From the NCBI GenBank assembly GCA_009760855.2, contig WPIO01000111.1:806001-870000 (forward strand): DNA of 64,000 bases, in the 5' to 3' direction. Positions 1 through 64,000 of this stretch are shown in pieces. The DNA is from Cristatella mucedo (Eukaryota; Bryozoa; Phylactolaemata; Cristatellidae). Below the pieces are notes generated by a model. That model saw only the letters and a program-made list of their open reading frames with translations, was not told the origin of the DNA and did not search any database. The position numbers and the translations under genes were made by a program. The stretch's first letter is position 1. Each line of letters starts with the position of its first letter.

Positions 1-118
1 ATTACTGAGGTGGCTGGCTATAAATGCTGCTCAGTTGCAGTTGGAACTGAGCATGCTGAGACCCTCCAGTCCTGCCACACCTTTATCTTAAACGGCTCGC
101 GTCCCCATCTGCTAGACT

Positions 119-305
119 GGAGTGGTTGTCAACCTTCCTGATGGCACGACCCTCTAATACAGTTCGTCATGTTGTGGCGACCCCAGCCATAAAATTATTT
201 TGTGCAAAATGTGGAAAAGCATGTTTTCTGATGGTCTTGGGCGACCCCTGTGAAAGGGTCGTTCGACGTCCGAAGAGGTAGCAACCAACAGGTTGAGAAC
301 CACTT
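119..305 (-). mobile_element. SPIN-like nonautonomous hAT element
   Basis: Read on the minus strand it begins near AGTGGTTCTCAACCTG and contains GACCCTTTCACAGGGGTCG and AAGACCATCAGAAAACATG. It ends with a terminal repeat related to GGTTGTCAACC. I recognise the layout and terminal sequence as the SPIN group of hAT miniature elements known from tetrapods and some invertebrates. No transposase is encoded. Confidence 0.7.
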
Positions 306-559
306 CGCAAGAGTAACCCGCGAGCGACCTCTCCAACGGCTAAACCAATAAGTGTAAAGTAAGTCCAGTCTGGGAAGGACCGGTAGTGGTGGTCTGATGC
401 CACTGGTCAAGCCTCCAGGATATGGCCATCTGCTCTGCTCCGAGTCAGCTCTCTGCTGAAGCTGCTAGCAGGGTGCTTGATGAGCACCACTACTCCCTGA
501 GAGCACTGGTGCTCATCATCTGGCAGCCCTCTGCATCCGAGCTGACCTGCACGGTCCTC

Positions 560-752
560 AGCAGCCGACGTGGCTCAGCTATGCGTCTCACTTTCTCTTT
601 GCAGTGCGGGATGAAGTCTGCTAGCAAGCGAATTCGTACTAAAGGCTGGGTACTAGGCTTTGGGTTTGCTGTAAAAAAAAGCTCCCCTTCGTAGCACCCA
701 CAGTGTCTCGTGGCTTGGTGGAGTTAAAGACTGGGATACATTACATTGCATT
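560..752 (+). mobile_element. CR1-B 3' fragment, degraded
   Basis: It matches the 3' end of the second non-LTR family in this window: a TCTCTTTG...GATGAAGTCTGCT block, the TAGCACCCACAGTGTC motif, and a TACATTACATTGCATT tail. No open frame remains. Confidence 0.65.
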
Positions 753-759
753 CATGCTG

Positions 760-1640
760 CCATGCTCCACTCCCAGCTCCCTACTTGCCGAATGCCCGAC
801 ATCGAGGGCATCCTGCATCGAGGTAGTGATACTCGTATGCAGTGACGATAAAACCGCACCTGGCCTCAAAATATTATCAGCAGATCACATTCGGCGCAAT
901 GTCTCCTAGCTTTTCGCAAAAAGGCCAAGCATAAGCAGCCATAACTAAGTTTAACACTCTTTCCCCACCGTGCCCTCTGAAGCATGGCAGGTTTTGCGCC
1001 ATAAAAAAGGAGAACCTTTGCTGATCATCGAGGGCGGCTTGGGATGGAGGAGTTAAACAGTTTTGCTGTGCAAGCCGGCAGCTGCCCCAACCACACCCAA
1101 GCACACACACAAGCACACACGAGAGGGCTGATCAATTTGCATTTTTGCAAACGAATTCATTAAGCCATTGAATGGCTCCATACTGTGTGTGCCAGAGCTC
1201 TGCATGAATGGGCAAGGGCATGCCTGCCTCTATAGGTACACTTGCAGCCTAGCACTGTTTGCCCAGCCAAAACTAGCACTTCAAGGGGAACAGCCACCAC
1301 TGCAGTGATTAGTGTATCAAAGGATTTTGCAAGGATAGCAAGGATGCAATAGCTACGATACAGCCGGAGAGCAGAGTATCAGGGGACCTTCCTGTCAGAC
1401 CAATGCAGCCGAAATTTGCCAGCGTGCAGGCTCAGAATTTAGCTCAACGCAAAGCCGGACATGCTACTTCTGACTCAGTAATACTCCAGCTTGTTGGCAC
1501 TCTGGCACTGCCAGCACAGGCGTGAGCAAGACTGCTGCTAACAGCTCTTCTTGTTGCAGCTGCAGATCAGCTAACGACACCCGGTGGCATTCAGAGCCAA
1601 CTGTTAGGCTTTCTCTCTTTCCAATGGCTGTCACACATTC
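760..1640. other. Intergenic, nothing recognised
   Basis: Unique-looking sequence with only short random ORFs on both strands and no repeats that I recognise. Confidence 0.5.
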
Positions 1641-1649
1641 GCCTGCATG

Positions 1650-1722
1650 CACGCGCGCAAGCGCGCACACACGCACACACACCTGCGCACGCACACACAC
1701 ATACACAGACACAAACACACAC
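1650..1722. repeat. CA-rich interrupted microsatellite
   Basis: GCGCAAGCGCGCACACACG and ACACACATACACAGACACA form an imperfect alternating purine-pyrimidine run. Confidence 0.85.
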
Positions 1723-2172
1723 AAGCGATCGATCTGAGCCTAATGGTGCTGGCATATGGACCTTCTGACATCACACCTTTCATGATGAGGATGATGCTGC
1801 TGGCTAGCACTGAGTAATCTGAGCTTCATTCAGTCAAATAAGCGATAAAGCAGCTAAACACTGTAAACCAGCCGGCCCAGACCCTCTCATCCGGGCGTGG
1901 CAAATGAATTGGAGCCAGCTAAATGGGACAGCAAGATCTTGCTCAGAGACAGGGTTGAGTGTTCCATCTGAGAGAGACCATCAGCACTTACGCCCCCACA
2001 GAGTGGCACTATCTAGTCTCCTGCCAAGTGCTAAACCAATCGGTTCTGCAAGCCTCGGCCGGCTTCCAGGTCGTCAACAGTCTGACTGGCCAAAAGCCCC
2101 AGAACCTGATTGCTGGGACGACAGCTCCGACAGCTGATCAATCCGGGAAGCTGCTATGGCAGCTGGGAAGCT

Positions 2173-2173
<1 letters not shown>

Positions 2174-2219
<46 letters not shown>

Positions 2220-2341
2220 TCATGCATACACATGCACGTACACTCGCACACACACAAACACACACACACAAACACACACACACACAAACACACACACAGA
2301 CACACACACACACAGACACACACACACACACACACACACAC
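2174..2341. repeat. (CA)n microsatellite
   Basis: About 168 bp of CA with scattered interruptions, followed by an AGC run at 2343-2361. Confidence 0.95.
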
Positions 2342-2404
2342 ATAGCAGCAGCAGCAGCAGCTCTTCTAACAATCGGTCGGTCGATCGGTGGTGCTACCGA
2401 CATC

Positions 2405-2525
2405 AAATCTCTCGAAGACCTTACCTTCAGCTGCTCTATGCTCCAAAAGCCTGGAGCTCACCAGCAACATACATTATGTCAACTCCTGATTTGGCAACAT
2501 TCAAAATGAAGCTAACAAACATGCC
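2405..2525 (+). mobile_element. CR1-A fragment, degraded
   Basis: Its translation retains YAPKAWSSP and LATFKMKLTN, matching the C-terminal end of the CR1-A reverse transcriptase ([20 protein letters not shown]). It directly follows the (CA)n and AGC repeats. Confidence 0.6.
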
Positions 2526-2576
2526 TCTGTGTGTGTGTGTGTGTGTGCGCGCGCGCGTGCGTGCGTTCGTGTGTGT

Positions 2577-2632
2577 GTGCATCTCCTCCGTCTGCAACTC
2601 CACAAAGCCACAAAGACTATGTGGGCCTGTTC
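2577..2632 (-). mobile_element. CR1-B 3'-UTR remnant
   Basis: The TGCAACTCCACAAAGCCACA and AAGACTATGTGGG blocks match the reverse complement of the CR1-B 3' UTR (for example at 54635-54665). Confidence 0.5.
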
Positions 2633-2639
2633 AGTGCTG

Positions 2640-3800
2640 CTTTAGCTCGGTTTGAGTGAACTGTCCTGTGCGCACATATGTGCTACGACTATATGTGGGA
2701 GTCACGACGACGAAGGGCATGAGCAATATGCTTGTGTACAGCACATCATCGGAGCTGTCTTTTTCTTGTGTGCTTAACTTACCTGTGCATGATTGAGTGA
2801 GTGTTCCTAACCAATCGAGCTGGTGAAGAGCAGCAGTGAGAGGTTTGAGTGTTTTTGCATTCCTGTCTGGGCACGATAATTGCGTGCATCTACATGCTTG
2901 CCTAAGCATGATAACTTGCTTTTCATTAACTATTGATAAGTGCTTTTCTTGCAGTGAGTTGCAAAGTGCCTGCATAGGGCTTATGTTCTATTAGGGTGCT
3001 TAAAGTCTTCAGACAAATACAACTCGAAGCATGTACGAGCCTCATCACACAAATTGATCGTTATTCTCACTCGTTCATGTAGGACAGATGAATCACCGAT
3101 GTCGAATGCAGCTGACAGACCGAGAGGGACACTGAGTTGCTGCCCTAAATGTCGTTGGTGACAGGGAGAGAAGCTTCAGAGGTATGGCACAGATTCCGAC
3201 TGAAATTCTCCAGCTAATTCATTATTGACAAAGCCTGCACTATAAGCTGCTTGGCAACAATCAATCGACTACAGCATTAGGCATTAGACTGGAGTCTCCT
3301 TACTGCTAACTCGAAGCCGGTGTAGGTGGCTATCTGCTCATAGCTCACGGGCCAGTTGCATCAGCCAAAGCAGCAGCAGCCAATCCTTTGTGTGTTCAGC
3401 CAGCTGCTGAGGTCGTGAGGTGCAGCTGCATGGCCGATAAGACAGACAAACCAGGCTGCTTGACTCGTCGAGCACTTAGATCTAGCCACTGAGGCGTGTG
3501 ACAGAGCTGAACCAATAGAATCGGCTGGCTAGCAACAGGCTGCCATTGACAGCTAGGCCGCACCTCTAACAACTGACACCTTCGGCAGCCGACATCCTGA
3601 CAGGGATCTCGTTTGAGTCAGCAAGTCACAGTGCAACACCGGAATCGGTTGGGGCAAGCAAAGACCAACACTGAAGCATGTCTCAGGCACATGTACGGCT
3701 TTGTACGAGCATGACGGAGAGCTAAAACGGAAGCTAGCGATGTAGCCGGCAAGCTAGCCATGAAACAAGAAGCTGGACTAGTTCGGTGCTTCGTTTACCC
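2640..3800. other. Intergenic, nothing recognised
   Basis: Only a chance minus ORF (2631-2975) is present, with no domain or splice structure. Confidence 0.5.
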
Positions 3801-3925
3801 GGTTTGGCCCACGGACAAGGTTCTGGCCTTAAACGACCGAGGTCGTGGGCTCGAGCTTTGCGGCATATGTAAAGCACCTGAACAGCGACTAAGTACTCTA
3901 ACAGGACTATCGTACAAACAAGTAC
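3801..3925 (+). mobile_element. SINE-1 copy (tRNA-derived), diverged
   Basis: GGTTTGGCCCACGGACAAGG (A-box region), GTCGTGGGCTCGAGCTTTGC (B-box region), AAAGCACCTGAACAG and CTATCGTACAAAC follow in SINE-1 order. Confidence 0.6.
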
Positions 3926-3929
3926 TTTT

Positions 3930-4695
3930 TTGCCTCGACTACTGGGAGGGGGCTGCTGCTGTTCTCTTCATCTCGTGCCACTTCTGAAGCTGCTCTGGAA
4001 AAAGACTTGACAGGCTTGAGGGCTGCCGGCTCAAAGCAAAAAGTAAAACCACTATGCATCCTGGAATCCCAAACATCGGCAACCTGAGACGTTCAATTTT
4101 AAGAGAGAAAATTGATCATAAGATTCAGCTGCATCGATCCTTGCAGCTGGAGGGCAGGGTTGCGCTGCTGCCGAAAAATAGGCTCAAATTTCGAGAGTCT
4201 CTCGCTCATTAAGCACTGACGACGTTGGATCCCAATTTACGACCAGTCTTCTTGATAAAAACGCATTGGGAATACCGTGAATAATGCCTGTCAATAATAA
4301 TTAGTATTTATTTCCTGAACTGCAGCACAGCCAGCATGAGGCTTCCTGCTTCCAGCCACTCGGCTGTGACTTTTTAAGTTAAGCAGTAAATTCGGCACGG
4401 CATGCTCAACGGCTGCCGGCAAAGGAGCAGCGCCGGACATCAGAGCTAGCAGCTCGAAAACGCAGGCATTTTGCCATGCCAAAACCTGCTCAAAAAAAAT
4501 GACTACCCTCACCACAAACCAGACTCTATTACCGACAGCCCTCAAGTGCATATGCAAGCACTGTGAAGCCAGGAGACAGGCATAGTCTTTGGAATTTAAA
4601 AACCTTGACCTTTAAAACTCGGAGCCAGACAAGAATCAAACCAGCTAATCTATTTCGACTAACACAGGGATATATTTCTACATACGCAAACGCCT
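3930..4695. other. Intergenic, nothing recognised
   Basis: No repeat landmarks or convincing coding sequence. Confidence 0.5.
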
Positions 4696-4699
4696 GTGT

Positions 4700-4700
4700 G

Positions 4701-4746
<46 letters not shown>

Positions 4747-4800
4747 TGTGCGTGAGTGCATGTGTGTGCATGTGTATCAGTGTGTATCAGTGTTTGTGTG
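4700..4800. repeat. (TG)n microsatellite
   Basis: A pure (TG) core at about 4704-4743 continues into imperfect TGTGTGCATG units. Confidence 0.92.
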
Positions 4801-4834
4801 AGCACCTATGTACATCTATATAGGCCTGTACATA

Positions 4835-4965
<131 letters not shown>

Positions 4966-5103
4966 CCGACTCCACTTATAAAAATAAGCTCAGGCCAACA
5001 AAAGGCCATTCTTATAAGCAGAGTATTGCCATATGTTGAATGAGACTATAGCTAGAGTAACTCTGGGATGCGGAACTGCTATTCTTATAAGTGGAGTATT
5101 CCT

Positions 5104-5705
5104 CTATAATAATAATGATAATACATTTGATATAGAGCCCTCAGAGAACTCTATCTCTTTCTAGGTACTCTACATTTGCTGCAAAGGAAACACGATCGAA
5201 TGGTGAATCTTTTTTTTTTATAAACAACATGAATAACATGGTTAAGCACGATCTGCACAGGGTCAGCATGCAAGTGTGGTTAGAGGCAGCATGCATAGTG
5301 TCAGCACGCATAAGCACATACATGACGAATCAAAGGGACCCATTAAATGCTGTGATAAATACATGTGTTTTTAGTTTCTTTTTAAATGTGGACAAGTGAG
5401 AAAATGTCGCGACACAAGTCGGGAGTGAGTTCCAGGCTTTGGGAGCATACCAACTAAAGGCATGGTCTCCAAGGGATTGGAAATGTACATGAGGTATGAG
5501 TAAACAGTTAGATTCTGAGAAGCAGATGGTAGGATGCTCAGCCTGGTGGGGAAGTAGATCTGATAGGTAGGCTGGAGCCACAGAATGAAGGGACCTAAAG
5601 TGAGTGACAAAATCATGAAGTCGATGCATTGCTTGACTGGGAGCCACTGCAGGTCAGCGAGAAGTGGTGTGATCCAATATTCTTATACGAGGAGTCGACT
5701 GTATT
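5104..5705 (-). mobile_element. CR1-A 3' end with partial ORF
   Basis: The minus-strand ORF (5330-5647) keeps [33 protein letters not shown] and LKTHVF, followed by the family 3' UTR and an (ATT)n tail at the left end. It is 5' truncated. It sits between the TA and TG microsatellites. Confidence 0.8.
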
Positions 5706-5711
5706 ATATAA

Positions 5712-5890
<179 letters not shown>

Positions 5891-5894
5891 TATA

Positions 5895-6625
5895 TCTGCA
5901 GTACCCAGCTAGTCACTTCGGCTTTATCGGGTTTCGAAATAGGAAATAATTATAAAATAGCAATAATTGCATGAAGTTAACAATACTAACCACCGCGAAC
6001 CTCAGGGTAAGGGTAGGCAGCACTCTTCAGGTTCCCTCCATAAGCTGGGTTGAGAAGTGCCATTACATCCATTTGCACTGCACACTCACAGCACCCAACA
6101 CACAATGCCACGACTACACTATCCCCCATAAGCAATATTAGGCTCACATGAAGCTGAAGAGTTAGTGACCTATGATCTAAGCCAGGGAGCAGCTGGGCCG
6201 AAAGATTGCTTGACAGCAATCAACTGAATATATCGATCTGGTGAACACACTGTCACGACACTAGCTGTCACTTTACATGCTGAGTGAGATATCTTCGGTC
6301 AGGCTCGCCAGTGCAACCCCCCCTCTCCAAGGAATGTGGCCACCACTGCCCGAGGATGGGACCACACGAGCAGACGGTTTGGCTATCTTTGCCCACTGCT
6401 TTCCTCCCCCCTTACTAAAGGCAGGCTGCTGCTCTTCGTCGGGGCCTGGGGGTACCAACACACGATCCTATTCGGATCATGATATCGCTCATTTGCAGTG
6501 CATGCCTTTGGAGAAGAAGCAGCAGAAATGAGTTTTTAAAAAGGGAACTGAGATCTCACTGAGCTTCGACACTCTCTAGGACTTCAAGTGAGGGCTGCAG
6601 ACCGAGTAGAACAGGGTGGCAGCAC
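5895..6625. other. Intergenic, nothing recognised
   Basis: Two short overlapping ORFs at 6273-6531 on opposite strands, neither convincing. Confidence 0.5.
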
Positions 6626-6627
6626 GT

Positions 6628-7022
<395 letters not shown>

Positions 7023-7024
7023 AT

Positions 7025-8640
7025 ATAGCTTTTTTTGCTTTCCCTCGGGCCCTATCTCACTCTCTTCTTTCCTCATTGAGATCATACATGAGGGCAGCAG
7101 AGTGGAACGTCAAGTGGCTCACAGAGAAAGTCCGCAAAGACAGGTGCCTCAGTCAATAGCCTGCTGTTGTTATTCCCCAAGGCAAGATGACGACCAAAGT
7201 GGCTATGCTTCTTAGGGTGATGGGTGTAAAGCACTGCATTTTCTATTACACAACCACCATTGAGAGAGTGGAGAAACAACAGATGTCCCACCACATAGAC
7301 ACCCACCCCATCTAAGTGCAATGCCACCCACTTGTCGGCTGATTGAGCTCCTCTCCTACAAGGATTGCAGCTGTGGTGGGCATGAGCCAAAGTAGTCGAA
7401 AAAGAGAAGCGATGACAACTGGAGCATGAAAACCTGGACTCTAGGGTTGTGGAACATGGAGGGTAGATTGGGTCTGCCGGCCCCTGTGCAGCCACACCTG
7501 CCACACCTGCTGTTGTTAGCTCTTTCTACTGTTAGCAGCAATCAGGCAGGCGACTTAAGCTCCAAGAATTCGCTTAGCATTACTTGTAGCTACATATGTA
7601 AATGTCATCTGCATAAGTAAAGAAAGCAGGAACCGTGGATCCTACTTCAGCTACCACTAGCCCCACCCACAAAAAGTGTTTGCTCCGATGGCAGGCAAAC
7701 CCTTTTAATGTTGGCATCCAAGATGTGAAATTGCAGCATCTTTCCAGATTGGTGGCAGCCCTGTCAGCCAGCTACCGGCACACCTGCTGATAAGTGTTAT
7801 TCTACTGGCTAGGTGATAATTTACAATGCCGAACCCAATACAGTTACTACTTTTCCAGCTAGCTAAAAATTCGCAGTAGGTGATGTAAATGGGGGCATGA
7901 TTGCTTTGTCAGCCCGATTCTTAAAGCTGGATACGAAACAGCTGAGGGATCCATAGCACTGAAGAGAAAGCAAAAAAATATCGGTTGTCGTTAGTGTTGG
8001 ATCGAATCATGAAAAAGCAAGAGCAGTCAATCTCTGTGGCTAAGAAGTACTTGCATGCTGTAGAATACTGGGCACTTGTCAAACAATCTTAGTCACTTTA
8101 GTGGCTGTCAGACGATACCGACTAGGTGAATGCCACTTAAGCGTAGTCTGGGACCACAGATCGGACCGTGAGGCCACTCCCTGAAGACTGGCTGCAACCA
8201 TGTGCCGCTCGAGCACAGGAGATCGCGCATGCGGACAAACAAGCTAGCTGCTCGAAAAGAAACTAGTGCAGTCTCCTGCTTTCTCCTCGGCCGTACAGGT
8301 GCTCTCTTCGTCTCACGGCACTGCTAAAGGGGTTCCCAGTCGAGCAATACCACCCACCGGCGAAACCAATGCAGCACCCTACACTCCTATGGAGCCGGGA
8401 CTACTCAGCAGATCGGCTAGCTGGCAGATGAAAGCGCCGGTTTCTTCGCCCAACAGCTGCCGAGGTCGCGGCTGCTGAGGCGATGGCGTCGCGTGTGTTT
8501 TTGCACGCGCGCTCCTAGACACCCGCATACGGTGCCGCAGCCACCGAACCGAGGCTAAACTATAATCGATGCTAGGCCAGCTCGGATGTGCTCCAGCATC
8601 GATTTTTTGAAGGCCTGGACGCGCCTCCCACCTACCCAGC
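7025..8640. other. Intergenic, nothing recognised
   Basis: A 140-codon minus ORF (7082-7504) is the longest frame. It lacks recognisable motifs and is probably chance. Confidence 0.45.
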
Positions 8641-9440
8641 TTAGCATGGACCTAAAGTCGAAGTCTCTCTGCTGCTAGCCCTGCTGCTGTGGCCGATAGC
8701 GGAGGCGGCAGCAGCAGCAGCAGAAGCTGGAACACGAAAGCTTTCCCGGTGCTTGCGCCAGAGTCGGAGCGGATGGGAGTCGCTGTCGCACCGCAGGATG
8801 GCGGCCGCCGGAGTGACCGGGCGGTTTCGGCTGAGTCCGACGGCCTGCGGGCTGGCTGGCTGGCTGGGGGGAGGCAGTATTGGGTGCGACCTAGCAACAA
8901 ATCTCGACTGAAAAGAGCGCCGGCCGGACAGTCGGGGCGGCCGAGAGGCCAGTTCGGCGCAGCGCCGAACATCCCAGATCCGACGCGAACGAAAGCGCCA
9001 AAGGCGACTCACCGTAAGTGGCGACGCCGACGCCGGCCGCAACCGTTCCAGCAAAGCACATGACCACGATGACACGCAAATGCGCATCGCCGCGCGGCCG
9101 TTCTATTCCGGAAGGCATACTACTATCCAGACTATGAGCCGCAGGAGCCTCGACTCGCAGAATCGCCGGAATCGTCGGCTAGCTCAGTTAGCGGCGGCGG
9201 CGGCGGCGGCAGACGACGACCATGTCGCCCGGAGGGGGAGCTCCGACGAGCCAAAGGGCACCGGTACCGGCTGGCGAGCCAGCCGCGGCCGAGGGACCGG
9301 CTGTCGAGTGCTGTTTCGAAACTCGCGAGTGCTTTAAGCTCGCGCCGCAGCTGCGAGCTGCGTTGAGGACGCGCCTCGCGCGACAATCATAGGGCTAAGA
9401 GCGCGGTGGGCGGGCCGAACGGCCGGCGGGCGTGGGCGCT
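8640..9440. other. GC-rich CpG-dense island
   Basis: Sharp rise in GC with many CG dinucleotides, bounded by AT-richer DNA. It has overlapping ORFs on both strands (for example 8689-9063 plus and 8641-9087 minus), none with recognisable similarity. It looks like a promoter and first-exon region of an unidentified gene. Confidence 0.5.
9013..9118 (-). CDS. Possible minus-strand first exon with hydrophobic segment
   Basis: On the minus strand an ATG near 9118 begins MPSGIERPRGD and leads to a hydrophobic stretch, LRVIVVMCFAGTVAAGVGV, before a GTGAGT donor reading from 9012. The phase is 1, unlike the clustered genes. The same bases on the plus strand form a GTAAGT donor after an ORF from 8689 (MADSGGGSSSSRSW), so strand is ambiguous. 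No second exon could be fixed. Confidence 0.25.
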
Positions 9441-10255
9441 GGTCGCGAGAGCCCACAAATAACATCACGGCTATATTTCCGGGCTAGTGACGTGTATCCG
9501 GTTACACATGGCCGCCCGAGTTTGTCGCCTACCGTTCGGCGTCGCCGCCGAAGAGTGTGTGCGTGTATCTTCCGTCACCGCAGCGCCGCGTCACAATTTT
9601 TATACGAATTAAACCTGTACGAATCGCTCCCCGCTATCTTATCTGTATTATGAGATACATGTTGAGAAAAACTTCCTAGCGATACGACCTGAACTGAGTC
9701 CCTCCGAACACTGTTCGGGACTCACTGTAATGCCCTGCGATAGAGGACTATGAGCTTAAAAGCCTGAAATAGCCGTGATAAGCCGAGGCTTAAGACCAGC
9801 GCAATGCATTATTACGTAAGACCGGGATTGTTGTATGACTTATGATCTGGCTATTATTCAAGGAATGAGCCCGATTGCAGTGGCTCTCTTGGAGCGACGG
9901 TCTGCAGGTCGTCGAATCCTAGCGCTGAGCGCGAGCTAATGTAAGCCTGTTATCGGGTCGGCTGGAAGTCACCTGTCGTATCAGCCGCGATTACACAGGC
10001 TATTGCTTGTGCTTTTTCAAAAACACCGTCGTAGCTAGGGCTGCTTGCGGTATATCGAGTGCTGTGTTCTTATCGTTTCGCACATCACTAGCTTAAGATT
10101 TTTGCGATTTCGCTACCCGAGCGAGTGAGGGTCGCCTCGTGGTCAGAGCATCACCGCATTTGTAGAGCGCCGACTCCATTCAGGACTTGAAATAAAGGTG
10201 AGTCGGGCTAGGAATTTATGGCGGGTATCTTGGATGAAAACAAAAATTAATAATC
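9440..10255. other. Flank of the 9-kb GC island
   Basis: A GTGAGT donor-like site at 10198 follows AATAAAG, but no open frame supports an exon. Confidence 0.4.
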
Positions 10256-10420
10256 GCAGCTGATTAAACAGCCTCTTTTGAATAGCGACAGCCTTTTTTT
10301 GTATAGCGACAGGAGAGCATTTACGGCTACCACCGCCGCTCGCAGTGGCAATAAAAGTTTGCCCACCGCAGGAATCGTAACCGCGACTTCGGGATCGTAG
10401 TCATTAAAAGCAATGGCTTA
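10256..10420 (-). mobile_element. SINE-2 copy
   Basis: The minus strand contains GATTCCTGCGGTGGGC, GGTAGCCGTAAATGCTC, CTGTCGCTATACAAAAAAAG and GTTTAATCAGCTG. The family order is tRNA-like head, AT-rich centre, then GCTATACAAAAGAGGCTG. Confidence 0.7.
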
Positions 10421-10464
10421 ACCTAGAGTGCCACCACAGTTCATACCCGAACTACGTCTTACTT

Positions 10465-10515
<51 letters not shown>
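10465..10515. repeat. (CT)n microsatellite
   Basis: A pure CT run of about 45 bp flanked by TCGC. Confidence 0.92.
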
Positions 10516-10517
<2 letters not shown>

Positions 10518-10694
10518 TGCGCTCCCCCGCACTATTTGCAATTGCAAACTGTGTTAGCACGGTTGTTCGTCGTCGGAATGCATGGGTGCTGCACCGGTCC
10601 ACGCAGTTAAATCGGCTGGAAAGTCTTAAATGGCTCTCTACAAAGTGATCTGCTCCGCTGTCCCATTCTGTGAGCTGTGCTTTGAACCAATCCC

Positions 10695-10862
10695 AGAGCC
10701 GCGATGACTCACTGGGTACGGCGGTTGGGCTTCACGACCTTGGCCCTGAGGTCGTGAATGCGAATCCTGCGGTGGGCGATCCTTTATTGTCGCTTTAAGT
10801 GGTAGTGGTAGCCTTTAAATCTCTTCTGCCGCTATACAAAAAGAGGCTGTTCAATCAGCTAG
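10695..10862 (+). mobile_element. SINE-2 copy
   Basis: It has GGTCGTGAATGCGAATCCTG (B box), GGTGGGCGATCCTTTATTG and GCTATACAAAAAGAGGCTG, ending CAATCAGCT. Confidence 0.75.
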
Positions 10863-11289
10863 CATTTTGCGGAGACCGTGCCTTCAGGTCTACTTGCCTG
10901 TAGCCTCAAAATCTCTACCCAATAGCATCGACTTTCCTGACTTATGAATATTTAATGTACAGATAAAACCTAATCGCTCCTCATATTGTTCTCTCTTCAC
11001 ATGCATTATCTTGTAAATGCGAACGGTTACTTCCAATTATGGGATTTGTCGTTGATCAGCCTGCGTGCTTTCTATCTAGCCAATATAAATTACCAATAAA
11101 GATGTATTTCTATAACGGTGCTATTTGAATGCAACATAAATGTTATTATTATTTAAAAAGCTAGCTGGTATATCTCGCATAGGCTTACTAAATCCTTTAA
11201 AGCCATTCTTATTTTCGTAAACCACAACAGTTTCTCATTTCGTAAAGTAAAGCGAAGAGCAGCCGATCAAAGAGCCTTGACTATGTAGC

Positions 11290-11440
11290 TGCAGAGCAGC
11301 CTTAGATGATACGATCCCGCTTGGAGTGAGCAGCAAAGGTCAAAGGCCAGCTGCAGGACTCAAATCCAAGACCGGAGTCGTGAAGAGCGAGAACTTCATC
11401 GCCTGGGTCCCCTCTGCTAGATCGCTCCGTCGTCTAGTAC
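11290..11440 (-). mobile_element. SINE-2 copy, diverged
   Basis: The minus strand has TTCACGACTCCGGTCTTGG, ATTTGAGTCCTGCAGC and a degraded head. The tail is lost. Confidence 0.45.
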
Positions 11441-11444
11441 GAGT

Positions 11445-12555
11445 ATCGTATTCACTTGCATGAGCTATTGCGAATTCGCTCATTTTAATCGCTCTACATT
11501 ATGGTGGAAATGGAGCCACGCGTTCGCTCACTTTGGTGCCACCGGTATAAGTGCAGGCTACAATGCTGGGTGTGGAGTTTAGTAGGCCAGAATCTCACCT
11601 TTCCATGGGAAAAAAGGAATATTTGTAGGCAATTGCTAAACCTGTATGGGCAGTGAATGCATAGCAATATTAGCAACTTCTCATAATTCAAAATCAATTG
11701 CTTTTATACACGCTGATGCCATTTACCGAGCCGTTGCTGTTCACCTGGTACGGGAATTGTAGCACTAGGGCTGCGGCTTCCGTTGTGACTTCAATGATAG
11801 CTTAGCAGCTGACGTTAACAAAGTTAGGTCCCTCCCAGGGACGCTATATTACGCACAGCATTAGTTAGCCCTGACTTTGAGTGTCAGATTCATCATTTGC
11901 TGTACGCAAGGCGAAGGCGGTACCCTCTCACAATGGTGATAGACATGTGCTTGTGGATATACTAGCCATAGGGTAAGGTGCACGATTTCCGCGACCCAGC
12001 TCGTGGGTTTGAGATCTGCTGCAGGCAATCTCCAACCGTTCAATTGGAGCAGCAGTACTAGTCACTAGAGCGATTATACCTCTGTAGAACTATAGCATTT
12101 TTAATCAGCCAACCTTTACTATAAGTCTTACTTTTTAAGGTGTACTAATGTAATAATAACGCTTATACGGCTGCATAGCACCCTCGGAGTATTCAACGGA
12201 ATATGTACCTATTTCTAGGCACTGTACACGTGTAGTAAAGAAAGCTTTACCAAACTATATTAGTGGTAACATATACAGTTTCAACATGCGCGATATAGTT
12301 ATTGGTAACGTGCAAAGAAGCAGCACAGCTAAGAAAATAAAGGACACATCGCTAGGGCCCAGCAATGTTGTAAGAAACACGTATATATCTACCCTTCTCG
12401 GTTTCAGGGTCTTGATTTCTAATTCTGATTATTCTTTCCTTCTAGCTCTGCGATATTTGCATTTGTTTGAAGTTTTGCTCGCATTGAATTTTATTTGACG
12501 GTTCAGCCTTTTGTGCATTGATTCATTAGTTTATTGCAACACAGCTTGCCACACT
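11445..12555. other. Intergenic, AT-richer, nothing recognised
   Basis: Short ORFs only. Confidence 0.5.
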
Positions 12556-12559
12556 GAAC

Positions 12560-12835
12560 CACGTTCTTTAGTGGAACTCACCTCCACATTTCCTACTCAA
12601 CATCTTCTCTCGTGCTGCCAACTTTTGCTCATTTCATCCAGCCGTCGTGACAGATACTGCATCGTTGCTCGCTTCCTCAACTGCCCATCGGACTCAGCTA
12701 TGTCAAGTGCATTAATATTATTATTATTATTATCACTTTCTGTTTTGTTGCAGGAAATAGAGTCTGTTGGCAACCGTGGACCAAAAGCCTCTTCTGGCTT
12801 TGAGTTCGCAATAGAAAACTCTCTAGGGTAACACC
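12560..12835 (+). mobile_element. CR1-B 3' fragment, degraded, with an internal ATT tract
   Basis: The fragment has TGGAACTCACCTCCACATTT, ACTGCCCATCGGACTCAGC, AGTCTGTTGGCAACCG and AACTCTCTAGGGTAACACC, all CR1-B landmarks. An (ATT)n run with GTGCATTA at 12710-12731 resembles a CR1-A tail inserted in it. Confidence 0.6.
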
Positions 12836-12977
12836 ACTTAATCCTTTTGGCTTAGTACACTCGCATGCTAATACTTGGTACTTTAAAAACGCTCGATCGA
12901 TGTTTTTGTATTACGCTTCGATGTTTTATGTGTGCAAGCACACAGGCTTAGCGAATCTGTGACGCTCAGCTCTATGG

Positions 12978-12985
<8 letters not shown>

Positions 12986-13060
<75 letters not shown>

Positions 13061-13092
13061 TTTGACACATATGGTACAAATATCTATATATG

Positions 13093-13160
<68 letters not shown>
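12986..13160. repeat. (CA)n-(TA)n compound microsatellite
   Basis: A CA run passes into TA runs separated by a spacer. ACACATATGGTAC at 13065 and GTACCATATGTGT at 13161 form an inverted pair around the second TA run. Confidence 0.93.
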
Positions 13161-13163
<3 letters not shown>

Positions 13164-13199
13164 ACCATATGTGTCAATATATATCATTTGCTTAGAGGC

Positions 13200-13332
13200 A
13201 TACAAGAAGTTAATCTTTATTCAGGCGCTTCGCATATGCAACTGGGATCGTGCCCACAACCTCGGCCATCAAAGACAATCACCTTGACCTTGGTGGGGCA
13301 AGCACCATAACGACTTGCCCAAACTAGCGCGG
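13200..13332 (-). mobile_element. SINE-1 copy
   Basis: On the minus strand: the TTGGGCAAGTCGTTATGGTG head, GGTTGTGGGCACGATCCC at the B box, and AAGCGCCTGAATAAAG near the left end. Confidence 0.65.
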
Positions 13333-13754
13333 CGGTACCATCAGTGATCTTCAACTGTCGATGTTAGCTACCTGTATAGCTGAATAAGACCGTTGTGGCA
13401 AGGTGATCACTTAAATTGGCAAGGCCAGTTAGGCAGATTTTGAGTATTGCTGCGAATTCACGTCCTTGCTGTACGCTCACTTGCCCGCCCCCTCCCTGAT
13501 TCCCTATTCATTCTGTCACTGGGGTTGGCCTACGTATCCGCCTAATAAAATCTTGGCTTGCATTTTTACGCTAATAAAACCCGGCTCTACTAATCCGTCT
13601 ACCCTTCCAATTTTTGCTTGGAATCAGACTTACGCTATTCCCTTTCGATATGCAATAGCTACATTAGCAAGTAGAGGGCCATTAACTACCAGAAACTTGA
13701 TGATAATCAGACCAACCTATACTTATGATCAAGCATATTTTCACCATTGAGTTA

Positions 13755-14060
13755 GATTATCTTGCCCTCGAGATTGAGTACCAAGCACCATCCTGTGACG
13801 TCTGGCCGTATTCTAGGCATGGTGTTCAATAACGACTTGTCGTTGGATGAGCACATTGCCTCCTCAGTCTAGTCGGGTTACTTAACGTTGAGTAAAATTG
13901 CAAAAATGAGGGCCTCTTACACAAAAGTACGTCTTCAAAACTAATTCACGCGTTTATGATATCGCGTCAAAAATGAGGTAATTTCATGTCACGGAATGCA
14001 CTGCCAGTGCATTTAAACTTCTACAACTGGTGTTAAACGTAGCATCTACTCCGAACTGTT
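13755..14060 (+). mobile_element. CR1-A internal fragment, heavily decayed
   Basis: It contains GGCATGGTGTTCAATAACGA, CTTGTCGTTGGATGAGCACA and GTAAAATTGCAAAAATGAGGG, the counterparts of the LGVMFQSDLSLDDHI and IAKIRACL codons. There are many stops. Confidence 0.5.
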
Positions 14061-14139
14061 GTCAATGGCGTGGCTGGCACGTCACATCTTTTCTTTGATC
14101 TACATTTGCTTTCTATCAAACATATAGCTGACTTCAAGA

Positions 14140-14332
14140 TTCTCCCTCTCTCTCTCCCTCTCTCTCTCTCTCTCCCTTTCTCTCCCCTCTCTCTCTCTCT
14201 CTCTTTATCTATCTCTGTCTCTCTCCCTCTCTCCCTCTTTTCCTCTCTCCCTCTCTCTGTCTCTCTCTTTGTCTCTGTCTGTCTGTATCTCTCTCTCTGT
14301 CTCTCTTTCTCTGTCTCTCTCGCTCTCTCTGG
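14140..14332. repeat. (CT)n microsatellite, imperfect
   Basis: CTCTCCCTCTCT and CTCTGTCTCT units over about 190 bp. Confidence 0.92.
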
Positions 14333-14682
14333 CAGATCACTCCACTCGCTTTCTGCAATATATTGTTCACCAATTATGCTTCAGCTGCGTCGTTGCGTTC
14401 CGCTTTCCATGCACACGCTGAACTTGTCCTTTTTTGCGTTCTTGTATGTGCTCACATGTGTGTGTGATTCATTGCATATTATTAATCAGGGTTCCTACTA
14501 ACTGGTGTACCTGGGTGTCTTCTTTTTCGGCTTTATAGGTCTGAATAGCTATGAAATCTGATATGATATTACCTTGCTTATTGATTCTATTGCCATGAGT
14601 TAAAAAAAATCCCCGGATGATTGATTGGAAATTTGATTCTCTTGGAGTTCTGTGCAATGCAAAATATGTGTTCCTGTCTTTG

Positions 14683-14876
14683 CAGCGACAAAGAGCTCCG
14701 ATACCTAAGCATGGCAACACCGTATCCATAGCGAAAAAGAGCTGCGATATCTAAGCATTGCAACACCGTATCCATAGCGACAAAGAGCTCCGATACCTAA
14801 GCATTGTAACACCGTGTATCCATAGCGACAAAGAGCTCCGATACCTAAGCATTGCAACACCGTGTATCCATAGCGC
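14683..14876. repeat. 46 to 48-bp tandem repeat, about four copies
   Basis: The unit contains GCGACAAAGAGCTCCGATAC, CTAAGCATTGCAACACCG and TATCCATA. The last two copies carry a 2-bp GT insertion in CCGTGTATCC. Confidence 0.9.
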
Positions 14877-14934
14877 AGAGAAGTCTGCTAGACAGCAATG
14901 AAGGTTTACAGGCACTCAACGATATTAGCTGATG

Positions 14935-15105
14935 TTACGGCCTCATTTGTATTGCGGCAGAAGAGCCTAAACGGCTAACACCACCCTCTTGCGGCTGGCA
15001 AAACAGGATCACCCACCACCGGACTCGATTCCACGACTTCGGTCGTGAAGAGCGAGCACTTTACCTCCTGGTCCATCGCTGCCCAGCATGGACATGACTC
15101 ACACC
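14935..15105 (-). mobile_element. SINE-2 copy
   Basis: The minus strand has TCACGACCGAAGTCGTGG, AATCGAGTCCGGTGGTGGG and GTTTAGGCTCTTCTGCCGC, in family order. Confidence 0.65.
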
Positions 15106-15249
15106 AGCGGCTCCATAGCCTAGATCTCGAATCAGCTCAAACGTCAAATCTAACCCCGGAAGCACTGATAACAGCCTATTACCTGGTTTCTGCTTATAAT
15201 CGGCCACGGCCGTAATAATTAGGAGACCCCGAACAACGAATATCGGCCG

Positions 15250-16021
15250 TAGCTTAGCTTATTCGGCGGCCCTGCCGTTTCAACGTGCAACTACCACGGC
15301 TGCTCCCGGCTGGACACTATTTCAAACGGATTTGCGTGGTCTCGTGGACTAAGTCTAACTTCCGGGGGTCTTCCGGTACACTCACATACCTTCGATTAGG
15401 CGCGCTTGGCTGAGCCGGACACTTCAGCCGCGCATCGAGGTCCGAGCAAACTAGGCAAACTGTCTTTAGAACGAAGCCTGAACTCGACTCTCGCTTGTCA
15501 TTCCAGCCCGTCTCCATTCCGTGCATTTGATACTTTTGTGCACTTACCTATGCACTTACTTCTGAGGTTCGGGCAGCGTCGATTGCTGACGAGAGTTCAC
15601 TCACAGGTCAGCTCATCGCCCCTTACACATTCTACGTGCTCGAGCGAAAGACGCGTAGCCCAATTGGCTCGTCGGCGTCCGGCTGTGCCTGGACCCGAGT
15701 TGCTCCGCTCCGACGTCGACTCCGCCCCGATTCGCGGAACGTCTACGGCTGTGCGGTCAACAGACCAGTCTGGCCCTGTGTAAGCGATCTGCCCTGGCTG
15801 ACCGGCTGCCGCGGTCGGTCACGTGGTCGGTCACGTCGGTTACGTGGTCGGTCACGTGGCAGCCGTCGCCATTCGGCGCCGCGCTCAGTGCCTCTTCGCC
15901 GGCCTGCTCGGACCTATCCTCTCTCTTCTTTACTTCAAGGAGCGACAGCGGCCCACCCGAGGCAAGCGACCCGTGCCCGCTACCTGCGCTTCTGTCTGTA
16001 CGCCGCTCGCTCGCTCTAGCG
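15250..16021. other. GC-rich island with unassigned ORFs
   Basis: Overlapping plus-strand ORFs (15406-15783, 15636-16019, 15823-16068) have no recognised similarity. The last reads CLFAGLLGPILSLLYFKERQ, a possible transmembrane segment, but has no ATG, and its end is a CR1-A tail. I see no convincing gene. Confidence 0.4.
15815..15863. promoter_or_regulatory. Tandem GGTCGGTCACGT units with E-boxes
   Basis: Four ACGT cores in GGTCGGTCACGTGGTCGG and related units. Two of them are full CACGTG E-boxes, in a GC-rich island. A protein-binding role is inference. Confidence 0.35.
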
Positions 16022-16242
16022 TCTTGCTGACACTGTGCATGCTGCCACTAACCACATTTGCATGCTGACCCTGTGCATGTCACCCCTAACCATATTATTC
16101 ATTTCGTTTGTTTTTTCAAGCATGATTTTACTTACCATTCAATTGCATTTCACTTTACAGCAAATGTAAAGCGCCTAGAGAGAGATTAAGTTCTCCGAGG
16201 GCGCTTTATCAAGTGAATTATTATTATTATTATTATTAGCGT
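16022..16242 (+). mobile_element. CR1-A 3' UTR and (ATT)n tail
   Basis: It has the family 3' UTR (GACACTGTGCATGCTGCC, CACCCCTAACCAT, GCAAATGTAAAGCGCC, GTTCTCCGAGGGCGC) and ends in (TTA)n. It is an extremely 5'-truncated insertion. Confidence 0.8.
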
Positions 16243-17000
16243 CAACAAAGTCTTCGAATTCCGACCCAAACGCGCGGCGCAACATTTCTTCGGTGCGCCG
16301 CGTAAGCGCGCGCGCGAGGGCACAATCTGCGGCATCTGACGCCGCTTACCGCGGGCCGGTAGGTTAAAGCTCCGGCTGAACTGCTCGAGCGAGCGAGCGA
16401 GCGAGCGAGCGAGCCAAACAGGCGTCCCGCCGCAATTCCTCCGGCTGGGCGGGTTTGCGCAAGTCAAGCTCCGCCTCAGCAAGCGAACGCAGAGCGACAG
16501 CTACCGTCGCTGGCAAGGCGCCAAACTGCCAAGCAACGTAGCCTGGAGGAGGACCGCATTCGGCTCCGGCGCGGCCTCGCGCGGCCTCGCGAAGCCTGGC
16601 CGCCTGCGGTCGCTCTGCGGGCGGCATCGGGCAGAGCGACTCTGGAGTCTTATGGGCCTCCTCCGTCTTTCCCCTACTCTCCACCTCTCTGCCACTCTCC
16701 ATCTCTCTCCCGCTCTGTCGTTGCTTTCGTACGTCTCACTTTTTTCCTCTCTCCGCTGCGAGTTCTTTCGAGCGAAATCTTCCTTCGATGCAGCGGATAG
16801 CGAATACGCCAGCCGTAGCGTAGTTTCTCCACCTCCATCCGCGGTACCTGGCTGGTCGTTCCACTTGCCGGCGCACGGAGGGCTCTCGCGGGGTCTCGCG
16901 GGGTTAGTAGATTTTGGCCGGTTTAGCACTAAACGCTCGCACGTAGCGATCCAACGGTGAATCCTGCGTCGAACTCACGCGTCCACATTTCTCGACGGAG
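16243..17000. other. GC-rich region, no resolved gene
   Basis: It contains a (GAGC)n run at 16388-16412 and long ORFs on the minus strand (16501-16929) and plus strand (16652-16960). Neither has a domain or clear splice sites. Confidence 0.35.
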
Positions 17001-17129
17001 GGCAGAAAAGACACACACCTCAACATGCGCACAGGTCTCGCAGCCTGATAAGAAAGTCAAACAATGATGCGTAGGAAAAGTTTTTGTAGCCATTGAGTGA
17101 GCTACACTTCAGAATTACATCCACTGGAT

Positions 17130-17259
<130 letters not shown>

Positions 17260-17263
17260 CATT

Positions 17264-17378
17264 TATATAGCACCCTAACAGAACTCAATCTCTTTTCAGG
17301 CGCTTTACGCAGGCCAAACACATTCACCTTGACCTTGGCGCTGGGTTAGCACCTTAACCGCTGGGTCAAACCAGCCCG
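17264..17378 (-). mobile_element. SINE-1 copy beside a TA microsatellite
   Basis: On the minus strand: GGTTTGACCCAGCGGTTAAG, GTGCTAACCCAGCGCC, AAGCGCCTGAAAAGAG and TAGGGTGCTATATAAAT. The centre with the B box is partly deleted. Confidence 0.7.
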
Positions 17379-17904
17379 ATGTCTTTGTAAAGACATTGAT
17401 GAAGGTAAGGGTAACGCGTATCCATATATATCAGCAAATATTAATAATTATTGTGATTATGTGAACCTACCAAAATTTCGCAAGTTTTATCTTGGGCGGA
17501 AGTGGCTGGGTAGGGACAAACCTGCGACTTCCGGAACGCAGTAGGAGTAATCGCTCGACTTTGGACTCGGCGTCCGCTGCATGCAGACTGCGAAAATCCG
17601 CCGGGTCAGATTGACGCACTTAACGAGAGTCAGTTGCTCACCTACCTGGACCGCAGATCACAAACGACCGTAGCGTCTCTGACCGTTTGCCGAATCCAAA
17701 GGCGAAGAGGTGGTGCACGCGGGCGGCGGTTGTTCTCGCTCGCTTTTCACCCTTCTTTTTTTCACTGCTGCCGCCGCGTAAGAAAGGCGTTTAGAAAGAC
17801 TCTCGATGATCGGTAGAAGAATCCGTTCAATGTAGGTACGGAGTTCAACCATGTTATTGTAGAAGATAGTCAGAGTATTTGCCACGATGGATCTACATGT
17901 CTTA

Positions 17905-18510
17905 AACTCCGCAGCTAGGCTTGTCTGTCGTGAGTATCGCAATTGCCACATTACTCCACTTCTCGCCGACCTGCACTGGCTACCAGTCAAACAACGGATT
18001 GACTTCAAGGTTTAGTCACTCACTTTTAGGTCACTTCATTCTTGGCTCCAGCCTATCTCTCTAATCTACTCCACCACTAGGCCAAGCATCGTACCACCCG
18101 CTTTTCGGAATCCAACAGTCTACAAATGCCCAGTACAAACCTCAAATCCTTTGGAGACCATGCATTTAGTTCGTATGCTCCCACAGCCTGGAGCTCCCTC
18201 CCGACCTACGTCAGAACATCCCCTAACCTGACCACATTTAAAAAGACTTTAAAAACACATATTTAGGAAAGCATTTAGTGGGTCCCTGTGATTCGTCCTT
18301 CATGTGCTTATGCGTGCTGACACTGCTGCCACTAACCACATTTGCATTTTGACCCTGTGCATGTCACCCCTAACCATGTTATTCATATTATTTGTTCATC
18401 AAGCATGATTTTACACACCATTCAATTGCATTTCCCTTTGCAGCAAATTTAAAGCGCCTAGAGAGAGATTGAGTTCTCTGAGGGTGCTTTATCAAGTGCG
18501 TTATTATTAC
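17905..18510 (+). mobile_element. CR1-A, 5' truncated
   Basis: Reverse-transcriptase C-terminal codons ([20 protein letters not shown]) are followed by a frame with several stops, then the standard 3' UTR and a short ATT tail. It is not able to encode protein. Confidence 0.8.
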
Positions 18511-18769
18511 AACCTGACGTGATGACGTCACATGACTTGACGACTTTTAAAGCCACTCACTTCCTCTTTCAGTGGACAATAAAAATTATGCCATGCGCTG
18601 GACTCGAACCCACGAGCTGTGTTGAGAAATACGCGAAACTTAGCGCCAGGCTCAGATCCGGAGGCGCATTGTGGGACGCGCTGTCCGTCTGATGAGCGCT
18701 CGGTAAAGAGCTTCCGCAGTTCAAGAAATTAAACGCGAAAGTAAAGCGAAAAGTAAGGCTGGTTTCTTT

Positions 18770-18908
18770 TACAGCGCATTTATTCAGAGGCAGGAGAACC
18801 TTTACGGATTTGACCCAGCTTACAGGATTTTCCAGCTTTACAGGATTTCCTGCTCTTGGACTCGAACGCACGACCTGGGTAATAAAGTGCGAGCGCTTTA
18901 TCCGCTAG
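18770..18908 (-). mobile_element. SINE-2-like copy, diverged
   Basis: The minus strand has GCGGATAAAGCGCTCGC, CAGGTCGTGCGTTCGAGTCC, and a centre with three CCTGTAAAGC-like repeats. A shorter relative with CTCGTGGGTTCGAGTCC lies at 18590-18625. Confidence 0.45.
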
Positions 18909-19099
18909 CCGAGGAGAAGCGACGGCCGCAAACAATCGGAGTGACGTGCGAGACGACAGTGTCGTCACACAATGCGATTGTTACGCAATACTTGAGTTAT
19001 ATTTATAGGGCGTTCGGCATTTCGAGCCAGGCGAAAACGTGCGATCACTGCTGGCATATTTCGCAGCAGCAGCCACAAACGCCACACCACTTGCAAAAC

Positions 19100-19242
19100 A
19101 TGGATAGCAGCCTCCAGGAGATTCTCTTGATGTACTGCTCCGCCATTTTGACGATAATTATATTCATCCTACTATCGGCTTTTAAAGACGTCCTCAAGCA
19201 GAGATGGAGCGAGCTGAAAACTGCAGTAGCGACGATGAACGA
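19100..19242 (+). CDS. Gene A exon 1: N-terminal transmembrane exon of a clustered single-pass membrane protein
   Basis: The ATG at 19100 opens a 47-codon exon plus two bases. The protein starts MDSSLQE and continues into a strongly hydrophobic helix at about residues 8-28 (ILLMYCSAILTIIIFILLSAF in two halves), followed by a basic stretch containing KDVLKQRW. The in-frame codon at 19241 is broken by a donor, GA|GTAAGT, at 19243. By the positive-inside rule the C-terminal tail should be cytoplasmic. The reading frame is open upstream to 18887, but the first ATG is at 19100. It aligns with exon 1 of gene B (MD, ILL, YC and LT at matching positions). The family is not recognised. Confidence 0.72.
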
Positions 19243-19302
19243 GTAAGTATAGCAGAGGCACTGCTGCATCCTCAACCGAGCGAGCGCGTCGCATAAGGCG
19301 CG

Positions 19303-19420
19303 CCGCTCTCGCGCTCGCCCCTCCGCTCTCGCCCCTCCGCTCTCGCGCTCGCCCCTCCGCTCTCGCCCCTCCGCTCTCGCCCCTCCGCTCTCGCGCTCGC
19401 CCCTCCGCTCTCGCGCTCGA
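19303..19420. repeat. Minisatellite filling the gene A intron
   Basis: Tandem copies of CGCTCTCGCCCCTC with a CGCTCTCGCG variant occupy more than half of the 204-bp intron between the two exons of gene A. The array is pyrimidine-rich on the sense strand and ends just before the acceptor, so it may serve as an extended polypyrimidine tract. Confidence 0.8.
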
Positions 19421-19446
19421 CAAAATACGCTTACGATACCCTTCAG

Positions 19447-20533
19447 ATTCGCCGACTACGAGCGGATGGTGGCCGAGTCGCGCGGAAGCCAGTCGGCTGC
19501 CGCAGGCGCCGCCGCCGACAAACGTGTCGGCGTCAAGTCGTCGGCTCCTGCCCATCCGGTCTTGTACGAGACGCCTCACATCGGGCCGGCCGCATTCGCT
19601 TCCGGGCAGTTCGCGTCGCTGCCGCTGCTGCTCGCGCTGGCCGACATGGTGTCGCCCACAGAGCTCCCGCCCGGCCGCCCGCTGACGACCGCCGCCGCCG
19701 CCCCCGAGCCGGACGTGCTGGCGTCGTACGCGTCGCCGCAGGGCATCCTGCACTCGGTACCCAACCTCGACCTGCCGCGCGTCGTCGCCGGCCGCGCGCC
19801 GGCGATCGAGCGAGCCGGCTCGTACTTGGGCGGCCTGACCCCCGCACAGTGGACGTCGTTCTTCTCGGCGGCCGCAGCCGCGGCCGCCGCGGCTGCAACC
19901 GCTCCCGCCTCCGCTGCCGGCGGCGCACATCGGCATGAGGCGGCGGAGTCGGACTCGCGAGCACTGCGAGCCGGCGAGACCACCACACGTGCGGCGCCTG
20001 AGAGCGAGCCCCACAAGCATTCCTACAGAGGCACCGCCGGGGAAGCAGTGGCCGTGGCCGGATCGAGCACGAGCGAGCCTCTGGCGGAGGAAGCGATCTC
20101 GCCGCCCAACATGGCGAGGACGCCCACGCTGTCCGACTTCGACGACGATGAAATGCGAAATTCACCTCGAGGAGTCCTGCATGAGACGCCTTCGCTCGAC
20201 TTCACGGACGCCGAGAATGACGCAGACGAGGGCGGTGACAGTGACCGCGTCGGCGGTGACTGCGGCGATGGCGTCGGCGACGTTGACGACGGCGGCGCCG
20301 GTGACCGCGAGAACGACAAAGGGCAGGCGACGCTGGAAGTGGATGATCAGGAGTGTGTATCTGCGGTTGTGCCCGACGCCGCCGATACGAAGCTCAGCCG
20401 GATTCCAGTTTTAAGCGGCAGCTCGCCGCTATCCTCGAGGATGCGGACGTTCGGCGGCGAACGGCTGCCGCCCACGCCCCCCAGCATGAAGCACGTTCGC
20501 TGGCCTAGGCGCACTCGGGAATTCGACGCGTAA
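19447..20533 (+). CDS. Gene A exon 2: disordered acidic tail with repeated TP motifs, stop TAA
   Basis: The acceptor TACCCTTCAG ends at 19446. The single base at 19447 completes a GAA codon with exon 1, and the frame runs FADYERMVAESRG to the stop, 361 codons. The joined protein is 409 aa. The tail is rich in Ala, Ser, Pro and Gly and has no recognisable folded domain. It carries three related motifs: VLYETPHIG, ILHSVPNLD and VLHETPSLD. A strongly acidic block (DFDDDE, then a D/G-rich run) lies around the third motif. The C-terminus is basic, ending KHVRWPRRTREFDA. The intron is only 204 bp, mostly a CGCTCTCGCCCCT minisatellite. A long minus-strand ORF over the same bases is a GC shadow. No canonical poly(A) signal lies close to the stop. 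Confidence 0.72.
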
Positions 20534-20751
20534 TGAAGAAATCGCGCCGCGGCAAGGCAGTGCGCGAGATGTGCTTCGATGTACGTGAGGAGATCACAAC
20601 AGAGTGCTATGAAATGAAGCTGTACTGCTTCATTATTTTTCCGGCGAATTTTATTATTTTTCCGGGGAATTTTTCCGGCGCTGAACGAAAAGAGCGAGAT
20701 GCGCTTTTTCAGACGCCCGGCTTCGAGCGTGCAGAAGGCTGCGGCGATAAA

Positions 20752-21250
20752 GCAAAGGATACAGAGCAAAGTTCTTACGCTGACCCACAAGGCCCGCCAC
20801 GGCTTGGCTCCTTCATACCTAGCTGAACTGCTGCATCAGTTTCAGCCTGTTCGCGCCCTCAGGTCCTGTATGGACAATAAATTAGCTGTCCCATTCCTCC
20901 GCTTTAAGACAGTTGGCGACAGAAGCCTTAGCTCTGCAGGTCCTAGACTGTGGAACTTCCACAATTCTTACGCAACGACATCTACTCTCAACTGCCGACT
21001 ATGGCACATCTTTTTCAGCGGTCCTGAACTGCTACTTCTATGCTACTCACTACCTCAACTGCTCTCCTAACTCTGCTATGCTTGCAACTTTCTCTTTGTT
21101 GCGTGAGACGAAGTCTGTTGGGTACCGAATGCGTACCGAAAGCCGCTTAGGCTGTGAGTTCGCTATACAAAACTCGCCTGCGTAACACCCACATGGTCTT
21201 TATGACTTGTGGAGTTACTGACGGAGATACATTACATTACATTACGTTAC
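20752..21250 (+). mobile_element. CR1-B 3' fragment
   Basis: The translation has VLTLTHKARHGLAPSYLAEL, NKLAVPFLRFKTVGDRS, then frameshifts around the expected PRLWNS motif. It ends with CACCCACATGGTCTTTATG and an (ACATT)n tail. It lies 220 bp after the gene A stop and may supply part of the gene A 3' UTR; an AATAAA occurs at 20876. Confidence 0.8.
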
Positions 21251-21417
21251 AATAGTAGTTTTGGACGGGCGAGCGACCGGCGCGCACTTCCGGTAAGCGA
21301 ACTTGCTTCCTTTTTTGCCAGCTGTAGCTGACGAATAGGAAGAGTGCTCGTACTGTTCGCATACATAACTGCAAGACAATAGAAGCCTTACAGTTGCTGT
21401 AGTGGTAGCTTGATTTA

Positions 21418-21548
21418 TGTCGAGCTGGTTTGGTCCAGTGGTTTGTTTACACGCCCCGACAAAAGTGTGGCTGGGGTCGTAGGCTCGGGCCCCGAGGCAT
21501 ATGCGAAGCGCCTGAATAAAGCTCTCTTGGGGCGCTATACAAATAAAT
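21418..21548 (+). mobile_element. SINE-1 copy
   Basis: It has AGCTGGTTTGGTCCAGTGG (A box), GTAGGCTCGGGCCCCGAGGC (B box), GCGAAGCGCCTGAATAAAG and CTTGGGGCGCTATACAAAT. Confidence 0.78.
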
Positions 21549-22046
21549 CATATATGTAATTATGTATTTACTGGTAGTTCTCGAATGTCGTCAACATTGG
21601 CCGACTAGCGCCGGTCACTGGCCGTCGCAGGTGGCTAATTGCATGGGCTAGAGGATGTTTAAACCTTTTCTCCAATGCTCAGCGGCACGCGCCAGCATCC
21701 GTTTAGCAGTAGCTTGAACCGCTCGTTAAATTCATTTCAGTAAACTACAAGAGCACGCAGTGCTCTAAACTGTGCAACTAAGAAAGCTTAGTGCAGTCGG
21801 CAACTGTCGCTAGACGGCCGTATACGGGACAGGGTCAGCACTATAACCCCCATCCCCCCCTCCCGCGAGGGCGTCCGATTGTCGTTTATTCGTTCCGTCT
21901 GCTTCCAATCCATTCGATGCGCCCCGATGAGCGATGCGTTTGCCGATCGCGCACGCACAGCAGACGAGTAGCCTCAAAATAAGTTACCAAAAAGAGCAGC
22001 TACACCGATCGCTAGCTGTATCTCCAAGACAGACAGCTCATTACCC

Positions 22047-22564
22047 ATGGCCACCGCCCCATCTCTCCTTTTGCGACTCGTCTCGGAGCAGGAATGCCAA
22101 GAGACCGATAGGTCAAGCGCGGCCGGCATCGACCGCGACTTGACGTTGGCGATCGTCGAGCGAAGCGAAGCGTGCGAGCTGTTTCGGAGAATGTACGGCC
22201 GTCAGCAGCCGTAGCTGCCTCCGTCCGATCGGTCTCGCTATGCCGCGGGAGAGCTGGACGTCTTGCTCGGAGCCGCCGAGGCGCGTTGCCTGTCGGCGGT
22301 CGTGCGTGCAAGACCCTAGCTACGCCTGCTCGGCCGTCGAGCGGTGGTGCGATCGTCGCGAGGACTTGAACAAATACATGGCGGTTCGTCGAAGCCAACA
22401 TGCAGCGGCTCGGCCTCTCTCTCCGCCAGCCGGCAGACTGTGCGCTCGAGCTGGCTGGCGTGCTAGCATCGGCCGATGCTGCTCACCCGGCGCGGCTCGC
22501 CAATCTCGTCGAGTCGATGAACGCGCGCGAATCAAACGCGATTGAGAGGAGCAGGAGAAAATAA
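22047..22564 (+). pseudogene. Eroded coding region, three frames
   Basis: An ATG in good context (CCCATGGCC) opens MATAPSLLLRLVSEQECQ and runs 55 codons to a TAG at 22212. The same frame then continues protein-like, with ELDVLLGAAEARCLS, to a TAG at 22317. Protein-like sequence resumes in the next frame (SAVERWCDRREDLNKY) and, after another shift near 22379, in the third frame (FVEANMQRLGLSLRQP), ending at a TAA at 22562. One in-frame stop and two shifts in the same direction suggest a decayed gene, although very small introns or assembly errors could mimic this. No family is recognised. A GA microsatellite follows directly. Confidence 0.4.
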
Positions 22565-22574
22565 TTAGAGAACG

Positions 22575-22806
<232 letters not shown>

Positions 22807-23579
22807 TGACAGTTGCACGAGCGTCGCTCCAACATTATCCTATCTCCTTCACCCCCCCCCCGGTGTAGACCACGGGCGCCGACTCACTATGCACGTCCAT
22901 CGAGTGCCCTTTCCCCCAGCTCCGTCTTTCCGGTCTATCGCGCTCCAATTTTCGCTGGGAAGCCTCCGGCTGCCCAGAAAGCTGCCGCCGCCGCCGCTGA
23001 TTTACAGACAGCTAACCGCTAGCCCAGGCCTGGCCGGCTCGTCCAGCGTGGACTAGCCGGCTGGTCCGTCGCCTACTTAAATGCGTCCGCTGCGACCGAG
23101 TGCTGAGGATTTGTTAAAAGTCGCGGTCCGACGCCCGAAGAGGCCATCCCTACTCACAAGCCACCTGATTTGGGACCGATTAGGCGTGCCGTTTTGCCAG
23201 TCAGCTTGTCGCACGTGCTTGTCTAGCCGCGTCCGCCTATTCCGCGTCGCGTAAGGTGGCGGCGGTGCAGGCGAGTGAAAATATGGCGGCCTCGCGCAGG
23301 AAAGCGAGTCCATTCGCCGTTCGGCGTCTGGCTAATGCCGCCAATCTGAAATCCTCAGTGGGGAGATCTTACGAGTCGGCTAGCAGCGTTTGCACCGCCA
23401 TTGATATTCCATAAATCAATTGTCAAAAAATTCGAACGCAGGTGAAGACTAGCCGCGCTACCTTTGAGCAAGCGCAGCGCATTTGTGCGACGACTCGCTC
23501 CTGGAATCAAAGGTAAACTCCAGCTTAAGTAAAAAGGTAGAACTAACAGCAAAGCGCTGCTCAATGTAACCACCGAGTA

Positions 23580-23716
23580 TGCCTAGCTGGTTTGGCCCAG
23601 CGGTTAAGGTGCTCGCCCTGACCAAATTCAGGCTGAGGTTGTGGGCTCGAACCCCGAGGCACATGTGAAGCACCAAATTATGGATCAAGTTCTCTTAGGG
23701 CGCTATACAAACGAAT
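23580..23716 (+). mobile_element. SINE-1 copy
   Basis: It has AGCTGGTTTGGCCCAGCGG, GTGCTCGCCCTGACC, GTGGGCTCGAACCCCGAGGC and TCTTAGGGCGCTATACAAAC. This copy has the best-preserved tRNA-like boxes. Confidence 0.8.
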
Positions 23717-23987
23717 TGTACAGATTATATAATTATATAATCCACTCGAAGCATATTGGTTATTGGTGAGCAGAGCGTACAGCGAACACGCACACACTTG
23801 AGTTTTGTTTACCGCTTAGGATTCGCGTGTACGACCGCGTTTGGCCGTTTGGCAACCCTACTGTCGTTGACTAATACTTTCTCAGTACTCTACTGTCAAA
23901 GACGGGGAAATAAGCCACTCCAGTGAAAAGCAGCTTTGAATTACCGAACGAGGTGACTAACGTCAATAATACTAGCACTGCATTCCA

Positions 23988-25256
23988 AGGGTTCAGGTCC
24001 TATCTCAGTGGGAGACTCCAGAGTATTGACGTGAATGGACAAAGATCATCCGAGATACCTCTGACATTTGGGGTACCTCAGGGCTCCGTGCTAGGTCCGG
24101 TTCTTTTCATGGTGTATACTCTCCTTCTTGCCAATGTGATTGCCAAGAATAATCTAGGCGTTCCCTTATATGTGGATGAAACTCAATTGTAACTTTTGCT
24201 TTGTACTCTCAGTCCCCCTAGCACGTCGAATTCTCTCAACTCACTTGCTGCCTATATTGATGGCATCTACACATGGATCGCAGCAAATTTTCTAAAACTA
24301 AACGATGATAAAACTAACTTACTAGTTATGGGCAAACCCAGTGAGATTCACAAATTGAAAAGGCTGACGCTCAAAATTGGCTCTGCCAGCATATCTTCTG
24401 TTGAATCAGCTCGAAATCTAGGTGTCATGTTCCAAAGTGACCTCTCGTTAGACGACCGCATCAGCTATACAGTCAAATCTGCCTACTTTCAGCTACAAAA
24501 CATTGCTCAAATTCGGGCTTGTTTAGATAAGGATACCACATCTAAGTTGGTCCGTGCATTCGTGACATCCCACCTCAATTTCTGCAACTCACTGCTTACT
24601 GGCCTACCGGCATGTACGATCAGGCTATTGCAGCTGTTGCAAAACTCAGCAGCCAGGCTTGTCTGTCGTGAGCGTAGCAGTTGCCACATTACTTCACTTC
24701 TCGCCGACCTGCACTGGCTACCAGTCAAGCAACGGATTGACTTCAAGGTTTTGTCGCTCACTTTCAGGTCACTTCATTCTTTCGCTCCAGCCAATCTCTC
24801 AGATCTACTCCCCCACCAGGCCGAGCATCGTACCACTCGCTTTTCGGAATCCAACAGTCTAGAAATACCTCGTACAAACCTCAAATTCTTTGGACACCGT
24901 GCATTTAGTTCGTATGCTCCCAAAGCCTGGAACTCCCTCCCGACTTGCGTCAGAACATCACCTGACTTGACCACACTTAAAAAGAACTTAAAAACACACC
25001 TATTTAGGACAGCATTTACTGGGTCCCTGTGATTTGTCCTTGATGTGCTTATGCGTGCTGACACTGTGCATGGTGCCACTAACCACATTTGCATGCTGAC
25101 CCTGTGCATGTAACCCCTAACCATGTTATTGATTTTGTTTGTTTTTCAAGCATGATGTTACTCACCATTCAGTTGCATTTTTATTTGCAGCAAATGTAAA
25201 GTGCCTAGAGAGAGAGATTGAGTTATCTGAGGGCGGTATATCAAGGACATTATTAT
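23988..25256 (+). mobile_element. CR1-A, truncated reverse transcriptase plus 3' UTR
   Basis: Codons from [16 protein letters not shown] lead to the RT motif [13 protein letters not shown] (24070-24108). The catalytic box, F/Y-A-D-D in active elements, reads YVDE, then a stop occurs at 24190. The rest of the ORF (24196-25032) is open to TAFTGSL, with LNDDKTNLLVMG and [10 protein letters not shown]. The 3' UTR ends in (ATT)n. The 5' half of the element, including any endonuclease, is missing. The element is dead but young-looking. Confidence 0.88.
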
Positions 25257-25560
25257 TATTATTAATATTAACTGCTTACGTATACCTCTTACAAATCTCA
25301 AATCCCTTGGAGAACTTTCCTCAGTTCATATGCTCCCAAAGCCGGGAACTCACTCCCGACTTCCGTCACGACATCCCCTGACTTGACCTAATTTTAAAAC
25401 AAATTGAAAATGCACCTGTTCATCATAGCATTTAGTGGGTCATCGCTACCACTAACCACTCGATCGTGTTTCCTTTGCAGAAATGCAAAGCTCCTAGACA
25501 GAGAGATTGAGTTCTCCGAGGGTGCTTAATCAAGTGAGCAATTAGTATTATTCTTATATC
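25257..25560 (+). mobile_element. Second CR1-A 3' fragment, diverged
   Basis: Immediately after the previous tail come CTCAAATCCCTTGGAGAAC, ATGCTCCCAAAGCCGGGAAC and a diverged 3' UTR with GTGGGTC and GAGGGTGC. This is an older copy abutting the younger one. Confidence 0.65.
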
Positions 25561-25754
25561 GCGGTGACTACGCAAAAATAGCCGCCCGCCGCGATCCGCC
25601 GTCCATCAGCCGAGGGGTGCCGAAGCTCCGGCGCATCCAACGCTCCACTTCCGGTGCTCCGGTTCCGGTGCTCCGGTTCCGGTGTTCCGGTGTCAACTGC
25701 TACTGTAACCTGAGCCGAAGCAGTGGGTAACGCTCGCCGCGCGATCGTTGGCAA

Positions 25755-26047
25755 ATGGAATCTCGAGGCTTCGCCATCGTACCACTGGATGCAGCGGCCA
25801 ATGGTTCTGTCGTCACAGCGTATTACGTCATATCCGGAAGCGAGGCCAGCTCCAGTTTCGGCGCCAGAATACCCGTACAGCCTGCCGCTGCTGGTGAGCG
25901 AGAGCCCATGGCGACGTCCTTCGAGATAGCATTCTTGATGATTCTCTCGTCGGTGCTCACCGCAGCCTTCATAGCGCTCTGGCCTTACTTATACCACTTG
26001 ACGCTGCTCGACAGATCTGAGCTCGATAAAAAGTCGGACTGCGTTCG
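25755..26047 (+). CDS. Gene C exon 1: N-terminal transmembrane exon
   Basis: The ATG at 25755 gives a 97-codon exon plus two bases. A second ATG at codon 52 (MATSFEIAFLMI) gives the same length as exon 1 of gene A and may be the true start. The hydrophobic helix lies at about residues 58-85 and is followed by LDRSELDKK. Splice donor CG|GTAAGT begins at 26048 and again interrupts a codon after base two. From the internal Met the exon aligns with gene A exon 1 without gaps over about 46 residues, with similar residues near both ends of the helix. Confidence 0.65.
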
Positions 26048-26439
26048 GTAAGTGATCGCGCCGAAAGCGATCGCCGCCGCGAGCGCGACGTCAATCGCAT
26101 TCGACGCCGGCGGCGGCTTCCTGCCGCTCGCTGGTCCCCCCCCCGCGCGGCTGTGACTGCGGAGGCGGTGGAAGCTGCGGCTTCTGCGAACGAGCGACGC
26201 TGTCGCCGTCGTATACGTGTAGTATATAAGTGTGTAGTGTTGCTGCTTGCTTGGAATCCAGCCGCCGCTCTTCTACGCTCTGCACAGGCACGCCCGAGCG
26301 CCGCTTACGCGTCGCCCGAGTGGCCCGTCGGTATGAGCGGCGTGCACAGGTCACGTGCGGCATACGACAAGGGGCGGGCCTCTTGACTGCAGTTTAATCC
26401 GCGGGCCCGTCGGTAGAGCGTTAAACGCGACAGCAAACC

Positions 26440-26572
26440 TCTCTGTCTGTCGGTCTGTCTGTCTGTCGGTCGGTCTGTCTGTCTGTCTCTCTGTCTGTCC
26501 CTCTGTCTGTCTCTCTAATATCTAATAGTATCTAATATCTAATGTCTGTCTGTCTGTCTCTCTAATATCTAA
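26440..26572. repeat. (GTCT)n microsatellite
   Basis: CTGTCTGTCGGTCTGTC units, then a TCTAATATCTAATAG repeat. It lies inside the gene C intron. Confidence 0.9.
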
Positions 26573-26574
26573 TG

Positions 26575-26702
26575 GTAACAATAACAAAATTGAAATAGTG
26601 CCCTCGGAGAATTTTACATTTTACATCTAAAATTTACATTTAATTAATTAATTTACATTTACATTTAGCACTTTAAATTTGCTGCAAAGGAAGCAGGATA
26701 TC
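26575..26702 (-). mobile_element. CR1-A 3' tail remnant
   Basis: On the minus strand it reads GCAAATTTAAAGTGC and TCTCCGAGGGCAC, the CR1-A tail hairpin, interrupted by a TTTACATT simple repeat. It lies inside the gene C intron. Confidence 0.55.
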
Positions 26703-27589
26703 TTGTAGTGGCTAGACTGTTCGAACTACTACCGCTCATACATCTTGAGTCGGATAAACTCCAGGGATTGACCAACTATAATGTCTATCTATACGCTAGA
26801 CCAGAGTCTTCACAAATGCGCTCAATGCCGGCGGTAACTCGGTCGGCAGGAAGAGGAGACAGTCTCCACAACACTCCCCGGCTTTACATTGGCTCATCGC
26901 ACGCACCATTGTAGCGCTCGGAATGGGCGAGGCAGAGCTCAGCGTTTCGAGAAGCCGTGAGGCTTTGCCAGAATTGCAAGGCAATACTTGGCCTCCAACT
27001 CCGGAGGCTGGTCGCGGCGTGCCCTGGAAGTTTCACTCGTGCCGATCGTCTGACGACAGATATAACTGCTACCCCAGTCCTTTATCCGCCCTTCTTCTCA
27101 TTTTGACGCAACGGCTGTGTTGTTCTCTCCTCCAGTCGTTCTCGATTCAACTCTATTCGACCACCCCTTAGTCTACTAGCTCATAGACTCGTCTTCCTTA
27201 TTTACTACCAATCGCTATCGGGCAACTGGCTATTGGAGCTGGACTCCTCTAAGCTGCAGGCAGCCGACGCCACCCTTCTAGCACACCGCCTTAACTGTCA
27301 TGGTCACTTGTCATCTAAACCATCTCAATTCCATGCGGCGCGCGATACTTTTGAGCAACTCCTGTTTAACAACCACACGCCAGCTCACCGTAGTTCATGC
27401 CTTGTGCTGAATGTACTGCAATATATTTACTACCTTCTGTCGCCCCACAAAGCTAGAACGACTAAATGGGCGTTAGACGAGAGAGCTGTCTACTGCGCAC
27501 CGAAGGCTTCGACGGACTTGGGTGCCCGTATTGGCGGTAGCCCACAGACCTCGTCTGGCACTGCAAATTAAAAGCTGGGTTATCTGGCT

Positions 27590-27765
27590 AATCGAAAGCT
27601 GGCTTACCGGCCTCTCTTTTTGTAAGCGGTAAAAGAGCCTTTACGGCTATCAGCACCGCTTGCAGCGGGAATACGTGATCGCCCAACGCCGGATTCGAAC
27701 CCACGGCTTTGGTAACGAGGTCGAGAAGAGAAACCGTCTTACAGACAAGCCGACTCTTGCCTCAA
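27590..27765 (-). mobile_element. SINE-2 copy just upstream of gene C exon 2
   Basis: The minus strand has AAAGCCGTGGGTTCGAATCC (B box), GGCGTTGGGCGATCACG, GCCGTAAAGGCTCTTTTACC. It lies in the gene C intron and ends about 85 bp before the acceptor. Confidence 0.72.
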
Positions 27766-27848
27766 GTCGCCACAAGTCGTACAAAAAAAAGTCGTACAGC
27801 CAAGTCTCACGTCCGTGCGTTTGGTAACTCTGAGCGCTCCCGTTGCAG

Positions 27849-28311
27849 GCGTGCGAACGCTCGCCCCGAAGCGTGCTCGAGGAGGGCGACGGACGGCGGC
27901 GAACGGCGGACGCCGAGCGCACTTCCTCGCCTCTCTCAGCAGCCGATGCGCTCGACGCAAGGGCCGTCGAAATCCGCCGTCGCATTCGCATCGATCGCGG
28001 CCGAGAAGGCGGCGGCGAAGGCGAAAGCGGCGGCGGCGGCGAAGGCGGAAGCTTCGGCGCCGGCTGCTGCTCGCGCGCGCGCTCCGGCGCCAGAGTCGGC
28101 CGCCTCGCGAGCGGCCGCGGCAGCCCGCGCGCCGGCCGCGCGTGCTGCCGTGGCCGCCTCGGCGAGCGCGCGGCCCGCCCCGTTCAAGCTGCCTAGCGCG
28201 GCCGGACCGTGCGGCTTTCGACGTCGCACGGCCGAAGACGAGGCGCAAGCCCCGAGCCCCGCGTCGATGGAGCGTCTGCACAGGATCCTCAGCGTCGCCC
28301 GTGGCGGCGGC

Positions 28312-28347
<36 letters not shown>

Positions 28348-29199
28348 TGCGAGCGACCGGCCGCGTGCTGGGAGGAAAGGAATCGCGAGCGGCGAAGCCT
28401 CGCGAGCTTCCGGCGCGAGCTGGCCGCAGGCTCGCTCGCGGGCTTGGACCCAGAGTCGGTAGCGGCGTCGACCAAATGGCGGAGCTGCGTCCCCGCAGCT
28501 GCTCGAAGGGAACGCGTCAGCTCGCAGAGGCAGCACACGACGCAGCCTCCGCCGTTCCGGGCGCATCCGCCATTCGAGGGGGCCGAAGCTCGCGGCGGCA
28601 GCGGCGACGACGGCGAAGCCATCGCCGCCGCCGCACCTTCGGAGCTGCCGCGTCTGCCTGCGACGCCGCCGCCGCCGCCGCATGTTTGCTCGTCGAGCTC
28701 TCGCCCGCCGATCATCATCTGCGAGCCGTCGACGCCGCTCGAGAAGCCGACGGCGGCGCCGCCGGACGGCAGCCTGCCGCCGCCAGTGACGCATGCGCAA
28801 AACGCTGCGACCGATGCCGATCGACTGGCCGTGCCTACGTTTGGCGAAGCCCGTCGGCGCATGAGCGAGGCCGCTGCCAACGCCGCGGCGATGAGAGAAG
28901 CTAGCAATGACAGTCCGGAGCCCGTGTCCGTTGACCCCTCTCCGAAAGTGCAGCTGGTGCCGGCGGAGCAGCAGGTGCCGGCGGAGCAGCAGGTGCCGGC
29001 GGAGCAGCAGGTGCCGGCGGAGCAGCAGGTGCCGGCGGAGCAGCAGGTGCCGGCGGAGCAGCAGGTGCCGCCTAAACCGCCAGCGCCGCCGCCGCGGGCT
29101 CAGCCGCGGCGGCGTACCTTGACGCCAATCCACGCGCCCAGCATTTTCGGGCCCTATCGAACTAGGCAGCGTGACCCCGCGACGCACGGTCGCATTTGA
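27849..29199 (+). CDS. Gene C exon 2: Ala/Pro-rich tail with poly-Gly and a VPAEQQ repeat
   Basis: The acceptor CTCCCGTTGCAG ends at 27848. The base at 27849 completes a CGG Arg codon and the frame continues RANARPEACSRR to a TGA at 29197. This adds 449 residues, for a total of 547 (or 496 from the internal Met). In order the tail has a long Ala/Lys then Ala/Arg low-complexity block, MERLHRILSV, a run of about 15 Gly, Pro-rich segments, IIICEPSTPLEKP, six VPAEQQ copies, and a Pro/Arg end with LTPIHAPSIFGPY. No catalytic motif is visible. The intron is 1.8 kb and holds repeats. The long ORFs in other frames and on the minus strand here are composition shadows. Confidence 0.65.
28957..29064 (+). 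repeat. 18-bp coding tandem repeat, six VPAEQQ units
   Basis: Six essentially identical copies of GTGCCGGCGGAGCAGCAG lie in frame within gene C exon 2. The DNA-level identity means recent expansion or homogenisation. Copy number is likely variable between individuals. Confidence 0.95.
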
Positions 29200-29467
29200 A
29201 AAAAAAACGACGAAAGGATCATAGCGACTTTTGTGAAGTACTGATTGATTGATAAAATAGAGTCTTACACGAATGCTCCTGTTTCTCGCAACAGGAGCAT
29301 TCCGAGTCCTTTCGATTCGTTCTTTGTGCGCTCGTGCTCGCTGTTACGGAAGCATGATCAAATGGGTTGTGTTAGCGTGCACAGAGTGCCTAGAAAAAGT
29401 CGACGGGACTATACTGCTGTCATACAACCTATTCATACAACTCGCGTAAAGAAGTAGTCGGGTTCAG

Positions 29468-29627
29468 CTGGGCGCTTGCTTACTATCGGGTGCCACTGGA
29501 CTGCGAAATGGATGCTGCCGCGCACAGGCTGAGGACGAAATCGGATTCGATGCCCGAGGGCCCGCCCTACTGGAACCGCATCTCTCGACTGGCAGCATTA
29601 ATGGTGCGTGAAAATATAGATATATAG
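29468..29627 (+). CDS. Short protein-like segment after gene C
   Basis: After an acceptor-like TTCAG at 29467, one base and then an open frame read through WALAYYRVPLDCEMDAAA, SDSMPEGPPYWNR and ISRLAALM to a TAG at 29625. A possible donor, GTGCGT, follows the Met at 29601. The upstream frame in 29340-29457 reads MGCVSVHRVPRKSRRDY. The composition is protein-like but the product is unknown. Confidence 0.22.
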
Positions 29628-29939
29628 CTGCGTGAGACTGGGTGGAAGTTCGCAAATTATCCCGCGTTTACGCTGATTTCTTGACAAGTGTCATTGCAGC
29701 GGTGTTTTGGATGAATTCGGCCCAACAGGATATTTTCAAATTTCTTTTTAGTACGCGGCAGAAAAATGGCTGCTTCACAAGGACTGTCTTAGACGTAGAT
29801 GAATGGCGAAATGCAGCAGGGGCAGGGGCAATTTTGAGGATGGGGATTGAGGCATGGAGGAGGAAAAGGCAAGAGTCCAGCGGCAACGTTGCAGCGGGGG
29901 GGGGGGGGTGTTCCAGCGGGGGATGCTATAGCCGGGGAT

Positions 29940-30465
29940 GTTACAGCGGGGAATGTTACAGCTTGAGGAGGTTACAGCTTGAAGAGGTTACAGCTTGAAG
30001 AGGTTACAGCTTGAATAGGGTTACAGCTTGAAGAGGTTACAGCTTGAAGAGGTTACAGCTTGAAGAGGTTACAGCTTGAGGAGGTTACAGCTTGAGGAGG
30101 TTTCAGCTTGAGGAGGTTTCAGCTTGAGGAGGTTTCAGCTTGAGGATGTTACAACTTGAGGAGGTTACAGCTTGAAGAGGTTACAGCTTGAGGAGGTTAC
30201 AACTTGAGGAGGTTACAGCTTGAGGGGCTTACAGCTTGAAGAGATTACAGCTTGAGGAGGTTACAGCTTGAGGAGGCTTCAGCTTGAGGAGGTTTCAGCT
30301 TGAAGAGGTTACAGCTTGAGGAGATTACAGGTTGAAGAGGTTACAGCTTGAGGAGGTTACACCTTGAGGAGGTTACAGCTTGAGGGGGTTACAGCTTGAA
30401 GAGATTGCAGCTTGAAGAGGTTTCAGCTTGAGGAGGTTTCAGCTTGAGGAGGTTACAACGTGGAT
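29940..30465 (+). repeat. 16-bp minisatellite, about 32 copies
   Basis: The unit is GGTTACAGCTTGAAGA with GAGG/AAGA and TTTCAG variants. The array starts with related TTACAGCGGGGAATG and ends with CAACGTGGATATTGC, so it grew from a longer degenerate region. Confidence 0.93.
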
Positions 30466-30469
30466 ATTG

Positions 30470-31435
30470 CAACGAGAGATGCTACAGCGGAGGATGCTAT
30501 AGTGGGGTGGAGGGGTCTCAGTCTTGCACTCCAATCTATTCATTCTCTTGTTAGAATGGATTCTTTGACCCAATCTATCTTGCCTGGAAAACAAATTGAA
30601 AAAGGGAGTTTTCTGCCAGATCTCTACGAGCATCGCCAGGTTTGACAAGGGAGTTGTTTCAGGTGGCTGTCTCGAGTTCATCATGCGATAAGCCCAAATA
30701 AGTTTCGCTGGCTATTCAAGAATTTATTTCGCGTCCCGTGACCTTGCTCGACCTTGCTTGCCTAGCGGCTGACAAGCGAGGTCTGCATTGCTTTGGCTTC
30801 GTTCGGAGGGCGGTCGGTACTCCTGGTGACATGAACGCCTTCGGAGAAATCGTCATAGCAGGCGTAAATTTCGTCTAAATCCATTTGGATTTTAGACCGC
30901 TCCGCATCTAAGGACAGCTGCTCTTTACTTAAAAAATATCACAAGCGCTTCGGACCGCAGCTGAGTGCAATTCTTCATTGTTATTTTGCGGAAAATGACG
31001 CGTCTCCACGACCGCCGCAGAGTACATCTATCAATCAAGCTTTGACACGGAGCTCCTATGAGCGGAAAGGTCAGAGGTATCTCGAGGCGTGGTATCCGCT
31101 CAGCACTGCTGCCTGTGGCATGCAGGGCGCTCAGGGCACTCCAGCGAGCGCATAGCACGAGCTCTTCTACGCTATAATAACAATAATAATATTAATAATA
31201 CCACTTTGGCTAAAGCATCTAAGTGAATCTTGAGTTGAATTGTTAGGCTCGAAAATCTCAGAGGACACAGTTAATTAAATTGCCTAAATCACCTAGTCTA
31301 CCACCGTAGCAGCAGTCCGTCACGCCTGTCCGTCTAGTCTTCTGAAAATTGTGACGCTCCTCATTTCAGCGTTGTCCTTCCTAACAGGAAATACTGTTTC
31401 TTGACTATAGTTTCAATTGATAAGCGATGATGCAT
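30470..31435. other. Intergenic after the 16-bp minisatellite
   Basis: No coding or repeat landmark beyond short ORFs. Confidence 0.45.
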
Positions 31436-31439
31436 CAAC

Positions 31440-31640
31440 ATCTGATGTTTTTCCTGATGACTGACCTTGCATGCTGACGGTGTGCATGTCGCCTCTAACC
31501 AAGCTATGCATGCTGACATTGGGTACACTACCACTAACCATTCGATCATACTTCCGTTGCAGCATATTTTAAGTGCCTAGGCAAATATTAAGCTCTCCGA
31601 GATCACCGCGCAAATGTATTATAATAACAATTATTAAGAA
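31440..31640 (+). mobile_element. CR1-A 3'-UTR remnant, diverged
   Basis: Diverged copies of TGCATGCTGACGGTGTGC, CGCCTCTAACCA, CTCTCCGAG and an ATTATAATAA tail show an old 3' end of this family. Confidence 0.5.
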
Positions 31641-31779
31641 TTTTAGTAGCAACTGCTCTCAATCGCGACTAGCGAATGGCGATGTCAATCGGAGCAGTGG
31701 GTCAGCGGAGGTACACTTCAGATGGCATTTGCCTAGACTTCAGCTCGCGACCTTAAAATTAACCTCGAAACCTCGCCTA

Positions 31780-31905
31780 CAATGTTCGGTGGCCGTGGGT
31801 TCAAATCCTGCAGCTGGGCGATTCTTTATTGCCAACCGCAAGCGGTGGCGGTAGCCGATGAGGCTCTTCTGGCTCGCTATGCAATTGTGGCTGTTAAATC
31901 AGCTG
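31780..31905 (+). mobile_element. SINE-2 copy
   Basis: GGCCGTGGGTTCAAATCCTG, AGCTGGGCGATTCTTTATTG and GAGGCTCTTCTGGCTCGCT with TGTTAAATCAGCTG. Confidence 0.72.
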
Positions 31906-32093
31906 CTATTCTTATTTCTCTGTATTTCACAGCCAATTTGCAGTAATTGTACCGCAACAGTTTGAAACAAACGCCCTTATCTTGCAGGCTATAACTATGA
32001 CATTATTATGTATTGTTTTACGCATTCGCACTCTAATTTGCGGCACAGAACGTCCGGGACATCTGCTGTGCAGAATGTAGGCGGAGCTGATCA

Positions 32094-32350
32094 GGGGGGC
32101 GTTGGGTTGAATGGAACCGATGGTTGAGGCCAGCGGTGCTGAGAGTAGTAGCAGGCGGAGCATTTCTACAATTGCGCCGGTCTCAAGTAGCGGCTGTCAC
32201 GTGGGACGAGCGCGAAGCGACAGCCGGGCTTCCCACTCCTTTGCAGCGAAGCCCGCAGGCCGCTGGCTCGCTGACCGCATGGCTGGTAAACCTCAGCCGG
32301 TCGCTGAGAGCTGAAGCGATGGCGGCCGAAGCTTTTCCTGCGCTCGGCAA
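32094..32350 (+). CDS. Possible exon, unidentified
   Basis: An open frame reads through WVEWNRWLRPAVLRVV, QVAAVTWDEREATAGL and LTAWLVNLSRSLRAEA to ALGK and meets a good donor, AA|GTGAGG, at 32351. The phase is 2, as in the clustered genes, but there is no clear transmembrane helix. It is followed by a GAGC-rich simple repeat. A decayed gene is equally possible. Confidence 0.22.
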
Positions 32351-32521
32351 GTGAGGCCGGCGAGCGAGCGAGCGAGCGAGCCTCATCGTCATCGTCATCG
32401 AGCCAGCCTCAACCTCGTCTTGTCGTCTGCTCGCTGGACACGACGAGCGAGACGACACGGCGTGCGACGAGACGACACGACGAGCGAGCCTCATCGTGTC
32501 GTCTGCACGCTGGATGCGAGC

Positions 32522-34065
32522 TCCTCAAGCAACCAGTGGCGGACCAGCTGAACTCCTATATCGAAACCTCACACCTTGCTAGTAAGTTCTAGTCTGGCTT
32601 TAGAGCTAATCACTCCACAGAGTCAGCATTGCTTCGGGTATACAACGACCTGCTAAGGAATGCAGACATGGGTAGAGTGTCTCTGCTTGTTTTGCTCGAT
32701 CTTTCGGCAGCTTTTGATACTATCGATCGCAAAGTTGTTCTAGAGCGCCTCTCATCTCGCCTGGGCATCACTGGCACTGCTCTGCAGTAGTTCAGGTCCT
32801 ATCTCAGTGGGAGACTCCAGAGTATTGACGTGAATGGACAAAGATCATCTGAAGTACCTCTGAAATATGGAGTACCTCAGGGCTCTGTGCTAGGTCCGGT
32901 TCTTTTCAAGGTTTATACTCTCCCTCTTGCCGATGTGATTGCCAAGCACAATCTAGGCTTTCACTTCGATGCGGATGATACTGAGTGGTAACCTTTGCTT
33001 TGAGCCCTCTATGCCATCGAGCACCTCAAATTTTCTTAACTCACTTGCTGCATGTATTGATGGCATCCACACATGGATGGCAGCAAATTTTCTAAAACTA
33101 AACGATGATAAAACTAACTTACTAGTTATGGGCAAACCCAGTGAGATTCACAAATTGGAAAGCCTGAAGCTCAAAATTGGCTCTGCCAACATATCTCCTG
33201 TTGAATCAGCTCGAAATCTAGGTGTCATGTTCCAAAGTGACCTCTCGTTAGACGACCACATCAGCTCCACAGTCAAATCTGCCTACTTTCAGCTACAAAA
33301 CATTGCTAAAATTTGAGCTTGTTTAGATAAGGACACCACGTCCAAGTTGGTCTATGCATTCGTGACATCCCACCTCGATTTCTGCAACTCACTGCTTACT
33401 GGCCTACTGGCATGTGCGATCAGGCGATTACAGCTGGTGCAAAACTCCGCAGCTAGGCTTGTTTGTCGTGAGCGTTGCAGTTGCCACATCACACCACTTC
33501 TCGCCGACCTGCACTGGCTACCAGTCAAGCAACGGATTGACTTCAAGGTTTTGTCGCTCACTTTTAGGTCACTTCATTCTTTGGCTCCAGCCTATCTCTC
33601 AGATCTACTCCCCCACCAGGTCACACATCGTACCACCCGCTTTTCGGAATCCAACAGTCTACCAATACCCTGTACAAACCTCAAATTCTTTGGACACCGT
33701 GCATTTAGTTAATATGCTCCCAAAGCCTGGAACTCCCTCCCGACTTGCGTCAGAACATCCCCTGACTTGTCCAAAATTAAAAAGAACTTAAAAACACACC
33801 TATTTAGGACAGCATTTAGTGGGTCCCTGTGATTTGTCCTTGATGTGCTTATGTGTGCTGAAACTGTGCATGGTGCCACTAACCACATTTGCATGCTGAC
33901 CCTGTGCATGTAACCCCTAACCATGTTATTGATTTTGTTTGTTTATCAAGCATGATGTTACTCACCATTCAGTTGCATTTTCCTTTGCAGCAAATGTAAA
34001 GCATCTAGAAAGAGACTGTGTTAGCTGAGGGCGGTTTGTTAAGTTTATTATTATTATTAATATTA
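32522..34065 (+). mobile_element. CR1-A, longest copy, reverse transcriptase broken by stops
   Basis: The translation begins LKQPVADQLNSYIETSHLAS and passes RT motif [49 protein letters not shown] (32869-32907) and FDADDTE at the catalytic box, with stops near 32589, 32788 and 33315. It then continues through [21 protein letters not shown] and [10 protein letters not shown]. The 3' UTR has the usual hairpin and ATT tail. No endonuclease domain is present. It is very similar to the 24-25 kb copy. Confidence 0.88.
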
Positions 34066-34104
34066 TTATTATTAAATCCTTCATTGCCGCGAGTCGGGCC
34101 GACT

Positions 34105-34185
34105 GCCGGCCCGACTTTATTACATATTCCGATTTTATTATTTATTCCGACTTTATTACATATTCCGATTGTATTACACATTCGA
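34105..34185. repeat. Short tandem repeat after a CR1-A tail
   Basis: Four copies of about 19 bp, TTATTACATATTCCGA(C/T)T type, directly downstream of the element at 32522-34065. Confidence 0.8.
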
Positions 34186-34804
34186 TACATTTTCACGTGT
34201 CGATTGTTGACCATGGGAAAGGCGGCAGCTAGCCGTAAGCTTTGAAATGAAATTAATAAAAAAATATAAGCACGATAGCGTGAGCAGCATATCACACAGC
34301 ATCGGGTAGGAAGTCGGCAGCATTTTCGTCGCTGGCCAGGAAAAAAAAAAGTTGGAACTCGTGAATGCTACAGCAGAGCCACACACTCTACCTGCTGACT
34401 GTGTCTTTCTCAGCTGAGGCTATCTCAAAAATTACCGCGAACGAGTCTTTAGTCGGCGATTTTGCTTGAACTTGCCGGGTGGTTCGGGGATCGGTTAAAA
34501 CATCTCTTGCCTTTCGCCTAACGGCGATCGCTCGGCCACCGGCCGCTTGCCGCGCGACACACGACGCCGGGCTCGCGAAGCGCGCAGCAAACAAGCGAAC
34601 GCGTCGACTTCGGCCGATGCGGCGCCTCGAGCGCGCCAGGGAGCCGCGTGCGCCAATTGTCGACGCGCGCGGCATCGCGCGAGCTGCGACGCGCTCGATT
34701 CTTTCGCGCCGCCGCCGTCGCCGCCGTCGACTTTCGTCACCATCGCCGCTCGCGTTCGGTGCTATTTATTCAGTGACACTCAGCCTGACGCTCACGCAGA
34801 CGAC

Positions 34805-35001
34805 ATGGACATGTCGGCTCACGCAGACGACATGGACACGTCGAATTTACACTGGACTTTACAGACTTTACACAGGATGCTGTCGGCTGAGAATTTACAC
34901 TGGACGCTGCCTGGACTATTCTTGCTGGTCGCAGCTCCCGCGACGCTCGCATTAGTCGCGAGTCGCCTGCTGCGGACATGTTCGCCGAGCGCGAATGATC
35001 G
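34805..35001 (+). CDS. Gene D exon 1: N-terminal transmembrane exon with duplicated leader
   Basis: The first in-frame ATG is at 34805, giving 65 codons plus two bases. The N-terminus contains two HADDMD(M/T)S segments encoded by a 27-bp tandem duplication at 34790-34843, and NLHWTL occurs twice. The hydrophobic helix (GLFLLVAAPATLALVAS) is at about residues 37-53, followed by RLLRT. Donor CG|GTACGT starts at 35002 and falls after the second codon base, as in the other members. An alternative start is the Met at 34877. The reading frame is open upstream to 34547 without an ATG. Confidence 0.6.
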
Positions 35002-35127
35002 GTACGTACGGTGTCGCATCGCTACGCTGCCTCGCGGCTCGCCTGCCCCCCCCCCCCCCCCCCGGCCGCCCGATTCCCCCGCCTCCCCCCTTCCACCTGA
35101 TTGGTCTGACGCTGTTGCTCTTCCCAG

Positions 35128-35944
35128 GCGCCAGTCGGCAGACGCTGACCGAGACGTCGCCGTTGCCTTGCGGCCGACGTCGCCGAATGCGAGACTGCCG
35201 CTGCTGCTCCGACGACGCGCTAGCGCTATCAAACGGTCGGCGGATCGTCGGCCGTCTGCTGCCACTGCCAGACAGAGGCCGGACCGCTCGCGCATCCGGC
35301 GTCTGTCTTTGCCCATTGGTCAGCTTTCCACGACCGCCGTCTCGGCGCGGCCGGCCGTCAGAGGAGCCGCCGACGCCGACGCCGCCGCAGCTGCCGGGGA
35401 CTTTGTGCGGCGAGTCGGCGCGAAGCCGGCAGCTGCTGCGATAGGCGGCCGCGATGCGACGGAAGCTCGCGACGACGTCCCGGTGACGCGCGGTAGCAGC
35501 GGCGGCAGAACCAGCAGCCGAGGCCCAAGTTGCGGCAGCTCGACTACGGACTGCCTTAGCGGCGGCGGTGACGGCCGCGTCAGCTGCGGCGGCAGCAACG
35601 GTCGAGGCAGCGCGCACGATTCGAGTTTGGCCGTCGCGAGACGGCGCCTCACGGTGGCCGTTTACCGGAACGAGGCTCCAAGCGTCGAGGCGCTCTGGGC
35701 CGCGGCGGCCGCCGGCGACGCTCGCCATCGAACGGCGGGCGTCGGAGGCGGCTGCGAGGAGAGCGGGCGAGCGGACGTCGGGCAGTGGACTGTCGCCGCT
35801 GCCGCTCCCGCCGCGGCGACTCGACCGCCGCACGCTGCCGTTCGCAGCACGTGGTCCGTCGCGAGCGAACCGCCGGCGAACGGCTACGCCGCGAGCTGGC
35901 GGCGCTACACCACCGACGACGCTCGCACGCGGCAATGGCGCTGA
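35128..35944 (+). CDS. Gene D exon 2: basic Ser/Ala-rich tail, stop TGA
   Basis: The intron is 126 bp with a C-rich tract and acceptor GCTCTTCCCAG ending at 35127. The base at 35128 completes CGG (Arg) and the frame reads RQSADADRDVAVALRP onward for 271 residues, 337 in total. The tail is Arg/Ala-rich first, then Ser/Gly-rich, then contains RRRLTVAVYRNEAPS. No known domain is visible. An ATTAAA poly(A)-type signal lies at 36285. Just after the stop another frame stays open to 36155 and has protein-like composition, so an alternative end or third exon cannot be excluded. Confidence 0.6.
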
Positions 35945-36300
35945 CGGCGTCCAGTTACTGGTGCCGAAGCTGATCGGCGAGAGCGAGTCGCAAGCGAGCG
36001 ATCGGCCGGACTATGCGGACACGCGAGCGACTCGGTCGGCTCCGGCAGCGCCTCGACGTTCGGCTGATGGCTCTCTCTCCGAGTGCTGCGCAGCAGCTGC
36101 CGCATTTCAGCCGGTAGATCGCCGACGGTTGTTGCTTCCCGAAATTGTTGGTTGAAAACGAGGCGGTGGCTGCTCCGGACCGCTGAGAGCGAGTCTACTC
36201 TCGCGGTCGCGTCGTCGCAGATATCGTTGCAGCCGCTGCGACGCATTGGCGCAAGCTCCTCAATTTGTAACGATGGCGTTAAATATTAAAACTATGGTAG
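35945..36300. other. Gene D downstream region, ORFs on both strands
   Basis: The plus frame to 36155 reads LLVPKLIGESESQASDRP. The minus frame (35905-36246) reads FNQQFREATTVGDLPAEM and RQLLRSTRRESHQPNVEA. Both look protein-like. It may be a gene D 3' UTR (ATTAAA at 36285) or an antisense exon. Confidence 0.3.
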
Positions 36301-37095
36301 TGCACGCTAGCGTGCCCACGGCAAGTGTCCGCGTTGCTGCATTACGCCGCGCCGCTCTTCCGCTGTCATGGCTGCTGCCGTTTCGTCTCCGCGATTCAAG
36401 GCCAGGTACCGTATCGAATGGCACTGGATGTGCCGTCCTCGCGTCCTTCGCGGTCTGGAAGTGACAAATCGCACGCGGAACTATTTCGCATGCGGAACTA
36501 TTTTGCCACTTTGATCAGCCTTTTAAGCTAGCCAACCGCAGTCGTGCCTCTAGCGATTGCCGGGGCATTCCGTATTTCAAAATTTTAATTACGGTTGAAA
36601 GAAAATTTGGCTGAAAGTAGGCAGACGGAAGCACTGGCGGAAGCAGTGCACTCACCTAGTGATTAAGTCGTTTGTCGACTCCAACTTGCAGAGTTTCTCG
36701 CTGGGGTTGAGGTACGAGTTCACGCTTGGAACAGTTAATTTCTTTAACTGTAATTTCCTCACATCCTCTATCTCCGTCTCTCAGTCAATCTCTCTCTCTC
36801 TCTCATTCTCTTGGTGCTGCCACTACGCTCGAGTGCATCCGTCGTGAGCTGGAGCATGGAATTTTGAAGCCTCGGAATTTTCGCGTAAGGCAAGCTCGTC
36901 GCTTAATGGCTGTGCGGGCTAGTTGCTGAGCGTGGGCTTCGGAGGACATTGGCACGAGACATTGGCGTCTGCCCAAATGAGCGAAAGTTTTGTGCGTAAT
37001 CTTGGACACTTTCGTCTGAAATATGAAAGCAAAACTTAAGCATAATGCAGCCGCGGAGACTGTTTGCGACAGAAAACCTTGCTCTGTTGTTACTA
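36300..37095. other. Intergenic, nothing recognised
   Basis: A short CT run at 36786-36806 and chance ORFs. Confidence 0.5.
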
Positions 37096-37099
37096 GACC

Positions 37100-37345
37100 G
37101 TGGAGCAGCAGCTTTCACGATTTAACGATACGTCATACGCTCTCCTGCTGCCGTCTATGTCGCATCCTTTCCAGCCGTTTTCAGCTTCTACTTCCATGTT
37201 ATTTCGTTCCTGAACCGCTCTGCTGACACAGCTGTACTCGCACTTTCACTTTTTTTTGCGTGAGATGAAGTCTGTTGGCTACCGAGTGCACGGTACCGAT
37301 TGCAGATTAGGCTGTGAGATGTTTATACATTCTGCAGCTCAAGAA
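37100..37345 (+). mobile_element. CR1-B 3' fragment, degraded
   Basis: It has CTAGACCGTGGAGC, a TCAGCTTCTACTTCCATG block, GTGAGATGAAGTCTGTTGGC, GATTGCAGATTAGGCTGTGAG and TTTATACATTCTGC, matching CR1-B at lower identity. Confidence 0.55.
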
Positions 37346-37540
37346 TGCGCAAGCGTGACGGCGAATATTTGTGCGGATAAACGTGAAGCGCCGTAGTCTG
37401 CGAAGTTAATTTAAAATAACGGCAAGCGAAGTGCGCATTTACGCAAAGCGGGCGAGATGTAAAGCGAAGCGCTACGTGGCGCGTACGCGAACCCTTACGG
37501 CAAAGCGTACGAGTCTACTTATGCCAGCGAAGCTCCCTTC

Positions 37541-37658
37541 CCTTGAACCTCCGATCCATCGAGCCTCCGATCCATCGAACCACCGATCCGTCGAACCACC
37601 GATCCATCATGCCTCATATCCACCAAGCCTCCAATCCATTGAACCTGATCCATTAGAG
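37541..37658. repeat. 16-bp tandem repeat, seven degenerate copies
   Basis: The unit is CGAACCACCGATCCAT or CGAGCCTCCGATCCAT. Confidence 0.85.
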
Positions 37659-37689
37659 CGTTCGGCTCTCGTGCTTCCTAAGCCCGTAA

Positions 37690-37833
37690 TAATAATAATA
37701 ATAATGCAGTTGATAAAGCGTCATCAGTGAACTCAATCTCTTTCTAGGCGCTTTACGTTTGCTGTTTGCTTTACGTTTCCAACGAAAAATGCAATTGAAT
37801 GGTGAGTAATATCATGCTTGATAAGCAAGCTGC
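37690..37833 (-). mobile_element. CR1-A 3' end, left part of a split copy
   Basis: Starting from an (ATA)n tail, it reads GAACTCAATCTCTTTCTAGG and CAATTGAATGGTGAG up to ATCATGCTTGATAAGCAA, where a CR1-B copy begins. It continues at 38619. Confidence 0.8.
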
Positions 37834-38618
37834 CTCAATTTCAAAAGCTTCATTCAGAAGACTGCCTCTACAGCTAGCCATCACATCCGATCCCTATCCA
37901 AGATTAGAAGCTGTCTCCCACAGTGGCTTGTACAAAATTTAACTAGCTCTTTAGTTCTGTCTCGGCTTGATTATTGTAATTCACTTTTGGCTGGGCTACC
38001 AAAGAAAGCTACTATGCCACTACAGCGGACTTTGAATATGGCTGCAAGACTGGTTATCAAGTCCCAGCGGTTTGAGCACGTGTCTCCTTTGCTGAAAGAG
38101 CTAGAATGGTTGCCGGTTGAGCGAAGGATACAGAGGAAAGTTCTTACGCTGACCCACAAGGCCCGCCACGGCTTGGCTCCTTCATACCTAGCTGAACTGC
38201 TGCATCAGTTTCAGCCTGTTCGCGCCCTCAGGTCCTGTGTGGAAAATAAATTAGCTGTCCCATTCCTCCGCTTAAAGACAGTTGGCGACAGAAGCTTTAG
38301 CTCTGCAGGTCCTAGACTGTGGAACTCGCTTCCACAATTCTTACGCAACGACATCTACTCTCCCACTGCCGACTATGGCACATCTTTTTCAGCGGTCCTG
38401 AACTGCTACTTCTATGCTATTCACTACCTCAACTGCTCTCCTAACTCTGCTATGCTTGCAACTTTCTCTTTGTTGCGTGAGACGAAGTCTGTTGGCTACC
38501 GAATGCGTACCGAAAGCCGCTTAGGCTGTGAGTGCGCTATACAAAACTGTCCTGCGTAACACCCACATGGTCTTTATGACTTTGTGGAGCTACTGACGGA
38601 GATACATTACATTACATT
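37834..38618 (+). mobile_element. CR1-B inserted into CR1-A
   Basis: It starts FIQ..-like at TTCAAAAGCTTCATTCAGAA. Its translated end (37987-38559) includes LPKKATMPLQRTLNMAARLV, LEWLPVERRIQRKVLTLTHK and SSAGPRLWNSLPQFLRND. The 3' end has CACCCACATGGTC and the (ACATT)n tail. The host CR1-A resumes directly after the tail. It is 5' truncated within the RT C-terminal region. Confidence 0.88.
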
Positions 38619-39335
38619 ACAACATGAATAGCATGGTTAAGGGTAAAATGCACAGGGTCAGCATCCAAATGTCGTTAGTGGCAGCATGCACAGTATCAGC
38701 ACTCATAAGCACATCGAGGACGAATCATAGGGACCCACTAAATGCAGTCCTAAATAGGTGTGTTTTCAAGTTCTTTTTAAGTATAGTTAAATCAGGGGAT
38801 GTTCTGACGCAGGTCGGGAGGGAGTTCCTGGCTTTGGGAGCATACGAACTAAATGCACGGTGTCCAAACAATTTGAGGTTTGTACGAGGTATTTGTCGAC
38901 TGTTGGATTCCGAAAAGCGGGTAGTACGCTGCTTGACCGGGTGGGGAAGTAGATCTGAGAGATAGGCTGGAGTCAAAGAATGAAGTGACCGAAGAGTGAG
39001 CGACAAAACCTTGAAATCAATCCTTTGCTTGACTGGTTGCCAATGCAGGTCGGCGAGAAGTGGTGTTATGTGGCAACTGCGACGTTCACGACAGACAAGC
39101 CTAGCTGCGGAGTTTTGCATCGGCTGCAATCGCCTGATCGCGCATGACGCTAGGCCAGTAAGCAGTGAGTTGCAGAAGTCAAGACGGGATGTCACGAATG
39201 CACGGACCAACTTGGTCGTGGTATCCTTATCTAAACAAGCCCGAATTTTAGCAATGATATGTAGCTGAAAGTAGACAGATTTGACTGTGGAGCTAATGTG
39301 GTCATCTAAAGAGAGGTCGCTTTGGAACATGACAT
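38619..39335 (-). mobile_element. CR1-A, right part of the split copy
   Basis: The minus-strand ORF (38725-39330) is open for 201 codons: [56 protein letters not shown] and TAFSGSL. It is truncated at the LGVMFQSD position. Together with 37690-37833 it forms one interrupted element. Confidence 0.88.
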
Positions 39336-39365
39336 GACATATAATATAATTAATTCATTTATATA

Positions 39366-39500
39366 TATATATAGCGCCCCAAGAGAACTTAAACTCAATT
39401 CAGGCGCTTCACATATGCCTCGGGGCTTGAGCCCACGACCTCAGTCAGACCTTGGTCGCGGCGAGCACGTTAACCGCTAGACAAAACCAGCTCGACATTG
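39366..39500 (-). mobile_element. SINE-1 copy
   Basis: The minus strand reads AGCTGGTTTTGTCTAGCGG, GTCGTGGGCTCAAGCCCCG, GTGAAGCGCCTGAATTGAG and TCTTGGGGCGCTATATAT. Confidence 0.78.
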
Positions 39501-39639
39501 GAACATGGAACTTTGGAGCATGAGCCTGACAGCTACTTCCCACTGCCTTCAGGCCGTAGTCTGATTAGATTACATTTACAAGAGCTCACAAACTGCCGGT
39601 TAGCTGAGCCTTTGCTTCGCTTGAGTACACTTCCTTAGA

Positions 39640-40268
39640 CAGACATGCGTGGGCGTGTGAAGGCTTTGCATAGTGCGACTGCCCAATTGCTAGGCTTCCT
39701 TTTCACCACAAGTCACAGGTTTGACCACATGTTTCCTTTGATAAAAGAGCTAGGATGGCTGCCGGTTGATCGGCGGATACTGACCAGAGTTCTAGCGCTG
39801 GCCCGCAATGCACGCCACTTCTCCATACCTACCTGAACTGCTGCACCAGTTTCAGCCTCTTCGTGCCCTCAGGTACTGTATGGATAATAAATTAGCTGTT
39901 CCATTCCTCCGCTTAAAGACCGTTGGCTACAGTAGCTTTAGCTCTGCAGCTCCTAGACTGTGGAACTCGCTTCCGCAATGCTTACGCAACGAGAACTACT
40001 CTCCTGCTGTCGACTATGGCTCATCCTTTTCAGCGTTCCAGAGCTGCTACTGCCACGCTACTCACGACCTTAACTGCTCACCCGACCTGACTCTGCTATG
40101 CTTCCCACTTTCTCTTTGTTGCGTGAGGTGAAGTCTGTTGGCTACCGAATGCGTACCGAAAATCGCTTAAGGTGCGAGTGTGCGCTATACAAAACTCTCC
40201 TGCGTAACACTCACATAGTCTTGGTGGCTTTGTAGGGTTCCAGACGGAGATACATTACATTGCATTAT
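39640..40268 (+). mobile_element. CR1-B, 5' truncated, with frameshifts
   Basis: The translation has FDHMFPLIKELGWLPVDRRI, then in another frame LLHQFQPLRALRYCMDNKL and SSAAPRLWNSLPQCLRN. The 3' end has the CACTCACATAGTC block and ACATTACATTGCATTA tail. Confidence 0.82.
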
Positions 40269-40539
40269 AGACAAAGTGGCTACAAAGAATTTATTTCTCC
40301 TATGGCTACATAATAATTTTTTCTCCTATAGCTGCATAATTTCACACCATTACTGTAAGAGGAGGCACATAACTGTCACCTTGACCCACGAAATGGACGC
40401 TCTTGAGCTCGCATAGCCTGAGCTGAGCTGCTGCCCCAGGTTCAGGCTCCTCGCGCTGCCGGGTCATCCAGGTCGCGACCTTAATCGCATCTTTCTTTCT
40501 TTCACCCTCAGACCCTCGGCCGGCAGACACTTGCGCCTA

Positions 40540-40690
40540 AAAACGATTCTAGACTGTGGAGCGCGCTTCCGCTATTCGCGCGCCGCCGCGGGGCATTGTC
40601 GCCCCATCGCTGACGCGGGTCTTTTCTTTCCGAACGCGCCATATTGCTACGCCCACGCTTCTAGCTCGTCCGTCAGACTGCCCTTCCTCG
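40540..40690 (+). mobile_element. CR1-B remnant in GC-rich DNA
   Basis: The TCTAGACTGTGGAGCGCGCT and TTCCGCTATTCGCGCG stretch corresponds to the PRLWNSLPQFLR codons, followed by a CTCCTGCAACTC block. It is heavily diverged. Confidence 0.4.
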
Positions 40691-40734
40691 GGCTCCTGCA
40701 ACTCTTCGCCAACTCTCTCTCTCCCTCTCTCTCC

Positions 40735-40767
<33 letters not shown>

Positions 40768-41081
40768 CGAGCGCGGCGTGGTAAAGGTCTGCAGCGCCAG
40801 AAAGTTGCGTGGGCTTCGAGTATGTTTCCGACAGCGCCTCAGCGCTACGTCTAGTCTTGAGAGCCTGGTTTAGATGGCGAGTCTTGCTTCCAAACCAGCT
40901 TCCAACTTAATTCGAATCTTCGTTGTATAAGTCACCAATACGGTGGGGGCACGGTCCAAGACTCGGGGAAGACTTAGCGAAGAGTCAGCCGCCGAATTTG
41001 GTTCTACTTTTTTTCGCCAAGACTTAGCAAGTATCGTAGACGCCGTTCTGACCTCGCCGACATTGCGTCACTTTGAAAGCA

Positions 41082-41130
41082 ATGGCGGACTACTCGATCA
41101 GTGAAACCATCGATCCAGGCGTTCCAGGCG
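41082..41130 (+). CDS. Possible 5' coding exon or upstream ORF ahead of gene B
   Basis: The ATG at 41082 (context AGCAATGGCGG) starts MADYSISETIDPGVPG and meets a strong donor, GTGAGT, at 41131. Without splicing, the frame stays open for 37 residues and ends at a TGA near 41193. A phase-compatible acceptor (CTCTAG) occurs at 41659 and would join it to the open frame leading into gene B exon 1, but that acceptor sits at the edge of a hAT element insertion. It could be a 5' exon of gene B, an unrelated gene or chance. Confidence 0.25.
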
Positions 41131-41462
41131 GTGAGTCCTTATTTATGGGACGCTCTGAGCTCGAAGAGTTCAACAACCATGAGGCGACGAGCTGAGGCTG
41201 ACGCTGAGGCGACGAGCGATAAAGGATATAGCGGACAGGTCTCATTCTATCGGTAATTACGTCAGCGAAACGCGGCAGGCAGAGCAATGCCGTAGAGAGA
41301 TCTCGGGAACGCTTACTGATCGGAGCGAGAAGACAGCGAGAAGACTCGGAGAGCAAGACTGCCGCCGTCTAAAGCTCATGTAAACCGGAAGACCAAAGTA
41401 AAACTGTAGTAGGCAGGAAACAGCCTGGAAGAAAGACTCGCCGTCTAAACCAGGCTCTAGTG

Positions 41463-41653
41463 CAGCGGTTCTCAATCTGTGTGTCGCGATCCCTTTGGGA
41501 ATCGAAAGACCCGGTTCACAAGGTTCACATAAGACCATCGAAAAACGCTCATTTCCACATTTCGCACACACAAAAATTTTATGGTTGGGGGTAGCCACAA
41601 CATGACCAACTGTATTTAAAGGATCGCGGCATCAGGAAGGTTAAGAACCGCTG
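41463..41653 (+). mobile_element. SPIN-like nonautonomous hAT element upstream of gene B
   Basis: The element is 191 bp with terminal inverted repeats (CAGCGGTTCTCAATCTG at left; the right end reads AAGGTTAAGAACCGCTG). The inside carries TAAGACCATCG and ATGGTTGGGGGTAGCC, matching the SPIN layout. Flanks are CTCTAGTG and CTCTAGGT, an imperfect 8-bp target duplication, as expected for hAT. It lies about 170 bp before the gene B start codon. Confidence 0.75.
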
Positions 41654-41820
41654 CTCTAGGTGCTCAGCGGGCTGCGGCGGAGGCGGAGGCGGCGGCGGCG
41701 GCGGCGGAGGACGAGCGCGTGCCAGAACAAGCCGTCGCGTCGTCGTCGCCGCGTCGTGCCACGTCACACGCATTGTTCGTCCGGCTGCTCGCGAGGCCGA
41801 GCCAGCAAACCCGCACTCGG

Positions 41821-41984
41821 ATGGGAGACCGCGACATGGACGGCACCATAGAATTCATACTGCTTTTATACTGCGCCATAGTGCTGACGGTTGTGCACTT
41901 TGCCGCCGCGAGGAAGGCCTTCGGCGACGCGTGGCGCCGGAAGAAGAGAGAGCTCGTGCGACGAGCGCAACTTTTTCTAGTCGA
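41821..41984 (+). CDS. Gene B exon 1: N-terminal transmembrane exon
   Basis: The ATG at 41821 gives [11 protein letters not shown], a hydrophobic segment at about residues 12-30 ([16 protein letters not shown]), then a strongly basic run with [11 protein letters not shown]. Of the nearby GT dinucleotides only GA|GTCAGT at 41985 keeps the frame into exon 2, and it falls after the second codon base. MD, ILL, YC and LT coincide with gene A exon 1. The frame is open upstream to about 41641 without ATG, so an N-terminal extension from a further upstream exon is possible. Confidence 0.68.
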
Positions 41985-42115
41985 GTCAGTACGCGCTCTC
42001 TCCGCTCGCGCCGCCGCCGCCGCCGCTGCCGCGGAGGCTGCGGCGGCCGCCGGCGCTCGTGGCGAGCTCGCGTGCGCGAGCGCTCGTGCACACGCCCCCG
42101 TCGTTCTCTCTGCAG

Positions 42116-43886
42116 ATGCGCGGGCCAGACTGCCGACGCAGCTCGTCGACGTCTCAAAGGCGGTGCACGAGCGTGCGGCTGTTGCGGCGATGGCGACTTC
42201 GACGGCGATGGCGAAGGCGTGGACCCGCTCGATCGGGTCGTGCGGATGTTGGGCGGGCGGAGCGGCCTGCCGGGTCAGACGCGTGTCGACGGACGACGCA
42301 AGGTCGAGGCCACCGGACGGGGAGCCGACGCCGCCGACGGCGCCAACTCGTCGGCTGCGGCGTCCGTCGCCTCCGACTGGCGCAGCCAAGACGTCGACGA
42401 GAGCCTCGACGCCGACTTAAAAAGCGGCGGCGGCGGCGGCTCCTCAGATGGTCCTCCTACGTGGGCGTCGAAGTCGCCGCACGAGTCGGAGGCGAGGAAC
42501 GACGACGACGACGACAGCGAAGCTGGCGCCGAGAACGAAGACTCTTCGCTCAACTCGTCGCGCGACGCGAGCTGCCTTCGCTGCGACAGCAGCGAGTGGG
42601 TCGACGGTGACACGAGCTACTTCAACGAATCGCTGTCGCCGAGGTCAGACGATCGGCGGCCGCGGCCGCCGCCACCGCCGAGCGTCGAGCCGAAGCAGCC
42701 GAAGCTCCGATCGTCGCGACTTCCGGTGGCCGTGGGCGGCCTGCGCTCCGCCGCAGCCGCGTCGTGCAGGCTCAAATTGGGTTCGCCGTCAAAGTCTTCG
42801 GCCGCGTACGAAAACGGCTCTTCGTTGGCAAGTAGCGGCGGCGGCGGCGGCGGAAGCCGCCTCCCGGTGCTGCCACCGACCGCGTGGTGCGTGCCGGCGA
42901 GCGGTAATCAGGCGGCGCTACGATCCTACGACGATCGCAGCACAAGTCGGAGCGGCGGCGGCGGCCGCGTGAGCGGCGTTAGCGGCCACGCGCTAAACAC
43001 AACGTTCGACCTGTCGAGTCCTACCGTCGATTTCCGCGCCAGCTTGGCGCGCTTTCACAGCAGCACGCCCATGGAGCGCTCGTCGGACCGGAAGGCGACA
43101 GGCGGCGAGAGCTTAGCGTGCCTGCACAGCATCACGCCCATTGACCACTTGTCCAAGCAGAAGCCGCCAGGCGGCGCGAGCGGCGGCGTCGGCGCGAGCG
43201 GCGGCGTCGGCGCGAGCGGCGGCGTCGGCGCGAGCGGCGGCGTCGGCGCGAGCTGCGGCTCGTGCGGCGGCGTCGGCGCGAGCTGCGGCTCGTGCGGCGG
43301 CGGCGTCGGCGCGAGCGGCGGCGTCGGCGCGAGCGGCGGCGTCGGCGCGAGCTGCGGCTCGTGCGGCGGCGTCGGCGCGAGCTGCGGCTCGTGCGGCGGC
43401 GTCGGCGCGAGCTGCGGCTCGTGCGGCGGCGTCGGCGCGAGCTGCGGCTCGTGCGGCGGCGTCGGCGCGAGCTGCGGCTCGTGCGGCGGCGTCGGCGCGA
43501 GCTGCGGCTCGTGCGGCGGCGTCGGCGCGAGCTGCGGCTCGTGCGGCGGCGGTGGCTCGAGCCGCCGCCGCGGTGGTGCCACGACGGACGTCGGATTGCC
43601 GAACTCGGCGGCCGCCTCCGAGCGCAGCTTTCCGAAGCTGCGCTTCGACGACAGCTGCTCGAGCGAGCGGCCGATATTCAACACCAGCGTGGAAAAGTCC
43701 AGCCCCGCCGCCGCCGCCGCCGCGGTTCAGACCAAGTCCAACGGGCGACCGTTGAGCAGCCAGCGCCGACGCTGGCAACTGATGGCCGAGCCGGCGGAGC
43801 AGCGAGGCAGTGCGGCTGCTATTACGGCGGCCACGGCGTCTCCGTGCGGCAATGCGCTGTTCAAGACGGCGATGAAGGAGCTCTGA
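42116..43886 (+). CDS. Gene B exon 2: long disordered tail with Gly/Cys repeat, stop TGA
   Basis: The acceptor CTCTCTGCAG ends at 42115. The A at 42116 completes GAA and the frame runs [12 protein letters not shown] for 589 residues, making a 644-aa protein. The intron is 131 bp. In order the tail has an acidic-serine region ([16 protein letters not shown]), a Ser/Pro region, [31 protein letters not shown], a long Gly/Cys repeat, and a mixed C-terminus ending FKTAMKEL. The two HS-x-TP motifs resemble the LHSVP and LHETP motifs of gene A. No folded domain is recognised. An ATTAAA signal at 43999 lies 113 bp after the stop. Long Ala/Arg ORFs in other frames are shadows of the repeat. Confidence 0.68.
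43170..43556 (+). repeat. 30-bp coding repeat encoding [10 protein letters not shown] units
   Basis: The array lies in frame in gene B exon 2. It mixes a short GGVGAS unit and a 10-residue [10 protein letters not shown] unit, with nine CGSC motifs in all. Units at 43366-43546 are almost perfect at DNA level. The repeated Cys pairs could form disulphides or metal sites, or be palmitoylated if the tail is cytosolic. That is inference only. Confidence 0.92.
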
Positions 43887-44054
43887 CGTCGTCAGGGAGA
43901 AGAGGTGCCCGCTGCCACCGGCCCGAGCGAGGCCCGCGGTGGCCGCCGGCGTTAGTTTACTATACTTCGCAGCATTACTCTACAGATTGAACGATATAAT
44001 TAAAGTCAACGGCACGAGTAATATATCTCTGTGATTGCGCAAAGCCGCAATGAC

Positions 44055-44175
44055 TGAGAGAGTGCTAGGCTGGAGAGTTTTCTATTGAGCACTCAAAAGC
44101 CTAAGCGGCTTTCGGTACCTGTACGGTAGCCAACGGACGTCATCTCACGTGACGAAGAGAAAGTGGGTTCAGGGG
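44055..44175 (-). mobile_element. CR1-B 3' remnant
   Basis: The minus-strand landmarks AAGCCTAAGCGGCTTTCGG, GTAGCCAACGGACG and ACGAAGAGAAAGTGGG are those of the end of the CR1-B ORF (compare 54700-54770). Confidence 0.65.
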
Positions 44176-44279
44176 TCACGAGGGCAATCAAGAAGGCGAG
44201 TAGCGCGGAAGTAGCAGCTCTGGGCGGCTAGAAATGACCCGCGGAAGTCGGCTGCAGGCGAGTTAATGCAGATGCGCAA

Positions 44280-44348
44280 GGATCCGGTCTAGGCGAATTC
44301 CGCGGGTTCAAGGGCGAATTCCGCGGACCTGCAGAAGGAAAGCATATG
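44280..44348. other. Cluster of cloning-type restriction sites
   Basis: Within 69 bp are GGATCC (44280), GAATTC (44295 and 44316), CCGCGG (44300 and 44321), CTGCAG (44329) and CATATG (44343). GGCGAATTCCGCGG is directly repeated. Such density is typical of a polylinker but could be chance. Confidence 0.5.
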
Positions 44349-44484
44349 ACGACGGTATTTGGCCGTACGAATGGAGGACGCAGCGATTTGATTTGCAGCT
44401 CCTGCTGCACCGCCTCATCGGCAGTCGTAGCGAACAGCTCTCTCTCGCACGACGCCCAAACCGCACCGGCTTGCGATCTCTGCC

Positions 44485-45250
44485 TATTTTCAGCTTCATA
44501 ACATTGCTAAAATTCGGGCTTGCTTAGATTAGGATACCACGTCCAAATTGGTCCATGCATTCGTGACATCTCGTCTCGACTTGTGCAACTCACTGCTTAC
44601 TGGCTTACCGGCATATGCAATCAGGCGATTGCAGCTGGTGCGAAACTCCGCAGCTTAGGCTTGTCTGTCGTGAGCGTCGCACCTGCCACCACTTCTCGCC
44701 GACCTGCACTGGCTACCAGTCGGATTGACTTCAAGGTTTTGTCGCTCACTTTTAGGTCACTTCCCTCTTTGGCTCCAGCCTATCCCTCAGATCTACTCTC
44801 CCATCAGGCCATGCATCGTACCACCCGCTTTTCGGAATCCAACAGTCTAGAAATACCTCATACAAACCTCAAATCCTTTGGAGACCGTGTATTTAGTTCT
44901 TATGCTCCCAAAGCCAGGAACTCCCTCCCGACCTGCATCAGAACATCCCCTGACCTGACCACATTTAAAAGAAACTTAAAAACACACCTATTTAGGACAG
45001 CATTTAGTGGGTCCCTGTGATTCGTCTTTCACGTGCTTATGCGTGCTGACACTGTGCATGCTGCCACTAACCACATTTGCATGCTGACCCTGTGCATGTC
45101 ACCCATAACCATGTTATTTATGTTGTTTGTTTATCAAGCGTGATATTGTTCACCATTCAATTGCATTTCCCTTTGCAGCAAATATAAAGTGCCTAGAGAG
45201 ATTGAGTTCTCTGAGGGCGCTCGATCAAGTGCATTATTATTATTATTATT
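44485..45250 (+). mobile_element. CR1-A, 5' truncated
   Basis: It starts at TTTCAGCTTCATAACATTGC. It has a stop and a small deletion near 44650-44720, then the open stretch [20 protein letters not shown] to YAPKARNSLPTCI and TAFSGSL, a 3' UTR and an (ATT)n tail. Confidence 0.85.
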
Positions 45251-45366
45251 CCGGGCCCGAAGCCCAGAGTGCAACAGATGGATGCAACAGACTGTGTGTG
45301 ACACGAGTTAGGCTTCTCTGAAGCCACAAGCGTTGGTTACGGCATACCGTAACTGGTTCCTAGTCA

Positions 45367-45603
45367 TTACACTAAATGAAACCATGAAAAATAGCAACAT
45401 CTCCGTTGTCGCAATCTGACTGAGGTAGCGTGCTGAAGCCTCGTAGCTACCGTCAGTACAGCCGCTCGCACGCGCACCAGGGCAGTCTCTAAGACCGCTC
45501 GCCGGGCTTCGAGCTCCGCCAGCGTTTGTCGCGCGCCGCGTAAGCTGGGGCCGCCGCTTCGAGCTGCTCCTTCTGCGGCAACGCCGAATGCGCTAACGGA
45601 ATG
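45367..45603 (-). CDS. Minus-strand terminal exon candidate encoding a coiled coil
   Basis: Reading the minus strand after an acceptor-like TTCACCTTAG, the frame is open for 78 codons to a TAA at 45367-45369. It contains RQTLAELEARRAVLETAL followed by VRVRAAVLTVATRLQ, with heptad-like spacing of Leu, Val and Ala, so a coiled coil is likely. The in-frame TAG at 45604-45606 separates it from another protein-like stretch upstream in the same frame. Either the TAG belongs to an intron end or the gene is broken. No family is recognised. Confidence 0.35.
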   Translation of the reverse strand, partial: HSVSAFGVAAEGAARSGGPSLRGARQTLAELEARRAVLETALVRVRAAVLTVATRLQHATSVRLRQRRCCYFSWFHLV

Positions 45604-45606
45604 CTA

Positions 45607-45750
45607 AGGTGAATTGGAGATAGGCACCGACGCATGTTCGCCACTTTGAACCTCATTCAGCAGGTGCGTCGACTCCGTCGCTGCATCCGCCTTGTGCACC
45701 TCCTCTAGCAGTGCAGCAGCAACAGCAGCTTTTTCCGTTACCGATTTGCA
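45607..45750 (-). CDS. Minus-strand exon candidate, helical Ala/Glu-rich
   Basis: The frame is open for 48 codons between two TAG triplets: CKSVTEKAAVAAALLEEV, then HKADAATESTHLLNEV and SGEHASVPISNSP. The upstream TAG follows a pyrimidine-rich TTATTTTCTGAATAG, which fits an acceptor. The composition is clearly protein-like and helical. It shares frame with the 45367-45603 segment across a TAG. Confidence 0.33.
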
Positions 45751-46139
45751 CTATTCAGAAAATAACGTCGCGGGATGTCCTGTTTCGTAGTGACATTCTG
45801 CTAAGTGCTTTAACCGAAAGCTTTATCATCAAGCCCATCTTATCGCCTACTATGAGATATTTTGTGAAGCTCAAAGCACATTTAGAGCAACTCAGCAGTT
45901 GTGTGTACCTGTTAAGTCACTGATGAACCAAAAGGCCTCACTAAGGTCTTCTCGGAGAAGGCCGTTCATATTACGAACATGGTCAACAAGTCTTAAGGGA
46001 TTACCGTTACACTTTTACCAGATGACGATATCGGATAAGTAAACTGCTACTACAATGACGATGCCTTATTTTCAGCTTCGAAGTTTCACCAAATTCTAAC
46101 CATCTTTGACAACTGTAAAAATGAAATTAGTTTTCTTAC

Positions 46140-46266
46140 TTGCAGCTTATCCTGTGAACATCTGCTAGTGATTGTATCTATCCGTGAAGCAAGGTGATAT
46201 TTACAGCCTCTAACTTGTGGAAAAAATATTGCTACAAAGGTTCCAGTAAGCATCGACAAATGTTCG
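46140..46266 (-). CDS. Minus-strand internal exon candidate with both splice sites
   Basis: On the minus strand a good acceptor (CTTGTGGTCTTTCAG) is followed by one base and 42 open codons beginning EHLSMLTGTFVAIFF, then a strong donor, CAA|GTAAGA. The evidence is the pair of splice sites and an uninterrupted frame. The product is not recognised. Confidence 0.28.
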
Positions 46267-46837
46267 CTGAAAGACCACAAGGTCAGTAAGACTACAGCAT
46301 GCAGGTCAGATCTGAAAATGAGTGGGTATGCGTGTACGATCACATTGTGAAAATAGTATATAACAACATATTTAGGTTGCAACCAAGTCCATGCTAGATC
46401 TGTTTAAGTTACTATTGACGGTTCAACCTGCCATTTCATTATAAGAATTAATGTTGGTGCACAACTATTTAGCATCAAAATCCTGCTATCAATGTGAAAA
46501 CTTTCACTTTGCACCACTGTTTGCCGACCTTCGTGACTCTCCGACTGCGATATGTAATATTTTAGGTTCTTCAGATATTTCAGCTAATCTATGGATCTTT
46601 CTTTGGCATACATTCGAAAGTACTCCATAGTGTGGCATCATAACTTACAGCATGCTTTTTTGACACTATTCATGCAGCTGTGACCGTGACCGGGACACGT
46701 GATTCTTATAACTTTTAGATACCATCACTTAATTTGACGTCCGCTGACTAGGAAGTGAATAAAAAACGAAGAAGCTGCACAGTAAAGTGCTTTTAACAGC
46801 AGAAGCTCAATTTGTATTATGGCGTATGCACGCTCAC

Positions 46838-46858
46838 GCGGTGCTGCCGCTGCCGCTC
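46838..46858 (-). CDS. Possible 21-nt microexon
   Basis: On the minus strand a pyrimidine-rich acceptor (TTCTGGCTCTAG) is followed by 21 bases encoding ERQRQHR in the zero-phase frame, and then GTGAGC. Both sites match consensus and the charged sequence would fit the coiled-coil gene suggested by neighbouring exons. Chance pairing of splice-like sites is a real alternative. Confidence 0.2.
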
Positions 46859-47149
46859 CTAGAGCCAGAAAATAATTAACAATGATAATGAGACATTTAC
46901 ATACAGTCACGTAAAAATAAAAATATGTAAATCACTGTACATGTGCTGTATAATAAGCTCGTATATTGCCTAGTGATAGATAACTCGCCTAATGTCAGAG
47001 TGCATAGAAATACACCAAGGGCCGTCATACAGGACCCGAGGAGTGGAATGTTGGTTTAATGCAAAATCTGGTTGCTGCAAAAGTCGCTTGCATGCAATAA
47101 GAACCAGGAAATAATAATGCTATGTGATGCAATTGGCTGAGCGACTAAC

Positions 47150-47850
47150 TTTCACTGTCATGTCTGCCTACCTTCAACTGCATTACATTGCTTCAATATG
47201 GGGTTGCTTAGGCAGGAACACCATCTAAATTGATCCATGCATTTGTGACATCAGACCTCGACTTGTGCAATTCACTGCTTGCTGGCCTACCGGCAGGTGG
47301 AATTAGGCATTTACAGCTTGTGCAAAACTGCCGCTATCCTTGTCTGTCCAGAGCGTCGCTATTCCCACATAACACCACTTCTCGCCGACCTGCACTGGCT
47401 CCAGTCAAGCAGCGCATTGTCGAGGTTCTGTCATTCACTTCTAGGTCTCTACATTCTTTGGCTCGAGTCTACCTATCAGATCTACTTCCCCACTAGGCTA
47501 AGCATCGTACCACTCGCTTTTCGGAGTCTAATCGTCTATCTATACCTCGTACGAACCTCAATCCCTTTGAAGTCCGTGCTTTTAGTTCGAATGCTCCCAA
47601 AGCCGGGAACTCACTCCCGACTTGTGTCACAACATCCCCTAACTTGACCACATTTAAAAAGAAACTAAAATGCATATATTTATCACAGCATATAGTAGGT
47701 CCGCGTAATTCGTCCTTTTTGTGCTTATGCGACATCGTGCACGTTGCCACTAACCGTACTTGCATGCCAAACCGTGTGCATTTCACCCCTAACCATATTA
47801 TGTTTGTTGTTATTGAGTTATTGTTCTCTGATGGTGCTTTGAAAAAATGT
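47150..47850 (+). mobile_element. CR1-A, 5' truncated and diverged
   Basis: [19 protein letters not shown] and a block around LLADLHWL are visible with frameshifts, then YLSDLLPH and a MLPKPGTHSRL out-of-frame block. The 3' UTR (CACCCCTAACCATATTATG) and ATT tail are present. It is older than the 24 and 33 kb copies. Confidence 0.75.
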
Positions 47851-48629
47851 ACTATTATTATTGTCATTATTACTTTTTGTCGCCGGATCTCTAAAGTCAG
47901 TTCTCTTCTGCTTTTCATACTCGGGTCGATTGACACGTCCGGAGCAATTGCGAGGTTCTAGAGACTTATCTAAGCCCATTATTAGTTAAGACGGTATATC
48001 GGCGATGAAGTTTACACGGAAAAAGACACAACGGCAATGCGAAGAAAGTACTTGAAAATCCTCGGAAGTTCAGTTTCGCTGAGCTTATGCCAGGTTGGCA
48101 AAAGCCCAACGAGAAACACCTACAACAGGCAGTTGTTGGATGTTTTTTTAAGGAGGGTTCAGTGGAAAATTGGGGTGCTACATGAGCCATTTTACAACTC
48201 TGGAAATAGTATTCAAAATTTCTGAAAAAACAAGAACCGATATCCGGTTAAAGAACAGCGTTTAATTTGGCTTCACTAAAAATAATGTAACAGCCGATCG
48301 TTGATGGGCTCTACGCTCAGAACCAATAAGTCGAGAGTTGGGCTCTGCTCCTCCTCAATCGCACGATCGCTCTTGTACGTCATGGGTTGTGCTGCTAGAC
48401 ACTTGCATTCTTCCGTGGCTTCCTGATAGAATGCCATAAGGTATTTGTGTAGAATTTGTCATAATATATGCAGTTTCTGGAAGCTGCATTCGAAAAGACA
48501 GAGCAAAATAGCTATTTTATTTTACCAGGAAATCAAAGGGTGCTACTGGGTGCCCAGACCTTGTGCTCTGCCTATAGATCTATACTAGACAGCAGTTAAT
48601 TGCATACTACATAATAATGCATACAGTAC

Positions 48630-48795
48630 TCAATGAGTGCAGTGCCTTGATTAGCAAGTCCAACTACGTGCTCCAGCTGAATTAGTACACACACATAACG
48701 TGCATTTGCTTTCGCCAATGCAGTTTCCATGGCAGCGGCAGCAGCGATATATTTGTTCCTTTGCGACCAGAAAGTTTCGAGCTTGGCGTCGGAGA
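48630..48795 (-). CDS. Minus-strand exon candidate, coiled-coil-like
   Basis: A strong minus-strand acceptor (CTTACCTATTCCAATCAG) precedes SDAKLETFWSQRNKYIAA, then AAAMETALAKANARY and LIQLEHVVGLANQGTALIE. The composition is that of a charged, Ala-rich coiled coil, similar in style to the 45.4-45.75 kb segments. The 3' end is uncertain: donors GTGTGT after ARY and GTACTG near 48629 are both possible. Confidence 0.35.
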
Positions 48796-48829
48796 CTGAT
48801 TGGAATAGGTAAGAGACAGTCAATCCGCT

Positions 48830-50285
48830 GCATGGCTGCTTAACACGGCTCACGTAGGTCGAATAGCTCGAGTGCGAGTTTTTATATTTTTTATATAAAA
48901 AATAAAAAATTATAAATATATATATATATCCATATATATATAATATATAATATATATAATATATAATAATACTATAATAATATATAAATATAAATATAAA
49001 AATAGCTCTAATAGCTCGAGTGCGGTGCTCAAAAGTGGTTGCATGCATCGCTGTTACTTCAAAACAGCATTTGAAAGTAGGCCTTTGGATCGAGTGCCTT
49101 TTACACAACGGTCTACCTATGTTATGCTCCGTTAGCTGGGCTCGTAGCCCGCGTGATCATATTTGTTTAGTTCTATTAAAGAAAGGCTTTTTCTCTGGCC
49201 GCCGAGTGAAGATGTCTTGCTAGATGAAGATCTTTCTTTAGTCACCAATGCGATTTGTTCTGAGTTCAAAAATATCTGACGCCGAAGGCCTCTTCAGGCT
49301 ATTTCCAAACGGATGTGCCCGTACATGCAGCAATAGTGTGCGCAGTCACGACGACAAACCGTTTGTTTTCTAAGCATTAAGACCGTGATCGAGACGTGTC
49401 GGTCGTAGCAGGAAAAGTGTTAAGCTGCAATGCTACGGCGGCTACGGTGGCATTGCAACGGCCACGATAGCAGCCTGAACGGATACTACGAAACGACAGG
49501 ACCACCGTCTGCGAAGACTGCTAATAGATGGTTCTCCTCCTTGAGTGGAGACAGGTCTCCGATGCACACTCAAATGGTGGCGAAGGCGTAGTCTTGATTT
49601 CGTTGCACATATATGGCGAGTGACAATGATTTCCAGTGCCTGTAAGCCCAGAGAGATCAGGCCCTACCAAATGCAAATTACACTAACCTGAATCTGAACA
49701 TTCTCATTCTCAGAAGCTGCGACTCTTACTATACACAAGCCTGGCTGCGGAATTTCATGACTTAATTAAAATCATTTAGTTAATTTACTACTTATTACAC
49801 GGAAGACAGAGATGGAGCAATTCATGTCAAGCTACAGATTAATTTATAAGGAGAAGTTACGATCTCGTCACGCGGAACATCCGACGCTACTGGTATCTGA
49901 GCTGTACTAAAACATTTACTTAGCAATCTAGGACATCAGAGTAAGATCCGTTATTGACTTAAATTTGACTGTGAGCCGAACCGACTAACTTTGCTATAGC
50001 ATTTATCTGCGGCAAAGACTTTTCAAAGTTTAATCTCGTTAACAAATATTCGTTGATAAATAGTTTGGAAATCGTGGGTTTGAAACTTACTGAAGCATCT
50101 TAGGAATGAAATCCACAGTTTAAGTAAAGTGTAACCAGAATCAATGATTATATAAGATCATTAAAGAGGATTCACACTGACAAATATCTATATGAATAGT
50201 AAACTACTTTAATGAAAACCCTGTAAGCCATCATTAAACGCAAACATTTCCTTTATTTCATTGTTTCTTTTGCTGCAAAATTTTT
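48830..50285. other. AT-rich intergenic sequence
   Basis: A TATATA-rich run lies at 48890-49000. A short plus frame near 49170-49285 reads IKERLFLWPPSEDVLLDEDL, protein-like but isolated. Confidence 0.4.
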
Positions 50286-50289
50286 AATA

Positions 50290-50990
50290 ATAATAATAAT
50301 AATGTACTTTATAAGCGCCCTCAGAGAACTTAATCTCCTTCTAGGCGCTTTAAATTTGCTGCAAAGGGAAATGCTATTGAATGGTAAGAAAAAATCATGC
50401 TTGAAAAACAAACAAAATGAATAACATGGTTAGGGGTGACATGCACATGGTCAGCATGCAAATGTGGTTAGTGGCAGCATGCACAGTGTCAGCACGCATA
50501 AGCACGTAAAGGACGAATCACAGGGACCCACTAAATGCTGTCCTAAATAGGTGTGTTTTCAAGTTCTTTTTAAGTATAGTTAAATCAGGGGATGTTCTGA
50601 CGCAGGTCGGGAGAGAGTTCCAGGCTTTGGGAGCATACGAACTAAATGCACGGTCTCTAAAAGATTTAAGGTTTGTACGAGGTATTTCTAGACTGTTGGA
50701 TTCCGAAAAGCGGGTGGTACGATGCTTGGCCTGATGTGGGAGTATGTCGGAGTGATAGGCTGGAGCGAAAGAATGAAGGGACCTAAAAGTGAGCGACAAA
50801 ACCTTGAAGTCAATCCGTTGCTTGACTGGTAGCCAGTGCAAGTCGGCGAGAAGTTGTGTAATGTGACAACTGCGACACTCGCGAAAGACAAGCCTAGCTG
50901 CAGAGTTTTGCACTAGCTGCAATCGCCTGATCGCACATGCTGGTAGGCCAGTAAGCAGTGAGTTGCAGAAGTCGAGACGAGATGTCACGA
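50290..50990 (-). mobile_element. CR1-A, left part of a second split copy
   Basis: An (AAT)n tail and 3' UTR are followed by a 156-codon minus-strand ORF (50518-50988): [40 protein letters not shown] and TAFSGSL. It is interrupted at 50990 by a CR1-B fragment and resumes at 51413. Confidence 0.87.
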
Positions 50991-51412
50991 ATTCAGTTTC
51001 AGCCGGTTCGCGCCCTCAGGTTCTGTGTGGAAAATAAATTAGCTGTCCCATTCCTCCGCCTAAAGACCGTTGGCGACAGAAGCTTTAGCTCTGCAGGTCC
51101 TAGACTGTGGAACTCGCTTCCACAATTCTTACGCAACGACAACTACTCTCCCACTGCCGACTATGGCACATCTTTTTCAGCGGTCCTGAACTGCAACTTC
51201 TATGCTACTCACTACCTCAACTGCTCTCCTGACTCTGCTATGCTTCCCACTTTCTCTTTGTTGCGTGAGACGAAGTCTGTTGGCTACCGAATGCGTACCG
51301 AAAGCCGCTTAGGCTGTGAGTGCGCTATACAAAACTCTCCGGCGTAACACCCACATGGTCTTTATGACTTTGTGGAGTTACTGACGGAGATTCATTACAT
51401 TACATTACAATG
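50991..51412 (+). mobile_element. CR1-B 3' fragment nested in CR1-A
   Basis: It starts at AGTTTCAGCCGGTTCGCGCC and keeps [40 protein letters not shown] and the 3' UTR with (ACATT)n. The interrupted host reads CACGAATT on one side and AATGCATGGACC on the other, giving a short AAT overlap. Confidence 0.87.
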
Positions 51413-51660
51413 CATGGACCAACTAAGACGTGGTATCCTTATCTAAACAAGCCCGAATTTTAGCAATGTTATGAAGCTGAAAATAGGCTGATTTGACTGT
51501 GGAGCTGATATGGTCATCTAACGAGAGGTCGCTTTGGAATATGACACCTAGATTTCGAGCTGATTCGACAGGAGATATGCTGGCAGAGCCAATTTTTAGA
51601 GACAACCTTTCCAGTCTTTGAATCACACTGGGTTTGCCCATAACTAGTAAGTTAGTAAAG
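51413..51660 (-). mobile_element. CR1-A, right part of the second split copy
   Basis: Minus-strand codons include LVMGKPSVIQRLERLSLKIG, SARNLGVIFQSDLSLDDHIS and IAKIRACLDKDTTS. This is the upstream continuation of the 50290-50990 segment. Confidence 0.85.
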
Positions 51661-51718
51661 CGATTAGAAAGAGATTGAGTTCTCTGAGGGCGCTTTATCA
51701 ACTGTATTATTATTATAA
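51661..51718 (+). mobile_element. CR1-A plus-strand tail fused to the 5' end of the minus copy
   Basis: AAAGAGATTGAGTTCTCTGA and GGGCGCTTTATCAACTG with a (TAT)n tail is the family 3' terminus in the opposite orientation. It abuts the truncated end of the minus-strand copy directly. Confidence 0.7.
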
Positions 51719-51719
51719 C

Positions 51720-52620
51720 TAACAGAAATCACGTATCTTGACTATGTATAAAGTGCATGTTTTGCTGATTTTAACATGAACGGTCAACAAATTGGAACAA
51801 ACATCGATTTTTAAATTATCGTTCACAAGAAAAATGCAAAAAACAAGGTGAAACTCTCTTTACATGTTTGAGAGGCCAAGCCGTTTGATCTGGATAGTGA
51901 CTACTAGATAAAATACTTGCCTGGCTTTGAGCGCCAGTCGTGCTTGCATTATTCCTCGTTAAAACTGATTAGTTTAGCAAAGAAAGACTTCTATTTGGAG
52001 AGCAAAGTGATTCTTGTTCCTACACCGGCAGTGCAGCCATTCTCCTTGCAAATATTTTGGGCGTGCGGCATTGGAAATAGCTCACTTAGATATTAAGAGG
52101 CGGAAAGTGATTTGATGGATATTAGTGTACTCAACTCCGGCGGTAATCTCATAAAGAGCTTGAGCAGCACTCGTTGGCCGTAAGCTCGCAGATAATTCTT
52201 TCCCTACGGCGTGTGCCTGGACTGAAAACGGAAGTGCGACAACTAAAAAATATAGACCTCAGGGTAGACCTAGCCAATCTGCTTTCATACATTTTTCCTT
52301 CTACATAATTTACATAATTTCATAGTCAACATGTTTGAATATGCGTTCGAGGCCGTCTTGTCAGAAGCTGCTACGCTCGCGTTTTCTTTGACTCAGGGAT
52401 AAATCCAGCGGCGGAAGTAAATATGCAGCGAGCCCAATTTTCAGTACTAACAAAGCAGACAGGGAAAAATTTCTTGCAGCATAGTATGCTGACTATTCGT
52501 TTCAAATCTATTGCCCGTCGGCGACTTGCATTGTGACGTCAGCGGCTCAGAGCGGCATCACTTTGCTCCAACCTCGTCGAAGGCGGGCAAGCAAAGAACA
52601 GGAGCAATAGCTAAATTACA
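51720..52620. other. Upstream region of gene E
   Basis: No repeats recognised. It leads directly into gene E exon 1 and should contain its promoter, but no clear TATA or initiator stands out. Confidence 0.4.
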
Positions 52621-52621
52621 A

Positions 52622-52755
52622 ATGGCCCATTCCGAGCACGATGTAATGTTGGCCGTGACACTGATATCCATGGCAATAAATTTCATAGTATTAGTACTCG
52701 TCAGCACTCTCGTGTGCACGCGGTGGAAACCGGGGTCTGCTAAACGGATGCCGAG
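52622..52755 (+). CDS. Gene E exon 1: N-terminal transmembrane exon
   Basis: The ATG at 52622 encodes MAHSEHDV, then a hydrophobic helix at about residues 8-31 (MLAVTLISMAINFIVLVL and on), then a basic CTRWKPGSAKRMP. Donor AG|GTGAGT at 52756 interrupts the codon after base two, matching the other four members. The exon is 44 codons plus two bases, close to the length in A and to C from its internal Met. Sequence identity to the other members is low, so membership rests on architecture and phase. Confidence 0.6.
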
Positions 52756-53430
52756 GTGAGTCATTTGACCTTTTTGTACTACGCACCTCCTTTGACCTCG
52801 AGTGCTATTTCTTAGCAATTAGCGTCCTAACGCGCCATCCTCATAGAGGAGTATAAGATGTATCTTGGCCCTTGCCCGATATATGTAGCGACGGCTCTCG
52901 TGAGCTTAATGCTATGATGCAAAGCGCGAAATAAAAGACACTTGAGATTGACTTGGCTTCCAGTGGTGCGAAACACTGCCTGCTAGTCAGGGAGCGGTAG
53001 CAGAGAGATTTCGTTTTAATTCAATTAATCTTTCCCTTCGCCGTCGCTACACTAAAACTTTTTTTTATATTTTGCTTGCTGCTGCTTCTAAAAGTAGTTG
53101 GATAAAGTCATTGAAAAGGTAACATATTTTCAGTAAAAAAACAAGCGTCAATTATCTGCAGGTGGGGCGCGCAATCAGTAGATTGAGAAGCGAGCCGTTT
53201 GTAGGACCCTTTGTCTGATACTGTAGATCTCAGATCTAGCGCTGGAACCGTAGTGATAAGATTGACCAAATTAGTAGTCGCCTAAGAGGCATTCTTAAAG
53301 AAAGAAATCTCCGACCAATTCTTCTGCAATCGACTTCGAGCGAATCGTCTAGCCAAGGGTAGGTTGCGTGTGGCATCATGCTTAAGTAAGTGTGCAAAGC
53401 AGGTGAGATTTTAGGCCAGCATGAAAAAGC

Positions 53431-53755
53431 ACGTTAGACGACATTCCAGGGAGTGCCGGTTAGAAGAGATTCGAGGGAGTGCCGGTTAGAAGAGATTCGA
53501 GGGAGTACTGGTTAGAAGAGATTCCAGGGAGTACCGGTTAGAAGAGATTCCAGGGAGTACTGGTTAGAAGAGATTCCAGGGAGTACTGGTTAGAAGAGAT
53601 TCCAGGGAGTACCGGTTAGACGAGATTCCAGGGATTACTGGTTAGAAGAGATTCCAGGGAGTACCGGTTAGAAGAGATTCCAGGGAGTATAGGTTAGAAG
53701 AGATTCCAGGGAGTACTCGTTAGACGAGATTTCAGGGAGTGCCGGTTAGAAGAGC
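53431..53755. repeat. 26-bp minisatellite, about 12 copies
   Basis: The unit reads AGAGATTCCAGGGAGTAC then TGGTTAGA, with single-base variants between copies. It lies in the gene E intron. Confidence 0.93.
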
Positions 53756-54629
53756 GCCTGGTTGGCAGATGCTCGAAATAACGAACGGATTCTGCATGCA
53801 AGGCACGCTGAAGCGCATACTGGATATTGAAACGCCCACTCTGAGAAGAGGATTACTTAAACAAAATACTGGAGGTCATACGAATCATCAGTGTAGCTGG
53901 GCATGCTGCCGTGCGGACGATGGATTACTCCGAGCATCTGTAACTTTTTATGGGCTGGACTGAGAGCCAGAGATTTTTAATTCTCGACAGGAATCGAGAA
54001 AAGCTTTGTCAAGAGAGGTGCGAGTGAATATGGCTAGCCCGCCTTTCAACCGGTACGAATTTAGTTGAACCACGTTTTACATCTATAAAATGAGAGCTAC
54101 TCGTTCTATTCAAGCGATATTGGGACTGCACGTGTACGTCATTAAATTACAGCCAGTAAGCTATCGCCATAATTCTCCAGCACGTTGGAGGGTTAGCAGG
54201 CTAAATATTGCGTTCACGTTTACGCATGGAATACATCTGCCAAATGTACGGAGCACCATTATGAGTAAAAGTGTGTCTAGAGACAAACGCAAAATTGCTT
54301 CCTCGGGTGAAAAATAATAACCAAAAAGCCTGCTTAGCTTCTTAAAGTTTTCCTGATGAGATAGCATTGGATACCTGTTTTTAAGCATAATTAAATTTTT
54401 CACGACAGACGTTAGTTTCTCTTTGGGTGCCATACAAAAGTTTTGTTATCAGTATGAATGATAGTCACTCTTCTCCAGATCACGTGATCTTGGAAAATGG
54501 ATTTATACATTGGTCTCCTCTTTTGTGGTGATTTCTAGGACTTGTGCAGTTTGGCGATAGAAATTGCCCGTTTTTCTCCTGCTATGTTTAAGTAAGTGAC
54601 ATCACCATAATGTATCTATAATGCATCTC

Positions 54630-55590
54630 CTTCTGTAACTCCACAAAGTCATAAAGACCATGTGGGTGTTACGCAGGAGAGTTTCGTATAGTGCACTCAC
54701 AGCCTAAGCGGCTTTCGGTAAGCATTCGGTACTCAACAGACTTCGTTTCACGCAACAAAGAAAAAGTGGGAAGCATAGCAGAGTCAGGAGAGCAGTTGAG
54801 GTAGTGAGTAGTATGGAAGTAGCAGCTCAGGACCGCTGAAACGGATGAGCCATAGTCGGCAGTGGGAGAGTAGTTGTCGTTGCGTAAGAATTGTGGAAGC
54901 GAGTTGCACAGTCTTGGACCTGCGGAGCAAAAGCTTTTGTCGCCAACGGTCTTTAAGCGGAGGAAAGGAACAGCTAATTTATTGTCCACACAGGACCTGA
55001 GGGCGCGAACAGGCTGAAACTGATGCAGCAGTTCAGCTAGGTACGAAGGAGCCAAGCCGTGGCGGGCTTTGTGGGTCAGCGTAAGAACTTTGCTCTGTAT
55101 CCGTTGCTCAACCGGCATCCATCCTAGCTCTTTTAGCAATGGAGGCACGTGCTCAAACTGCTGGGACTTGAAGACTAGCCTTGCAGCCATATTCATAGTC
55201 CGCTGCAGTGACCTTATAACTTTCTTTGGCAGCCCAGCCAAAAGGGAATTACAATAATCAAGCCGAGACAGAACTAAAGAGCTAGTTAAATTTTTTACAA
55301 GCAACTGTGGGAAACAGCTCCTAATCTTGGATAGGGATCGGATGTGATGGCTAGCTGTAGAAGCAGACTTCTGAATGAAGCTTTTGAAATTGAGGCAACT
55401 GTCGAGAACGACACCTAAATTTCGAGCCCGTGGTGCTGGTCGCACAATAGCATCACCTATTAGAAGAGCAAAGCCTTTTAATCCAGCCACACGCTTAGGG
55501 TGTCCAATAAACAGCAGCTCGCTTTTATCATCATTTAATTTCAGGAAGTTTTCCGACACCCAGGATCGAATATCGGCAAGTCAAGAATTC
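54630..55590 (-). mobile_element. CR1-B, longest copy, 296-codon open frame
   Basis: The minus-strand ORF 54669-55559 is uninterrupted: LKLNDDKSELLFIGHPKRV, ARNLGVVLDSCLNFKSFIQ, LVLSRLDYCNSLLAGLPKKV, LKELGWMPVEQRIQSKVLTL, and GPRLCNSLPQFLRND. These are the RT thumb and C-terminal regions of CR1/L2-type ORF2. The RT palm and endonuclease are missing. It lies inside the proposed gene E intron. Loss of the usual (ACATT)n tail at 54600-54630 suggests end erosion. Confidence 0.86.
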
Positions 55591-55594
55591 AGTT

Positions 55595-56690
55595 TCTCAG
55601 TTGCCGCGGCAGATTCCGACGGTTTGAATGACAAATTGGACAGATCGTGCCGATATAAAACAAATAGCTTTGATCTCATACTTTCCTGTTTATTCACAGG
55701 ATCGTGCATATTCTTTAACTTTTTACAATCCTCTAGCTCATCTCATCTGGCCAAAGACTCTCCGAGTAATTAGAAAGCAATCAACAGTGCGAGCATTTTT
55801 ACATTAACCGGACACAATCGTGGCTCACGGGCATCTAGAATGTGGCATGGTGCGGCAGCTTAAAGAAATCCCGTGATGTGCCACATCTCACCCCCAACCT
55901 TCCAACGGACCGGGAGTCTAATATGCACTTCCGAATTTCTGGTGTGCGCTTACATCCTCATTGCAAGAAATCAGCCAAAATGTTCTATACGGGGCTTTAG
56001 TAAGTAATAGGTAGAAGCAAACAACGATAGCCTCTTTAAGTTTGCGAGGTCATTCTGCTCAGTGAATACCGAAATGCACCTCAGCACGCACGATTCCACG
56101 CTCACCACACATTCCGGATTAAACGGGATCCACGTCCGCAAAAAAGCTATTTTATGCAATATCTAGGAACTGATAAAAAGTAGGCGCGATTCCTGGCGCT
56201 CTGCCAAGGACAAGAGCTATCGCTATACCTAAGTATTGAAATGGCGATGTACTAGATCAGTCAGATGCTGACTGCTGAAATGCGATTCGTGCTTTCTGAG
56301 TTATTGTGAGGAGGAACAGGTCTACTCAGTATCCTCGGTTGTAACGAGCGCCAAGTAAAATACAGGCAAGATAATATTCGGATGCGCTCAAGTTGATTAA
56401 AATAGCACCTTCATTATTAAAATTAAACATTAGATTGTGCGTGTAAAAATGAAATAGTAGCCGCATTTTTCTTCGCGCTATTAATAAGGTTGACGAAAAC
56501 GTTCACATGCCGTATTAAAATAGAAATAACTGCTTTAATGATAATTTAAAAAGTTTAATGATGATTTAACAAAAAACGCGGTGCGCGAACATTTTCCGAA
56601 ACTTTTTAATTACTTTATAAACTTCAATTACAAGTATATTATATAAACACATAATTGTAAAAATAATAAATAATATATATATATAATTAT
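55595..56690. other. AT-rich gene E intron sequence, nothing recognised
   Basis: It becomes increasingly AT-rich towards 56690. No ORF has support. Confidence 0.45.
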
Positions 56691-56691
56691 A

Positions 56692-56791
56692 GCGCGCTTC
56701 GAGCTGCCGAAGCAATCGGAGAGTCGTTGTGCTCCTCGCAATGCGTGGGGAGCGGCACGACTCTCCGATTGCATCGGCAATTCAAAGCGCG
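56692..56791. repeat. 100-nt imperfect inverted repeat (hairpin)
   Basis: Arms of about 44 bases at 56692-56735 and 56749-56791 share GCAATCGGAGAGTCGT in inverted order, with CGCGCTT at the outer ends and a 13-base loop. Mismatches are scattered. It lies in the gene E intron, next to an AT-rich run. It could be a miRNA-type hairpin or a small palindromic element. Confidence 0.75.
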
Positions 56792-57311
56792 AAGCGGGCG
56801 CTCACGCGTACGCTTTCACGGACAGCAAGCTGGGCGAAAAGGACGTGCTGCCGTAAATTAAGAGCCACTCCTACACTGAAAAGAGCGCGGCGATGCATCT
56901 CTACGAGCTGCCGCGGTTTGCAAATACTGAATTCAGTTTTTGAATTTACTCTTTTTAATTTGAAGAGCTTTTAGGAAAAACGAAATGCCCCCTCAGCTCC
57001 TTGCAGCAGAAGAGCTTGGCACTTTGCCTGTCTGTTGGCTCCGTGAGCGGCTGTAATGCCACACCCAATGTCCGAGCTCGTGCCTTGCGACCGGACATCC
57101 AGCGACCCAGCCGCCCGCTCTCGCGGCCGCCGTGAGGTCAGGTGACAAGGACCCGCAATCAATCGAGAGTGCTGGCCAAAGTCCGACTCGGAGGCGGTGG
57201 CGGCAGCCGGCGGTCTAATCGTCTGCCCTTTGACTCTAGCTGCAAAAATCCTGCGCAAGGCCGAAACATCCCCCACCGTGCCGAAAAGTACACGCGCAAG
57301 CGAACCATCAA

Positions 57312-57452
57312 TGGCGGGCTGCTCCAGCGGTTAAGGTGCTCGCCCCGACTTAGGTCTGGCTGAGGTCGTGGGCCCGAGCCCCGAGGCATATATGAAGCGC
57401 CTGAATAAAGATTTAGTTCTCTTGGGGCGCTATGCACAAATGAATTACATTT
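57312..57452 (+). mobile_element. SINE-1 copy in the gene E intron
   Basis: It has GGGCTGCTCCAGCGGTTAAG, GTGCTCGCCCCGAC, GTGGGCCCGAGCCCCGAGGC, GAAGCGCCTGAATAAAG and TTCTCTTGGGGCGCTATGC. It ends about 400 bp before gene E exon 2. Confidence 0.78.
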
Positions 57453-57848
57453 ATATATATTATATATATAATGGCAACGACATCCGCGGCGGCCGACGCA
57501 TCGGCTCCTCTATCCGGACCGCCCCGCCCACCCTTTTTAACCGAGGGCGGACTTTTCCAGGCAGCAGCTGCAGCAGCTGCATCCGGCCGCTGGCTCGCGC
57601 GGCTCCTCCGGCGGCTGCTCGTTCTCTCTCTTCCGGCGTCGCATGCTTCTGGCGTCGCATGCTTCCGGCGAAGGGATTGGTCGCCGCACGCGTCGCTGCG
57701 GCAGCGCGGTCAGTCGGGTCGCGAGCGAGCGAGCGATCAGGGCACGATTCGCGGCTTTCCCGCGCCGCCGCCGATCGGAACCCCGCGCCGCCAAGGTCGC
57801 CGTCGCCGAGGTCACCGTCCCGCCTCCTCCGCTCTCGATCGCTTGCAG

Positions 57849-58494
57849 GCGGCTGAGCGGCTCGCTTCGCAGCGTGGAGGAGCAAGCGGTCATCGCTTCG
57901 GCCGCATCGCCCGACCTGTGTCGACAGCGTTTCCGCCGAGCGGAGCAGCAGGAGCAGCAGAAGCAGCAGCACCGCCACCGAGGCTTCCAGCAGCAGCTTC
58001 CGGCGCAGGTCGCAGGCAGCAGCGCTCGCTGTGCCGGCCGCGTGTCGACGCCTTACCCGCGCCGCAGCGGCGCCTTACGCTGCGGCGTCACTGGCGGCGG
58101 CGGCGGCGACGGGCTGCAGACGGCGGCTCGCTGCTGGTGCTCTGAAGGTCAAGTACGCGACGACGGCCGAGCGGCCGATCTTCGGCCGTCGAAGCTTTTC
58201 TCGCTGACGCTCGAACCCCAGCAGCCGCCGCCGCTGCCGCCTCCGTCGCAGCAGCAGTCGAAAGAATCGAGTCGCGGCAGCGCCGGGTCGAGGTTCGACT
58301 GGGTCACTCCACCCTCGACGTTCGCCAGCTTTGTCGCCGACTGGGCGCGGCGGGCGTCGTCGGCGACGGTGCACGCGCCGCTGACGAGCACGCCGCTGCC
58401 TCTCAGCGGCGGAGAACGCGAGCTGGAATGCCCTTGGAACCGCCCGTCTGTCGCCGCTCGTTTCGCACGACAGTCGCAAAGAGCCGAACTGTAG
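57849..58494 (+). CDS. Gene E exon 2: Gln/Arg/Pro-rich tail, stop TAG
   Basis: The acceptor CGATCGCTTGCAG ends at 57848 after a pyrimidine-rich stretch. The G at 57849 completes AGG (Arg), and RLSGSLRSVEEQ follows for 214 residues, 259 in total. The tail has a Gln-rich block (EQQEQQKQQ), a Gly run, LTLEPQQPPPLPPP, SRFDWVTPPSTFASF and a C-terminal PWNRPSVAARF. Assignment to exon 1 at 52.6 kb implies a 5.1-kb intron full of repeats. It is supported by matching phase and by finding no nearer candidate exon 1. An AATAAA lies at 58612-58617, about 120 bp after the stop. Confidence 0.5.
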
Positions 58495-58669
58495 CGCCCT
58501 CCATCCGACGATCGCGATTTCTCGACGGCGGCGGCTAGCTAATTGAGCGTTTGAGGCTGCATGTTTCAGATTAAAATGCCAATACCTTTAGAACAAATAG
58601 CTGGGCATCTGAATAAATAGCTAATCAGTTGCTCTTGGGGCTTCGAAGAGATTTGCACAAATCTAACGT

Positions 58670-58835
58670 CAATGCTGACACGGCAGCCTCATTTGCGTAG
58701 CGGCAGAAGAGCATTCACGGCAATAGCCACCTCTGACCTCTGGCTACTAAATGCTTGCCCGCTGCGAGACACCCGAAGCCGCCACGTGGACTGTGAAGAG
58801 CGTGCACCCTACACCCTGGACTATGACCTGGGGGG
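58670..58835 (-). mobile_element. SINE-2 copy, diverged
   Basis: GCGGCAGAAGAGCATTCACG, GGCAATAGCCACC and a degraded B box, arranged as the reverse complement of the family. Confidence 0.5.
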
Positions 58836-58964
58836 CCCAAGCTCCGGCTTGACAAATAGCACGCGCCTGCCTTACACGGCTCCGACATTGACTTCTCAGT
58901 TGCTTTAGAAGATACAGACCGGAAGCTCCGGCAGCTCTAGACGCTGCGGTCGCGCTATGCTGCG

Positions 58965-59125
58965 ATGGCTCACTATGTATGGTGGTGGCTTTTCACGACC
59001 TCGGTACCGAAGTCATGGGTTCGAATCCTGCGGTGAGCGATCCTTTTTTCGCCACTGCAGACGCCAGTGATAGCAGTAAAGGCTCTTCAGTCGCTATGCA
59101 AAAGAGTCTGCTAAATCAGTTTGCA
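58965..59125 (+). mobile_element. SINE-2 copy
   Basis: CATGGGTTCGAATCCTGCGG (a textbook B box), TGAGCGATCCTTTTTTCGCC and CGCTATGCAAAAGAGTCTGC, ending TAAATCAG. Confidence 0.78.
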
Positions 59126-59217
59126 TTTGTGTACGCTACCGACGGTAATCATGGCTCGTTAGTGTCGCAGCCGCACCGCGGCTCGCCTCCCGGGCTTCGA
59201 CGCGTCAGCTCGGCAGG

Positions 59218-59533
59218 CATTTTGAACGCGCAAGCAAGGACTGTCGCCAATTCACGTGCGTCTTATGTCGAGATGATGGAATTGAGCTCAAAAGCCGCCG
59301 CAGCGTGCGATTGCAACAAAGACCAGCAGAACGAAGTGACAGCGACGTCCTGCGGTTTGTCGTTTGCTCGGTACGGCGCTGGCGGCTGTGCCGTCTGCAA
59401 GCCACATCTGGTAGCTGTGGTCTCTGGCGGTCGCATCCGGAGGCCGGTGCTGGTGCGGGGGGGGTGGTGGGCGGCTGCGGTAGGCGCCGACGGGCTAGAC
59501 GAGGGCTCCATCGAGATAAAGCGGCGGCGCTGA
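59218..59533 (+). CDS. Possible C-terminal exon, unidentified
   Basis: An open frame after a CGGCAG-type acceptor reads ILNAQARTVANSRASYVE, then MMELSSKAAAACDCNKD and QQNEVTATSCGLSFARYG, ending EIKRRR and TGA at 59531. The first part is helical and charged. Upstream the frame runs into a SINE-2 copy, so a complete gene is not evident here. A minus-strand ORF over the same bases also looks partly protein-like. Confidence 0.22.
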
Positions 59534-59744
59534 GCGACGACCTACGAGGTCGCCGTCGGTCCGCGCTCGGTGGTTCCTTTTCTGCGAGGACACAAGTTGA
59601 GCTGCTTACGAGCCAACGCTGCAATACTTAACCAATAGAGCTACATAATCTACATATAAAGCTAACGTAATAGCATAATGAAACTGCATCTCTGGATAAA
59701 AATTTACATCGGCTGACTACATGGCTGATGCTCCCAAAGCTCCT

Positions 59745-59810
59745 GCGTAACGCCCACACAGTCCTCGTGCCTTTGCGGAGTTACAGACGGATATACGGTA
59801 AATTACAAAG
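59745..59810 (+). mobile_element. CR1-B 3'-UTR remnant
   Basis: CTCCTGCGTAACGCCCACAC, GTGCCTTTGCGGAGTTACAG and ACGGATATACGGTAAATTAC match the CR1-B terminus. Confidence 0.6.
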
Positions 59811-60145
59811 CGTGGAGCTCACTTAAAATTTGCGTCACGACATCCACTGGCCTGACCACGTTTAAAAAGATATTCAAACGCATCTATTTAGTGGGTCCGT
59901 GCTATTGGTACTTTATACATGCTTGTGTGTGGTGACGCCGTGCAAGCTGCCACTAGCCATATTTGCATGTGCTGACCCTGAGCATGTCACCCCTAACCAT
60001 GTCATGGTTGCCATTGAGGATGCTACCACTAACCATTCGATCGCACTTCCTTTATAGTAAATGTAAAGTGCCTAGAAAGAGATTGAGTTTACTGAGGGCG
60101 CTATATCAAATTGATTATTATTACTATTATTATTATTATTACTAC
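59811..60145 (+). mobile_element. CR1-A 3' fragment
   Basis: It runs from CGTGGAGCTCACTTAAAATT (the AWNSLP region) through ACCACGTTTAAAAAGATATT and the 3' UTR to an ATT/ACT tail at 60114-60150. Confidence 0.7.
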
Positions 60146-60384
60146 TATTATGATCAAGGCAGCACGTCAATTACCGAATGAAAAGCGGTCGCTGTGTAAG
60201 CAAGCACTTAGTAGGACGCACGCGAAAGGATAGAGACCGACGAAGGGAATGCTGGGACGAGTTTGTGGGCTCCATATTTTTGTAAATGCAGTCATGTCGC
60301 GGTATTTTGTGACGCTTTAGTGAGTTCTGCGCTTTGGGAGTGCACCGACTGAAAGCACAGTCTCTGAATGCGTCGGCGTCGATT

Positions 60385-60399
60385 AGAATAATAGTAATA

Positions 60400-60440
<41 letters not shown>

Positions 60441-60542
60441 GCATTTGGTATAGCGCCCTCAGAGAACTCAAAACTCTTTCTGGGTACTACACATTTACCG
60501 AAAACAAAGCGCGATCGAACGGTGAGTGGCTAATAGGCAAAT
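60385..60542 (-). mobile_element. CR1-A 3' tail, minus strand
   Basis: An (AAT)n run at 60385-60440 precedes GCGCCCTCAGAGAACTC and ATTTACCGAAAACAAAGCG, the reverse complement of the family terminus. Confidence 0.7.
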
Positions 60543-60639
60543 GTGAACGAACGAACGCGGGCTCGCATGCTCTCAGAACCATCAATGAGCCTTTACCCGC
60601 CGAGACACCAGTCTTCTTCCTAAGCAGCAGCCTACTGCC

Positions 60640-61140
60640 GTCGAGCGGCTTTGAGGGCGCGGCCGACGGCTTGCGGCCGGAGACATTCGCGGCGGCGGAT
60701 CAAATCCGCGCGTATTCGCGGCGGCGTCCGTCGGAGCACCCGTCTACGCTACGTCTACGCTAGCTGGCCCCGGCTGCCGAGAGGTTGCGCTGCTGGCGAC
60801 GGCACGGCGGCGGCGGCGCAAAACGACGCTCGCTTCGAATCTGCGAGCTGCCTGGGTAGACTGCGCGCAGAGATCCGCCGTGCCATCCCGCCACGCCGGC
60901 TGCTGTCAGCGGCGCTGCGCGTGGGCTGGGCTCAGCGGGGAGGGGGGGCGGTTCGTGAACGGAGGAGCGCTCGGCCTCGGACGTCGGAGACACTTTTCGC
61001 TCGCTCGGTCGCTCCGACCAGCCTGGTGATGACAGGTTGTTCACGGACTGTAGCAGCAGCAGCACAGCTGAACGACTTCGGTAGGACGAGCGAGCGTCGA
61101 GACGCACGAATACGTCGGGCAGGCAGTCTCGCGGATTAGT
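60640..61140. other. GC-rich island with a 162-codon ORF
   Basis: Plus ORF 60651-61139 is Arg-rich and a minus ORF overlaps it. Composition explains both. No domain, start context or splice site decides between them. Confidence 0.35.
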
Positions 61141-61434
61141 AGGCTGCAGCGACGGAATGGCCAGTAATAGCAGGAGTAAAACACAATACGTCGCTCGAAC
61201 TAAAGTGACTCTCTAGTCGCTTTAAAGATGCCGCAGAGGAATCTCGTCCGAGGCTTCTTGCTCACGCGCTTCGCTCACTTTTGACCCTACGGTTCGAGAG
61301 CGACGCCTCCTAATGGCCGCCAATGGCCGCGTCGTGAGAGGCGGTTTTGTGGCCCTTCGCTGTGGTCGACGACCGTACGAGCGTGGGGGAAGAAGCAGAC
61401 GAGGGCGAAAGGGACAGAGCTTGCCGGCCGAGCT

Positions 61435-61572
61435 GATTTAAAGCAGCCTTCTTTTGTACAGCGACAGAAGAGTTTTAACGGCTACAGCAAGGATAAAGGA
61501 TAGCCCACTGCAGGATTCGAACCCACGGCCTCGGGAACGAGATCGTGACGAAAGACCGTCGTACCTAGTAAG
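61435..61572 (-). mobile_element. SINE-2 copy
   Basis: The minus strand has GAGGCCGTGGGTTCGAATCC, TGCAGTGGGCTATCC, GCCGTTAAAACTCTTCTG and CTGTACAAAAGAAGGCTG. Confidence 0.75.
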
Positions 61573-61574
61573 CG

Positions 61575-62880
61575 GTGTTTTCTTTTTGCGGAAGTTGTGC
61601 GTCGGTGACGTGGTGAGCAATAGTGCCGCGGCATCTGTTGACCTGGTTTTTCGCGGAGGCAAGCGACCGTGTCTTCAATTGGCAAGCCAATTGGTACACC
61701 ACTGCACAGCCAGCGTAAGAGGACGATCCGCCACCCACGCTTGTATATTGCATTTTTTTATTACTCTGAGAATCTCTGAGACTAGAAATACAGCTTTTTG
61801 GCCGCGTGCATTATGCTATAGCGTTTCTACGATCCTTTTTCGTGCTTCGCTGTACGAAACAGAGAATCTCTAAAGTAACTGGCACAACTGGCACTTCTTC
61901 TTCTCCTTCAGCTCTCGCTCGATCGCGCTGGCGTCGACGTACGTCACGATTCGGACGTATTTGGCAATTTTGATTTTAATTTTGTGACCCCGTCGTCCCG
62001 ATCCTGACTCGACGTCCAAAGCTGGCGAACCCGACCGAAGCTTTCTGCCGAAAGCCCCGCGAAAGATAGACTCCACCTTTGACTACCGGAAGGAGCTGCT
62101 GGTAGACATGGGCATTTAAACTCCTAAAAGCACCTTCAAGTGGGAGTTTGGTGAGGCAGACCGATACCTACCCACGCCCATCCACACGATCACAGACGCC
62201 ACCCATGCACACCCACTAACCACGAATAAGGATGGGTATGGTTACCCAACGGTAAGGCTCCGAAAAGCTCGTGTCAGTGCTTTAAAGAGCGTTCGCACCA
62301 GATTAAATCGCTTCGAGTCTGGATTGGACAGAGAGCCAGTTCTGATTGCGACCAAGCAGCGTCCGGCGAAGGTCAGCAGCGTCCGGCGAAGGTCAGCAGC
62401 CTCCTCCTCCTCCTCTTCTTCCCCGTGCAAGGCACAAGTGACAACATCTGCGTCTTGGCTCGTCACAACATGCCCAGAAAGATACACCGACACAAGTTGG
62501 CGGGGTTCCGCGATTTCCTTTTTGCACAAGCTCGTCTCGAGCGGATGGCTACACCGGGGCCATTCTTCCGATGAATGGCGATGTGCTGGCGGAAAATTCG
62601 CGTCTTCCCAAAATAATCGATTCCGAGCTTTGCATGCGGATTGTGTCTCGCTCGTCGAGGTCCGCTCGGCCTGGCACGTCAAGGCCGGCTGTCGCAAAAT
62701 CGCAGAAAAAACAGGTATTCTCTCACCGTCTCCTCCATCCTGACAATGGCACGTGCCTGCTAGACACTACGGACGACTCGGTCAAGCTTGGAGGAACTCA
62801 GGATTTCTTTCAAAAAAGTAAAAACAAAATGCAAAGACGGCAGACTTGACTGCAATACCAGACGAACAGCTCGAGGACCT
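61575..62880. other. Unresolved sequence with protein-like fragments
   Basis: A plus frame near 62435-62573 reads NICVLARHNMPRKIHRHKL then AGFRDFLFAQARLERMATPG before a TGA. Another frame, 62571-62849, reads MRIVSRSSRSARPGTS. A minus frame, 61870-62076, reads AKYVRIVTYVDASAIE. No consistent gene model joins them. A 20-bp direct repeat (GTCCGGCGAAGGTCAGCAGC) lies at about 62360-62400. Confidence 0.3.
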
Positions 62881-62881
62881 G

Positions 62882-62950
62882 CCGAGCGCCTAGAAAGAGA
62901 TTGAGTTCTCCGAGGGCGCCTTATCGAGTGTATTATTACTAGTAGTATTA
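62882..62950 (+). mobile_element. CR1-A 3' terminus only
   Basis: GAGCGCCTAGAAAGAGATTG and GTTCTCCGAGGGCGCCTTAT with a TTATTACTAG tail show an insertion truncated to its last 70 bp. Confidence 0.7.
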
Positions 62951-62954
62951 TCGT

Positions 62955-64000
62955 TGCTGTCACCGGGTTGAGCGAGACGCGAAAGATGGGTTACGCAATT
63001 GCGGACGGCGAGTGTCGGGACCGAGCTAGCGCCCTTCTTCGCTCCCCGGCGACGGCCTGCTGTCGCCTCAGCAACGGCCTGTCGCCACGCCTCGCCGGTC
63101 GACGACCGCTGCGCCTCAGCAGCGGCCCCACCCAGTCGGACCGCCGCTCTAAGCGCTCAGCAGCTTGAGCCGTCGCCGCAACGCAGCGATCGCTCGTCCG
63201 GGCTCCGCGCTGCGCAGCAGCAGCAGCTGCCTCGACGAGAAAGGCCGGCGTCACCCGGCGCTCGCTCCTTCCGCGCTCGCCGGCGTAGTGCGGCCGGCGA
63301 CGGCGACGTCATCCAGCGGCGCCGCGCGCGGCGGGCGACTCCGTCGGTCGAGAGAGCGGTGCGTCCACTCGCTCGCGCGCGCGCAGTGATTCACCCCGAG
63401 GCAGCGCCTTGGCTTCCGAGCGAGAGACGTTTGCCAAAGGAGGCTGTCAAATCTTTCACCTTTGCTCTGAGCCGATCGCGCGCGCCTTGCTGAAGTCGGC
63501 CGGTCACCCCCGCCTGCCTGCCCGCCGCGGCGGCGGCCGATCGGGCCATTGGCTAGGTTAGTGCCTAGCTCTGCCGTTTGGCGCTGCCTTCTCCGTAGGG
63601 CCATCGCTGCGACGACGAATTGGCGACGAAGGCAGCACATTTCTAGTCGCATAGCCGTCGCAAAGAGAGAGAGAGCGATCGCTACCTCGCGAGCCGAGCA
63701 CTTTCGCCGCAGAACGAGACCGACGGAGAGGTTCGGTACGGTGAGCTTCGGCCTGCGCGCGCATGCATGCAGTGCAGCTTCGCTCGGCTAGCGCCGCAGC
63801 CGCGCTCGCGGCGCGTATACACCCGAGGATCCGCCGGCGAGCTGACGTGGCGAGCGCTCGCGCGCTTCGTCAGACCGATCGCCAGCAGACGATTGCCGCT
63901 CTCGGGCCTCGGCCGGTCGCGGTCAGATGCGCGCGCTCGATTGTGACGTCAGTGCACGCCTAACCGGACCGTCTCGCGCGAGAGCGAAACGCCTCGATCG
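62955..64000. other. Terminal GC-rich island
   Basis: CpG-dense to the window end with ORFs on both strands. It resembles the islands that contain the clustered genes and may be the start of another gene beyond the window. Confidence 0.35.
62999..63493 (+). CDS. Unassigned 164-codon ORF in a terminal GC island
   Basis: The plus-strand ORF is Arg/Ala/Ser-rich with QQQQ and ends EAVKSFTFALSRSRAPC. Its composition resembles the second exons of the clustered genes, so it could be the tail of a further member, but no transmembrane exon was found upstream. Minus-strand ORFs overlap. The assignment is weak. Confidence 0.2.
   Translation: MRTASVGTELAPFFAPRRRPAVASATACRHASPVDDRCASAAAPPSRTAALSAQQLEPSPQRSDRSSGLRAAQQQQLPRRERPASPGARSFRARRRSAAGDGDVIQRRRARRATPSVERAVRPLARARAVIHPEAAPWLPSERRLPKEAVKSFTFALSRSRAPC

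Follow-up and report, generated by a model that had tools for sequence, protein, structure and literature searches.

What are the five small genes that follow one another on one strand of this locus, each with a single hydrophobic helix in front of a long low-complexity exon, and do they form a family? An earlier note had claimed five ATG exons with a hydrophobic helix, each followed by a long second exon and all on the plus strand of the window (the whole stretch of 64,000 nucleotides that was analysed), and both our gene models and a shuffle-controlled scan largely agree with it. In each of the five models, named A to E, an ATG exon that encodes a single hydrophobic helix is joined by a GT-AG intron to a long exon of low complexity. 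They are listed here with the CRE half-sites upstream of them; each exon 1 begins at its ATG.

18963..18967, plus strand: CGTCA (CRE half-site) upstream of gene A, at -137
19100..19242, plus strand: gene A exon 1, with 7 acidic or polar residues, a transmembrane helix at residues 8-28 and a basic juxtamembrane part; donor GTAAGT, phase 2
19447..20533, plus strand: gene A exon 2, low-complexity tail of 361 aa; SRIPVL at model residues 365-370; stop TAA
25811..25830, plus strand: two CGTCA half-sites upstream of gene C, at -97 and -82
25908..26047, plus strand: gene C exon 1, transmembrane exon in the A/B register (L10, L17, T18, E38, L39); donor GTAAGT, phase 2
27849..29199, plus strand: gene C exon 2, tail rich in Ala/Pro/Arg with SALPRL, SELPRL and a VPAEQQ tandem repeat; intron of 1801 nt
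34735..34739, plus strand: CGTCA upstream of gene D, at -70
34805..35001, plus strand: gene D exon 1, longer N-terminus, 27-nt repeat spanning the start, transmembrane helix; donor GTACGT, phase 2
35128..35944, plus strand: gene D exon 2, tail rich in Ala/Arg/Ser/Gly; intron of 126 nt
41762..41766, plus strand: CGTCA upstream of gene B, at -59
41821..41984, plus strand: gene B exon 1, close to A exon 1 from Met 6 onward; donor GTCAGT, phase 2
42116..43886, plus strand: gene B exon 2, Gly/Ser-rich tail of 589 aa with SRLPVA, SRLPVL and a 30-nt coding repeat; intron of 131 nt
52534..52541, plus strand: TGACGTCA, full CRE palindrome upstream of gene E, at -88 to -81
52622..52755, plus strand: gene E exon 1, short acidic N-terminus, transmembrane helix, basic flank; donor GTGAGT, phase 2
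57561..58494, plus strand: putative gene E exon 2; pairing over the 4805-nt intron is unsupported

The scan looked for an ATG with a helix (KD19 of at least 1.9) and a phase-2 donor. On the plus strand it returned exactly A to E, the extra sixth row being another donor of B in phase 0, and in 40 local Markov shuffles the phase-2 rows had a mean of 0.25 and a maximum of 3. The donor is in phase 2 in all five models and a long open exon in the matching phase was found for each, and thus the position class and phase of the intron are common to A-E, the acceptor of E being uncertain. Every model starts with ATGG. AATAAA or ATTAAA lies within 500 nt of the stop in four of the five, versus 27% of background windows. 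Codon scores gave the true frame the sole first place in only three of the five models.

How well are the two exons of each gene paired? A, B and D are well paired, C has moderate support and E none. The short introns of A, B and D reach a long open frame, as only 4.2% of 1,500 random plus-strand positions do, while for C 19% of such random positions match as well within 2 kb. The exon pair claimed for E was not confirmed, because it fails the acceptor filter; of random plus-strand positions, 42% reach an open frame in the right phase within 5 kb. These figures for E also favour a narrower reading of the locus, that only A, B and C, or perhaps just A and B, are a family, and that D and E are either small membrane genes of other origin or else chance models on the same strand. 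The codon-position GC of D, a weak and nearly flat signal (0.71/0.72/0.75), points the same way; against it, the 126-nt intron of D pairs well.

The similarity of the first exons gives the most direct measure of membership. Exon 1 of A and of B are clearly homologous by sequence, with a local alignment score of 72 against shuffle means of 20.1 and 27.6 (p 0.0005, the lowest value that the test could give) and a tblastn E value of 1.2e-5. For C, free local alignment to A is weak (p 0.045 with full shuffle, 0.16 with segment shuffle). When C is fixed at Met against A and B, its exon 1 appears to fit them in register, significantly over 25 columns (p 0.0022) and over 42 columns (p 0.0003, computed after the matching SEL had been noticed). 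The claim that exon 1 of A, B and C aligns therefore holds strongly for A and B, and for C in the Met-anchored test. Neither free local nor Met-anchored alignment detects any similarity of exon 1 of D or E to A-C, so a shared alignable exon 1 is found in A, B and C and not in D or E, in favour of the narrower reading. The tails give no significant alignment in any of the ten masked exon-2 pairs (p 0.14-1.0), and the three-residue patterns common to all five tails number 196, equal to the 184 in shuffles. For A, B and C, the proposed tandem family in which anchors are conserved and tails diverge is thus supported by the exon-1 similarity and the unalignable tails. What speaks for including D and E is the way the genes are built, their strand, the phase of the intron and a promoter 5-mer common to all five. 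These common features (the strand, and phase 2, ATGG and an upstream CGTCA in five of five) speak against the narrower reading, which we consider a serious candidate at somewhat below an even chance. At about even chance stands the wider reading, that A, B and C, perhaps D and less certainly E, are a lineage-restricted, tandem-duplicated family; its single-pass proteins would be reverse-anchored, their tails acting as membrane-tethered docking strips with an EB-type protein as the best partner lead.

Is the helix really a membrane anchor? Between 3 and 34 residues precede it across the five models, and no second helix was found in them, the next best KD19 being 0.75-1.44. The net charge before the helix and over the 15 residues after it is -2/+2 in A, -2/+5 in B and -2/+4 in E, and the value after the helix is +2 in D and -1 in C. 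The basic flank that the note had described after the helix is thus present in A, B, D and E, and C has none. In A, exon 1 is predicted as one helix over residues 3-47 (pLDDT 94), 19 residues past the 21-residue core. An amphipathic juxtamembrane helix was considered and is unsupported (p 0.15-0.95). A receptor-like role, also suggested before, is unlikely because the part before the helix is so short. In another reading the helix is a signal peptide that is cleaved off, and the genes make secreted low-complexity proteins like those of matrix, slime, silk or shell; among such proteins a leader exon followed by a fast-evolving repetitive exon is common. The locus does have a leader exon and a repetitive Ala/Gly/Ser-rich exon, and the small residues that come next after the helix, AAA in B and VAS in D, could, judged by eye, be a cleavage site, for which the rule is small residues after the helix. 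However, A, B and E start with an acidic rather than a basic N-terminus and have their basic run after the helix, the hydrophobic stretch by eye exceeds the usual signal-peptide length, and the predicted helix of A runs far beyond its core. We regard secretion as unlikely, and propose the reverse-anchored orientation as the topology.

What could the tails do? The charge-hydropathy rule calls only the tail of E disordered, with C and D nearly on the line. The tail of A, the only one folded, has a mean pLDDT of 43 in a single-sequence AlphaFold model, a low value that is weak evidence of disorder. Of the disordered tails proposed before, that of E is thus favoured by charge-hydropathy and that of A may be disordered, while four of the five are not called so by the rule. 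Two motifs were tried and dropped: [ILVFM]H..P, found 6 times against 1.1 in shuffles, loses its significance once control ORFs set the expectation (3.5, p 0.14), and the PP1-type RVxF (KHVRW in A) is at chance level (1 against 0.92).

SxIP-type sites, [ST]x[IL]P, number 8 in 1,980 tail residues, with a shuffle mean of 1.76 (p 0.0005). The 338 control ORFs contain 41 in 31,910 residues, and therefore about 2.5 would be expected in the tails. A flank rule given in the available part of a published source (PMC4834103), a basic residue in the four before the motif and no acidic residue around it, was applied as four residues before and five after. Three of the eight sites pass, two in B and one in C, and none in A, D or E (shuffle mean 0.27, p 0.004). 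The site of A itself fails by an acidic residue at -4; with three residues before the motif A passes too, giving 4 sites (p 0.0005). In reversed tails 4 loose matches and 2 strict ones remain, and reading this DNA in the +1 frame yields 4 loose ones. The excess of this EB1-binding type of motif in A, B and C appears to be the best lead, weakened by the reversed-tail controls. In the available text of another study, changing the residues after SKIP to VLL brought the KD from 3.5 to 0.081 uM (PMC12695022); judged by their letters, SRIPVL and SRLPVL resemble tight EB1 ligands.

Alternatively, the genes might encode tyrosine-signalling adaptors of the LAT/PAG TRAP type, with a short outside part, one helix and a long SH2-recruiting tail. 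YxN is a Grb2-type motif, and it occurs at 3 of the 13 tail tyrosines versus 21 of 739 in control ORFs. The architecture agrees too, a short part that we infer to lie outside being followed by a single helix, as in the available portion of a TRAP description (PMC2803307). However, YxN per residue is not significant (p 0.14), Yxx[LIV] is absent against 1.6 expected, and tyrosines are scarce, with only one each in C and E, so the five tails do not carry several tyrosine-based motifs. CxxC, which a subset of these adaptors has next to the membrane, is also absent beside the helix in the exon-1 sequences; in B it lies farther out, as CGCC at residues 75-78, about 45 residues past the helix, and as CGSC in the tail repeat. 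We regard this signalling role as very unlikely.

Is there a hint of where the genes are expressed? CGTCA occurs on the plus strand within 150 bp upstream of all five starts, with a GC-matched product of 2.9e-5. The genes may then be germ-line or sperm-specific membrane proteins under a CREM-like factor, comparable to nematode SPE-56, with tail divergence reflecting reproductive selection. In line with this, CRE half-sites were found in most 5'-UTRs of the salmon sperm transcripts examined, according to the available part of that report (PMC6122464). However, the promoter signal is p 0.01-0.08 after correction for all k-mers, and CRE sites are not germ-cell specific. We regard this reading as improbable.

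Searches for relatives gave no family. None of the five exon-2 frames and none of the five exon-1 peptides reached the curated Pfam-A cut-off, the few sub-threshold matches being to unrelated families, and database and PDB searches with A found no relatives. As a control, a LINE ORF of this window hit 2,806 proteins. A PDB search with a LINE ORF gave no relative. The claim that the genes match no recognised family is thus upheld within these searches, most using A alone, plus Pfam. Scans of viral contigs with the tails of A and B and of prokaryote genomes with A exon 1 were empty, which says little since the LINE control was also empty in the viral contigs. No description of such a family appeared among the literature matches listed. 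As for the neighbours, none of 10 stop-free ORFs scanned with Pfam, out of 386 ORFs of at least 60 aa that were counted, reached the cut-off; scans for tRNAs and with Rfam gave nothing.

Returning to the membrane-anchored family, how would its members work? The very short N-terminus would remain outside or luminal, one helix would span the membrane, in A with a predicted continuation through the juxtamembrane segment to the splice site, and the long low-complexity tail would hang in the cytosol. If selection keeps the anchor and lets the tail diverge freely save for short docking motifs, the protein would therefore be a membrane-tethered docking strip. As candidate partner we propose a microtubule plus-end protein of EB type, which the SxIP/SxLP sites of A, B and C would bind. 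An adaptor-like function is plausible for A-E. Orphan families in which the anchor is conserved and the tail runs free would illustrate how function is kept while nearly the whole sequence changes. Should the tail motif prove genuine, it offers a concrete binding test for proteins beyond homology searches; if not, the locus is one more lineage-specific gene cluster, which are common in animal genomes.

Which known systems are closest? Like the locus, mammalian genes of the SPATA31/FAM205 type place an N-terminal helix in one exon and a long disordered stretch in the next, and occur in tandem copies; STIM1 has a luminal EF-hand/SAM part and a CAD domain. Exon 1 of A-E had no match to a SPATA31-type model even at E 10, and neither exon has a Pfam match above cut-off. 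LAT, PAG, LIME and NTAL share the short outside part, single helix and long tail, whereas A-E have few tyrosines and are without Yxx[LIV] and the helix-adjacent CxxC, so far as the accessible part of the source describes these proteins (PMC2803307). SPE-56 of C. elegans is likewise single-pass and lineage-restricted with a disordered cytosolic C-terminal tail; its N-terminus is SK-rich, whereas those of A-E are acidic or neutral, and a tandem family is not described for it in the available text, the comparison being by description only (PMC13070043). With STIM1 and other SxIP plus-end trackers the locus shares a membrane helix and SxIP-type sites within a low-complexity stretch, as the available parts of the sources have it (PMC7090928; PMC4834103; PMC12695022), whereas A-E are without the luminal EF-hand/SAM or CAD domain (by Pfam above cut-off), and three of eight sites pass the flank rule. 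It would be a long shot, but an attractive scenario is that an animal lineage has its own tandem family of membrane-anchored plus-end binders, in which conserved helices anchor the proteins, fast-changing tails keep just the EB-binding SxIP/SxLP sites and CRE promoters co-express the members, giving a set of membrane-to-microtubule linkers independent of STIM1.

The five plus-strand genes A, C, D, B and E, each drawn as an ATG exon with one hydrophobic helix followed by a long low-complexity exon (the tail), probably form a real, small, lineage-restricted set of membrane-anchored proteins. The models were built by sequence reading together with a splice script, and as drawn all five introns are GT-AG and in phase 2. 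In D, a 27-nt direct repeat (34790-34843) spans the start and gives alternative in-frame Met codons.

Gene models (exon 1/exon 2)
19100-19242/19447-20533, plus strand, gene A, 409 aa
25908-26047/27849-29199, plus strand, gene C, 496 aa
34805-35001/35128-35944, plus strand, gene D, 337 aa
41821-41984/42116-43886, plus strand, gene B, 644 aa
52622-52755/57561-58494, plus strand, gene E, 355 aa

How often would such models arise by chance? A plus-strand scan for ATG, helix and donor at the stricter threshold returned, in phase 2, exactly the five models, with one extra row, a phase-0 donor inside B; shuffled sequence gave a mean of 0.25 phase-2 rows and a maximum of 3 in 40 runs. The minus strand gave three rows at this threshold, two in a TA-repeat stretch (one phase 2) and the third in phase 1, and a looser threshold added four plus-strand rows, one of them phase 2 and located in a LINE copy. 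For the exon pairing, 1,500 random plus-strand positions were examined for a phase-2 acceptor with at least 250 open codons, which was found within 250 nt, 2 kb and 5 kb at 4.2%, 19% and 42% of them, rates that count the five genes themselves too; the minus-strand rates were 1.7%, 11% and 27%. By these rates the five pairs proposed in the earlier note hold well for A, B and D and moderately for C, but not for E, whose acceptor did not pass the filter.

In exon 2, frame +0 has no stop in any model, while +1 has 2-7 and +2 has 1-12; the antisense -0 frame is likewise stop-free in C and D. GC is highest at codon position 3 in all five, by a slight margin in C and D. By a leave-one-out synonymous codon score, the true frame takes first place in C, D and E; in B it ties and in A it comes second. 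Antisense to C exon 2 there is a stop-free frame of 534 aa (27739-29343, minus strand), which exceeds the sense exon in length and is attributed to the high GC content.

On sequence comparison, A and B are firmly assigned to one family. Their exons 1 align over 40 columns with 15 identities (p 0.0005 in full and segment-wise shuffles, the smallest attainable value), and tblastn with A matched B at 1.2e-5 within the window. Different codons are used at 9 of the 15 identical residues, and over 39 codons there are 21, 15 and 25 differences at positions 1, 2 and 3, a pattern compatible with old duplicates whose protein sequence is constrained. C likely belongs with them: anchored at Met, its exon 1 gives p 0.0022 against A and B over 25 columns, and over 42 columns 0.0003 against both and 0.008 against A alone, the 42-column test being post hoc, after a matching SEL had been spotted. 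L10, L17, T18, E38 and L39 are common to A, B (with one gap) and C. When every ATG in the six frames was scored with a profile, A, B and C, all three profile members, came out on top (56-69); next were an unrelated start (14) and E (11). The exon-1 similarity noted earlier holds for A, B and Met-anchored C; exon 1 of D and E has no alignment with that of A-C.

The promoters may connect all five genes. CGTCA, a CRE half-site, lies on the plus strand at -59 to -137 of every start, and E carries the full TGACGTCA. The joint chance is 2.9e-5 in GC-matched windows; once every possible 5-mer is allowed for, the p value for sharing two or more is 0.017 or 0.010, and 12.5% of null sets share at least one. 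The corresponding test for any 6-mer, on either strand, yields p 0.024 within 150 bp and 0.084 within 200 bp. This is a moderate sign of shared regulation, D and E included.

The segment N-terminal to the helix has 3-34 residues. The positive-inside rule relates flanking charge to membrane topology, and the charges before/after the helix (A -2/+2, B -2/+5, C 0/-1, D 0/+2, E -2/+4) would favour N-out/C-in for A, B and E and mildly for D; the basic flank expected after the helix is present in these four (+2 to +5) and absent in C (-1). AlphaFold predicts A exon 1 alone as a single helix (residues 3-47, mean pLDDT 94) and gives A exon 2 alone a mean pLDDT of 43, with 291 of 361 residues below 50. 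Charge-hydropathy labels the E tail alone as disordered, with C and D nearly on the line, so the disorder claim leans mainly on composition and low complexity.

The searches for relatives in the protein database used A as the query for the five, as did the PDB search. No hit came from full-length A at E <= 1 (7,995 candidates scored) or from its residues 1-60 at E <= 10 (9 candidates), and no model has a Pfam match above cut-off. Viral contigs had no match with the A and B tails, nor prokaryote genomes with A exon 1, as expected for animal genes. As positive control, the LINE ORF 24193-25029 had 2,806 matches at E <= 1e-5 among 5.8 billion proteins, the top one a metagenome protein on a JGI contig at 88% identity; species-named proteins among 120 listed matches are from fish. 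This control suggests that the lineage or close kin of it are represented in the database, if only as fragments. A fast-evolving, intron-split gene can still escape the gene calls of such a database.

The window is probably animal DNA, with about 50% GC, a CpG observed/expected of 1.08, and abundant microsatellites and LINE copies; the LINE fragments belong to at least two families, some with 3' ends running into (ATT)n. Beyond E, a 213-aa ORF (58892-59530, plus strand), by eye less biased in composition and with nothing above cut-off in a Pfam scan, could be an exon of some other gene.

Repeats
28950-29070, 18-bp coding repeat (VPAEQQ) in C exon 2, similar to the B 30-bp repeat
43172-43562, 30-bp coding repeat in the B tail
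29955-30457, 16-bp minisatellite, about 31 copies, unit GTTACAGCTTGAGGAG, downstream of C
53433-53754, 26-bp minisatellite, about 12 copies, within the proposed E intron
16041-16236, 24193-25256, 33317-34056, 37825-39354, 44511-45244, 50391-51725, 54619-55580 and elsewhere, both strands, LINE fragments

The tails were said to be divergent, and indeed none of the 10 pairs among A-E aligns significantly; the 30-bp repeat of B is a likely site of length variation. What might such tails do? The proteins would most likely act as a membrane-tethered docking strip. Among eight motif classes tested together against shuffles, two are in clear excess, SxIP-type (8 vs 1.6) and YxN (3 vs 0.22); the polo-box-like S[ST]P class is borderline (7 vs 3.0, p 0.034), and PxxP is not significant (p 0.056). 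SxIP-type motifs, of the EB1-binding class, are still raised against the 338 control ORFs of the window (41 per 31,910 residues), with 8 observed and about 2.5 expected; requiring a hydrophobic follow-on as well, a refinement made with the data already in view, leaves 5 vs 0.25 expected. Three results count against the motif: reversed tails have 4 loose and 2 strict matches, the +1 frame of the tail DNA has 4 loose ones, and only three sites, none of them in A, satisfy the flank rule of PMC4834103 as applied here. YxN is high per tyrosine (3/13 in tails vs 21/739 in controls) but not significant per residue (p 0.14). Judged from the SxIP-type sites, EB binding by the tails is a lead rather than a result.

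The peptide name 13CK5P2 is presumably CDK5RAP2. Membrane-bound partners of EB, STIM1 for example, can link membranes to growing microtubules (PMC7090928). The engineered tight EB1 ligand SKIPVLL has a KD of 0.081 uM, whereas that of the native MACF peptide is 3.5 uM (PMC12695022); SRIPVL of A and SRLPVL of B resemble this ligand, and SALPRL of C is somewhat similar to SRLPRIL, the 13CK5P2 peptide of the same paper.
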